Under the pieces are notes generated by a model. The model saw nothing but the letters and a program-made list of their open reading frames with translations. It was not told the origin of the DNA and made no database searches. From the NCBI GenBank assembly GCA_021234535.1, contig CM037830.1:62001-126000 (forward strand): a stretch of DNA of 64,000 bases, in the 5' to 3' direction. The position numbers and the translations under genes were made by a program. The stretch comes from Stichopus chloronotus (taxonomy: Eukaryota > Echinodermata > Holothuroidea > Aspidochirotida > Stichopodidae). This document shows, one piece after another, positions 1-64,000 of this stretch (its first letter is position 1; every line of letters begins with the position of its first letter).

Positions 1-1071
1 TAACATTAAATCCAGTATATCACTTCCGTATCCATTGAGTTATGGTGTACCCCAGGGGTCTGTATTAGGTCCAGTGTTGTTTAATATGTACACGTATGGT
101 ATTGGTGATATTATCAGGGGACATGGAATAGAGATGCATCAGTATGCTGATGATACTCAAATGATTTGTAGATTCAAATTAACTGAGAAACATACTGCTC
201 TTGGTTCTGTTCAAAGCGCCCTCCATGACATCAGTGAGTGGATGCTCCGTAATAGACTAAAACTAAATGAGGATAAAACCATAGTCATGTTGATGCGGCC
301 AAAGCATATGAGAAGTAATGTAAATGTTATGCCAATAAGGATTAACAAGACAGAGACCATTCCGTATACCTCTTCTGCGAAGAACCTAGGAGTTATTTTT
401 GATAGTACGCTATCATTGGAGGATTTCATTAAGCTTAAGTGTAAATCTGCTCGCTACCATCTGCGTAACATTGGTAAAATCCGTCCCTACCTTAGTTCCA
501 AGTCAATAGAGCAACTGGTACATGCATTTATTTCTGCTAACATTGATTATTGTAACTCACTGCTCTGTGGCCTGCCACAGACTGAAATATTGAAACTCCA
601 GCGCATTCAAAATTCCGCTGCTAGAGTAATAACTGGCAAGTCCAAGCGATCCAGCATACGCGCTTTGCTGCATCAACTCCACTGGCTGCCTGTTGAGCAG
701 AGAGTTGTGTTCAAAGTGCTCCTCATTGTGTTCCGCGCTCTTACCACCGGTACTCCGTCTTACATTAGAGATTTGCTTTGTCCCTACCATCCATCCAGGT
801 GTCTTCGTAGCTCTGATCAAAATCTCCTTGTTGTCCCGCTCACCTGAACCAAATCCTATGGTGACCGGTCTTTCAGTAAAGTAGCTTCACACCATTGGAA
901 TGCTCTCCCCCTGTCTATCAGAAATTCTGTGACTGTCACTCTATTTAAGTCGCGACTGAAAACTTACGTTTTTAATCAGGCTTTTCCTGATTTATAATTT
1001 GTTAAGCGCTTTAGATCGTTGCTCTTCGTGAGTTGTATTTAGCGCTATATAAATGTTTCATTATTATTATT
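1..1071 (+). mobile_element. CR1/L2-like LINE, 3' part of reverse transcriptase, inactive
   Basis: The frame from position 2 shows RT motif B/5 (PQGSVLGPVLF) and motif C (YADD), then the C-terminal block LHWLPVEQRVVFKVLLIVFR typical of CR1/L2/Jockey-type RTs. An in-frame TGA at 845-847 (probably from CGA) interrupts it; the same frame continues with GDRSFSKVASHHWNALPL to TAA at 995-997. The 3' end has GCGCTATATAAATGT and an ATT microsatellite tail (1060-1073), as in L2/CR1 families. The N-terminal part lies left of the window. Confidence 0.92.
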
Positions 1072-1686
1072 ATTTATGTTACACAGGCTGCCAGTTTTAA
1101 TATCATGCCCGTAGCCACTTCAACAGTAGGCCAGCCTGGTCAGACAAATTTTGTCTGGAACGTTTACCGTCCAGCATAAGGGAAGGTCGGGTAGGTGGTT
1201 GTTTTCCTAAATATAGAAATGTCGTTGTTTTCCTAAATATAGGAATGGAATGGAAGTGTACGTAGCCTATGTGTGTGCGTGTGATTGTGTGTGTATGTGT
1301 GTGTACTCGGTGGTACCGCGTAAATGTGAAATGGTGCTCCCAAAGAAAAAAGTTGGGAACCTTGGAGTACGGTCAACCGAAAAAATAAATAATATAAAAA
1401 TAAATAATATACCTGTCTTGGGGCTTAATTTTCCACCCAGAGATATGCTAAAACCTCAGAGCTTCAGGGAGCTTCGCCCCTTGGACCCCCACCGGGGCTT
1501 TGCCCCTGGACCCCACCCGGGGCCCTAAGGCGGACCCCTGGAACCCACCCGCAAGGCCTCGGGCTTCGCGCTTCGCGCTTCGGGCTTCGGGCTTCGGGCT
1601 TCGCGCTTCTTTGCCCCCCAACATTTTCCTCTGCCCTCACTTTGCCCCCCCCCCCCCTCAAGTCTGACATCCTGGCGCCGCCACTG
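1072..1686 (-). mobile_element. hAT-like non-autonomous element, interrupted by the LINE
   Basis: Inverted copy of the element at 34305-35093. Shared blocks include ATTTATGTTACACAGGCTGC, the TAGGAAAACAAC motifs, a GT-rich stretch and a GC-rich end finishing CTGGCGCCGCCACTG at 1686. The left portion is missing and begins exactly where the LINE tail ends, so the LINE probably inserted into this older element. Within it, 1561-1609 is a 7-bp tandem repeat of G/C-GGCTTC type. Frames here are not conserved as protein. Confidence 0.85.
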
Positions 1687-2081
1687 AAACTAAACCTTCC
1701 TTCTATTGATGAAGCTCACACATTAAAAACCAAGAGCAGAAACATTTCTAGTTAAAGGTTATAGAAACACGACATAGCAGTACGTAAAAGTATATGCGGT
1801 CTTTTCACCCAACACAACTGCAGCACAGAGATGTTAATGATCTATTCAAAAGAAAGACACTACGTCCGTCAATAATGCATTTCTTCAAAAATGATTTCCT
1901 CAAGAGACTTTCCACGAAGTATCAGATAATGCTATGGCCCACAGTTTTTGATCGTTTAGGTAACACATGGGCCTACCCTGCAGCCACTTACAGTGCAGGG
2001 CATGCATGGATTTCAGTGGCACGGAAGTGAATGAAGCAACTCTTGCCGTCTAACAGTTTTGTTGGGCAGGTCAAAAAATTA
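1687..2081. other. No feature recognised
   Basis: Unique-looking sequence. A 78-codon frame at 1794-2030 has no recognisable product or splice context. Confidence 0.5.
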
Positions 2082-2375
2082 TCTCGCCATGTCGACTTCT
2101 TAAACAAATGATGTCGATATAGTAATTTAGGAAGTCGACTTGGCGAGATAATTTACCTTACCATGTCGACATTCTCATTTCAAAAGTCAGCATGGTCAGA
2201 TAAATCATCTCACCATGTCGACTTCTTGAATGTAGTATGTCGACTTGGTCACATAAATTATCTCACCATGTCGACTTCCTAAATAAGGATGACGACTTGG
2301 TGGGATAAATCATTTCACCATGTCGACTTCTTGAATGTAGTATGTCGATTTGGTCACATAAATTATCCCACCATT
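2082..2375. repeat. Tandem repeat, about 52 bp, with internal dyad
   Basis: Units starting CACCATGTCGACTTCTTG recur at about 2161, 2213, 2265 and 2318 (52-53 bp apart), with a longer first unit at 2087. Each contains ATGTCGACTT and its near reverse complement. In the first unit ATCTCGCCATGTCGACTTC pairs with GAAGTCGACTTGGCGAGAT, so single strands could fold into hairpins. Confidence 0.85.
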
Positions 2376-2394
2376 GTGACATGCTGTTTGGCAC

Positions 2395-2545
2395 TTTAGA
2401 AGCTCCGTACCAAAGTCCTCCATTTTTTTCTTCTTCACCACAGTCCCTCAATTTTTTTCTTTGTCACCAAAGTCCTGCATTTTTTTTTTCTTTCGTCACC
2501 AAAGTCCTCCAATTTTTTTCCTTCCTTTCTACAATTTTTCTTTTT
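2395..2545. repeat. Short tandem repeat, GTCACCAAAGTCCTCC + T-tract
   Basis: About four degenerate units of 30-36 bp, each CACCAAAGTCCTCCA followed by a T/C-rich tract. It directly follows the dyad repeat. Confidence 0.75.
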
Positions 2546-2907
2546 CATGGCACTAATGGGCCATCGTACGATAATGTTTTCTCCAGTTAAGATATTTAGC
2601 TCAGTGACTGAAGCCAACGGAAGCTAGTCATACTGTTAAAACGACCTGAAATTTTAATAAAATACTGAAGACAGAGATGGGGTCAAATCTTCAGACACAA
2701 CAAGATGTAAAAAACGGTAAAAGGTTCAAAACTAAAAAGTTTTAAATCGGCAAGACTCAGATGTTAAACGCCGCACTACGTCTCGAGGAGATACACTCCC
2801 CTTGCTCACGTGCCTTGAAATAAAGATAGTGGAAATATACCAGCTGCTAGGCAGTGCTCCATTTAAGCTTACATCTTATACGTTAATACCTACAGGGGCA
2901 AATGTAT

Positions 2908-3457
2908 TCAACCGGTAAACCATGTCAATTCAACCTCCTCCCTTGTTCTCTTGTTATTGTTACGTAGCTTTTCAACACCCATTAATTCAGAATGTTTACA
3001 AGCCCTAAATTGCTTACCAATAGGAGTTTGTCCTTTTCTAAACTCCTGTCGGTGACCCTTATGTCTAATTCTAAGTTCTAGTCCCGTTTCACCTACATAC
3101 TGCTTATGGCAATCAAAACAATTAATAAAGTAGATGACTCTCTTGTATTGCAGGTTAAATCTCCCATCACCTGGAAATTCTGACCTGCATTAAAACTTTG
3201 TACAGTAGCAGTTTCACGAAGGACATTACAGGTGACACACCTTTTATTGTGTCTTTAAACAACCTCTAAATTCTGTATGGTCAAGTATTTTAGCTCTTAC
3301 CAGTAAAGATTTTAAATTAGGTGGTTGCCTGTAAATCACTGTGGGTGGGTTAGGAAAACTTTTATTGAAGGTGAGGGACGATTGAAGAATGTGGAAATGC
3401 TTCTTAATAATATTGTTTAGGGGAGGTAACTTTGGGTTACGGGTAACTACCGGGGGG
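2908..3457 (-). mobile_element. Penelope-like element remnant: RT C-terminus and GIY-YIG nuclease
   Basis: Read on the minus strand, 3455 to about 3265 gives a PLE-type RT end (NNIIKKHFHILQ..., PTVIYRQPPNLKSLLVRAKI). A cysteine-bearing linker follows, then (3165-2930) a GIY-YIG domain: RVIYFINCFDCHKQYVGETG, the arginine/histidine helix RIRHKGHRQEF and FRACKH. A stop in the linker and a frameshift near 3160 show it is dead. PLE nucleases use Y-V-G-E-T in this position. Confidence 0.85.
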
Positions 3458-5380
3458 GGGGGGGGAATACCAGGTGTGCTAGGAGGTTAATTGTATATTA
3501 AGGTTATGTTGATAAATTAGCGTGGTATAGGATTTATGGGAATATCGAAACACAAAAAACCGCACCGTTTTCTACATTTGTTAGACCCACAGTGCAGGAC
3601 TCTTTTAGAATATCTAATATGTATGTAATATTTACCGAACCAATGACGTGGGCATGATAATAATGATAAAAAACTCATCGTCAGTTGCCGTTTGATGATT
3701 GCAGGCAATGCAATTTGTATTGCCCTTTTCTTTCTGCCGTCGAGAATCTGCAAAGTAACAAAAAAATATTTAATTTTTATGGACTTTGTGATATATCTCA
3801 TATTATCTGAATAGTACCACGCAATAAATGAACCTTTCCTTCATCTCATCCCTACATGCAGTATGGAAGTAGGAGATGCTGAACATCTTTGATCGGTTAA
3901 GTCCCCAAAAAGTGACACTAAGTTAAATGGTAACCCATTTTACATTAAATGTGGTTTTCAGTCAAAACTAGGTAGGTCAGTAGTCCTCATATGGCGGTAC
4001 CTCATGGTATACAAATGGCACTAATGGAGATTACCAATTAGGGTGAGTGGGTGAACAGGGTTGTCCAAATGGGTGTATGTGTCAGTGTGTAAACAAACGA
4101 AAGTGCGTCACAATCTCCTCCTTCACTTTAAGTCGGGTGAACTTCACGCTTAGTGTGGGTGCCTCTTAGAGATCAAATTGGCAAAAATGAGTGCCAGGAT
4201 CTCGTCTTAGACGGTCTGTCGGGCAAACTTGATTGGTAGGTGTGTGCGCAATGATAAATCGTCTCCAAATGACCGATGACGTCACAGGTCAATGACAAAG
4301 GCCATGGTTACTATGGCACGTAGTACAGCGTGTTAGGTGCGGGTATTGCAACTGTACACCCCATCACCTTCCCCCGCCTCACTTCTAATTCAAACTGTCT
4401 GGTAGTCCGGAAGCTTGTTTCACTAGTCTTCTTTTTTAATTGATGAAATGGAGAGCATTTATCCGGTGACTCCAAAATAATCTAAAGTAACTTAGCAGAT
4501 TGATTGATTTAATAAGTAATGATACAAAACAAGCCCATGCCTATTGGATAAAGGCGGGATTTTATTTAAGAAACAAGAATTTGCTTGGCTTGTTTGTGTA
4601 GCACACTGGAATAAAACCAAATCTTCCACTCAAGGATGATTTTTGAAGAGCAACAGCAACACTATTTATGAACGCCCACTCCCGCCTCCATTGTCTCAAT
4701 AGAAGACATGAACTTGGAGAAACACTCATCTACTCAAAAGGAATGTCAAAGCGATACTTCAAGGCCGGTTTGAAGCTGAGCTACCCGTGTTGAATCGAAG
4801 TTATATGCACTTTTATATTACAGATTTAGGCTGTGTATACTAATTGAAATATGTTCGAATTAATTCATGCAAATAGTCGAATCAATACGGGGGTATATTC
4901 GAATATAAACGCGTGTGTACATTCGACTTAATAAACTCATAGTATTCAGTCCTCTGATTGGCTCATCATATATAAGTGTGTAAATTAGACTTAATATTCA
5001 TATGTATTTGGAATGATTCACCCAAATATTTGATTTAATATGCGCCATATAGCGTATAGAATAGTTGGCCGATGGCACGAACAATAAACGTGCCTTCGCC
5101 AACACATCGGGGAGGGGGGTAGGGAACATTTCCTCCAGCCCCCTTCACACCGATTGACACCCATGGATTGACATGTCATAATATTGGCCAATAGCCTAAC
5201 ATTCTTACTAGTACTACGCACGTTTAAAATTATATGATGTAGGCCTAGGTTATGCCTCATTAATTTGTGTGTTTAAATTTGCAGTATTGACGTATTTTTA
5301 CACAAAACAATGAATAATTACTTACGGAACTCATGCGAGGTTCTCGATGTCGGACAATTGTGTGGGATGGACGTCAAAAA
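3458..5380. other. No gene recognised
   Basis: Starts with a G homopolymer (about 3452-3465). AT-rich, with no supported exon. Frames at 3517-3801 and 5018-5260 (minus) lack recognisable content. Confidence 0.5.
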
Positions 5381-5398
5381 ACAGTTATGGGTTTAGTG

Positions 5399-6515
5399 CA
5401 GATATATTACGTAATCAGATTGTGTAGCACTCATTTACATGGAAACTTCATGGTCTCTTTTGGTCAAGAAAAAGGTTTTGTACCAAGGGTAGACACATAC
5501 CACATGAAAGTAGAACCCTTCTACTGTGTGGTGTTACTAGGCAGACCTCTGAAGTAACTCCATAACTTCAATTAATTATTTTTGAAAAAAAAATCCATTT
5601 TGATATATTACGTAACCTTATATAGGCAGATATTGTGTAGCGGTCATTTACATGGAAAAACTTCATGGTCACTTTTGGTCAAGAAATAAGTTTTGTTACC
5701 AAGGGTAGACCCATACCACATGAAAGTAGAACAATTCTTCTTTCTGGTAGTACTCGTCGGGTGTCTCAAGTAAATCCAAAACTTGAACTACTTATTTTTG
5801 AAAAAAAAAATCCATTTTGAAATATTACGTAACTGTATACACAGAGATTGTATAGCTGTCATTTACTTGGAAAAACTTCATGGTCACTTTTGGTCAAGAA
5901 ATAAGTTTTGTTACCAAAGGTAGACACATACCACATGAAAGTAGAACAATTCTACTTTCTGGTGGTACTAGTAGGTCCCCTTAAGTAACTACATAACTTG
6001 AATTAATTGTTTTTGAAAAGAAAAAATTTTGATGTATTATGTAACTGTATATACCCACAGACGAGTTGCGTTCATTTTCATGGAAAAACTCCATGGTCAC
6101 TTTTGGTCAAGAAATAAGTTTTGTTACCAAGGGTAGATCCATACCACATGAAAGTAGAACCCTTGTACTGTCTGGTGTTACTGGGCAGACCTCTGAAGTA
6201 ACTCCATAACTTGAATTAATTATTTTTGAAAAAAATAATCCATTTTTATATATTGGGCAACTGTATACAGATATTGTGTAGCGGTCATTTACATGGAAAA
6301 ACTTCATGGTCACTTTTGGTCGAGAACTAAAGTTTTGTTACCAAGGGTAGACCCATACCACATGAAAGTAGATCCCTTTTACTTTCTGGTGGTACTAGTC
6401 GGTCCTCTCAAGTAACTCCATAACTTGAATTAATTATTTTTGAAAAAAAATAATCCATTTTGAAATATTGGGCAACTGTACACACAGAGATTGTGTAGCG
6501 GTCATTTACATGGAA
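5399..6515. repeat. Satellite, about 215-bp unit, about 5 copies
   Basis: The block ATATTACGTAAC...GTGTAGCGGTCATTTACATGG...TTTTGGTCAAGAAATAAGTTTTG recurs at 5399, 5604, 5820, 6033, 6249 and 6465 (spacing 205-216 bp). Each unit ends with an A tract and ATCCATTTTGA. Copies differ by scattered substitutions. Frames inside it are accidental. Confidence 0.92.
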
Positions 6516-6885
6516 AATTACAAGGTTTTTACAGTTTGACCTCTGGCGAACTCAAATGACCTTTGACCTCCACCAAAACCAATAGTGATCATCTACTCAA
6601 TATGACCAACGCACACACTAAATATGACATCAGTCACAGTTACCGTTCTTGAGATAATGTGTTTACAACCTTTTCACATTTTGACCTCTGGTGACCTTGA
6701 ATGACCTTTGACCTCCACCAAAAACAATAGGGATCATCTACTCACTATGACCAACCCACACATCAAGTATGAGATAAGTCATGGTTACCCTTCTTGAGAT
6801 ATCGTGTTTACAAGCAGAGCGTCACACACACACACGACATCACCATCGCAAAGATTCCTTCGGCCTTCGGCAAGGAATCAAAAAT
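6516..6885 (+). repeat. 145-bp tandem repeat with DR1 motif and terminal hairpin
   Basis: TGACCTTTGACCT occurs at 6557 and 6702, exactly 145 bp apart, within otherwise similar units (CCACCAAAA-CAATAGGGATCATCTACTCA). A CA run follows, then a hairpin GATTCCTT/AAGGAATC (6853-6879) and AAAAAT. The same family is at 62040-62576. Confidence 0.88.
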
Positions 6886-8966
6886 GCTCTGCTGTGTTTT
6901 TGTGGCTTTACGAGACCTCTTCTACAGTACAGCTGGTAGAGGGTTTTTGGAAGAGTTTGTACACAATGCCCGTTTCGTATTTACAAGTAAATACTGTGTC
7001 TGCTGGAATCTGAGTAAGAAATTTCACGAGATAAATTGCGTTCCAATGATTTAATGGGGCCAAGCAAAAAAGAAAAAAAAAAGGGGTTATCGTTTGCACT
7101 TTTAAAACATTTAGACTTGCTTGTCTTTTTTTTTTTCTGAACACACATGAACCCCTAAAGAGCCGTTGGCAGCACAGCAAACTGTTGTTTTCATGCAAAG
7201 AAAATAGCTGAAAACTTTGTGGTCGGGACACGACATTTTCGGTTACAAATGCTGTTTTTTTTATAGTAAAGGAAAAATCAGGCTAGAGGGAAAATTCATG
7301 CCGGCGAGGACAAAATCTTTTTTTTTTGAAGCATTACAATGAAAGTACCTATTCCTTACGGGAACCCACTCATTGACTTGTTTAGATCATCTCGAGTTCA
7401 TTGTTGCTAACCTTTGTAATTAACTTAGCCACTGGTTGATAATGAGATACGCTTGGCCGCACTTCCTGCTAAATGTCACTGAGTCTTTTCACAACTGTAT
7501 TCAGAAGTTCAACCACATGTAATCCTCTTGAATCCCTTTGTTAAGTTCTGGGCGAAATTTAGAGAGGTTGCTGTGTAAGGTATAACAATACACACGTTTA
7601 CTGACTGGTTTTGTGTACTGGGTCTAGTCTTATTTCTGTTAGTTAGCCTATCAGCAAGAACAGCCGCCACCGAGCAAGTAGCAACAGAGCAACAGAGAAA
7701 AAAAATCCTAAAGTATTCCATAGAACGTACGTTTTGGTGAAAAACTATAAAATCCTCATCTGCAGTCTTGTGTGATAAACAAGCTGCTATTCCACCACAG
7801 TGGTTATGATATACAGATCACTGGTGGAAATTCGGCACCTGTGAGGAAAGAGGGGGGGGTACGAAGGTCCTGGGGTGGGGGTTCCTTGCATAGCAAAACG
7901 ATAAAATATAGTTGAACTGAGTTCCGTACAAAACATTGCCTACATTTAAGACGGAGAGAAAACTGTATTTGCATTCATTGCAAAACGGAAAATAGGTCTA
8001 TTAGTTCAAAATTAATTAGGCCAAACTGTCATTCAAGTCCACGGAAGTTTAGCTCTAAATTCATTGACATAAGACTTACAAAATGTCAGAAACGAGTTTA
8101 ACTTCTAGTCCAATATTCAACTCAAAAATATCAAAACCCAGGCCGTGACCTCATTACGTATGATTAATATATCACCGTGCACATTAAGACCCTGTGCAAC
8201 AGTAGCGTGGCAAACGAACACGTGCCGCATGCCACATCATTATACGCCGTACCTTACTGGACCACACTGTGCATAAATCATAGTGTAGCACTATCTCTGA
8301 GCTGAGGCATTTATCTCTGCTGCGCAATGGGTATGGAGAACCCTGGCAACTTTTCAAGTAAAGTTTAGGCGGGAAAATGTCAACAGCCCGTCCCGAATGG
8401 TAACGTCTATTTCTGTCATGAGTACCTATCGCAAAAGTAAAAGTGGTCGGCTTTACCACTATATCTTTGTGTAAGCGTAAATGCCGCGAACTCCAGTACA
8501 AAGGTCATCTCGTGGGTTGTTATAAAGCTGTTTTAGGAAGCCTGCATTGACAGCTGAGTTTTTCTCTCACTTGCTGTGCGTGTTCGTAAAGTAAAATACG
8601 ATACCAAGGTAATGAAAAAGTCAAGAAGAGAATTTTTTTCGACAAAGTCTTGCAGTTACACTACTGTAGCTTTCAAGTACATGTGAAAGGGAGTAGCGTA
8701 AAAGATACGTAGAATTTCGGAAGAACCTAAAACCAGGACACTTTCCACAGAAACTAGTTCAGAAAAAAAAAGGAAAAAAAACTGCCTTACACCTCCCTGC
8801 ACCACTAGCGTACACGGGGGGGGGTTGGGCCATGGCCCCCCTCACATTGCCCATTTTTTTTAAATACTGCATATCTTGCTGAAAATATTAGAAATAAGCG
8901 GGAATTGACATGATTAGTATCAATGTAGGCCTACTATATGTATATAGGTAAACTTGAGGGAATACA
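6886..8966. other. No gene recognised
   Basis: No supported exon or known repeat. The minus frame at 8184-8501 (105 codons) has no recognisable domain. 8808-8865 looks like a fragment of a transposon end (ACGGGGGGG...GGCCATGGCCCCCC). Confidence 0.45.
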
Positions 8967-10176
8967 GGCCCGTAGCCAGGGGGTCGGAGCGTTCGAACGA
9001 CCCACCCCAAGTTGAGGGAGGTCCATTTTTTCCAGCCATGTGTTTGAGGGGTCAGCTATGAAATATTTTTATTATCTTGACATATCGTTCACTTTTAGCA
9101 GGAAGATAAAACCTCTCCACTTAAGTCATAAAATGTATACAGGCCCAAACTGACCACAATATATCTTCACTAGATACATATACTATGTTGGGTGATGAGA
9201 TGATATGCTAAAAAACGCGCATGCATGGTTATGTCATTGTGGCTGTGGATATCATTCAACTAGATACAATAAAAAGCCCGGGACACACTGCCACGACAAG
9301 CTGCGACACGACGGCGACCACTCACCGCGTCTGCTGAGGTCGTGGCGGTGTGACCGGTTCCACGACTAGAGTTCAGTTGTGTCGTAAGCCGTCGCCGGGC
9401 CCGATTAAATATGTTCAATTGTAGTAGGGTGCAGTCGGTGCATTTTAAGCCCTGTTCAAACCGCCACGACCACCAAAGTGTCTACTCAGGCGCGTAGCTA
9501 AGGAGGGGCGATGGAGGCGATCGCCCCCCCCCCCCGGCCATATTGGGGTATTTTTTTAAGGACTTCGCCAGAAATACCCAGGAGCATAGGCATAGCCAAG
9601 GAAAGTAGGGCGAACAGGGCGACCATGCTTGATCTCATTTTCGCTTTTTTTTTTCCCCCGCGATATCGCTAAATAGTAATTCCCTCAATTTATGTGGGAG
9701 GCCTACCAAGGCAGGGGTGGAATGCAGGGTTGGGAGCATGTATGTCTGCATTTAAACACCCAGGAAGGGCAGTTTTCATCTATCTGAGTGGTTTGTAGAG
9801 CCAAACGTTTCTTTGGATGCTCATCTCTGCATTGCTTCATTTTTCACAGACTAATTATTTTCTCAGTAATTGAGAAATTGTAGACATGAGATTTATATTT
9901 CAAGGCTGGGTTCATGCAGCTGAAAAAAACTTAGGAAGGGCTATTTCCGGCCATCTGAGGGGGTTTGTAAAACCCAAAATTTTCTTGTACGTTCCGCGCC
10001 AACCGATGGTGGCGCTCCGCTTAGATAGTCTTCACGAGTTTGAACCCTCTCCCCTTGGAAGGTCTTTTAAGGTCTTTTTAAATGCTCCAGATTGCAGGAG
10101 ATCTGCAGATTTCACAATTTTCCTGGGAAAAAAAGCATCCCCCCACCCCCTAGGAAAAACTTCCTTGTACGCTCCA
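8967..10176 (+). repeat. Composite interspersed repeat, copy A
   Basis: Three blocks in order: CAGGCCCGTAGCCAGGGGG... (8967-9270), GGGACACACTGCCACGAC...GTGTCTACT (9280-9485), and CAGGCGCGTAGCTAAGG...AATGCTCCAGATTGC (9488-10176). The same three blocks in the same order occur inverted at 46690-48596. CAGG-GCGTAGC starts resemble hAT-type terminal repeats. No protein is encoded. The right end abuts a gypsy fragment. Confidence 0.85.
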
Positions 10177-10783
10177 ACCTAATCAACACTGGAGAGAACT
10201 TCTTCCACTCATTCTCCTTAGTATCCGTACTAGCTTGAAGGAAGATATCGGTTGCAGCTCAGCAGAGTTAGTTTTCGGGACCACCTTAAGACTTCAGTGT
10301 CAGCTCGTGGCGTCGCTCCCCTACGACAGCGAACCCGATCCCACATTATACGTCGACAGGCTTAAAAACATCATGGCGGAGATCAGACCAACCGCTACCA
10401 GAACCACTCCACGCAACGTGCAACAGCATCGTGACTTGACAACATGTACGCTTGGATGGATCCGTGACGACTCGGTCAAGAAACCATTGCAACCGCCTTA
10501 TCGTGGGCCATACAAAGTTTTGGAAAGACGGGAAAAGCAGTTTGTCCTCGACGTAAATGGCAAACGAGATTCTGTTTTCTTGGACCGTTTGAAAGTGGTC
10601 TACCTTTCCGATGATCCCTTACCGACTGACGCGTCCTACAACGTCATTGAAAGTCCGACACCGGTCCCTCACAGGACCATTTCGAAGGCCGATGCTCCTC
10701 ATGACTCGCATTACACTGCGCCTCCGCCGAAAGCGATCACACGCTCTGGTAGGCATGTTCATTGGCCTGTCCGCTTTGGATGA
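10177..10783 (+). mobile_element. Ty3/gypsy retrotransposon, end of integrase/pol, fragment
   Basis: The frame from about 10193 reads LLPLILLSIRTSLKEDIGCS, then SAELVFGTTLRL, the conserved end of the gypsy integrase core. It continues with the GPY-like block PPYRGPYKVLERREKQFVLD, DRLKVVYL, and the C-terminal RSGRHVHWPVRF to TGA at 10781-10783. The upstream pol is missing, cut off at the repeat junction. No chromodomain is seen. The stretch itself is open but truncated, so it is inactive. Confidence 0.92.
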
Positions 10784-10865
10784 ACGCTGTACATAATTAA
10801 TCTATTCTTTGTGTAATTTTATCGATCACTATGTACTTTGACAAGTGGTCTGCGAAGGGGCTGAT

Positions 10866-11420
10866 GTAGCGGCATAAGCCTTACCGTTGACTTGTTTGTC
10901 AATTTTGCCCGCGCCGTGAACTTGGAGGGTACCAAAGTTTAGTTACGAAATTGGAGTTGCGACTTTGGACACGCTAGTGAACACACGTACTTTTTTCGTC
11001 TCTCGGACCTCGGAGATATATTTACATATTTCATTTAGCGTCTATACGTCTATTTTTTACCTCGGAAACTATATGTCACGAGCACCTTAATTTTCCGATC
11101 GAACTGAACATTTGTATTTATTCACACGGAGACCGCGCCCGGAAATGTTACGTGAAAGTATTTGTGCAACTCTCCCGGAACTTACATGTTTCTACTTTAC
11201 GTTTTATTTGCTTATATAGCTATTAAATGGACATGACAACATGTCCATTATTGTGGTTGGTCGCATTTTTTGATGATCACGTGACCACATTTCTTTCGTT
11301 CAGTTTATCGGACGACTCCCATCAAGAAACACACCTATCTTTTGGGAAAAGATTTTTACAGCAAAGGCGACGGGTATGTGACAAGATTGTGTGAAAAATG
11401 TCGCTAATTACGAAATGCGG
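10866..11420 (+). mobile_element. Putative 3' LTR of the gypsy element
   Basis: A purine-rich stretch (TGCGAAGGGGCTGA) 75-85 bp after the pol stop could be the polypurine tract, followed by TGTAGCGGCATAAGCC as the LTR start. A TATA-like TTATATAG is at about 11211. The right end is not defined because no second LTR is present. Confidence 0.55.
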
Positions 11421-12761
11421 TGCATTTTTCCTTAAATGCTCTAAATTTAAATATTAAGGGACTAATTACAATATTAAGTAGGCTAAAACGCCTAGCTAGG
11501 TACTTTACACATGACGCAGTCGTGAACGACAGATGCTGTCCTATGTGGACTGAGTTTCTTTATCTCTTTCCAGATCGTTGGTGTTTGCTACCGTTTTATA
11601 TATATTTTCAAAATTTTATAATCGATTTATGAAATGGTTATGAAGACATCTGTATAAATGTGAAAGGTAATTCCCTGGAATTTCGGCATAGCGGTCTGCT
11701 ACGATGTCTCCGTTCGTCGTTTGAACTGCATACAGTTTACAAATGTGCAATATGTGCATAGTACATACACCAAACTTAGCGCACTGCCAAACTTCTCGCA
11801 CCCCTAAAAAATAAGCCCGAAAATTCGATGACCGACGTAGCTGGACAATTTTCTTACTACAATGCCTTGAAATGACTAAAAAGAAAGCTGAGATACTGTT
11901 TATTTAATCGCCCTTGCCTGGTTAGTCAACTTTAAGGTACTGCATTTGCATAGGTGAGGTAGGCTAGGCTTAGAGCATCCTATTCGCAGTTTCCGCCAAA
12001 TTTTACAAATTTTCAAGTAATGATTTTGACTCTTCAATGGAATTTTTCCTGACCATTTTTGTTGCTACCTTGGTCACAGATTTACGCTGTAGGTTTAGGC
12101 ACAGGATTTGTTTAAAAAGACACTCTTCATGTAATGATTGTCATGCTAACATTGATAAGATGCGCCAAGTTTGGCAGGTTTACATCGTATCGTTAACTCC
12201 AGTAAATGTTGGTTAAAATAACAGATTTCGAGGTACAATCCATAGCATATTGGATCAAATTACCAGTAAAATTGAATTTTAGACATGCGAAAACAAGATA
12301 TGTGATTTGTATGGATTTTGATTTTACAACAGCTAGAAATTCCAACGTTTTTACGTTAGATGCGCGAAGTTTTATATATCCATGCTACAGTAGTAGCCGG
12401 GCCGCGGGTGCGAATCAGCGATCAGTAGAAAGCGAGACAGTATGTATACGGTCTATTGCAGGAACACTGTACAAACGATGTGACCAATTGCACGAATTAG
12501 TTTTCTAACGCGTTTAAGGTAAATGTTCGTAATAAACAAAAACTTCTTACGGAAGGCAAGTGCAGTCAAACCTTAAGTCCGAATTTTCGATGCAAATCTC
12601 GAATTTTACCATATGTTTAAGTTTGAGCTGAAGTCAAAACGTAAAACGGAGTACATAAACTGTACGTACATTTGCAGGTTTACTTCAATCCAGGCACTTA
12701 TAGGCGGCCTATTCTGAGCCAAAGTTTTATTAAAAACTTGCTGCACTCCTCTCTTGTCGGA
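11421..12761. other. No gene recognised
   Basis: Several short frames (11420-11632 plus; 11616-11801 minus; 12206-12508 plus) show no domain and no exon structure. Confidence 0.5.
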
Positions 12762-13144
12762 CAGGGGCGTGATGCAATCCGGGTGGGGGCAGGTGGGCAG
12801 TTGCTACCCCATTGGAAATACTCCGGGGAACAATCATACTGTTTTGCCTAGGCTTTAATAATTCAGACAGATTTCAATTAAAAAACAACAAGCAAAATAA
12901 AATAACATTTTATGATACGGAGGGGGTTCCAGAACACCTCACTTTGAGTGTATGTGTTTGCCAATGAGAGAGTGTGTGTATGTGTGGTTGCGTGTGTGTA
13001 CGTGTGCGCACGCTTTCGTACTAGGGTGGATTGCTTATAGATGATTCCGGTCCTGGAAACGATCCAGGGTTCGACATGATGTTGGATTTTTTAAAATATT
13101 TACTCCCCCCCCCCCCCCCCGTCCACCCCAGTTTTACGTCCCTG
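12762..13144. mobile_element. hAT-like MITE with perfect 8-bp target duplication
   Basis: Starts CAGGGGCGTGATGC and ends TTTTACGTCCCTG. It is flanked by TTGTCGGA at 12754-12761 and 13145-13152. Inside are a GT-rich microsatellite (12955-13015) and a C homopolymer. 383 bp, non-coding. Confidence 0.9.
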
Positions 13145-13269
13145 TTGTCGGATTAACCAGGCAGTCTATCCTCACCCTACATAGGCAACCAGAGACATGG
13201 TTATGTCCATTGTGGTTACGGTACGTAACCACATTTTCTAGTTTATGTGTGCTGACTGTTCCTTTCTAC

Positions 13270-13919
13270 TTATCCTTTGGAACGTCGCAGGACACAATGA
13301 AGTCTACGATGTCCCTTTAAGCGGAACCAGCGGAACCAGGGCACCGTCAACAGGTGAGCGCTTATCTTTTTTTGTGATAAACTGAATCGCCAAAAGTCAA
13401 CCCGTAAAATAACTAGCAGTAAAAATGAAGGCGCTAAAAAATCGAACTCTTTGGACGCTAACAGATATTTAATATCCAAGCTCATAAATCTTACTGCCTC
13501 CAAGTGCAGTCTTCGCGCAGAAGACAAACCACGCGAGGGTAAAAGGGACAAATGATTGACCTTAACTCTAAAGTCACCACCTGGCAATGCCTCGACACGA
13601 TCCACATTAAACACAAATCGATTAAACTTTTTCAAAGCACTGTTAGAAAATCCCACGCCAAGATTGTGTGGGGCCTTCACATTCGTCACTCTGTTTAAGT
13701 TACCATACATTAAAAATAAAATAGCTGATTGACAAGCAGAAACAGTGGAAACATCGCTAGGGCTGGCAAAATAATTCTTCTTAAAACAATCATCAATTCC
13801 CCGGTAAATTGAAAGGGAAAGTGATGTTAGTAATTTAATTAAATATTTAGTGAAATGGTTGGCAGGAATGATTACAAAAGGGCCTATTAAGGTACTATCG
13901 GCACATCCCATGATGAAGT
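13270..13919 (-). CDS. Probable last exon of unknown gene
   Basis: A 642-nt frame from an ATG at 13911, or from a splice acceptor at 13919 (tttctttttcacttcaag), runs to TAA at 13270. It encodes FVIIPANHFTKYLIKLLTSL, FNVDRVEALPGGDFRVKVNH, and a hydrophobic segment APSFLLLVILRVDFW that could span a membrane, then a basic tail. It is the longest frame in the region and has balanced composition, but no family was recognised. The phase-1 acceptor fits only the weaker upstream exon ends. Confidence 0.5.
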
Positions 13920-13979
13920 CTTGAAGTGAAAAAGAAACAACAAGTTCTAATCGGGCCGGAAAGCCGGAGGAAAATTTCT

Positions 13980-14119
13980 AACACATTTCATTAAGTGAAA
14001 AATGTCTTGATGTGCTAAAACTCTGTGCAATGTTGCGCGTCTCTTGCAGAAATGAGAAAACGCCAGCTGTGGCCCCGCCATCAGGATTGGAGATATGTCT
14101 TCTTCGAAAAGTCCTCTGC
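13980..14119 (-). CDS. Possible exon of unknown gene, 3' border unresolved
   Basis: After the acceptor gtggatatacag the phase-2 frame, matching the exon ending at 14419, reads QRTFRRRHISNPDGGATAG and then VFSFLQETRNIAQSF before a stop near 13980. The donor is unclear: CAGA|gttttag and ATGT|gttaga both give phase 1 as the next exon needs, but both are weak and leave introns of only about 60-100 nt. Confidence 0.35.
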
Positions 14120-14418
14120 CTGTATATCCACGGGCACAGGCGTTGCAGAGCTTTACATAGTTTATATTGTCAACATCAAAACCGTGGTTTCTTTACTCTG
14201 TTATGTAGGGAGATCCTCGTTGAACCAAGGGAGTTGACAAGGAGGCAGAAGACATGTGACCAAACCCCCAGAGAGGGTAGAACGCCGAATCGCGAGGCAA
14301 CACGGAATTTAAAATGTTATGGTTCCATGCAACAACATATTCACGTTGTGCAAATTCCATGCCTAGATGGAAAAAACCCTTGGCCAACGACTCTCTACGG
14401 TTCAGAATTTGGACATAC

Positions 14419-14577
14419 CTATTTACAACGTCCCCTAATGTGTCCGTCTTCACCTGCACGTGATCTCCATGAATCGATCCTATAAAATGCAGTTTTAGTA
14501 AACTAAGAGCAGGGTCTGCCAATCTGTACTCTTGATAGTTCTCCTCAAAAGACCTGCAAAAACTCCCCCAATCATTT
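14419..14577 (-). CDS. Exon of same unknown gene
   Basis: The 159-nt exon starts after a very long pyrimidine tract (tttgtttatttttcag) and ends AATAG|gtatgt, phase 2 on both sides. It encodes NDWGSFCRSFEENYQEYR, then LLKLHFIGSIHGDHVQVKTD and LGDVVN. The preceding exon at 16123 ends in phase 1, so at least one more exon, not identified, should lie between. The frame stays open without a stop from about 14785 to 14193, so intron retention is also possible. Confidence 0.5.
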
Positions 14578-14599
14578 CTGAAAAATAAACAAAGACAAC

Positions 14600-16122
14600 A
14601 AAGAGAAACAAAGGAAAAGTAAACATCACACTGGACATCACGGATGGCACGGGAGTTGATAAAGATCCCATAAACATCATATTCAGTGAAAGATACGGAA
14701 GATCGCGACCACAGCCAGAGAAGGAGAAGTGTGCCCCCTCTATGATACCCCTTCCCACTCTCATGTACAAAATCTCATACAGTAACCCAAACATCGATCA
14801 ACGATTACAGCAAATATAATACATGCAACAATATACATGAAATCTAAAGAAATCTACATACATCTGCTCATTATTTGTGTAGGCATCCTACCGTGACAAG
14901 AAGTAACTTCAACTTGGTTAGGACAAAAGTTTGTTACAGCCTAATCTACGAACAGGCTTATAATCCGAAGCATAGAAATATTTTAGCGTAATGCTTATGA
15001 TGTATTACCGACACTTTTTAACATGAAATCTTACCAGTCTCTGAAGAGGAAATACAGTCTATCTAAAGTTTAATTTTGATATACTGTAGAAATTTCCATT
15101 TTCTTGAGAATAAAGTCAAATGGTTGCTAAAACGCGAGTGGCACTATTACAAATATTTCTAACATAATTCATAACATACATTAAGCGAAGTTAACAAATA
15201 GCAAATTCCGAATACACTAAACTATACCTATCGTAAGCTATACTTAAAATTCTTTAAATACCCCGACTAACCATAACCTTTTGCAATCCTAACCCATTCG
15301 CCATACAAACGCATGAAATTAAAAATAGAAATAAGTCGGACAAATTCTTTGTGAGATATTTTGCCAAGCCTTTATCAATTTGATAATGGAACCACTGACA
15401 ATGGCAAAGTCTAAATACATAATAAATCCATTATTAAACGTACCCTGTCTTAGCATACCGTATGCTAACCCCTTGTAATCTAACTTTTTCAAATTAACCC
15501 CCTCATTCAAATCTATCGTCTAACCTTACCTATTTTATCCTATAGCTACCACTAACCAATAAGCCACACTGGAGAGTGAAAATAAAACAACATTAAAACA
15601 TATCGATTGGAATATTCAGTGAACAGTTTCTACTGTCCAGTGACATTATGCAAGACTGATTTAATTTCTCTGTTCGAAGCCTATTGGAAACGGTAGCCAG
15701 CGACAAAACAGGCAACAGTTTTAAGGAAGGGATAACTTTAGGATTACTCTCATTTTAAGGTTAGGTTACTCTCATTTCATGAAAATTTTCTTTCAAGAAC
15801 TTCAGGCAGTATCTTTTCCTGTGCAACCACAAACCTAGCAAAAAAAAAATCAAACTATATCAGGCAAAAAAGTTCACTGCACTATAACCTATGAAAACGG
15901 CCACCTTTAAGGATTACATTCCTGAGTTTATCGACTGTTTCTTGCTTCCTTTTTTACCAAACAAGACACATGCATGAAAAATACAAACCTAACTGATTAA
16001 AATTGTTCTCCCTACTATAGGATCAGAAATATGCACTGAAGATAAGCCCCTTACACCCAGGCTACGAAAACATACCATGTAAATGGGTGCCTTAGAAGAG
16101 AAACCAAACTTTGTAAACTTAC
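14600..16122. other. Intron-like stretch of the unknown gene
   Basis: No exon that would reconcile the phase-1 end at 16123 with the phase-2 start at 14577 was found. The 63-codon frame at 15319-15510 has no matching splice sites. Confidence 0.4.
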
Positions 16123-16625
16123 CCAGTGTGCATCCTCCGTCAATATTCCCTGCGCGTTCTCTTCGACTTGATGAAGTCTGACCAAGAGATAGACAGGCTG
16201 GAATTACTACTTTGAACATTAACGATTTCCAATAATTTCTGACCACCTCAACAGAAATTTCAACATCGCCGTTTGGGATAACTAAACCGTTAATTTCGAA
16301 CTCACCAACGTTAAAAATAGGAAATATCCAAACATGGTCACCGATAGGCAATGTCACGCCTTTGTAAAAGCCTTTAGCCTTCCGCTCACAGTGGAACTTC
16401 TTCCGAAAACGAACTGCTCGAGAGAATGGTTTAAAACACGATACCGAACCTTCTGTGCTAAGAAATGTTACTCCATCTATATCCTTAGACACATTAAAAT
16501 CATCGTTCAAGTCAAAACTATCTTCAATCAAACGCCATTCCCGAAACAACATATTGTGAGGATTGTTGATCAAACTAAATTCATTGAACGAACAAAGTTC
16601 CATCTCAATGTCGAAGAAGTGGGTA
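16123..16625 (-). CDS. Exon of unknown extracellular-like or beta-rich protein
   Basis: The 503-nt exon has an excellent acceptor (tttatttatttcttttag) and donor (CACTGG|gtaagt), phase 2 in and phase 1 out. It encodes THFFDIEMELCSFNEFSL..., a middle with FLSTEGSVSCFKPFSRAV and KGFYKGVTLPIGDHVWIF, then FEINGLVIPNGDVEISVEVV and PACLSLGQ. Alternating hydrophobic strands and four cysteines suggest a beta-sandwich. Spacing of C-F...W near the start and G-D-x-x-I...C near the end recalls MAM domains only weakly. The 5' part of the gene was not found upstream. It lies 3.7 kb downstream of the Roc-COR gene on the same strand. Confidence 0.65.
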
Positions 16626-16849
16626 CTAAAAGAAATAAATAAAATTGATTGAATTTCCACAAATCAAAACGATGTCAGTCATAGCCAAAGCAGAAAGTGT
16701 CAATGCAAACACGTACAATGTTTCAAACAATATCCATCAATCAGACCAGCATATACAACTGTCTATACAAGTATACCAACAACACGTAAAAATAGAGGGC
16801 GCCAAAACATAACCTAAAGTGACGCGTGACGCACCTTTTTTCTATTATA

Positions 16850-16951
16850 CCTAACCCTGACCCCTAACCCTAACCCCTGACCCTAACAAGTAACCCTAAC
16901 CCCTAACCCTAACCCCTAACGGTAACCCTTCACTCTTAACCCTAACCCTAG
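16850..16951. repeat. Interstitial telomere-like repeats (CCCTAA/CCCCTAA)
   Basis: About 13 units of CCCTAA with variants CCCCTAA, CCCTGA and GTAACC. The complementary strand reads TTAGGG, the usual metazoan telomere repeat. Confidence 0.9.
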
Positions 16952-16959
16952 GAAGTGAT

Positions 16960-19900
16960 GTTGTTCACCTCAACACGCTAGTGTTTATTTTCAACCCTTT
17001 TCGGGTAATGGCGGTGAATGGACTTCGTAATGCATTTACTGAAATTTTGTGAGGTCCAAATCTTTTCCTCCTGCATGGTTGCTTAACACTGGCAGTTGAG
17101 GGCAAATAGGTATGACTATAGCTGTGGCAGGGAATTGTGGCATGGAAGGGATAGAAAGGAAGATGTGGCAGGGGGGGGGGGGGGTTGCAGCAGCCATTAA
17201 TTCTCAAGTTCATGAAAGTTTAGTAGAAGAGAGGCAAAGTTGATGTAAAACAATGCAAAGCTGGTGCAGTAATTTCCCAGTTCCGAATAATACATAAGAT
17301 GGTACTCTGACTCCTAATCCAACCGACGTTAAGCTATTCCGTATATCTTATTGAGAGTCCCCTCAGCGACAAGTGAAAAACGACACAGAATGATACAGAT
17401 GCTTGAACTTCCGTATGATAATTTTTTGTTTATTCCGTCCGTGAAACTTGTCTGAATCCCGACGCTGTCGCCGGCTTACAACAATGGAAATCCTAATTTG
17501 AGCAGATCTTGCTCCTCAGAACCATTAGCGGACCATGCCCAAAGAAAACATATAACACATTCTCCTATATCATGGACGTTGACCTTGTACCCCTGGGCCA
17601 GTCAACCCTCCACACAATCAACTTGACATCCAAACTGGTGAAACAGTTAATTTGCAGAATGTTGAATGAGTCATACTTTCAATACTGAATTCTGTCATGT
17701 CAGGCGTCGTTACTTTGAACAAATATTTCATAGGTGCAGAAAGCACTTACATTTGTGTTTCTTGTTTCCTTTTATCTTTTTAGAATCAAATTTATGTCGA
17801 CAGTCCTACTAATTATATTATGACCATCATAGCAATGATGACATTCATTCGATAAAATACATTTGCAACGCTTTGAGAGACTGCACAGATCGTACTCAAA
17901 CCTTAGGTTTTGGAATAGGTACATAAATTTAAAAAAAAGGAGAAGAATTGTTTTTTCCCTTCGGATAGACTACCAATATCTTCCATTTTAGGAAATCTCA
18001 TACAAGATAGAACTGACTGCGTCCTTTCTTTCTTGTGGCGAAGAACCTCTTCACGTAAACGATAAACTACCAATCACAGTCCAAAGACATTGAAACATGG
18101 TGTTTTCCGTTGCGTTTATGTTGAGTTGGGATGAATGGTGCCAAAAAGCCTTACATCCTTACATCTATGGCAACAAATTAATTTGAGCTGTAAATATTTG
18201 ACGAATTGATTACATTAAACTCTTGACACTGATGATGAAAGACTATGTTACATTACGGTATATGGAGGCAAATCGTATACGGTATACAGAGTCACATCGT
18301 ATACGGTTAAAGAGGCACACCATATGATAGTTTGTAATCAGTACAAGGAATGTCACTACTAGTTGACTGCAGTTAATTGGATAGAGATTACCATGATCCA
18401 TCCTGAACCACATTATTAAATTTATTTAATATATTATATTGTTATTAACTAATATTAATTAAAAGTAATATTATTAATTTCAACTGTGTAAACATTAAAC
18501 CCATCATACATATTTACACTTTAAGATGTATATAATGGATTGACAACTACTCATTGATTTGAACTATTTTAGAAATATTTTCTGTGACAATTTGAATTTT
18601 TTGCTAGGGGGTGCTCGATAAAGAAACCAACAAAGTTAATTTGCTGTTTACATGTCAATGCAATTTATTTGTTTTCGCATCATCGGTGTAGGGATATACT
18701 TTGTTTGATAATGGCTACAAAAAATGTAACATATTTTCCACTACAAGCAACAACTGAAATGACAGAAAGTTAATAAGGATGTTTCAAAGACCCCGAAGTA
18801 TGTAAAATCAGAATGAAGAAAAAAAAAAGGACTGACTTGAAAAAATACAAACGAAAAGGGAGAGGTATAAATGGAAAGAAAATATCTGAGAAATAAAAAC
18901 AATAATGAGCCGTATCTATAGGATCATTGCTGAGAAAAATCAAAACATTAATATTAGAGAACAGCACGAGTTCTTTTGTTTGAATTATCATGTTTCCTAA
19001 TTTAAGGCCACGAATGTAGTTATGATCCATTAAAGTCGTTTTGAAAGTAGTCAGTATAAGTCAGGATAATTGTCAAATTCAATTAGTGACCATATACAAT
19101 GCTGCTTTTTAGTATACAGTGTGTACATATCCATCAAGTTGTTATCTTTAATATATTTTTGTATTCCGTATGATACTGGTGCCAATTTACTAAAACCACG
19201 GTACGTCATAATGTCGTCATTATGACGTCGAAGGTTACCTCAGTTCCTTTTGTTAGATACACTAGCTTCGTCACGCTATATATGAAGCCTCCATCCAAGT
19301 TTCATGCGATAACACCACCCACAAATGAGATCAGGTGAATTGTCTATCCTTATTTCGCTTGTAAAATGTGAACATAATAAATTGACTGTACCCCTTTAAG
19401 CTCCATACAGTATATGTTGAGGAGCCTTAAATTCTTTTAATTTGGCACTCTGGGGTAGGTGCATTGATCCTTAGCCAAATATTCAGTTGAATGAACCTAC
19501 TTAGTGAAATAGACTCCAGCAACCGAACCATTCTTGATTTGTGAGTTTTGGCATGAAATATATTATTATCTCAAAACCTTTCAAGTGTCATTCATATGCT
19601 AATGAAAAATGGTCAACCAAAGAGGGTCTCCATGTTTCTCACACAAAGCAACATTACTCATTGAGCTATAAAAGATTCAAGTTGGGTTTAAAAAATGTGA
19701 CCAGACACTTTCCCATCAGCACAAAGTCATATGCACATAACCTCAACAGGCAAGAGTCAAAGATTCAAATATGTTGACGGCTTTCATAAGAGATGGATTT
19801 AATGCTTAATTAACTATACTTATTACAAGCAAATGTGATTGTACCCTTTACAGTCTTTACAAATCAACACAAAGTGCAGCTTTAAGTTATACATATTAAG

Positions 19901-20290
19901 CCGGTCAGTGTCCACACGTTGGAGGAAAGTACCTTGGATGGGGGATATTCATGTCATTATTGTTATTAACGAGCGGAATCAATATCTTGATAATGAAAAA
20001 AAATCCTTCTCACTGTTGACAGGCGAAAACTGCACTTACACTAACTTTACTTTCATTTCACGCTTCTAGAGAGGTTCCCTTTTATGTAAAACGTAGTGTA
20101 TGATGTCCATTAAGTTGAATCAAAGGTCGCTTCCATGGTGTCATGTTTCTTTATGAGTCGTGTTATCTTTTAGACATCAACTTGCTGCATTAACAGTACA
20201 ACCTTGTGTTGAGTGTTTCAGATAGCAATCTGTTACATATCATAAGACGTGATGACAATTAAGTTCTGAAGTACATGTGAACAAGTATCG
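16960..20290. other. Region between the two genes, no gene recognised
   Basis: Contains a G homopolymer (17171-17184), short repeats of CGTATACGGT (18255-18310) and an AT-rich block (18415-18480). No supported exon. The first exons of the unknown gene and 3' UTR sequence of the Roc-COR gene probably fall here. Confidence 0.45.
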
Positions 20291-20557
20291 TCATATAATC
20301 CTACAGAGCTTGCTCCTCATCACACTATTGGTCCTGGTTTTACCCTGCTGACTGTATCCAGCTGTATCCTGTACTGCAAGAACTGCAGCAATAATAGCTT
20401 TCGCTGTGCCTTCGGGGTCCCCAGTTTGCGCTGCCTTTGCTACATTAACTGATGCCTTTGCTACTTTCTGACATATGTCGTTATGTTGAAAGGAGCTGTC
20501 CACAAAGTAAGTAGCAATGGCCTCTGCTAACACAATAGCTACCACACTACGAGCTAC
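20291..20557 (-). CDS. Last exon, long 3' form: Ala-rich helical C-terminus
   Basis: The 267-nt exon starts after gttcttaacgcag in phase 0 and stops at 20291. It encodes VARSVVAIVLAEAIATYF, then ICQKVAKASVNVAKAAQTGD and TAKAIIAAVLAVQDTAGY, followed by a basic tail (KTRTNSVMRSKL). The Ala/Val-rich amphipathic helices look like a packed helical bundle. The family was not recognised. The frame joins without a stop to the exon at 20757-21061. Confidence 0.65.
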   Translation of the reverse strand, partial: VARSVVAIVLAEAIATYFVDSSFQHNDICQKVAKASVNVAKAAQTGDPEGTAKAIIAAVLAVQDTAGYSQQGKTRTNSVMRSKLCRII

Positions 20558-23500
20558 CTGCGTTAAGAACAGATCATAGTTATAAAAGTAGTATGGTCAA
20601 TCCTCCTGACATGAAAATGTTAAAAAAAATTTCATATTATAATTACAAGATAAAGATCACGGGTGACATACACTTTTTCATACACTTCTTCATATCGCTA
20701 CCCTGCTTAAAATTCATTTGTTTTGTTAGTTTCTGTAAAGCAGTAACGATATTTACCCGTTTGCATTCTTCTTTCTCTGTGGATATTCGGTCATCAGGAA
20801 TTCCCCATTTTAAGGAAGAGTTTTTCGTGGAGAGCTCCATTTGTTGTGGCTTACAGGTTTGTAGACTGTTCAATGATGAACTACTGTGTACAGCAGTAGA
20901 TATTGAGTACTCCTGCACGTTTGGTGGATCAATTACATTGGTATGCCTTTGCTGGTTACTTTTGAAGTCTAGCCATACAGGATTGAAGTCTTCATCTGAC
21001 AAGGTTGCATTTGTTCCAGATAGGCGGTAAAGCCAAGACTCTATGTCCTCATAGAAGCTGGCTGCACAAAATTTTGTAAAAAAAAGAAGTTTTATTTGGG
21101 GATGTGTGAGTATCAAGGTATTGCTTCAGAAGTATCCCAACAAAAGAAACTAGTGATAATTAATGTCTATAATCATCAACTGCATTATGACGACATAATA
21201 ATGTAGTTTCAGTAAATTGGTACAAATACTGCACGGAACTCAAACATATAACAATTTCGTTCCATATGTATACAATGTATACTTAAAAGCATTGTTACAT
21301 ATATGGTCACGTATTAAATATGAAATTACCCAGACGCCATAATGAATACTTAAGTAACCATTACACTGAATTGTAACAACATTCGTGAGTCTACCACTAC
21401 ACTGTATTGTAAGTACATTCATGAGTCTAAATATAGAAACGAGCAAAGTAGAATCCATGTTGTTTTCTAACATTAGGCTAGAGGTATTACTCATAATCCC
21501 ATAACATTGATTAGCAAAGGAGTAGTAATTATAAAAATATTTCTACATTGTTTAGAAAATTCTGCATACTTGTCATTAAAACAGATGCACACCAGATGTA
21601 AACGCCTTATTTGTACTCACTACACTGTAAGAAATATGATTTGCAGAACAAAAAAAATTACAAAACACGTGAAGATTTCCCGTTACCTATTTTTCGCATT
21701 TATCTTTGCAAGGCCGTCCAGTTCTCTTAGATGCTGTCATTAATGCTTGTCCCACACTTTTACCGGTTGTTGCCTTATCTGATTCAAAAATCTGTTTACA
21801 TCACTGACAGGACACAAATCCTCCCCATCCCGCCCATACTCTGTTCCTTATGTGTGAGACGCTATTACCAAATGAATGTATGCTTCTTGTAGGATAAATT
21901 TCTTAGTCGTTTTCAGAGGTATTTTCTCCAACATCTGATAAATAAATCAGGAAGCATGAGAAAAATTTGTTATAAATTCATTTTTGGTGGCACTAGACAG
22001 CGTCTGAGGGTCCTCTAATTCTTCAAAATATCTTCCAGAGGAGAGGGGACGTCTCCTCTTTCTACGACCTCCCGACCGACGATCACACTCCTGTGGGGTC
22101 AGGGGATGCCCTGTGAAAAATTACTCTGTAAGCCTATAATTTTTCGTGCTGTAATTCTACAAACATCTGTAGAACTTTTAAACCGTGTAGCTGATGAAAT
22201 AAAATGTCCATTGCAATTTGATAATGACAAAAAAGTGAAACATTTTCGTTTAAAATAGTTTTGGCTTGATTGACAGTTTGCTTTGTGAGTGCTAGATTTC
22301 TTTCTTAGTACTAATTCATGTACTTCTTTAGTACTAACTCATGTACTTCTTGAATGTGATGTATCACTAACCTTTCCATGGCAACAGCATATTAACGTCA
22401 ACGCTGAAACGAAATCCACCAACTGCAACGTCTAAAAGAGAATTTTGGAAGTTTTCTTGGAGACAGAGATAGAGTGGCACTTCTGGCCAGTTGTCATACT
22501 CGTCCGACTCTATCGTGAAATAGAGTGGACAAGGAACCAAGATGATCTGAAGACAAAATATTCAACTGTAAGCCTGTGGCTTAAGTTAATTATTCTCTGA
22601 AGTAGTACTTCACCGAAGATTTAATTATATGTCCTAAAGCAATTACAACTGTAAGGAAGCCATTGTTGTCGGTACCGTTATGCTTCGTTTGCAAAGTAAT
22701 GAAATGTATTACATATACTGTTTACATTAATTAAATGTAAAATTTATGGAGTTCTTATTGAACATAATTCAGGTAAACAGTATATGTAAATTCTACATAA
22801 TTTTGGTAAATTTTACTACATTTTAGTAAAATTGTTATATACACAATGTAAGACTCACATTAACTGTGTGCAAAATTTTACCTAAAAGTTATGGAGTTCT
22901 TATTTTACCGTTACGTTTTGTGAGTATGCCAAAGTAGCAAAATATTCTGCCAGTTTCTTAACAACAAATCCTTCCTTATAATTAGCTTCAATGAGTTTTT
23001 GTACACCGTAAGGATATTGCACTTCATAAAACACTTTTTACTCGTTACAGTTTGTGTGTAAAAGGAAATATGTGTTACATATTATTTACAAACCTTGAAT
23101 GAACTGTAACTCTCGCTTCTCAGAAATTGATGAATCAACATCAATATATTAGATGTTCTGCTCCATAGGACCTCTGTTGCTTTCAGTTCACCTTCTTCAT
23201 CAGCAGTTACCCTACTTGTAACATCCAAACAGTGATCAAGTCCAACGGCTTTGTGTAACTTGATGAACACCTTGAAATTATGATGAAATTCAATCAATAA
23301 CTGAACTGAAAACCGACAACTAAATCTAGTTATTTGTACTGGTGATGGCCGGAAATTGTAGGGTTGAGTGAACAAGACATCTGGCCTTTTATTCGTGTAG
23401 AAGTTGTCTGCCATTTAAGTTGTGTGCGTACAAGGTACTATCTAATTTTAAAGGTATGTGTAAGGTATCAAATCTGAAAACTGTGCATACAGTGTCTGCT

Positions 23501-26500
23501 CTTAGAATCATGTGTAAGACTTTGTTCTTATAAGGTTGTTTAAAGGAACGTAAGGTCACTTAGTTACCAATCTGCTAATGAGAAGTTTAAAATTCTGCCT
23601 GCATACTGATGTTCTAACGGTCACATTTAATAACATTTTGCTACTAACAACCATAAAACATATTTCAGCTTATGGCAGGTGAAAAGATTATTACCTGACC
23701 AAGTTTAAACAGTAACCCTCCCTGCCAGTGAAGTTTGCAAAATTCGTTCGGTATGTGAATTCGACAATAGGACAAGATAGCAGCAAACAGTCCTGGTGGT
23801 TCCCTGGAAAAGAACTTAAGTCGCCAACACAACTGGATATCACCTTGGACTAGTTCTGATGGGGTCCAATTCAATGTCTAAATACAAAAGAAGGATCGGT
23901 AATTATATCATGCAGTCACTGTAAGACACAGAGCAAATGCATAAAATATAAATAGATTTGTGTTGAACGTATTCAACGAAACTAGGCAAACACCGTTTCG
24001 GGTAGGGATACCCTATAGGGGTTTATCAGAAATCCGTTGGAGACATCAGGGCAGTAATCGCCCTAATGTCTCAAACATTAAGGCTGTTTCTTTCACTCAA
24101 CTGAAATATACATTCCTTGATTTAGCTTCATTTTTTTTTTGTTTACATGACTATCTTATGATTCACGATTAGAAGTGTTTGTATGGGAGTTGATGTACAT
24201 GTATGACATTTTGCTACTACACACGTTATATTATGTATAGGTGTACTGTACGTGAAGTGCGAAACCCCATTTTATCTGGTGATGATCTGTTGTAGCTTAG
24301 ATAAATTAAACCAACATCGTTGCGTAATTGTGAAGAACATTTGATAAACTGTTGTTGAAAATAGACATTCGAAGATTGTTAAGTCTAATTTAAATTTACG
24401 AAAGAATGAATTAATAGGCTGACATCACAATTATCCATATCGCAAATTTCTGTGACAACATTAATTTTTTTTCTGCCTACCTTTAAGACTTGGGGAGGGA
24501 GGGCAGTTGATATAATGTCCCCAATAAAATATTGGAGGGACATCCCCCTCCCCGATCGTCGTTTACGGTCTCTTTGTCACATATATTCGGTCTATTGATA
24601 GCACGACAGCAACTATAGAAACTGCATAAATGATCATTTGTCCAAAAATGTCTACCGGGTGGACTGGCTACAAAATTTAAGGTTGGTAGCTTAACCCTTT
24701 TGTAACATTTAAAGGTGTTGAAACCTAACATGGTTGGTTTTAACATTCAAGTTGAAGGTAGTCCTATTGTGGTGAGTAGTTCAACACTATTGTATTTCAT
24801 AAGTAGAGTGCAGGAATAAATTTTGTTGATATTGCTCACAGAAATTAATGATCAATACTAAGCTATAATGTATCAACAACATAGTCAACAAGAAGTGTAC
24901 TATATCCCATTTCCTCTGTCCTTCTCAAGTCATGCTTGAATCATTTGCTCCGGCATATAACTAACATCGGTAATTATTCCTGATTCTCGCATACACTACC
25001 GGACTCATATATGTAGACGGTGTAGAGTCTAACACAAGTTCGATCCTGATACGGCTACAGTCGGACTTGCTACTGGTGACGACGACGGGGCATGTCAGCT
25101 GAAACGTTTGTTGATTATTTTAACAATATTTGTAATTATATTTTCCTTGTAAAAACCTTATTCCCCTTGCCTGTTGTTATTGCCTGTAGTGTACGTTGTT
25201 GAATGTATTTCTAGTTAAAAATATCTTGGGGTAAGTTCTGAACAAAAATGACTTTGGGTGATCGTGCTGATGTCACATTTTGAATCTTTGAACATCTGTT
25301 TTTAATGTACATCGAGTTGTCTTAAAGATATCTACGAGAATTCTTCTTGTAGTGTTTGTATCTACAACCTCTTTATAGTTGGGTAGAAATGTTTTTGACG
25401 TCGAATTACAACGGATTGCCGGTAAAAGCTTCAGACGGTTGTGGGGGGAAGCCTTGAACGAAGTTGATAAAGCTTACCAGTGCCTCCTCATTTCTTAATT
25501 TGATTTCAGTACTCTTTCCATTCTTCCATCCGTCTCACGGTCCTTTAGTCCGTTAATCCGTCCGCCCGTCAGCCCATCAGTCCGTCTCCCCGTCTGTCCG
25601 ACTATCCGTCTGGCCGTCTGTGTGTCTATGTCTATATCTTTGTCTGTCTATCTGTTTGTCTGTCTGTCCGTCCGCTGGCCCGTCCGTCTGTATGGTCGAT
25701 GTACATGGTATAAACATATATCATATGCCGATAACACCAAATCTATCAATGAGTCAATATGATCATGTTGCTATGAGCTCTGGAACGTCTGGGATACCAT
25801 AACCTGGATCGTTCACAATAAGCTAATGATAAAAGATTCTAAACCAAAAATGTGTCATATTTATTCTAAATACATGCATTTTTCATTCCCTTCGAAGTTT
25901 CTGAGCAAAACAGGAAAAAATCCACAGAGAGGTTAGTTCATACTTTTCTCATGTCACTTTTAATTATATAAATTTATGCAATAGCTTGTTATATGTTTTG
26001 CGTGATATGACAAAGCCTGAACGTGTGCAGCCATTCTTTCTACAAAACTGAAAAATATATGCGACCATTTCTTGTAGACCTCCACTGGCTACCGCTTAAA
26101 TATCGTATTACTTACACAATGTCAAACGTTGACCTTCAAACATCTACATAACATGGCTCCTGGTTATATGTTTGATCTGTCAGTGACTGCCATGGACTTT
26201 GTCTTCGCTGACACTTCTCCACCTTCCCCCAACTCGAAGATCAATTTCTGTCACAGAAATCGACGCTTTTCTACTACTATTATCTACAACTACCATGGAG
26301 GTTTAAAACAGTCTACCTTTAGAACTCACCATACTTTAGCCAATCTTAATATTTTTAAATTGAATTTAAAAACCTACTATGTTTAGAGTGATTATTGTCA
26401 TGTTTAATAATCGGACTTGCTCTTGTGTGTTTACTGTCTTCAGGCTTTTGTCTCTAAATGATTCTACTTGCTCTTATTTGTACAGTCTTACTTTATATCT

Positions 26501-29500
26501 ATATTATCTGCTCGGATGTGTTCATTGTCTCACTTTTATCGATTAAACGACCTTAATATTGCTCTTGTAAAATGACTCTCTTTTATTTTTTTTAAACATT
26601 ATTACTGTACAGCGCTTTGAGACTTTAGTTGAAAGCGATTTACAAAGACAACAAATACGAAGTCGTCCCATGCTCAATTCATCAATCGATTTGATTACCA
26701 AAGAACAAAAGAAATGCGTAACAAAAGAAGTACTGACACTGTGTAACACTCCACGTCATCGTTTTTTCATTTTCTCTAAACTTTGAAAAGCCATATCGTT
26801 AAAACGGTAATAAATATAACCACGATTGCAACGAATTATCATTCAGGGCTTCACTCCACAACTTTTGAATAAGGCCAGTCCTCGTCTAAATGCATGAAAC
26901 TTGGTCTTTAAGATGACGTTTTTCACTTGTCAAGTAATTCACAATTTGAGCTTTGCTGAACCCTAATGACCATTGACCTGAACTCAAAGCAATGGGCTTC
27001 AGCCGACGTTATAAGCAAAGTGACTTACAAACAATTATATGCGATTAGACTAAGGTTGCTTTCTTTAGACATTGATCTTACAAAGTTTACACAGTTTGAC
27101 CTGCACCTCAGTTCAACTTTGGCCTCTACCAAACCAAGAATGATGGTATACGTAACATGGTTGACATATATGGTAAATACTAGACCAGTCCAAGTTCATA
27201 TCTGAAAGTTTTACAAGATTTTCATTTTTTAGATCCTGTTGAACTGTGGGTTGTTGTTGACCTTTTGATCTCCACTAAATCAAAGTTGAATTTGCGCTTA
27301 AAGTGATTGCGTGCGTAGGGAAAAGTAAAAACATTGAAATTTCGTGTCCAAAAGTTTGGTAAGGTTTTAATTACACCATTCAGACAATCTGGGAAAATAA
27401 ATAGGTTTCAGTTGGTTAATCTTGCCATGTGATTTCAAATTCTTCTAACATAACGACAAAAAGTGTATAATATGATAATGCAGTGGTTGACAGTTTTCAT
27501 TCAAATCAACGGTGTGCTTCTTTGCGCAAGCCAATGGGAAGTATACTAGTAATAAACATTCAGTTACAACTCAGGATCACTGACGCCGCGGGCAAGGTTG
27601 TGTTCAGTTCGTAGGTTATTTGTAAATACAGTGTTTCCTTTCACCAAATGCTACAATTCCCGATATCTACCAAGGAGCGACGACTTGAGTAGTATGTTTT
27701 TGATACCCTAGTGAGACCTGTACTGTTGCATATTCATTATGTAGGCGGTTATAGTAAGAACCGTTAATTTTCAAATATGATTTCTGTTTTTTACTGTTTT
27801 TATGCCAATCCCGGTGCTTTTCGAAGTAGACACTGTCCTTTTCCTTCATTGAAAGACATAGTCCGTTCATGTAAAACCTCGCGTGTAGATTTAAAAATAA
27901 AGAAAAAGTTAAGATCAAACATAATCTTAACCTTTTTGGTTTTTCAGTACACACGCAATCACTTTAATATGATTGATGTAAATCATGAGTATGAGATACC
28001 TCCAAGCTTGCATTCTTGATAAAATGTGTTTGACAAGACTGTTTCACATTTTTATCTCGGCCAACCACAGATGACCTTTGACCTACACCAAAACAACAGA
28101 ATTATTTTAATCAATATGGTACATACACATACCAAGTATGCGAGTAGTCCAACATTTTTTAATCAATGGGCTACATTGCCACCTGTGAACTTCGTAGCAG
28201 TCGGCATAGTTTACAAGTCCCCGCGCAGACTATTATCCTTCTTATTTTTACTGCACGGTACTGTATAAAAAGGTCGCGACCCGGAATCGTGTACCTACTA
28301 TGACAATAGAATTTTAGGAACGAAATAGCAATATGCATTACATGTGTCTATGGCAAGTTGAATGCCAAAACACGTGGAAAATCGGGACTAATGTAGTGGG
28401 TGTTAGATTTGAAAGCAAATACATTTGGTTGTCCTATTTCGCTATTTCCTTTTTTTTATTTTATTTTGTTTAATTTTTATTTCTGTTAAAGGGGGTTTGA
28501 GGAACGCACAGTGACTCTCGGGTAACATGTGGTTTGCGGGTGGCAATTGGCCAAACCTGGATTAGTCCAACTTGTTGTTCGTGTTATACCTTGTTTACGA
28601 GCACACACGATATCAAGATTACTAGAATCCTCCCTTAACTTATTGCACAAAACATTTTGGTGTATCCTCTTAATCGAGTGTACACTGTACTTATGTACAA
28701 AACTAGTAGGTTTAGACTACTACTGACTTAGATCAATTTAGGCTGTATCTGATTATCATGTTTAAGAGCATTCAGGTACGAATGTAACCTTCTCTTATTA
28801 GTTTGCATCAGTTATCATGTAGTTTATATTTACAAATCTATTTCTCGTGCACTTTCACGGTATCGATATTGCACTTTTACTGTGTGTTACCATTGAGCGT
28901 GTGGATTAAAAGAAATCATTTCTGTTCAAATCGTCAGTTTTATCGATAACTTACAGGTCCTTCTGTGCTCATTAGGTCTAACAACGGCAGTCGATACAAT
29001 CGGTGAGACGATAATCCTGGATACGTTGGAATCACAAATTTATCAAATGATGGAGTATTATGGTCGTCATCCTCTTGAATTAAAAAACAGGAATTTTGGA
29101 GAGCCCCGATTAACTTTATGACTTGTATTTCGTCCATATTCATGTCCTGTAAAGAAATATTAAAATGAATAATGTAATGAAAATGTTTTCCACTGCTGAT
29201 TGTGGAAACCCACAAGCAAGTACCACGACGTTAAAAATACAGCTTAAACATGCAGGGATCTTAAAGGTTGTGTGACATTCATCTAAAAGGAAGCTGGGTT
29301 TATTCAAAAGTTGCAGAGGAAAATCCTGAATGAAACTCCGTTAGAATTGTGTTTACACCGATTACCGTTTACAAGATATGGCCTTCCAAGTTTGATGAAA
29401 ATGCAAATATGACGACGCTAATGTTGCACAGTGTCGGTATTTCTTTTTTGTTAGGCCTGTATATATTGCTTCTTAACTTATTGTCCACTGGCTTACACAT

Positions 29501-32500
29501 TCGCAAGTGATATCATTTGTAACAAAGAACTACATTCTTCCAAAATAAAACCCTCAGGGTATACAAAGATCTCAGTTGTCCTCGAAATAAAGGTAAACAA
29601 AGGAAATAAAGTAAACATAAGATAACATAAGAAATATCGTTGGAGTCCCTCTGTTGACGTCATAAATTCCCATACTTAGCCAACGTTTATTCACGATGTA
29701 GTACTTTGCCTGAAAAATTGACAATATTTGATGGATTTTTTTTTATTTGTGACCATTTTCAACATTTGCAATGATTAATACTAGCAATATTCCAAAATGA
29801 CTGTCACTAATTGTAACTCATGGATCAAAATTCTTATTTATTATGAGAAGTTTTAATAAAGTTATGTAACCAACCTGCCATAATAGAGGGAAGACGCTCT
29901 CTCTGATGTAACCACGCAGAGCAATTTCCTCTAATGCCTTAACAAGAAGTCCTGGTGACGGCTGAGAGACTGTGTCCAATTTCGGCCAGAATCTGTTAGT
30001 TTCAAAATGAAATGACTTGTTTGGATTGTCTATATGAATTAAAAAGATCGCTTTTAGCAACGCAGGCGGGTTGATGCAAATCATTGTTGGGATCTGTGAG
30101 GATGCTGGCAATCTTCTATGCTGTACTACTTGAATTACGCCCTGCATGTAAAATAAAGAAAGAATTAATGTAAAAACACACTTTTGCGTACGGAAATATA
30201 TAATATGAGTGCTGTAATACATAACTTGCTAGTTCTCTTCAATTAGTTAAGAATGGCTGATTACGTATTTATCGCATCTCAGATGTACTTCAAATGGCCA
30301 CATTAGATCCAGTTGACTCACCAGTTGCAGGTTTATACAGATTCATTTCCTGTCGGCACAGTGCAAACAGTTTTTAATATTTGCACAAATTTCTATTGAA
30401 ATTACTTCAGTGGTTAAACGCTTTTCTATGTTTCTACGGTTAATAGTCAAGTACTCCAAACGATTTTTATGGCACAAATCCCCTGTCCCCCTCAAATAAA
30501 AAAAATGATACGGAAATTAAATGTATCTGATTTGTTTCATCGGCAAAACAGAGGATGATATTTTAAAATTTTAAATTAAGCTAATCATACCACGCTAGAA
30601 AGTCACCTTCAGTTGGTTTAATAACTTAGGCGTATAAACGTCCTGACGCATAATGAAACTTACCACATCAACAAGAAACTGGATTTCCGTTTTGACATCT
30701 GATGTATTGTTTTCAATTTCAGAATCCGCCGACAGGAGTTTGTCAATATCCTCCTTGCAAATCACATACTCTTGCTTCCTGGCAATCAAAAGCTGGTGAA
30801 ATGCTGCCAGTGTTGTCTCTTTTACTGGTTTACGTGTATGAGGAAAACACTCACTATTAAGGATGTTGTCGAATATTAACTGTTTAAGAGCATCAATCCC
30901 CTGTAAATGATACAATAAGGCCGATGATAAATTAGATTCACCAGAACGGTATTACCGATCACCACATTCAGTATGGCGGGGCCTGTTGAAAGGCAGTTCC
31001 AGGCAAATAAGAACGAGTGAAGGCCCGCAGGGTAGTACCCTGTGAATAGGAAGGGTGGATGTTACTATTCGTAGGGCGATTCTGTTGATAAGAAAGAGTG
31101 GATCAATATTCACAGAGTGGTCCCGGGTATTAACAGCTTAGAATATTCCCTAAAGATGGCAAGGAGACCAAATACAATATTATATAGCTTACATCACTAT
31201 GTGATATGCACCACAGTACATTAAACGTTAATTTCCTTGACAGTGTTATCGTAGGTGTTACAGGGTATACAGCCTTATCGTATCTGTGTGTCTGTGTATG
31301 TGTATCTTTTTAATGTATGACTTAACATAAAATGATCAGCTTTTTTTAAGAAACGATATCTAGCTAAAATTTTTAAGTTAATAGTTCCACGTGGAAGTGG
31401 TCATTAGTAGGCTAAGGTTGACAATGCTCAGTTGCCGCTCCCCTCCCCCCCCCCCCCGCCTCCCGAATAACCTTTGCCTCCTTTTCTTTCCGTCGGCCAT
31501 TGCACTGGGAATAGCCACAGCAGTTCAATATGTCTTTGTTTGTCACTGAACACAGTTGGAACATGATACAAAAGACTGACCAATTGGTAGAAATTTGTCA
31601 TAAAAGCTATAGCCTTCAAACTCTATTGAAGTCTACCCTTCGACTTTTATCTTTAGTTATTTCGTGTCTGAGTGGAGCTTCAGTGCATCGGTCCCTCCAA
31701 CAATGGAAATCTGTCAATTGCTATGTACGAAAACATGTACCGTGTAAGCCATTATGGAACATCAGACTGATCCTTTTCAGCATTCATTGCAGCCAGCAAA
31801 CAACATTGCTTGTAAAACTCAGTTTGTGTGCTGATCGTTTTTACTGTATCTTTTACAGCAGATCAGTCTTCTGTGAATTCCATGTTACTTTAAATTCCTG
31901 TATTAACTAAATTTTAATTGCTAGACTAGGAGGTTCCCAAGAGTAGAGGTACATACCACTCTCTTTAAAGACAAGCATTCGTCGAGGTTCATATGAAATA
32001 AGAACAAGTACTTATCGAAAGACATTATGTCGGTTTTATTTTTAAATAGGATTTCGTTTAATGAAGAATGCCCGTACAAATATATAGATAGGTCAATGTG
32101 AGCTTTGTGTAAGAGTTTTCTAGTTTTAACCTTGATACGGAAGATAAATATGAAGGATACGTACTTCGTTTAAAAAAAATATTGAACATGACTTAGCACA
32201 CATTAGATCATGAATTGTACCATTCAGAGTCAGTACCATGCATGAGGTAATGTTTGAGTCAATGTAACATTCTAAGCTTGATTGCGAATATTTAGATTCA
32301 GCACCGTTCCTGATTTATGTCTTATAGTGCACCAAACAGAGGATGCGTCAAATAAACAGGATGCTGAAAGCCAACTTCATATTCACTTCATCAACATCAA
32401 CTTTTTGATTTTTAAATGTTGTTGAGGGCGATTTTATTTTTCGTTTTCTTCTTCAAATATGTACACATTAATCTTATAATAATATACTATCATATGCAAT

Positions 32501-35500
32501 GCTTTTGTTTAAGCGCTACAACGCTATTGTTATTACACTGTAATGTTGTTGTTACAATGTTATTGTGATTGTTATACAACGTTGTTGCTTTTCAGTTTAC
32601 AATGCTATTGCTATAAAACAACATTGTTATTGTTACTGTACGATGCTATTGTTACTTTTATACAAGCGTGTTGTTATTATACTACAATACTATTCTTACT
32701 AGGCTGCAATTGCTATTACTTCTACACTACAATGTCATTGTTGTTGTTACTGTTATAAAATGGTATTACTGAGACCAAAGTGTATTGCACCTTTAAATGC
32801 AGTTCAGTCCATAGTTGTTCACCATGGAATCATCACATAATGTTTGGCTGTGTCGCCTTCTGGTTCTGGGCTTGTGATTTCGATTCGAGTTTGGAGATCT
32901 CCAGCTCAAGGATGTAGCCAACATTATGTACCACAATAAGACTGTCCTCATAGTCGATATATTCTATAGTTAAGATCCATCACAAATGAATTTAGCCCAT
33001 GCAGTTGATCCCAAATTGATATAGGTCCTACTTACCATTGATGTCACTGTACTTGCTGTTGTTACAAAGTAAGGAGTCTCATCCAGATATTTCAGTCTTT
33101 CCTCAAGGTAACTCAACCTGTTCTGTATAATAACGTAGCTCAGATTGTCGGGATTTTGTCCATCACTGTAGAAAACAATATGAAGAGATAAAAAACAAAT
33201 GAAAGAGATATGAAATGAGTTTAAGTAAAAATGTTTGCAAAAGAATACGCTTTTCAAATCCATGTTAAGAGCTATAAATCAAATGTTTTACGTACAAATA
33301 TGCATGTGTATACTTGCAAACTGGGTTAACGTACGTGACTTAACATTGTAATGTATAGACCATCATTTAGCCATCAACAAGTTATCAACACGAAGAGAAC
33401 TATTGAAATACGTTCATTTTATTCTGGAAAATAGCACCTTCAGCAGTGTACACCAGTACCACTATTGCACTTTGTTTTAAGGGATATTTTAATGAACCAT
33501 AATGTATAAGTTGTTCGAAAGAGCGCAACCAAAATAAAGACAAGGCTCAGTAATTCTTTTTTCTTTTTACGAATTTCGGTAAACTTTTATCTCTTCTTCC
33601 ATTTTTCATGTGCAGTCTGTAATATCTGGATTGGTATAGATTCTATCAACTCTAAATGCGTTGAGGAAGTGCTTAAGCAATTTATTGGATTGCGGGATTG
33701 TTCTTTTATTAATTTCTTCTTTCTGTACAATGGCTGCTTAAGACTCAGACGATTGTCATTCAAGACGACTTAACTCAAACTAATTGGAAAGCGATATCTG
33801 CTGGCATGATGGCAATATTTGTCACATTAATAAGAAAATGAGTTATCAAGCACTTCTATTGTCACTGAGAAAGGTATTAAGAGTATTGTGGTACACAACC
33901 TAGACTAATATTTCTGATCGCCCTGCAAGTGCGTTTGATATTCTACATTCTATACCGCAATATTTCCAACTCTTCATTTAGTTCTCTCTTCATGTTTTCA
34001 ACTTGATCGGTGATAGCCACAGTTAGCCTCTCGAGCTTTATTAGACGCTCCTCCTCGCTTAGTACTCGATCTGCATGCAAGCCCACTATTATCAATGGAA
34101 TCTTTGGAAACTGTAGAGTAAACAATATTATGTATGTTACTTCATTACCAGGTACATACCTCTTATAGGAATATGCTTCTGTCTCAGAGAGAGCTTGTAA
34201 ATAAAGTTCAGTTTTAACTAGAGTAAATCTTTTAGATGTCGGCTTACATCTCATCGTTATATGGTCCGTCTTACTCAATACATGAACTCTTATTTATGTA
34301 ATGCCAGTGGCGGCGCCAGAATGTCAGACTTGGGGGCAAACTGAGGGCAGAGGAAAATCCTGGAGGGGCAAAGATTTTCGAGCAGCGCGAAACCGAGCGC
34401 GAAGCGCGAGGCCTTGCGGGTGGGGTCCAGGGGCCCGTCCTAGGGCCCCTGGTGGGGTCCAGGGGCAAAGCCCCAGCTGGGGTCCAGGGTGCTAAGTCCC
34501 CGGAAGCTCTGAGGTTTTAGCATATCTCTGGGTGGAATATTAAGTCCCAAGAGAGGTATACTATTTATTTTTATATTTTTTATTTTTTCGGTTGACCATA
34601 CTCCAAGGTTCCCAACTTTGTTCTTTGGGAGTACCATTTCACATTTACGCGGTGCCCCCGAGTACACACACACACCCACACTCACACAGGCTACATACAC
34701 TTCCATTCCATTCCTATAGTTAGGAAAACAACGACATTCCTATATTTAGGAAAACAACCACCTACCCGCCCTTCCCTTATGCTGGACGGTAAACATTCCA
34801 GAGAAAATTCGTCTGACCAGGCTGGCCTACTGTTGAAGTGCCTACGGGCATGATATTAAAACTGGCAGCCTGTGTAACATAAATTAGGCATTTATCAATC
34901 ATGGTTCCCGGGCGATTTTAATTCTTATTCAGTCCGATGCCAATACATAGTTGTGTGATTAAATTAATTTTGGATGAGTACAAGATCTGATCGGGAAGGG
35001 TGAGAGCAACTGGGGGGCAACTGGGGGGGCAAGGAAACAATCTGGAGGGGCAAGTGCCCCCTCATGCCCCCCCCCCCCGTAGCGCCGCCACTGTGTAATG
35101 CTCATACAGTAGAACAGCAAGTGCATGAAACCAGTGCTCTGACAGCTTCCACATGCAATCCACTTAGATTATCTCTGCTACAATATGTTAAACGTGATAT
35201 AAATGATGATATCTAAACAAATTATGATGATTAGATGTGATTTGTCAACTTTGGTATTGTTTAGACTAGCTTTACAATTTAATAACAGTTATATCATCAC
35301 CATCGATTCAAGTTTTTCTTCCATTGCTATTATGTAGCCGATGATAAAGCTGATAATATTTACCATTAGATAAATGCAATTTCACAGACATCAGTCAGTG
35401 ATGTACTTAATATATCATGCACGGTCAATATGGTCTCATCCATTAATGAAGTTTGCTCCCGTACCAAAAGATATATAGTGTCAGATTTACTTTGTAAGTT

Positions 35501-38500
35501 TGAAGATTGGAGACATTTTCAATTTCCCAAACAGAAAATAGTGGAAGCTATTTCTGATGACCCAGGCCTATGTTGGCAGACGGTATTGTCCTAATTGAAT
35601 ACTTACTTTATTGTGGATGTAACTGACGTCTTCTAAAACTGACTTACAGCTCTTGTTGTCTGATATGTCAAAGACTATCACTGGCAGTGAAGTCAACGAT
35701 AAAAAAGGCTGAACACATTTTGAACCAACCTGAAGTAAACATAAAATTGTAACATTATTTTAGATAAACAGACTGAGTAAATGTAACAATGCAAATTGAC
35801 GAAATAGAAAAAGGGGTTTCATTAAACGAAAGTGTGAAAAATGCATATTTATATAACGTACGGTAAAAATTTCTTGTTAAATGTCTTATTTCTCTTTCCC
35901 GCTTTCAAATTTAGGTAAGGATTAGTTAAAGTAACTGGATACATCTTTAACAGTATTGTACAATGAAATTGTCACCAAAACAGAAAAAACATGATTGTGA
36001 CATTAAAAACTTTCCTATCATTTATCTTTGATAGAAAAACGTCAATGGACCTGACCTTTGCTTCTGAGTGTTCCGAAAAAATCTTTAATGCTACTCAAGT
36101 ATTTTGATATCATGCATATGATATTTAGCTGCTAAGAGTTGGATTGTAAAAGAAACGACACCGAAAGTAATTGCTATTATAACTCTCTGTCCATTCGTTT
36201 TTAATTGACTGACATCAGACTACATATCCCCCATACGGTACTTGAAATAATCTTTAATATATATATGTTGGTCAGAAATCAGTTATGCTTATTCAAGACT
36301 GGTAGTAATTGGGCGCACGTTGTTATACATGCACTGAAGCCTCCCCGAATAACTATAACCCATCGAACAATCAGGTTCCGTTGTGAGGGATCGAAATGTT
36401 TTAACATACAAAGAGAAGGTTCTTATCATATGACATGTTAACATCCATCATGCGATCTTGACAAAATCAATACTTAAAACATATTACATGATTGTCCATA
36501 TCAGTGACAGGTGGCACTATACAATATTCAGGTATACAGTAAAAAGGCGTGGTCTCCCACAAACGATTTGATCGGGGATGGAAGACGAAGTGAAGAGGAG
36601 TGGCAGGGACGGATCCAGGATTTGGAGAAAGGGGGGGGGGGGCGCACGTACGGGCGACTAGAGCGTAAACCCTTTTATGGGATTTAGGGGTACTCCCCAA
36701 AGAAAATCTGAATTCTAGATGCGTTCAAATGTGATTTTCTTGCATTTTTCTCGGTTTGATCTTGAAAGTGGGGGGACATCCGTTGGCCTGCTTTCAACCT
36801 AAAATTGGTGTAAGCCATACCGTAAGTCGGTGGAACGAAAAAGAGTATGGGGGACGGTGAGTACTGGCACTACTATCTAAGCTCCACACCTGTTGACGAG
36901 GAGCGTACAAGAGGATTTTGGGTTTGCAACCCAGCCTCCCCCCGGCCATGGCCGGAAACGGCACTCCCCGTGTGTTCTGAGATCATGAGGAAATTCCATC
37001 TGTTGATTCCATCTGAAAATTCCAAATGTTGCAGCTGAACATACTCCCACCCCCTCTCGTCATGGTTCAGGAGAGTTTCCGTTGACCAGACAGTTGAAAG
37101 ACAACAGTACAGATGACTTCCCTAAAAGCGTCTTAATAATAATAATACGCACTTTCTGACTGAATTGTTGATTTTTAGATGATTTGATACCACAGAGATA
37201 TTGAAGAGATACGGTTATACTTCATTTGAAAGAGAAAAGTGCAAACGGTATGCAAAATGTATGTTACAACTACTAATCCTCAAATATGAGTAATACTCAA
37301 CAAGTGTGACAAAACACAAATTTTCTGAACCAACTCAATAAGGTCCTTTTAGTCTTACTCTTTCGCATCATTCACTCTAGTCTTTATCTACAGGGAAAAC
37401 CACACTCCTCTTAATTATACCATAGTTACTCTATAAAAACAGAGTCAAATTTACTCAAAAAAGAGTGTATACGACACACTCGTAGTAAGATTGAATTTTA
37501 TCCCGAATGCAGTGACAATTCACTCCAACTGGGGCGATATTTCATACGCATGGAATAAAAAACAGTTTTGACAGAGGTAGATTTTCGCTCCATCGTTGAT
37601 AAAATTTACTCCTACATGCTCTTTGTTAAGTGAATTTCATTCTTTTTTTTTCTTCTTTTTTTTTTTGAGAAAGAGCATAAATAGTGTTCTTGCAATTTGT
37701 TTAACGTTCATTACTATAGTTAATTACTATAGTTCATTACTATATTTCATTACCTTTGTACATTTCTATAGTTCTAAATGTTTCTGTTGTACTTCAGATG
37801 GTTTTCATTATTACAATGTGTTATGTATCCGAGACTCAAGTGGTATCTGTCAAATCGAAAGGTCGAAGTCCATTTACAGTGTGCCGGAATTATCGGCATT
37901 GCAACTTAATAGGAACAATGAAGTATCATAGACAATTAGTGATAGTTCATCAAAATTCTTTCAAACAGCGCTTGTGTCTATGCTAAATTACTTCGGTATA
38001 TCTTCTTATCTTAGTCTTAACTGTTAACGTACGCAGATTCATAGGCCTCACTACTCGCTTTTTAATTTTTAAAAGTATTGCTGTCTTCACTGAGTCGTCG
38101 TATTGAAGCGTAAATGGGGCTAACGACTTGACAAAAAGCTGCAAAACTTAAGCCACATTTGTTTTTAGGCATTATTACTGTCAATAGTTGTATAATGTAT
38201 TTGAAACAAATCAATCCTTGACTTTTCAGTTTACAATGGAGAAGAAATCATTATGAAAGTACGTTAAACTGTGAACGTATAATACAATACCTTTGTTGAG
38301 AAGTTTACTTAAATCTGCTTTTATTTGTAAAGAGTATTAAAGATATTCAGGGTATAACCAGGATATAATCTATACAGACAGGAGGTAGCAAAAGATTCAT
38401 GCCGGAATGTTTCCTGTGACCCTGTCCATTTATCTGTTCTTTTACAGCTGTTATAGAACATTAGTTATAGGTATTTAAGTTGTTGCATTAACACCCTATT

Positions 38501-41500
38501 TTTACAACAAAGTCATTTTCATTATACAGGTCTGGTGACACAAAAATAAATTACATGGTAATGTAATCCTGGGGCACGATTCAACTTGTTAAGTTATATT
38601 TTATTGTTAGTTAATGTGGCGTCTGAAAAAATAAAAACTGAAATTTCACCCAATAACGACGATGCACCGCACACAATTTTCGAAGGTGTTCGATCACACA
38701 AATAAATAAGAAGCAATGGACAGTTGTCCATTATATTCTTGGTCTTACTGACAAATGGCACTTATTCTTTTACATACCACTGTTCCTGGTACATCATATA
38801 GGTCAATAGTTAGGGCTCTCTCACTTGGATCCAGTTTTCGATTAAGTAACGATTCTGTAGTAGAAAAGTAAGTGGAAGTAAAAATTATGATTTACGGAAT
38901 CATCATCAATATTTCAACCAATTTTCCGGTAATGCCTTAAATAATGTCCTAATTCAACATACATTTCACCGCTCTTAGATCCAAAAGGTCATTACAATGC
39001 AATATAGTTTGACCAATACCAAAGTGATACTGACCACTGATTCAGTGCCTACCATTGGTGTGCCATATGTGTGCATAGTATGTAGACCTCATGAGAGATG
39101 TAAAGACCAAGGAAATATTACAAAATACAGCGTAAGGAGGAATGGCAGATAAACATTTACAAACCTAAGAGAATTTATCATACATCACATAACTTTTTAA
39201 ACATTCGCTAAAAAATAACTTTTTCCAATTATTGCAATTCCTACATGTACGCAGATCCTGGTGGTGACAAATTTTCAGTGGTGATGACATGATATATAAC
39301 GTGTCAATTTGTTTTGACCAAACTCTGCATTTCGAATTCTCTTGCATTGTGCTTTGGCTAGGTTTGATCCAGCATTGTATAAACGACATGCTACAAAAGA
39401 CGGGAGTTATTTCTAGTGCCACTGCAACGCGTAACTTCTACTTAGTTTGGTTTTCCCCAGTTTTCTTTTTTTTTCTTTCTGCAGACTCCAAAACTACAAT
39501 TCTAAGCCATGATATCTAAAAATTAAGGAGGCCTTGGATGATCCATGGTTGGGCCTGAGAACTGTTATTTCCTGGGATCTGGATGGTACGTTTGTCCACG
39601 ATTTTCTTTGTTCACTACTTGCAAACCTATGGTGCCGCGGTCGTGGTAGATCTTAAGAGATTTTTCCCCCAGGATGGCAATGGAAGAATTATACATCGTC
39701 AAATTATTCTTGGTTCTAATCTAATAAGCCTGTTTCTAACCCTAACAATGATTTTGAAACAAGTTAAAAAAAAATGAAAATGCAATTTCCCAATGTTTAA
39801 AAAAAATCACGCACACCGCACGAGCGATAAGCCCTTGAGTTAGCTATTTTAATTCTCTTCAATGCTTGTACTGTAATGAAAATGTAGTGGCTCGGAAACG
39901 TGTAATGATCGAGTAAGCAGAATGGTATGAATAAAGTACAACTGTACATGCACATCTTTGGTTAACTAAATGCCCAAAAGAATAAGAAAAATCGGGACTA
40001 TCGGCGTATGTGGTGGATGTAAGATTTGAGGACAGATGCAAAGAATTACAAGCTTGCATATGGATATAGTTTTGGAAGAGTTGAACACTTATGAAACAAC
40101 ATAAAATCAACGAAAAATCAAATCAGTTCATTATTGTCACGAACGCTTCCTTCTTCCTAATAAGATGCAAAACAAATCTATACAGTTTTGAAAGTTCTTG
40201 GTCAATAAATAGGAAAAAATTACAGTGACATTCAAAATACATTAAAATACAGAAAAAGTATAGGAAGATTTATGGTGATATAGTTGTGTGTTCAGAGAGA
40301 GTTTGGACTTATTTATGTTTCGTTGATTTTAACTTCAAAGAAGCAATTTGGATTCTCCCTACTCTAATAGGATTAGGGAACATCTACCTGGTAAATCAGC
40401 CATCTATGATCATATAATCAACTGTAAAGAATGCAGGTCCTCTGACAAAGGCACCTTCACCATCTTAGCGACCAGCAGTTTAGATTTGAAAAAAAAAAAC
40501 AAGAAAAAAGGGATTAACGAAAGGTTAACTATCCATCTTTTCGTCCGTTTGTCCACCCTTCTGTTCACTTCTTCATCGGTCTGCTCATCCCATTGCCTAC
40601 AGATCTGCCTATATGTCAGTCCGTCTATCTGTCTGTTTGTATATCTGTATAGTCTTTCTGTCTATCCGTTTATCTGTATATCTGCCAATCTATCTAATCT
40701 TCCGTCCATCAGGCTGCCTATCTGTCTATCTGTCTAATCAATCCGTCCATCCGTCTTTCCGATTGGCGGGGATATCAAGAACAGGGATCTTCGTATAATA
40801 AGTTGATGTTTGATGATTGTTAAACCGAAATACTTCATACATTTTCTAAAGACACGAATCTTTTCGAACGTTTCCTAAGCCAAGGTTTCGTGCTTTCTCC
40901 AGTTGTCTTCACTCTAGACAGGTTCCAGGAGGGGAGATACCTTCTTATCAAGTTTGCTGATGATGCGTGGGGTTGGCTCATCTATAGTGATGATGTCGGA
41001 TGAGGCATATAGTTACCAGCTACTGTCATTCGTGGAATACTGTGACACCATTTTTTTTTTAAAACGGAAGCTTTCAAAAAAGGTTATTGATTTTCGTAGT
41101 TCCGCTGTCCACCTTCCGGGCACATCCCTATGTTCCGACTTCTCTATGTTTCGACAGCACTTAATTTCGACGTCTCTATGTTCCGACAACCCTATATTTC
41201 GACGTTTCAATATTCCGACATCTCTATGTTTCGACGTCTCTATATTCCGACAAAAGTTAACTTTGGCGCCGAAGAAAATGTACATTGGCGTCGAAGAAAA
41301 TGTATATTGGCACCGAAGAAAATGTACATTGGGGCCGAAGAAACGTACTTGGGCGCCGAAAAAGTACATTGGCGCCGAATATGATCGACGCCAAAGTACC
41401 CTTTTCATCGGTGCCAATGTCCATTTTAACGGCGCCAAAGTATAATTTTCTACCGACGTCAAAGTACACGTTGTTGTCGGCGTCAAAGTACACTTTTAGG

Positions 41501-44500
41501 GGGTCAAAGTATATTCTTCACCGGCGCCAAAGTACGTATGAATCGTTTCCAAAGTACACTTTAATCGGCGCCATAATTCATTTATATGATCGGCCCCAAA
41601 GTATCCTTTTCATTGGCGCCAATGTTCATTTTAACGGCGCCGAAGTACAATTTTTGGGTGGGCCAAAATACACTCTTCATAGGCGCCAAAGCGCTAATGT
41701 ACATTCTTCGCCGAAGTACACTTCTTATTGGCAGCAAAGTACACAATTTGTCGAAGCATAGAGATGTCGAAACATAGAGAAGTCGGTATATAGAGTTGTC
41801 GGAATATAGATATGTCGAAACATAGACACGTAAATGAAGTCTCTATATTCCGACGTCTCTATGTTCCGACAAAAAATGTACTTTGGTGCCGATTTGTCGG
41901 AACATAGAGATGTCGGAACAAAGAGATGTCGAAACATAGAGATGTAACCCCACCTTCCACCAGGTGTCATAAGGATTGTAGAGACTGCCACGGAATGGCG
42001 ACAAAAAAGTTTGAATAGATATGTGTCCAAGCAGACAACAGATGGGATTAAAATTTTGCGCTTCGTGTCAGTTAGATGTACAAAATTCTCATTTCGACTT
42101 CATTTTCAGACAGATTCAGGTGGCAATGTACAAACTATTTCTTGATTGAATTATAACAATTAGACATAGACTTAGTAAACTGCAAGGATGAAGCCTGGTT
42201 AGCTGGTGACGGCTCTCGGCTTCCGAGCGGGTATTTGTAGTATACTGTAGTTAGGCTAACTGGGCAGGACGACCGCTATACTCACGTTGAGATAACTGCA
42301 GGCAGAAGTTGATGTAAAACGGTGATCGTCCGTACCAAAATGGTTAGTTCACGGCTTCGCCGCGAAGCGCAGGGATCCCTTCGCTTCAGGACTTTTCAGT
42401 ACTTTAATTTTCCAGCGACTTCATCAAAAATTCCCAGCAGACAGAAATCACAGAATAACATTTCTCAGGAAGAGGTCTTTCTTGCAACTAGTCTCCACTT
42501 CTTCACCGCAAGGGAACATTTACTTTGCGAGAAGACCCTTTCATTGTGACTGGTCACCACAGTTTAAAATTAATGAAACGCTACTTTGCGAGAAGATTTT
42601 CTCTTGCGACAACAGCCGCGAAGACTTCGCCGGAAGTTTCCTTGCTTTTAAAAACAAACCTCGGCAGTAACTAGACCTATTGCATTCTTGTTTTAATTTG
42701 AAACTCCAGTGGGAGGCAGCTTGCATGCTTTCCACAGTAATTGTGGGTGTTTGATACGGTGGAGTGCATAGAGTACAGCTGGTCTGTGCAACAGCCTGCA
42801 TACACTACTTTCACTCTATTTTCTTAGCATTGTGACGTCTAAATCTAACGTACTCTGGTAGTACTCTCATTTGTTTCATCGGTGTCATTTAGACATTACC
42901 TCTTGAGACTCTCATTCCCTCTCATCAAAATTTCCTTCATTTGAAAAATAAAGTTTTATTTACACATTTTCCTTATTTAGTAGGTGTTGACAACAAAGAT
43001 GGAACAATGATACTCTTTAGGTAGGGCACCACGATTAAACAAGATATTCCACAATCAGCACCAAATAGCGGGATACCTAAATTGATAGAGCGCCTTTAAT
43101 ATGATTTAAGAAAGAGGAAGAAACTATCATAATGGAGCTTTTTCGCTATGATGAAGAAGACAATGTAAAGTTTTCCTTTGGAAATTGCATTGTAACTGTA
43201 ATCCGAACATTGAATTTAGAATCATCGTAAATATATTTCATGGAGTATTTTTAGATGTGCAGCTGACAATAGCCAACATTTTTACAAGTTCTGTGAATTA
43301 CATCACGACAAGTTGAAAAGTAAGTCCTCCCAACTCGCAAAAAATGTGACTCGCTCAGGGCAGGAATATTTATTTCGCTTAGCAAGCAGGGAGGTAAAAA
43401 GCACATTATAAATCATTTTGATCGAAACTGAAATAAAAGACAAGAGGGCAATCCACGGAGTTGCGTATCTCATCGCCAACATGCATTGATTTCATTACAG
43501 GGCATCATGCACACAGGGATTTGTAATAGTTTACTGCAACCACATCTCACAGAGCCCTAATTCGGGGAACTGGTTGTGTTAAGTGGAAGGCATTCTTCAA
43601 GCATAAAATGGTGGTAAGCATCTCAATACTGATATCTACTGTAAGGTAGCAAACTTAAGGTTATAGCCTGGTGCTACTAGGCTCAAGTAACGATAAGTTA
43701 TGGCTCAAAAGTATCTGTGCATATTACTCTACATAACACAATTAGGACCTATAACATTGGGTTATTCCAGGTAGGTTAGGCTTAGTGGTTAGAGTTAGGG
43801 GCAGGATATAAGAGCATCCCTCTATGGGTATTTGCACATAAGCCTCCTATTTACCTGTCCAGGACCTGGTTCTGCTAAAATTATTGTTTCATTTAAAAAT
43901 AATGTTCTCATAAAAGACATTATCCACATGGGCCAGTTCTGCTAAAGATGTTTCGGCTAAAGTTAAAAAGGTGGTGTCTATTGACCCAGATGCTGGATCT
44001 AAGTTTGCTACCAAACAAACATACAATTTCACCAGTTTACTATAAGAGTAATATACTGTATCTTCATTATTGTGTTCATAGGAAAGGCCTTGCAAAATTT
44101 TGCGTATAATGCTTAATTAGCTCTCAAGATATGGTGGAAATACAAATTTTGGGGCAAAATTGGCTTTTTTTTTTCTAAATAAATCAGCACATTTCACCCT
44201 CTTAATACAAAAGTGATATACCTTGAATATTACATTCTCAAGTAAGTCCTTGCAAAATTTTATATTAAATGCTCAAATACATTTCAAGATATGCTGGAAA
44301 TACCAATTTTGGGACAAAATTGGCTTTTTTCCTCCAAAATCAGCAAATTTCACTGGATTTACCATTACAGTAATATTATGTTGAACAATGTGTTTTCAGG
44401 AAAGTCCTAACAAAACTTTAAGTTAATCGGTCTAATAGTTCTCAAGATATGCTGGAAATACCAATTTTGGGGCAAAAATGGCTTTTTTTCCCCTCAAAAA

Positions 44501-47500
44501 TCAGCAAAATTCACTGGATTTATCATTGCAGTGATATTATGTTGAAAAATGTGTTCTCAGGTAAGTACTTACAAAAATTTAAGTTAAATGGTCTAATAGT
44601 TCTCCAGATATGCTGGAAATACCAATTTTTGCGCATAAATGGCTTTTTTTCTCAAAAATCAGCAAATTTCACTCTCTTTACTACAAAAGTGATATACCTT
44701 GAATATTTCATTCTCCGGCAAGATTTGCAAAATTTTGCATTAAATGCTCAAGTACTTCCAAGATATGCTGGAAATACCAATTTGGGGGCAAATTGGCTTT
44801 TTTTTCCTAAAAAATCAGCAGATTTGACTCAACTTGTCATACATCTCGCACATATTGGGAACATGCACAACCTTACCAAATTTCAACTTAATCGTGGATC
44901 TATGAAATTTTTTGGACACCTGGTTAAATTACACTCTTGGTATTGTTCAACAATGTATTGTTTAACAATGACGTTGGTTCATAATAATGAAATGCACTGA
45001 TGACCTATGTTTTGCATGTCCGGAATTTCATAACATTTGGTCGCTGATGAAGCACATCATATATCGGATTGTTAGACTTTCACACACAGAAACTTTGTGC
45101 AGACTTGAAGTACGATTGACGGGAATTTAGGGGATATTTATATTAACAAAAAAAAAAAAGCTGGTACGTTACGAGGCGAGCAATGGCTTTAGTCTGCTTA
45201 GATAGCCTTCTTACAGCTAGTATGTAAGTGATGACGCCACTGGAACCTCGTCCCCAATGAAAGCCCTACTCCTGACACCAGTTGTGGAGGAAAACGGGGT
45301 CTGACCCTTGGTGATAAGGATAGAAAAGTGGGGGCTAAAGAGCAAATTAAAGAGAATGCATAGTTCTTTAGGATTCTTATATCATCGCGAACAGTCTAAT
45401 ACGTGTTACCATTTTCGCATAAATTGATTTTTTCCATTAATTGAGAAATGATATCTTATTGTCATCTTATCTCCTATTCATGCAACCTAAAACGCTAGGA
45501 GAGTGCCTTTAAAGGGAGCAGGGGTGTAGCCAGCTTTTTGTGAGACGGGAAAGTCAACTCCTCGTCCCTACTCGTGATCGTCGTCCTGTGGGAGGAGTAT
45601 AAGAGGAGGGGTGCTCCCTTCCTAGGGCTTAAGGCAGGATCTCAAATGCGTCAGTCCACAGATACGTGGCATGGGGAGAGGTTTAAGAGGATGAGCATTC
45701 CCCTCTCCTTTGCCTTACAAATGATCATTTTTGCCCGTCTTTGTTGCCCAATCATGATGTAAAATTGACTTTTTGACAGCTGCTTCAATGAACCTAGCAT
45801 AAAGGCTAAAGGACGAAAAAATTAATGGAGGTGGCTCACTGCCGGCAGGACATTCTAAGCGAGGTTCCACCACCGGATCGTACAAGAAAATTGGTGGCTT
45901 TTCAACCTTCAAATGCCTGCAAACGGCACTTCTCTGTGTTCCAAGCTGCATGTATTAAGCCTTGAAATAGAGATCTCATGCCTTCAAATTCTCAGTTCTC
46001 ATAAAATCAATCAATGAAAAGTTGTAATACATATCACATTGAATTTGGCATCCTGTTTCATTTATTTGTGGAGCAGGAAGGAAAGTATGGGGTACTGAAC
46101 AGACATTTAGCCCTCTCTTTCTTATTGGATGATTGAAAATTGGGGGTTGGCGGTTGAAAGTTATCTAACGCAATGATGCAAAACCCGATTGGATTGTTTT
46201 AGGGGAAACGGCTGGGTAAAACACGAGATTATTGCATGTTACCGCAGTGAAACAAGTTCCAGTTTTTTTTTAATGAAACTGACGTACTTTTAAGTACAGT
46301 AGTAGAGTTGACATACTTGATTACAAAATATTGATCGCTATGGCAATAACCTTAGTTGGCATTGACAAGCAATACTTTTGGGGAGTGAATACTTTTGGGG
46401 CTATGAATACAACGGCATTCTCCTTGCATATAGGCGTATCGCACTAAGTGAAAAGTAAATATTATTATAATTTTTGGTTCTTTCTCAACATTTGTGTTGG
46501 TATGTATTTTTCACTCTGATCTCGGAGTCCCATACCCGGACTCTGGGAGATCCAGTGTCCTTCTGAAGATGTGGGCAGTGCATAGCCAGGCTCGTAGCCA
46601 GCCCGTGTGGAGGGGAGGATCTTTTTACCAAGATGTGGACCTTCCTCCAAATACGGAAGCGCCTGGAGCGTGCCGTAAGCATGCAGTTGCTAGGGGTCCG
46701 GTGGCAGTTTCCCGGGAAATTTTGAAATTTGCAGATTTACCGCAATCTGGAGCATTTTAGCGGACTACAAAAGACCTTCTGTCGTAGACAATTTACATAA
46801 ACAGAAGACACAAGGGTGTAGCCAGGAATGTGTGAAGGGGGGGGGGGTGCGAACTTGTGAAGACTATCTAAGCCGAGCGCCATCATCGTTTGGCGCGGAG
46901 CGTACAAGAAAATTTTGAGTTTTACAAAACTCCCAGATGGCGGGAAATAGCCCTTCCCAAGTCTTTTCAGTTGCATGAACCCAGCCTTGAAATAAAGATC
47001 TCATGTCTACAATTTCTCGATCACTGAGAAAACAATAAGTCTGTGAAAAAATGATGCGATGCCGAGATGAGTATTCAAAGAAACGTTTGGCTCTACAAAC
47101 ACTCAGATAGTAGAAAACTGCCCTTCCTGGGTGTTTTGCATGCATACATGCATGCTCCCAAACCTGCATTCCACCCCTGCCTTGGTAGGCCTGCGCATAC
47201 ATTGAGGGAATTACTATTTAGCGATATCGTGGGAAAAAAAGCGAAAATGAGATCAAGCAAGGTTGCCCTATTCGCCCTCCTATTTTCCTGTGTATTTCTG
47301 GCGAAGACCTAAAAAAAAAATACCACAATATGGCCAAGGGGGGGGGGGGTCGCCTCATTCGCCCCCTCCTTGGCTACGCTCCTGGGTAGACACTCTTTGG
47401 TAGTCGTGACGGTTTGAACAGGGCTTAAAATGTACCGACTGCACCAGACTACATTTGAACATATTTAATCGGGCCCGGCGACGTCTTACGACACAACTGA

Positions 47501-50500
47501 ACTCTAGTTGTGGAACCCTTCACACGGTCACGACCACAGCAGACGCGGTGGGTAGTCGCCGTTGTGTCGCAGCTTGTCGTGGCATAGACTTTGCAAAGTC
47601 TTTCTCGGCAAATGAATTCTCCTCCTTTGGTACATTCCTCACAGTTTGAGCTGCAGCCTACTTGTACCTAAACGAGGATATGTACTTATCTAGCAATCGC
47701 GTTTCCCTGTGATTGCCGTCCGCCGGAAAGACTTTGGACACTCGATATAATTATGTACAAATGAATAGTCACGTTTGACTTTACGGTTAATACATATTAG
47801 AATACTACGCGTTGGTCTCTTGAAATAAGCCAATAGCAGAGATCGAACAATGAGCGAAAATAACGGTACCTAGGCTAACTTTCGCCCTATCACCAGATTT
47901 GCCAACGTCAGAAATAGGATATCGCTAAGAGAGACCTGAAACAGTTGCAGGAGAGTAGAATATTACCATGATAGTTACGTAACTAATCAGTCGTAGGTCC
48001 TTTCCCCATCATCACTCCCATCATTTCTCACGATGGATGTGATTGGCTTCTACCGATTTTGGTAGCGAAAAACAATGGTTTTAGTTAAAAGTTGTGTGCA
48101 TAATTAAAACGAGTGTCCAGAGTCTGCGAGGGTAGCGATCAATGAGGGGAGTAAACACTCTTCAGGAAGAGCATATGGATGTTCCTTCAGGGGTGGCGGA
48201 ACCAAGATTAGGAACAGAAACTTTCCAGCCCAAGCAGACTCTACAGAGTCTAGTCGTGGCAGTGTGTCCCGGGCTTTGTATTGTATCTAGTTTAATGATA
48301 TCCACGGCCACAATGACATGACCATGCATGCGCATTTTTGAGCTTAATATCTCATCACCCCACATAGTATATCTATGTGGTGATGAGATATTGTGGTCAG
48401 TTTGGGCCTGCATGCATTTTATGACATAAGTGGAAAGGTTTTATCTTTCTGCTAAAAGTGAACGGAAATTATGTCAAGATAAAATAATATTTCATAGTTG
48501 ACCCTTCAAACATAGGGCTTGAAAAATGGACCTCCCTTAAGTTAGTGTGGGTCGTTCGAACGCTCCGACCCCCCTGGCCATGGGCCTGGTGGCAATACTG
48601 TCTTTGTCAGTTGTTGCACTTTGTGATTGTCTGGAATTTGTTACAGAAGTCTCTCTGGATGGTTGGTAGTCAACTTTAATTTTCTTTTTTTCATTTTCTT
48701 TCTCGACTATGTATCACTCGTTGGGTATTGCCAACCTCTGGGAAAACACTGACCGCAAATAGATGCAAAATATTGCACCTGATTTTGTTTAAGGTCACCT
48801 GGTAGTTTATAATTTCTGAAAAAGAATAAAACCCTGTCAAAGTTAGAAAGTAAAAACTGAATGATCTTTTCGGTAGATTACGATAGCATAAATAGAGCTA
48901 TCCAAATTAGTGCTATTTTTCCAAAGAAAGTTTTTCTCATTAATTGAGAAATTGCAGACATGACAGACCTATTTCAAGGCTGGGCACATGAAGCCCAGAA
49001 CATAAAGGAAGTGCGGTTTCCGACCACATGGGGGGGGGGGCAAAATTTTTGGATTAACTCCGCGCCAACGAATGGTTGGTTCCGCTTAGTCCTGTCTACA
49101 GTGCACGCAAAAGGCTTTTTCCTCAGACCAAGTTCCCCACCCCTGCTGAAAACCCTGGATAGCACTTAATATGTGATACCGATGACGTATAAGCAAAACA
49201 TGCCGTTTACATTCTTTTCATATTCTGCCTAACCGACGAAAGTTGTTTTTTTTTTTTTTTGGAGGGGGGGGGGGAGGAAGTTCGAAATTTCGCCGAGGGT
49301 TTGAAAAGCCAACATTTTCTTGCACTCTCCGCTCCTTGGCAACTGATGGTAGCACTCCGCTTAGATTGAGATAAACTTTATTGTAAACATAAAACCATGG
49401 GAAATTGTATTCCTAACAGCCGAACACATAAAAACAATTATGAGCTAAATCAAATACTAAAAAGTCAAAAAGAAGATATTAAAAGCCAAAAATGAAAAGA
49501 GAAAAAGAACCAGAAAGAAGAAAGGCTTTGTGATTCCTTGTCACATGGCTATATCATGACAAACATGAAATTCCCAGATAACAAATATAAGTGCAATTAC
49601 AATTATTCTCCTTGGACGGTTAAGGTCAATTACAGTAATTCTTCTTGGTTTTTACCTCCCCTTAATTTGCGAGAGAGAATGGGCGATCTTTTATTCCAGT
49701 GAGTGGACTCTCTCGCGAAAGTCACCAGAAATAGTCGCTGTTACTTCACTCTGTTCTCTGATCCCACGGTGGGGCATTAACACTGCTATCGTTGGAAGTG
49801 ATCGATAAGTAGTGAAACTTACTCACTAAAGAACAATACATGGCTTTTCTGAATGATTATGTTTGACAGTAACTAGTTAATACATCTATTCACTCTCTTT
49901 GGATCATATTTTTTACTCACGCTCGACATTTTTAAATGTCGAGCGTGAGTAAAAAATATGATCCAAAGAACAAAAAAAAATCTTAAAATATTTGTAGTTT
50001 TGCTTTGTATAAGATCAGAAACAATACAAGAAATACCAATAAACAGCCAATTGTTGGCACAGGTTCTTTTGTTCCTGAAATCGAAAACGAGTTCTTTTGC
50101 TCTCTTCACAGCAAGTACTAACATTAAGTACTTACACAGTTTGTATTTTATGGCTATAGGAATCAATACTATCATTGAATAAGTGACCTGTTATAACTGT
50201 ATTATGTGTATATTTAATAATTGAACAAATCTGATCAGTAAATTTGTAATTATTGGTATAATGACACAACAAAACAGGTGATAAATAGCATCCTTGCTGT
50301 GCATCAGTACTGACTTTATATCCGAAGTGTATTCTCCCCACGTCGTTCTCCCAAAAGGACCTTGCCCTCAGGCCAAACCCCCAGATCCCCATCCGCTGTT
50401 AAAAAACCCTGTTAAAAAAAAAAAAAAAAAAACCCTTGATACGTGCCTGATATGTTCCATCAATGATGTATGGCAATATACGTCCCCAAATCATAAGATC

Positions 50501-53500
50501 TTAGCGGCGTCCCTGGTGGTTTCTGTAGTTACTAACAGGCGTACGTTCAGAAAAAAAATAAGGAAAGCTCCTGCACGACACTGTTAACGTACGTGCATGT
50601 CGTGAGCATGGGGTCAGTCATTGGTCAGGGTGAAGTAGGACAGGACTCACTTTGGAATTTGGAGCGTTTATAGTAACATGCTACGGGATTATTCAACAAC
50701 GTATAAGACAAAGACACATTGTTGACGATAATGCTGTACCTACCAGATGGCACAAACTTACACTTAGTTACAGGTTCATTACATGTAAAAGATTCCCCTG
50801 ATTTCACTCAAGCATGGTGGTTGACAGGACTGACAAGGAGGCACCTGTTGCCATACCTCTATGATAGGACATATCAGGCAATTCTCTTAGACATTCCTTA
50901 CGTCTTGTCTTATAAGAAAAGTTCTTCTGAACGCACCGCGTGAGAAGAACTGTCTAAGCAGAGCCCCACTATTGTTCGGAGCGGATTGAACAAGAAAAGA
51001 TTTGGCTTTACAAAGCCCCGGTGACAGGAAACAACACATCCCGGGGGTACTGAGCTGCACGTACTCAGCCTTGAAACAGGGATCTTGTGTCCATAATTGA
51101 TCAATTAATGAGAAAACATCACTCTATGAAAAATTGATAATAATTTGGATTGCTTCCATCTAGAATACTTGCACATTGTTAGGTAGCATTTGCCTGCCCA
51201 CTGCCCCGTTAAAGTCAGGACTGTTGACGATAAAATATTACACCTAAACAAAAGAATAATGGGTAATGAAAGACTAACGTGCAAGATATTGCAAATTTGG
51301 ATAAACGTAAAATATCAATTAATGAGGAAGCTGCTATTCTGAGATTGTGATGACGTAACCTGACTACATGTGATAGGGGAAGCGTTTGTTTTTCTTCATA
51401 ATTTATTGACAAATATTTTCAATAGTTTATAAGAATTTAGACGAATTAAATCAGAGTAGCAATAATTTGATTATGAGTAATTCAAGCCACAATGTGTACA
51501 CGTGTGTGCGCTTTCACAGAAATTATAGATAAAGAAAACAAAGAAATACATTAAAATTCCTGCTATCAGTTGTTATGTGACATCATAATTTGCTTTCCTC
51601 AAGTAGGTTTACATTTATCTCACCTCAGGCGAAAATGGCAACATACTTCTCTGAATTTGAAGAGCGTTTAACTTGGAGGGGGGATACTTTTGAATGAAAC
51701 TTTGAGTAGAGATTCGTCAAACACTTCTGCTTCATTTTCAGAAAGATAGTCCCAAAATTGCCTTCTCATTTAACCTTTAAAACATTATTAAGATCGGCGC
51801 GAGTGAAATGTCGTTCGATTTCTTGCATGTAGTGGTGCTCCACTTAAAACATGCAAGAGATCAGCGAAGTGTACAAGAAAAGCTTTGGCTAAACACATCC
51901 TCCGGCCAGATCACCGGAAATGGTACTCTAGCGCTCATTCTTTTTGTTTATTTACGCCTCTTCCTACCCTTACAAATAAATTCAGCTAAATAAATTTAGC
52001 TAAATACGACTCAAGAGGATTTAAAAGGGAAAAAGATGCTTGGGTATTGATAATAACTTTACACGATCTAAGGGAAGCATCACCATCGGTTAGAGCTCAG
52101 CGAACGAGAAAATTTGTGACTAACAAATTTGCAAGATGGCAGGAAATCGCACTTCGTTGGCCCATTTTCAACGTAACAAATTTCATTCAAGAAGAGAATA
52201 TTGCGAAGGTGGCGCTAGGCAACACCTGCTTGGTCTTTTGAAATGACAATACCTTTGGCACCTTAGAAACTTTAGACTTTGCTTATGGGGATTACCATAC
52301 TAGGTTGGGGCGTTTCTCGTCAAAATAGTAAGTTCTGCGCCTCTTTATTACATTAGAAAGTTTTCAAGAGCCTAACCCAATTTTATTTTTTTATTTTTTT
52401 TTCATCCATGTACTTACATGTGCCATCGAGGACTTGCATAGTTCTGTGCACCGCGCATTGCAAGCTGGCTCATCGTCGTTTGTAGAATTTCGTTGCTATC
52501 AAGGTGTGTACGAAAGTTAGAAGTCTCACGCAACATAGGGACGCACTTTGCCAGCATATATACGTCATGAATCGACACTGCTGTTACTACATGGATATGC
52601 CCAACTACCATTACGTGCATTCCTATTGTGCCATTATGATTGTCTCTACTAACCAATTACAGCATCCATACAGATTATTACTTCTTTTTTAAAGTACAAA
52701 CACCTCTATGAATACCCTTTCTTCCATTAAGGCTTCCCTCTCTATTATTATGAGTATCCCTCTCTATTATTATGAGTATTCCTGTCTAACATTAGGAGAA
52801 CTTTTACTTACCATTATGAGTGTCCCTAAAAGGAAACCACAAATGATGCATTTGGATGACATCATTTACGTGACTTGAGCTTCTTGCAGTTGTATTATCT
52901 GAAGATATAAGGGACTGTACGAGTGAAGTCTTGCCTCCTCTTGGAGGTCCCAATACAAACATTCGTAATCTACGTAGAAAATGTAATAAGAATTCAAGTT
53001 AGACATCAGAAGACAACATAAAGCACGGTGTTGTAGATATGGTGTTGTGTAGAATTCAGACATTAAGACGACGAAATTCGTATGGCGGGGTGGTTTCGTA
53101 GATACAAACATATTGACAAAGATGACCACAATTAGATAATATAAAACCAAGATAACTGAATTTGCTACTGTCAGGAGCAAATAATATGATCACAGCTTTG
53201 ATACTGTCACGTATCGATCGAGAGTAATTTCTTCTGTACTGTAGCTTCAAGTTACTGTGGTTCTCAGTAGTTACGACGGTACCATCTGGTAAAGCACATC
53301 TGACATTTGAAAAAAATGTTACTTTGGTGCTGCCAAAGTGTGACAACTGATACAGATTCAGCGGTGTTTTAATTTTGATGTAACATTAGTTGAGTGATAA
53401 CTTCACTTTTTTCTGGTAGGTATGGAGATAAGCATACAAGCTTAGTGATTAATATATGGATATAGTTACCTGCATTAAAAGAATAAGCATAACAATGAAG

Positions 53501-56500
53501 TATCACATCACAAAGAGCAGTTATTGAAATTACAGATGCAAAATTACTTGTGTTGCTAATGCGGTGATAGTTACCGTTATAGACGTCCCTTGTCAATTAT
53601 CAGTAAATAGTACTTTTTACTGAACACCGGTCAGCATAGTAATAATGCATGGTGACTAAAAGAAATCATACCCTCAGAATTTAGTCTAAAAAGTTCCACT
53701 TTCACACCATAATTTTTGCCAGCAAATTTGAAATATATTTTAATCAGTGTTACATGCCAATATCCTTAGTAACCGCAGTGTCACCGCTCTCTATAATTTC
53801 AACAGATTATAATTACTATTTTCAATTCACATCTTGAAAATGCCGGCGACGCGTCATGTATTGGTTGCACTATCTGTATGCATCAATCTAGCGACTGTTG
53901 TAAGATAGACGGTATATCTTCGGGTCGAATTTAATTCTCCCTGAATAGATTTGATAACGTCCTGTTTCCATAGGAACTGGTCTCAAGGCATTAAACGAGA
54001 ATCACTGGTGGAAGTAATTTTGAAATGAGTATCTTTACAATGATATTATAATGAGTGTGCTTGGTATTGATCGAATGGCCTTCATTTATCTTGATTCTCA
54101 CCTATATTGCATAACTATATTAGATTGACATGCTTTAGAAAAAAATTTCATTCTTTTCGTAAGTCAGACAGTTTCATTGTTTTGCAAGTCTTTAATTTTG
54201 ACATGCCAACATTTTTTGCAATCATTGCATGCATATATATTCCCAATGGTAACATTTGATACAACCAATAATTACTTTACTGAATGAGAAAGTACGTTTG
54301 CTGTTTGTATGGCAGTGGTTAGGGTAAATAAATACCCTATATGTTGCTTAATCTTTTGCTGGCAGGGAGACACTTTAGTTCAAGTATGATAGGTACCGTA
54401 TATATGTGTAACTTGACATTACATTAATAAGAGTAAAAACAAATAGCTTTTACAAATCATTCTTTCGATTGACATCAACAACGCTTTTATTCAACTACTT
54501 CTGAAGTATGTCGAAAGTTATGGCACATTTAAAATTGTGTTTCTTTTATTGTTTTACTTTAGCAGTCACTTCAGTCATATTGAGGAGATTTATGAGTCAT
54601 TGCTGCAAATTACATAATGAGATACTAAACGTCTTACCTACGGCTCAAATAGTTGAGCTATATCGTCTAGTTTTCAAAAGGGAAGTTAAATATAACTATA
54701 ATTAGTTATTAATGTAACATACTAAAACGAAGGAAATAGTAAATTACTTTTGTAAGATACATGAGATGTATAAGGTACATTCTACTCCTTTACGGTGGGA
54801 ATGGAATAAGCAAAGTTTGCGACTTTCTTCCTTGTGGTTGATAACATGAAGGTGAGAGTCAATTCACATAGCGTTAAAAGATCAACAAAAGTCACAAAAA
54901 TGTCTTCGAATGTGCTTTTAGTAAGGGAGGAATAAAAAAGTATAATATAGACATTCCATTACAAGATAAGATAAAGCAGCCAAACTAAACTTATTTTAAC
55001 CATCCACTTCTTTTTAAACTGAGTTCCGATACGAAATTGACAATATAAAGTTTAGCGGAAGACCTATACAAGGGCAGTATAAATCGAATACACTGTAAAA
55101 ATGTAAATTTACAGAAAATAAAACAAAGACATAAATACGAATTACATAAATTGTCTGGAAACTAATTACCAGAACATTTCTGTATTCCTTTTGTATTTCT
55201 TTATTTTATTTTCTGTAAATTTACATTTTACAAGTTACATTTTTAACAATAGTTGGCGATCAAGACTTCACAGCAGAGCCTAGCTTAGAGTCTAACCCGT
55301 ATTCGAATAGGAACAGGCTTACACTCATCATGCAGGATTTGGGATTTAGGACAGCCTAGTTTTAGTACAGCGTCTCAGAACATATTTAAACAGATTCTTC
55401 GAAAGAACTTGACATCTCACTGCAGAGTGGGAAATTTCAAGTTGAAAGAAGATAAGCGAACTTTGAGTGATTAGCAGAGGACTCTGAAAGAAACTTTCAC
55501 AGAAAAGAAAGTTAAGACCACAGAAGCGTCAAGTTGAAGAGCAGTTGTTGTATAACGCTAAGCAACCACACAATTGTAGTGGAAGCATGTGGATTTTTTT
55601 TTTGTTACTTCAAGCCGTGTGACTTCCATCCTAACAATTTTAGATTAAGTTTGGTATATTTTTTCACAAGGTCAGTTCAGATGCGACATGGTTAGGATTA
55701 CTTTAGGAAGAAAACCCATCTTACTGCAACAACACTGCCATGGTTAGAACCCCTAATACGTATCTTCATTGCTTGAAATAAGATAAAGTATGGCAAGCCG
55801 GTAAGGTTAAACTTTGATTTGAAGTAGTGTGATGTCTTTTTCTTGGTAAAATTGGTTTCCCAGACTGTCAGCATGAACTCATTCATCGGGATAGAGAGTC
55901 GGTATAGCTAGACGATTAAGAGAGGCAAACTTATAGAGCATGCAGTTCATGTGTAATAATAAGTTACAACGTATTAAAAGTCACCCTACACCTAGATGGG
56001 TAGGGCAAGGTGAAGAGAAAAATAGAACTTACTTCTTAAACCTGGAAAGAATCAATGAGTTTGACAATGTTATTTGTCATTTCAAATAGCATACCTGAGA
56101 AAAAAAATGACTTGTTCCAGAATAATTTTTATTTGTAAAGATTTTCTCTCTGACAAATGCCCGGATGGACTTTTCTCTTTTTCCTTAAAATTGTACAGAT
56201 TTTTTCAGTAAGGGTGAAGCATGTGACGATATCTCAGTGTTATCAGAAGGTGAGTGTAATTACACAATTTATTCAAAGTGCAGTTACAGTAAAGAGCGCA
56301 GACAGTGATCGTTATCAGGAAAATTCTACAAGCACTTTGTGCGTGTATTGGCTACATTGTTACAATATGTCGTCCAGTTCCTTCTCTACAATTGTAAAAC
56401 TTGTTTTTAGATATTGGTAACGTTCTTGCTTGCTTCCTGATTACATTAGAACGTCGCTATATCAGAGATAGTAGTATCTGCATTTTGAATTTAATTCATC

Positions 56501-59500
56501 ATTATACAAGATAAATTCTGTATCTACCCTTTTAATTTTTATTGTTTTTGCAAAGTGTTAGACAGCTTGTATTGGACGTCATACTTTACACGATAATGAT
56601 TTTTTGAAAGGATTGTCCACTGAAGATAATTGATGCGAAATATTAGGAATATTTTTCTCTCTGTATTGGTCAAAGCCTATGTCAAAGTTATGTTTCTTTC
56701 GAAGTTATGAGTTTTGAAGGGAATATCTATTTTTATGTGTCTATTTCATTACACTATGGAAAATCTGTGATGCCACCCAGGCACAATAATTTGAATTTAT
56801 CCTTTATATTTCTCTCTAGTCTTCACTGTCTTACTTAAAGAGACGTGGCTTTAATTTCCAAATATTTCAAGGTAAATTTACAAACATAGCCAATCGACAT
56901 TTTCGCGTAAATCATGGATTAAATTTCGAAGGAAACCAAAAAGTTCTTGCACTAATTTGCCACTGCCACATCACATTTTGGTAATCGTGGGGAAACTGGA
57001 AATCTTTCTAGACCAGAGAAGTCATTTTTTAGACAACAATATCTTGAGTTAGAAACAAGATATTGGAATACGTATTGAAATCAATGCTGTTAAAAATTAT
57101 TCTAATTTCAGAACGTACCGCTTGCCTTCAAATGATGTTTATGTAATCAGTGGGTTCGATCTTTGTACTTCTGAATCGTCTGCATCTGTGTGTAATTGAT
57201 AAAATAGTTGCTTTTTTGGGTGAGTGTAGCTATTTCAGTTTTTACTCAAACCATTAAACTATTTTATCAAACGATTGGAAATCTTGTTGACCTTTCTTTG
57301 ACAACAAACAAAATCAACTGCTCTTCACTCTAACACATTACGTTTTGAAAATTACTTGTAGTAAACATAGTATCGATGAAAGTGCTGTGTTTTGGAACGT
57401 TTATTTTAATTACGGAATTTAAAGTCAGTGGATGTGAACACTCTTAAGTATTTCCTAAATGTTCTTTATGCTTGACCTTTTTATTTTGCATTCAGAGATG
57501 TCGGAGATAAATTTAAGAAATTTGAAACATTCATCGCAGTAAAAAGGACAGGTCATATTACATAAATCATGATAGGGTAATGGAATTCGAAACATGACAT
57601 TCCAGTGATTACAATCATCATCTTTTATTTTTTGTTTCAGATTTCGGAGAAAAACATCACAACTATAGTCATTTCATTATTTCGGTGTAAATAATACCAT
57701 TCCAGGTCACTGGATCAGGTTCATTCTAATATTTTATGTGGTGTGGCACATCTCTAGAAGTATGTTTATATGATGCTTGACAAACAAAGAGAGATCAATA
57801 GATGGATGGATCAACAGACTACAGATATTGATAGGCCAACCTCGATTGCTAAAATGGAACGTGAACATTATTTTATGGAATTACTAATAGCAAAATATTA
57901 TTATTTTTTAATAAAGACCCTTAGAATCCATATGAAAAATTTACGTTATATAGGCCTACTTTCAAGATTACTTTCTTCATCGTTTTGTAAGAAATAACCA
58001 TATTTACGCCTCATGTAGACACGAAGACACGGTCTCATGAAGACAATAAACAACCGACCATTGCTTTGTAACTTGCGTGGAATTCGATAGAGAATGTCTT
58101 TTGGGTAAGTAATATCAGCTCAATTTTATTTCAGGTGCCGAGCAAAGGATTTCGAGAGTAAATTTCTCTTTTCAAAAACAGGTGTCTTTGAATGGAATTT
58201 TTTTCTCAAAGCGCTCATTCAATTTTCTTATTTTTCACATCAAATATTATATTTTCTGGAGGGAACAGTTTTGGACAAAATATCTTGGGACACCCCGCTC
58301 CCCCGTTCAATGTTTGCTATAGGACTGCTGTTCAAAGTGTACATTCACTCTTATAGCGCAACATTGGAAAGGGGAGCGGAGTTTCATGTTATCCTCGTAA
58401 CTAAAATTGAGTGTTATATTTGCAACTTACGACAAAGTGTCCCAACAATTTTGTCCAAGATTGTCTGAGAATTTTGAGGCGCCAGACGCAGGCGCGGGGC
58501 ACAGGAAAAAGTGTCAATTTGAAATAAACTAAACGGCAAAATGGGGGTGATATTCCTTTCAACAAGAAACACTAGCAGTGCATGTTCGATATGTTTTGGG
58601 CCTATAGAGAAGTTAGTTTACTGTAATATTATTGTGTGAATATTGTCAATGTTATTACGGAGTAAAGGGACGAATAAGTCAGTCAAATCCATGTATTTGC
58701 ACCAAACGTGCTAAATAAAATGCAGTCACTGAGGAGGTAACATCATAAGTCTAATGCATCTTGTCAACCAGGAAACTACTTTAAAACATGTTGAATGATG
58801 CAAATGACATACTTTCGGCTCAAACTCGGATACTGAAACAGGTACAGAAGTACCCCCCAAAAAAAAAATCAACAAAAAATATATAACAAAACCACTAACA
58901 TGTTAGTGATCAGTTGAAGAATGTCGATGTATATGTGTTATCTATTCAAATTGTACTCAGTAATGATGTGATGTATGGTATTAAAGTAACTACACATAAT
59001 GACCTTAAAGCCTAACTTGCAGGTTCATCTGATTAAAAAAAGTGTGCTGTCATCATGCAAAAGAAACCTCGAAATGCACATTTAATAGATGTGACGTTAT
59101 TCGTATACATATAACAGTGACATTGTGACACCCATTCTATGGTACCGTACATGGTGCACTATAATGTGGTATTCATTTTTAGCAGATTAAACGGATTTCA
59201 CAGTACATTATATATTTTTGTTGGTAGAGCTATATCATAACGTTAATATATAGGCCTATATATTACCTTACGTTATATCTGATCAATAAAATATGAGAAG
59301 CTGACAGACATTTGAGTTTAGAAATGAATAATTGAGCAGTGAAAAACACTCTGGTCATGCCGTGAGTCGAACTCCGGCCTTCCCATCCAAGCTGACTTAG
59401 ACCTAACAACAGCGTCCGCCGGTGTAGGCTAATGAAACCCACGTTCTACCAAATGTTTTGACAGGAAAATTTGCGCAAACCGTGGAAAAAATGCGTAGAT

Positions 59501-62500
59501 TACAAGAATGAAGATTACATATGTTACCAGCTCTATGCAATGTGAAAATTGTATTTACAAATCTTAAATTAGCTGCAAAAAATGTAAAAAACCAGCCTTT
59601 ACTAACGTTCTACAATTATTTTAATATAAAGCTGAATCAACATTTCTGACTTTAACGCAGTTTGGTAGAACGTGGAACTACTTCAGAATATCTCCTAACT
59701 GGGATTCCTACCACCATTCTACAATTGCAGTAACACTCCTCTTGCAACGCCATGCAACAGCTGCCCATCAATTTTATTCCTAAACGCAGCCATTTCTGTC
59801 CGCATACAAAACCATGAAACAATCTATTCATGATCACTGTTTTCAACAAAACCTATACAAATAAAACCCCAAATACAAAATTCAATTCTTATGTTCATAG
59901 TTTGAAATTCAGAATAGTTTAATTTGAAAATCCTCAGACCCACAGACCTCGATAACTAATTTTTGTGATACACCTTGTCCAAAAATGTTCAATTTTCTTC
60001 CAACAATTTGCTCCAAAATTGCCCCCAAACGCTCAGAGAATCTTGGACAAAATATCTTGGGACACCCCGCTCCCCCGTTCAGTGTCGGCTATACGATAGC
60101 TGTTCAAAGTGTACATTCACTCTTACAGCGCAACATTGGAAAGGGGCGCGGAGTTTCATGTTATCCTCGTAACTAAAATTGCGTATTATATTTGCAACTT
60201 ACGACAAAGTGTCCCAACAATTTTGTCCAAGATTGTCTGAGAATTTTGAGGCGCCAGAAGCATGCGCGGGGCACAGGAAAAAGTGTCAATTTGAAATAAA
60301 CTAAACGGCAAAATGGGGGGGGGGGTGATATTCCTTACAACAAGAAACACTAGCAGTGCATGTTCGACATGTTTTGGGCCTATATTGAAGTTAGTTTATT
60401 GCAACATAATTATTGTGTGACGAGACATAATAAGGCTCTGCCATAGTAATACATACTCTAATGAAGCATGATCTACATATTCTAATTAAAGAATAAAACA
60501 CCAGCAACACTATGTACTTAATATTATATAATTAAACATGTAAAGGGCTGACATGATGTACTAATGAAACGTTACATATGCCGAACATGCTGTACTAATT
60601 CTAAAGAGACAACTACGGTACCGTAAAATAATTTCTATCTTTTGAGTCATTGAATGGGTCCAATGTTTGCTATGTGCATATTCTTATTGTCTGACGTTTA
60701 ACACTTTAGCTTTTATACAAAGGATTGGATTACCGAGTTGCCACTCTTGACTTCGTTATGTCTGTTTTAGAGGAGAGAAGCATATTTCGTTGTTATTTAA
60801 TATGTGGGAACCAGTGGCGTAGCTGTGATTTTTTCCAGAAGTGATATGAACCCCCTCCCCAAATGTTTTCAAGATTACATGGCTCTTGTGTGATCTGGAG
60901 GGTAAATGTGGTATGGATGGGGGCATGCGGTGGGCTGAGCAAAGTGGCCTACGTTGCTAAATGTGATTAAGTACGTGGAGTAAGATATATCTGAGTACTA
61001 TTTAAGCGAAGCGCTACCATAGCTTGGCTCGGAGTATAGAGGAAATTTTGAAAAATCAGGTCCTCTCAGACAGCCGGAAATGGCATTTCACAGACTTGTA
61101 GGTAGAATATAAGAAAGTCATCATTTTACGCTTTCGTTTACAAGAAAATGTTCACCTCAATAAAAACAAGAGCCCAGGGGCACTCTGGTTCCTTGCACAG
61201 ATGGAGAGCATATAATGTAAATTATGAAGTAAAAGGGAGCATATTGCATCATTTTGTACGATAGCCTATATGGTCCACTTCTGACCATGAACTCTCACTT
61301 TTGTAACATAAAATCTGTAGAGAGAGAAACATATTTCATGCTTTTATAAAATGGCCCATTTCAGACATTAGACCCCAAACATGTCAAACATGCACCCACA
61401 TGGAACCACTTCCATAGCACTAATGTGACCAACTATCAACAGTGTTACATACAATCTGCAAGAGAAAAAGTATTTTGCATGATTTCACAACAGCCTATAA
61501 GAACTATGGTCCCTTGTACTTGAAATGTACATACTGTAAAATGATATGCCTGAATTCATAAATATCAAAAAAGCCATTTCAATTGATGCAATGAATTGAA
61601 GATGTTGATTTCTGCAATATACAGCAATATCCCATTCATTTTACAAAACACAAACAGCTGTACATCTTTCATTTAAAGAAGGGGCTCTGCAAATTGCAAT
61701 ATGGCTTATCTCATCTATGCCCCTTTAAAGTCCAATGAACTGATAGCATGCCCTGGAGGTAACTACTGGGGTCTAATTTAAACTGGAAAGAACACCAACT
61801 GACTTATTTTCTTTCATTGTGTCCTGCTCACCTCACTAATTGAAAAGACACTTACATGAATGCACACATTAGCACTCAGGCACGAGGCGGTAAACTGATC
61901 CAGCCAAAACTTGTCTGGTGTGACCACCTATAGTAGTGCAAACAACACTGCTTCTTTTTCATTTGATCAAGAAACTGCTAACTCAAGCAGTACTTCCATG
62001 ATGCACTGGAGGGGGATTGATGGAACATATGGGCATCCATAGCATAGGGTTTTCAGACTTTTGCCCCCAGTTCCTCCAGATGACCTTTGACCTCCACCAA
62101 AAACGGTAGGGACACCTTCTCAATATGACGGACCCACATACCAAGTTTGACTTTCATCTGACTTTCCCCTATTGAGTAAGAGCGCACCCAAGCAAAACAA
62201 ACTTTTGCCTCCAGTTCCCCCAGACGACCTCTGACCTTCACCAAAAGCGATAGGGCACACCTTCTCAATATGGCAAATATTCGTGCCAAGTTTGACTTTC
62301 ATCTAACTTTCCCCTATTGAGTTAGAGCGTACCCAAGCAAAACAGACTTTTGCCCCCAGTTCCCCCAGATGACCTTTGACCTCCACCAAAAACAATAGGG
62401 CACACCTTCTCAATATGGTCAACCCACATACCAAGTTTGACTTTCATCGAACTTTCCCCTATTGAGTTAGAGCGGACCTAAGCAAGTGTCACAGATGCAC

Positions 62501-63368
62501 ACACACACACGCATACACACGCACGCACACACGCCAACCTGACTGCATAGGTTCCTGTGCTGACGCAAGGAACCAAAAATGAGCAAATGCAAAATGATAA
62601 GAATTAACCAGACAAAGAGCACCACGTAATGGTAATGTAAAGTAATAAACTAAGAAAATAAGCTCTTATATCTCATGCATTTTAAAAAAAGAAATCGTAA
62701 AAAAAAAAAAAATTTCCCAGATTTTCTTTTTGCTTTCTGTTTAGCCCTATACTTTTCCAGAAACTCGGGTCTACTGCACTGCAAAGAGTTCTTCATCTAC
62801 ACTGTAAAAAATGTCTGTAAATTTACAGAAAATAGAATAAAGAAATACATAGGAATTACAGAAATTGTCTGGAAACCGATGACCAGAACATTTCTGCATT
62901 CCTTTTGTGTTCCTTTATTTTATTTTCTGTAAATTTACATTTTTAACAGTGCAGAAACTGAGAAATCCTGTTCAGAATCCAGTGTGAGAAAATTCAATAT
63001 TTGAGCGAACGACACCCTCGTAGAAAGTCACTTACTACATCCTACGGAATTGGTCGGGCGTCTAGATGCAGAACCTATGGCAAAGAGCCAACCATATTAG
63101 CTTACTGATGATCATATACGTGCATGTTGTCACGGAATATACTTCAACCGCAAATGACATTTTCTGTTTGTAATTATCAAACGATGATTAATTTTTACCA
63201 GGTGAGAAAGGTAAGAGTAAGTCTTCCAATTAAACGAACTACTTACCTGAAAGTGAGATTGCTTTCTTTAAAGAACTCCATTACTACTTCTTCACCGGTG
63301 CCACAACGACATAATCTACGTTGCCATGCTGAAACTCTTCTGTAGTTGAAATAAGTCTTTCCAGCTGA
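20291..63368 (-). CDS. Roc-COR (ROCO-family) GTPase gene, multi-exon, N-terminus outside window
   Basis: Seen: twelve core minus-strand exons with GT-AG borders and compatible phases give one open frame. In order it shows a P-loop (GPPRGGKT), a DxxG switch (DVPG), a hydrophobic strand LPVIVFDISD, a G4-like VGLHAD, and then a COR domain (FLVDVG, ICINPPALL, ALEEIALRGY, PLLWQ; later EPPGLFAAIL and a W-Q-G-G strand). Known: Roc is a Ras-like GTPase always followed by COR, which mediates dimerisation, as in LRRK1/2 and MFHAS1. No kinase follows COR here, so MFHAS1-like ROCO proteins are the nearest comparison. LRRs, if present, lie beyond the right edge. The two predicted endings give about 719 or 855 residues from the first exon seen, plus 49 if the cassette exon at 50651-50797 is used. 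The Roc-COR assignment is firm. Exact ends, the first exon and the 3' choice are inferred. Confidence 0.88.
20757..21061 (-). CDS. Penultimate exon, long 3' form (or separate gene)
   Basis: The 305-nt exon starts after acaaaattttgtgcag and ends AAACGG|gtaaat (phase 1 in, phase 0 out). It encodes SFYEDIESWLYRLSGTNATL, a Ser/Asn-rich low-complexity linker, and EKEECKR. It can follow the exon ending at 22372 directly in frame. No known domain was recognised. It belongs to the Roc-COR transcript if the short terminal exon is skipped; otherwise it is a small separate gene. Confidence 0.6.
21947..22110 (-). CDS. Roc-COR gene, short alternative terminal exon
   Basis: The exon starts after gtaatttttcacag in phase 1, restoring GHPLTPQECDRRSGG. 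A strongly basic run (GGRRKRRRP), a possible nuclear or membrane-binding patch, follows, then an acidic tail and a stop at 21947-21949. No good donor lies inside; the best candidate in the right phase is CTA|GTGCCA at 21994, which is weak. So this is probably a terminal exon giving a 53-residue C-terminus. No canonical AATAAA was seen close downstream. Confidence 0.6.
22372..22546 (-). CDS. Roc-COR gene, exon after COR-B
   Basis: The 175-nt exon starts after caatattttgtcttcag and ends GGAAAG|gttagt (phase 0 in, phase 1 out). It encodes IILVPCPLYFTIESDEYD..., a proline- and aromatic-rich stretch ending SVDVNMLLPWK. I recognise no domain; it may be the end of COR or a linker. Its phase-1 end is compatible with two different downstream exons (see 21947-22110 and 20757-21061). 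Confidence 0.82.
22700..22925. repeat. Inverted and tandem repeats in an intron
   Basis: ACATATACTGTTTAC (22711-22725) is the exact reverse complement of GTAAACAGTATATGT (22773-22787). TTATGGAGTTCTTATT occurs twice (about 22743 and 22889). Probably a MITE relic. Confidence 0.6.
23094..23270 (-). CDS. Roc-COR gene, COR-B exon 2
   Basis: The 177-nt exon (59 codons) ends TTCAAG|gtttgt. I place the start after cataatttcaag (phase 0), giving VFIKLHKAVGLDHCLDVTSR and then WSRTSNILMLIHQFLRSE. The open frame continues upstream to 23414, but using an acceptor there would need a phase-1 intron, which conflicts with the previous exon. The content fits the beta strands and last helix of COR-B. Confidence 0.8.
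23695..23877 (-). CDS. Roc-COR gene, COR-B exon 1
   Basis: The 183-nt exon (61 codons) starts after cttttgtatttag and ends GGTCAG|gtaata, phase 0 on both sides. It encodes LCWRLKFFSREPPGLFAAIL and then SYCRIH...LHWQGGLLFKLGQ. COR-B in ROCO proteins carries the sequence pattern FxFxxLPxGLFxRLIxRC followed by W-R-D-G-V, and both are matched. The upstream intron is 5.1 kb and holds a LINE remnant. Confidence 0.9.
25490..25700. repeat. Degenerate (CTGT/CCGT)n pyrimidine-rich repeat
   Basis: Long run of TCCGTCTG, CTGTCTAT and similar tetranucleotide-based units in the 5.1-kb intron. A second, similar tract is at 40530-40765. Confidence 0.8.
26062..26660 (+). mobile_element. CR1/L2-like LINE remnant, RT C-terminus and 3' UTR
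   Basis: Frames show LHWLPLKYRITY, then after a frameshift TFKHLHNMAPGYMFDL and, at the end, LNIFKLNLKTYYV with stop at 26386. This is the C-terminal block of CR1/L2-type RTs. The 3' region has GCGCTTTGAGAC...AAAGCGATTTACAAAG (about 26610-26645), a typical 3' end. Inserted antisense to the host gene. Confidence 0.8.
26960..28270. repeat. Diverged relatives of the DR1-bearing repeat
   Basis: TGACCATTGACCT (about 26968) and TGACCTTTGACCT (28072) occur in similar context (CACCAAAACAACAGA; ACACACATACCAAGTATG). The copies are much eroded. Confidence 0.55.
28955..29146 (-). CDS. Roc-COR gene, COR winged-helix exon
   Basis: The 192-nt exon (64 codons) starts after atttctttacag and ends GGACCT|gtaagt, phase 0 on both sides. 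It encodes DEIQVIKLIGALQNSCFLIQ, an acidic loop, then DKFVIPTYPGL. Known COR domains have a winged-helix segment, LLxLMxxFxLC..., ending in YLVPSLL, which this fits. The next exon continues in frame into COR-B. Confidence 0.9.
29875..30141 (-). CDS. Roc-COR gene, COR-A exon
   Basis: The 267-nt exon (89 codons) starts after tattttacatgcag and ends TGGCAG|gttggt, phase 0 on both sides. Characteristic COR blocks are GVIQVVQHRRLPA (completing FLVDVG), MICINPPALLKAIFLI (the usual ILNPQWLxxAxxxI block), and LLVKALEEIALRGY leading to SVFPLLWQ (the usual GxLxxxxLxxLW block). This is the clearest evidence for a COR domain. Confidence 0.93.
30664..30900 (-). CDS. Roc-COR gene, Roc/COR-A junction exon
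   Basis: The 237-nt exon (79 codons) starts after atcatttacag and ends GATGTG|gtaagt, phase 0 on both sides. It encodes GIDALKQLIFDNIL, the last Roc helix, then a linker containing RKPVKETTLAAFHQLL and YVICKEDIDKLL, typical of the start of COR, and ends with FLVDV. COR domains commonly read FLHxxG at this point, and the glycine is supplied by the next exon. Confidence 0.9.
30960..32970. other. Intron sequence, low-complexity tracts
   Basis: Holds a C homopolymer (31446-31457) and a degenerate repeat of TTATTGTTACAATGC type (32505-32765). No exon was seen. Confidence 0.5.
33036..33165 (-). CDS. Roc-COR gene, end of Roc exon
   Basis: The 130-nt exon starts after ttgttttctacag and ends TCAATG|gtaagt (phase 2 in, phase 0 out). 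It encodes DGQNPDNLSYVIIQNRLSYL, then EERLKYLDETPYFVTTAST. The last part resembles the G5 region of Roc domains, where a strand such as YFxVSxxxG precedes the final helix. It joins in frame with both neighbours. Confidence 0.88.
33956..34110 (-). CDS. Roc-COR gene, G4-like exon
   Basis: The 155-nt exon starts after tttactctacag and ends TTGCG|gtatag (phase 0 in, phase 2 out). It encodes FPKIPLIIVGLHADRV, the strand and loop of the guanine-specificity motif. ROCO proteins usually have VGTHxD here; this protein has VGLHAD, keeping the aspartate but with Leu in place of Thr. A long charged helix follows (LSEEERLIKLERL...). A hAT-like transposon begins 195 bp upstream of the acceptor. Confidence 0.9.
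34305..35093 (+). mobile_element. hAT-like non-autonomous element with 8-bp target duplication
   Basis: Begins CAGTGGCGGCGCCAG and ends CGTAGCGCCGCCACTG, near-perfect terminal inverted repeats. It is flanked by TGTAATGC at 34297-34304 and 35094-35101. 789 bp. It contains G/C homopolymers, a CA-rich stretch and no transposase. It sits in the Roc-COR intron 195 bp upstream of the acceptor at 34110. The second copy is at 1072-1686. Confidence 0.93.
35607..35729 (-). CDS. Roc-COR gene, Roc core exon
   Basis: The 123-nt exon (41 codons) starts after tttacttcag and ends AATAAA|gtaagt, phase 0 on both sides. It encodes VGSKCVQPFLSL, the loop after switch II, then the central strand LPVIVFDISDNKS. 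In Roc domains this strand typically reads like YLLVFDLS. The helix KSVLEDVSYIHNK follows. It joins in frame to DVPGTV upstream and to the G4 exon downstream. Confidence 0.9.
36600..36995 (-). repeat. Fragments of the third block of the composite repeat
   Basis: GACGAGGAGCGTACAAGAGG, GGCCGGAAACGGCACTCC and GTGTTCTGAGATCATGAGG match, in minus orientation, the pattern found at 9900-10020 and 46880-47000. A G run and GGATCCAGGATTTGG precede it. Confidence 0.6.
37710..37757. repeat. Three-unit short tandem repeat
   Basis: CATTACTATAGTTAATT/CATTACTATATTT style units of about 15 bp. Confidence 0.6.
38778..38854 (-). CDS. Roc-COR gene, switch II (G3) exon
   Basis: The 77-nt exon starts after cttttctactacag and ends ACAGTG|gtatgt. 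Only the phase-1 frame is open. It encodes SLLNRKLDPSERALTIDLYD followed by VPGTV. The hydrophobic strand LTIDLYD running into D-V-P-G is the G3/Walker B signature (DxxG) that follows the P-loop in Ras-like and Roc GTPases. It ends in phase 0, matching the next exon. Confidence 0.85.
38900..40320. other. Intron sequence, no feature recognised
   Basis: No exon or known repeat seen. Frames at 39165-39422 and 39289-39519 lack supporting splice context. Confidence 0.45.
40340..40490 (+). mobile_element. Penelope-like GIY-YIG nuclease fragment
   Basis: Reads RIREHLPGKSAIYDHIINC, then KECRSSDKGTFTILATSS, the arginine/His-helix and downstream strand of a PLE GIY-YIG domain. The N-terminal part is missing. 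Confidence 0.6.
40530..40765. repeat. Degenerate (CTGT/CCGT)n repeat
   Basis: Runs of CCGTCTATCTGTCTG, CTATCTGTCTAT and similar. Same type as 25490-25700. Confidence 0.8.
40885..41106 (+). mobile_element. LINE reverse-transcriptase remnant, frameshifted
   Basis: Frame 1 reads VLSPVVFTL...YLLIKFADDAWGWLIYSDD, with RT motif C as F-A-D-D, then a stop. After a shift near 41000 another frame continues DEAYSYQLLSFVEYC and KKVIDFRSS, the usual LLN..KTKEMIVDFR region. Inactive. Confidence 0.75.
41110..41955. repeat. Inverted minisatellite structure
   Basis: Left arm: units CTATGTTCCGACTT/CTATGTTTCGACGT (41128-41253). Next come 20-22-bp units GCCGAAGAAAATGTACATTG (41268-41375) and GGCGCCAAAGTACAC-type units (41390-41755). 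Right arm: the same first unit in reverse complement, TGTCGAAACATAGAGA and TGTCGGAACATAGAGA (41750-41945). Many frames are open on both strands only because of the repeat. Confidence 0.9.
41960..44110. other. No gene recognised
   Basis: Within the 14-kb intron. Includes GCTTCGCCGCGAAGC (about 42355) and otherwise unremarkable AT-rich sequence. Confidence 0.45.
44120..44830. repeat. Satellite, about 158-bp unit, 5 copies
   Basis: CAAGATATGCTGGAAATACC recurs at 44125, 44285, 44453, 44604 and 44759 (151-168 bp apart). Each is followed by AATTTTGGGGCAAAATTGGC, a T tract and AAATCAGCAAATTTCAC. Confidence 0.9.
45520..46010 (-). repeat. Diverged copy of composite repeat block 3
   Basis: Begins AGGGGTGTAGCCAGC. 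Includes GATCGTACAAGAAAATTGG, GGCACTTCTCTGTGTTCC and TTGAAATAGAGATCTCATG, matching 46890-47010 in the same orientation. Confidence 0.65.
46690..48596 (-). repeat. Composite interspersed repeat, copy B (inverted)
   Basis: Contains the three blocks of 8967-10176 in reverse complement: 48596-48262, 47584-47400 (with the end of block 2) and 47390-46690. It is interrupted by a 668-bp insertion at 47585-48252. Block 1 carries an extra hairpin here (ATATCTCATCAC ... GTGATGAGATAT, 48344-48390). Confidence 0.85.
47585..48252. mobile_element. Non-autonomous DNA transposon, 9-bp target duplication (Mutator-like?)
   Basis: Flanked by GTCGTGGCA at 47576-47584 and 48253-48261. Copy A has this site once and uninterrupted (in reverse complement TGCCACGAC near 9292), so it acts as an empty site. 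Ends are TAGACTTTGCAAAGTCT and, at the other side in reverse complement, TAGACTCTGTAGAGTCT, both self-complementary. A 9-bp duplication fits Mutator-like elements. No transposase. Confidence 0.85.
48925..49375 (+). repeat. Fragments of composite repeat block 3
   Basis: TTAATTGAGAAATTGCAGAC, TTTCAAGGCTGGGCACATG and CCGCGCCAACGAATGG match 9868-10010 in the same orientation. A second piece at 49300-49370 has CAACTGATGGTAGCACTCCG. G homopolymers at 49031 and 49262. Confidence 0.75.
49896..49969. repeat. Perfect 36-bp palindrome with 2-nt loop
   Basis: 49896-49931 is the exact reverse complement of 49934-49969, with TT between. The centre reads GCTCGACATTT-TT-AAATGTCGAGC. It lies in the 14-kb intron. 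Confidence 0.95.
50651..50797 (-). CDS. Possible cassette exon between G1 and G3 of Roc
   Basis: The 147-nt open segment has a good donor (CCAAA|gtgagt) and a weak acceptor (gaaatcag, little pyrimidine before it). It is phase 1 in and phase 1 out, and so compatible with both neighbours whether included or skipped. It would add 49 residues (ESFTCNEPVTKCKF... to ...KRSKFQ) with three cysteines between the P-loop and DVPG. Without it the G1-G3 spacing is about 60 residues, closer to known Roc domains. It may be a cassette exon or a false exon. Confidence 0.35.
50945..52160 (-). repeat. Several fragments of composite repeat block 3
   Basis: At 50945-51115 (TTGAACAAGAAAAGATTTGG, GCCTTGAAACAGGGATC), 51820-51930 (GTGTACAAGAAAAGCTTTGG, ATCACCGGAAATGG) and 52060-52160 (GCGAACGAGAAAATTTGTG, GATGGCAGGAAATCGCACTT), all in minus orientation. 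The order suggests repeated insertion into the same intron. Confidence 0.6.
52812..52969 (-). CDS. Roc-COR gene, P-loop (G1) exon
   Basis: The 158-nt exon starts after ttctacgtag and ends ATG|gtaagt (phase 2 in, phase 1 out). It encodes LRMFVLGPPRGGKTSLVQSL, a hydrophobic strand followed by a Walker A motif G-x4-GK-T and a helix, the standard opening of a Roc GTPase. An earlier weak donor (CAC|gtaaat at 52870) would leave phase 0, which does not fit the next Roc exon, so the longer form is preferred. The extra residues (VNDVIQMHHLWFPFRDTHN) then lie in the switch I region. The neighbouring sequence contains a 24-bp CTCTATTATTATGAG tandem repeat (52735-52820) that overlaps the 3' end of the exon. 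Confidence 0.85.
53000..58260. other. 10-kb intron, mostly unrecognised
   Basis: No exon compatible with the phase-2 junction was found. Frames such as 53056-53346 (minus) do not fit. On the plus strand, 56215-56250 has good borders (tttttcag and AAG|gtgagt), but too little sequence to call a gene. Confidence 0.4.
55091..55252. mobile_element. Palindromic MITE, copy 1
   Basis: CACTGTAAAAATGTAAATTTACAG at the left, CTGTAAATTTACATTTTACAAG and ACATTTTTAACA at the right. The middle contains ATTGTCTGGAAACTAATTACC. The same element is at 62800-62951. Confidence 0.85.
58271..58639 (+). repeat. Duplicated 370-bp segment, copy 1, containing a MITE
   Basis: TTGGACAAAATATCTTGGGA... to ...ATTATTGTGTGA matches 60043-60420 in direct orientation with few differences. 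An inverted pair, TTGGACAAAATATCTTGGGA and TCCCAACAATTTTGTCCAA, brackets the first 190 bp. Confidence 0.9.
58640..60031. other. No gene recognised
   Basis: Between the duplicated segments. Contains a tRNA-like B-box on the minus strand (about 59365-59380, GGAGTTCGACTC), but no cloverleaf was recovered. Confidence 0.45.
60032..60420 (+). repeat. Duplicated 370-bp segment, copy 2, with longer terminal inverted repeats
   Basis: Direct copy of 58271-58639. Here the left inverted repeat is longer (from CTCAGAGAATCTTGGAC at 60032) and matches GTCCAAGATTGTCTGAG ending about 60242, defining a MITE of about 210 bp. A G run follows at 60316. Confidence 0.9.
60811..61150 (-). repeat. Transposon-end sequence and composite block 3 fragment
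   Basis: CAGTGGCGTAGCTGTG at 60811 looks like a hAT-type end. 61005-61110 (AAGCGAAGCGCTACCATAGC, CAGCCGGAAATGGCATTTC) matches block 3 in minus orientation. Confidence 0.55.
61160..62576 (+). repeat. Repeat element ending in three 145-bp DR1 units and a hairpin
   Basis: Left part starts near AAGAGCCCAGGGGCACTCTGG (61169). 62040-62480 has TGACCTTTGACCT at 62081, a variant at 62225 and again at 62370, spaced 144-145 bp. Then come a CA microsatellite (62490-62535), hairpin GGTTCCT/AGGAACC (62550-62574) and AAAAAT. GGTTCCTTGCACAG near the left edge is similar to the reverse complement of the right end. Confidence 0.8.
62800..62951. mobile_element. Palindromic MITE, copy 2
   Basis: 152 bp from CACTGTAAAAAATGT to TTTTTAACAGTG, with inner arms GTAAATTTACAGAAAAT and ATTTTCTGTAAATTTAC. 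Preceded by TA, as in mariner-type insertions; the right-hand TA is now CA. Confidence 0.87.
63247..63368 (-). CDS. Roc-COR gene, first exon seen (lead-in to Roc)
   Basis: The 122-nt exon has a strong donor (TTTCAG|gtaagt) and an acceptor ending tttgtgtag. It reads SAGKTYFNYRR... to ...FKESNLTF and ends in phase 2. The P-loop exon starts in phase 2, and joining them gives a beta-strand-like NLTFRLRMFVLG running into the P-loop, as expected for the start of Roc. The first 35 residues match no domain I recognise. The frame opens in phase 0 at its 5' side, so more exons must lie beyond the window. The splice sites are good, but the link across 10.3 kb is inferred from phase and sense only. Confidence 0.6.
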
Positions 63369-64000
63369 CTACACAAAGTAATATAATTGGGGACTTTGGA
63401 GATGCCTGTTTCATTCGATAATATTTCACGTCTCTCATGATATCATGGCAGTGGTTCGTCAAATTTGTTTGGTATCGGTAATTAAAGAACACATGGATGA
63501 ATCTATTGATCTTAAACGAAGGCAATTTCTCGCTGCAGCTCGAATACCATCGTTACAAATTTTGGGACAGTCACTGACATTGGAGCAGTTAATATGTTCT
63601 TTTTTAAATGTAGGTGAAACGTGTTGTCCGCCACATCAGTTGTATTCAAAAGTACTTATTAAATTCACACAGTTAATAATTAAGCTACGTGCTCCATTAT
63701 CCCCAACAGCTGAACAATAACGCACAGTTGAGAATTGGGCGGTATGCTATATTATTCACCAGCTGAGTAGTAACGTGTATTTACAGTTTTATTGTTTGTA
63801 AAGTATCACTTATGCTTGTCGGAGTGAAACCTTTCACAGAAAGAAAATGGATGACTTCATTCAACGTCTGTGTTGTGGACATAATTGCGAAAACATGTGA
63901 TTAAGAAATCTTCATGAAGTCGAAAGCAAGTATACCATTTCTCTGTTGGAATGACTAACTGATCGCAACCCTTGCAGTAAAAGTCTACTACCATTACGTG
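63369..64000. other. Right edge, no feature assigned
   Basis: Upstream side of the first Roc-COR exon seen. The plus frame 63445-63720 (91 codons) and the minus frame 63316-63525 have no recognisable domain. Confidence 0.4.

Follow-up and report, generated by a model that had tools for sequence, protein, structure and literature searches.

Dimerisation of Roco proteins is mediated by the COR domain. These proteins dimerise with a monomer-dimer balance that is set by nucleotide state (PMC6337361), and reviews have grouped them into LRR-Roc-COR, kinase-bearing and DAPK types (PMC6337361, PMC4104024). According to one review, ROC-COR invariably occurs within multidomain proteins and MFHAS1 is found only in deuterostomes (PMC4104024). 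Open questions in this family are the route by which LRRK2 and its relatives arrive at membranes and whether Roc-COR acts as a switch or as a scaffold.

We describe here a Roc-COR gene on the minus strand of a 64,000-nucleotide stretch of the sea cucumber Stichopus chloronotus (GCA_021234535.1, contig CM037830.1, positions 62,001 to 126,000), hereafter the window. It is likely an intact gene belonging to an invertebrate branch of the Roco proteins with its own predicted membrane anchor. Its product seems to be related to the LRRK GTPases, which are linked to Parkinson's disease.

Gene model and relatives

The gene is a spliced frame of 14 coding exons running from 63281 to 20291 (CDS 2481 nt, 826 aa), which stays in phase, has no internal stop and closes with a single terminal stop. 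Exons were placed using a protein-to-genome spliced aligner written for this analysis, which imposes GT-AG introns, so that the GT-AG boundaries lend no independent support. Two guide sets were used, Patiria with Acanthaster and sea urchin with brittle star.

63247..63281, minus strand: exon 1, putative start codon ATG at 63281-63279, MEFFKESNLTF plus 2 nt, donor AG/GTAAGT
52812..52969, minus strand: exon 2, Roc, with the P-loop GPPRGGKT at 52950-52927; both guided alignments
38778..38854, minus strand: exon 3, Roc, with DVPG (G3) at 38795-38784; both guided alignments
35607..35729, minus strand: exon 4, Roc; both guided alignments
33956..34110, minus strand: exon 5, Roc, G4 motif GLHAD at 34083-34069; both guided alignments
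33036..33165, minus strand: exon 6, end of Roc; both guided alignments
30664..30900, minus strand: exon 7, COR-A; both guided alignments and fold of orthologues
29875..30141, minus strand: exon 8, COR-A, the most conserved block, RFWPK ... FPLLWQ
28955..29146, minus strand: exon 9, COR; both guided alignments
23695..23877, minus strand: exon 10, COR-B (TLNWTP...); both guided alignments
23094..23270, minus strand: exon 11, COR-B, weak acceptor (score 0.5); both guided alignments
22372..22546, minus strand: exon 12, end of COR-B; both guided alignments
20757..21061, minus strand: exon 13, variable linker, weak acceptor (score 0.8)
20291..20557, minus strand: exon 14, Ala-rich helices of the C-terminus, tail, and TGA stop at 20293-20291; both guided alignments

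The encoded protein thus consists of a short N-terminus (14 residues precede Roc), Roc, COR-A, COR-B, a variable linker, Ala-rich helices, a tail and a CaaX box. Exon 1 is matched in the sea-urchin relative by VEYFCERSLGFR, and the donor of exon 5 (GCG/GTATAG) is weak, with a score of -1.8. The Patiria/Acanthaster guide returned 13 exons from 52969 to 20294 (score 913), and the sea urchin/brittle star guide a matching 13 from exon 2 to the end (score 1097). The sole boundary on which they differ is the start of exon 13, at 20995 with the former and 21061 with the latter; 21061 is also the start in a hand-set model made between the two guided alignments. Small pieces at 79027, 73570 and 63265 were also joined by the Patiria/Acanthaster guide, with poor acceptor scores; the first two were left out of the model and 63265 was retained as the end of exon 1.

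The initial annotation had joined 12 minus-strand exons by phase between 20291 and 63368. Its strand, its joining and its coordinates hold, with the exon count now 14 and the right coding end at 63281 rather than 63368. Its three GTPase motifs, GPPRGGKT, DVPG and VGLHAD (of which GLHAD has been located), all fall in one spliced frame, and as it observed no exon stands out as a long frame, the six-frame lists giving short open stretches only. For one chosen frame the stop-free probability is ~1e-21, which is no fair p-value as the exons were picked for openness; support for the frame therefore rests on relatives, beginning at E 2e-61 with a provisional 727-aa join. Chance frames are rejected on the strength of the two guides together with relatives in three phyla.

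With the provisional join, three relatives were found among 7993 scored candidates: an Acanthaster planci protein recorded as 'MFHAS1-like' (850 aa, E 2e-61), Patiria miniata LOC119732661 (841 aa, E 2.3e-60) and a protein of the bryozoan Bugula neritina (821 aa, E 1.6e-19). Further relatives are present in a brittle star, sea urchins and an abalone (Haliotis), and all nine animal relatives found in these word-limited searches are invertebrate, in line with the earlier description of an invertebrate ROCO protein. A direct repeat of ~41 residues (VCQRCLHMFITPATLPLL...) in the Roc of the Diadema antillarum sequence (P0010) is probably an annotation artefact. In a 13-row tree of the window protein, the nine relatives and three bacterial Rocos, the window protein groups with three sea urchins (support 97/97), its own branch being long (1.38); this position points to an echinozoan, for instance a sea cucumber.

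A search of the genome (719 Mb, 267 contigs) using the sea-urchin protein gave 29 matches (28 candidates scored), nine at this locus and the other 20 elsewhere, the latter covering only residues 23-320, the LRR part. No second Roc-COR copy or intact LRR-Roc-COR paralogue was found in this search, which recovers nine of the 13 Roc-COR exons of this gene and not the LRR remnant described below, such that a very diverged copy could escape it. Tblastn with five proteins over the window and 100 kb of flanks (E 0.01) found no tandem copy.

Several introns of the gene are occupied by tandem arrays. A 161-bp array (44108-44830) lies within the 14 kb that separate exons 2 and 3, and one of two arrays of a 145-bp unit (6518-6813 and 62057-62485, common stretch GACCTCCACCAAAAAC) lies in intron 1. 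The window also holds a 215-bp array at 5417-6517 and a telomere-like array of CCTAACCCTAACC at 16850-16950, ~79 kb from the contig start. Very similar translated stretches (CRCFPKYRNGMEVYV...) at 1217-1528 (plus strand) and 34440-34739 (minus strand, in intron 4) represent a dispersed repeat, and a 209-aa open frame at 10154-10783 (plus strand) resembles by eye the end of a retrotransposon polyprotein. In an Rfam scan of the window 0 matches reach threshold.

Domain assignment and the leucine-rich repeat remnant

The Roc and COR profile search suggested for the joined exons was run, and yielded Roc on the window protein at 22.5 bits (E 1.5e-4), below the Pfam cut-off of 27, and no COR or COR-B match at E<=1. 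Pfam Roc is above cut-off in all nine relatives, and COR-B lies just under its cut-off of 27 in three of the nine (20.7, 23.9 and 26.8 bits); across the genome, a COR-B profile yielded 3 candidates and 0 matches. Early pieces joined by hand had matched Pfam Ras at 22.8 bits (cut-off 21.6) and Roc at 20.5 (cut-off 27), with no Pfam COR, and against solved structures the provisional join gave weak GTPase matches only, the best being Miro (E 0.012) and not LRRK. A profile of the family ranks the LRRK2 Roc first among solved structures (1.1e-17). Over Roc and COR, AF2 models of orthologues agree in fold with LRRK1, LRRK2 and bacterial Roco; the window protein itself is not the one modelled, and both underlying alignments included three bacterial Roco sequences, favouring a Roc-COR fold. 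The COR exons of the window align to these orthologues. The window protein is a Roc-COR (Roco) protein, with COR assigned by orthology and by the modelled fold of orthologues; the full COR domain previously reported stands on those grounds and not as a Pfam match.

Pfam lists no kinase in the window protein or in any of the nine relatives, and the frame closes in CRII-stop, which bears out the earlier view of a ROCO protein lacking a kinase at its C-terminus. DAPK features (N-terminal kinase, ankyrin repeats, death domain) are likewise absent from the window protein by Pfam at E<=1. The Ala-rich C-terminal helices (20557-20294) are conserved in seven aligned members, and comparison with solved structures found no convincing relative, the best being a designed helical protein (E 2.4e-4) with no stretch significant alone. 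The way they are spaced is also compatible with a loose AKAP-type amphipathic pattern, which we take to be of low specificity.

In the sea urchin and brittle star relatives LRRs precede Roc. The corresponding sequence in the window is as follows.

63474..63716, minus strand: decayed LRR stretch, aligning to residues 179-261 of the sea-urchin protein

This stretch contains 2, 3 or 6 frame breaks in 243 bp at penalties of -12, -8 and -6, respectively, and a weaker extension of it reaches 63246. It scores 79 (penalty -12), 90 (-8) and 69 (no break, -25), compared with maxima of 34, 40.5 and 33 among 150 other stretches of the window and flanks, and 87 versus a maximum of 38 in 30 shuffles (penalty -9). 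A chance match is rejected by these controls. A counterpoint is that the remnant is absent among the 29 genome matches of the sea-urchin protein. It is ruled out as a working exon, as no GT is available after the final codon of the match and before the stop at 63461-63459.

The initial annotation expected LRR exons to the right; LRR sequence is indeed there, as a broken remnant (63716-63474) and not as exons awaiting discovery. Guided spliced alignment over 80 kb upstream produced the remnant and short doubtful pieces only, with no intact LRR exons, and when the 80 kb on the right were scanned by pattern, 19 scattered minus-strand and 10 plus-strand matches emerged and no run, using a pattern tuned to the LxxLxLxxN type that is weak for cysteine-type LRRs. 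Judged from the sequence, the LRR part is lost in this lineage and the 13 Roc-COR exons are intact. By predicted fold the sea-urchin LRR is closest to FBXL2/FBXL17. A separate LRR gene, perhaps of FBXL-type, is present elsewhere in the genome (G000:C7:9298990-9299577), with a 292-aa open frame resembling the LRRs of the sea-urchin relative.

Predicted CaaX box and GTPase motifs

The frame ends in a short motif conserved among the relatives.

20294..20305, minus strand: CaaX box CRII, the last four codons, a prenylation motif

The window protein ends SKLCRII-stop and shares with all eight relatives that have a complete end the pattern S-[KR]-x-C-x-[IV]-[IVLM]-stop; P0011, incomplete at its end, was left out. 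The last four residues of the relatives are CTIM, CTIM, CIIM, CSIV, CTVI, CIVV, CVIL and CMIL, each following S-[KR]-[LMV]. The nine complete ends, each beside a variable stretch, therefore agree in three places, as -4 is Cys, -2 is Ile or Val and the last is I, V, L or M, and the tail has pLDDT <50 in both orthologue models. The PrePS paper gives CVIL and the CIIM of K-Ras as valid boxes, describes Ile and Val at the last residue as acceptable to both prenylating enzymes, and allows the linker ahead of the CaaX cysteine as many as 11 residues, small or hydrophilic (PMC1175975). A Ras-family gene of this genome ends in CCTIM. The C-terminus of the window protein is thus a predicted prenylation (CaaX) box, and we infer prenylation itself.

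The P-loop and DxxG are retained in the window protein. In G2 Thr is replaced by Asn, the Arg/Lys after DxxG by Thr, and the G4 motif THxD (GTHxD in most relatives) by LHAD. G3 reads DVSK in Amphiura, and G4 is lost in Bugula. Because the LRR part is lost and the GTPase motifs have drifted, the window protein probably serves more as a scaffold tethered to the membrane, turning over GTP slowly or not at all, than as a fast switch.

Alternative readings and comparison with known systems

It is decidedly unlikely that the gene is decaying, with its LRR part already broken and its Roc-COR part a young pseudogene or weakly constrained. The frame breaks of the LRR remnant, the long branch and the drift of G2, of the residue after G3 and of G4 would all fit such decay, but exons 2-14 (~2440 nt) hold 0 breaks at penalties -8 and -12, against the 3 and 2 in the 243-bp remnant, whose break rate would predict at least 20; the 8 breaks seen in these exons at the lax penalty of -6 stand in for gaps. 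Conservation of the C-terminal Cys for another reason (palmitoylation, metal binding or structure), the resemblance to CaaX being coincidental, is very improbable given that the -4, -2 and last places agree in all nine complete ends. Prenylation here is predicted from sequence and CRII has Arg at the first 'a' place, yet the CKVL of RhoB indicates that a basic residue is tolerated there (PMC1175975).

We also consider it unlikely, if less so, that the gene is the MFHAS1 orthologue of an invertebrate deuterostome that has lost its LRRs. We know of no CaaX box in MFHAS1, and the sea-urchin LRR is FBXL-like by predicted fold. The A. planci record carries the name MFHAS1-like and LRR-Roc-COR without kinase is the MFHAS1 layout (PMC6337361), but the gene is present in Haliotis and Bugula and MFHAS1 is said to be deuterostome-only (PMC4104024).

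Returning to an intact gene with its own predicted anchor, the C-terminal cysteine would be prenylated, CRII suiting either farnesyl- or geranylgeranyltransferase I, and the prenylated tail would be clipped and methylated. The lipid would fix the Roc-COR module to the membrane through an anchor within its own chain, in place of Rab recruitment, and dimerisation via COR together with nucleotide state would control partner binding, as in other Roco proteins. More broadly, we lean slightly towards an old and so far undescribed Roco branch with its own prenyl anchor, represented by at least echinoderms, one mollusc and one bryozoan. In this branch FBXL-type LRRs would have been gained and lost in different lineages, GTPase motifs would erode repeatedly and some members would have become membrane-bound pseudo-GTPase scaffolds.

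No paper on a prenylated Roco appeared among the matches listed in literature searches that combined Roco with lipid anchoring or echinoderms or used the gene names, nor among those listed as naming both 'roco' and 'caax', including sections of PMC6563779. A Roco with its own predicted membrane anchor is thus a variant not met in these searches or in sections of the reviews PMC6337361 and PMC4104024. All members seen lack a kinase and several lineages apparently lack LRRs; the family seems to include near-minimal Roc-COR proteins, in contrast to the 'always multidomain' statement (PMC4104024). A Roco with a built-in lipid anchor would separate membrane attachment from Rab recruitment, and a protein of ~830 aa would be a small system for testing Roc-COR at the membrane.

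Among known systems, bacterial and archaeal Roco proteins (C. tepidum, M. barkeri) share the LRR-Roc-COR or Roc-COR fold, and the three bacterial sequences compared (P0005-P0007) have no CaaX, unlike the window protein. FBXL2 and FBXL17 have no Roc-COR, and the LRR part that resembles them is decayed in this species. MFHAS1, whose LRRs are of the LxxLPxxI type, has Roc-COR without a kinase like the window protein, a likeness of layout and record name. Its N-terminal LRRs stand directly before Roc-COR, whereas the window gene has a broken LRR stretch only, and the family differs from it further in the predicted FBXL-type LRR (sea urchin), the CaaX tail and the mollusc and bryozoan members. GBPs are dynamin-type GTPases with domains unrelated to Roc-COR, and their lipid anchor is a CaaX box. 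GBP1 and GBP2 are large, lipid-anchored GTPases that act in cell-autonomous immunity (GBP2: PMC9839784) and offer an analogy of working only; a link to immunity through MFHAS1, the GBPs and the ROCO-TIR proteins of Aplysia (PMC9334734) would likewise be by analogy only. The order and fold of Roc, COR-A and COR-B are shared with LRRK1 and LRRK2 in the orthologue models, whereas those proteins bear a kinase and the window gene has neither a kinase nor an intact LRR. LRRKs also carry WD40. For LRRK2, membrane recruitment is by way of Rabs (PMC6337361), whereas the window protein has a predicted CaaX box of its own.
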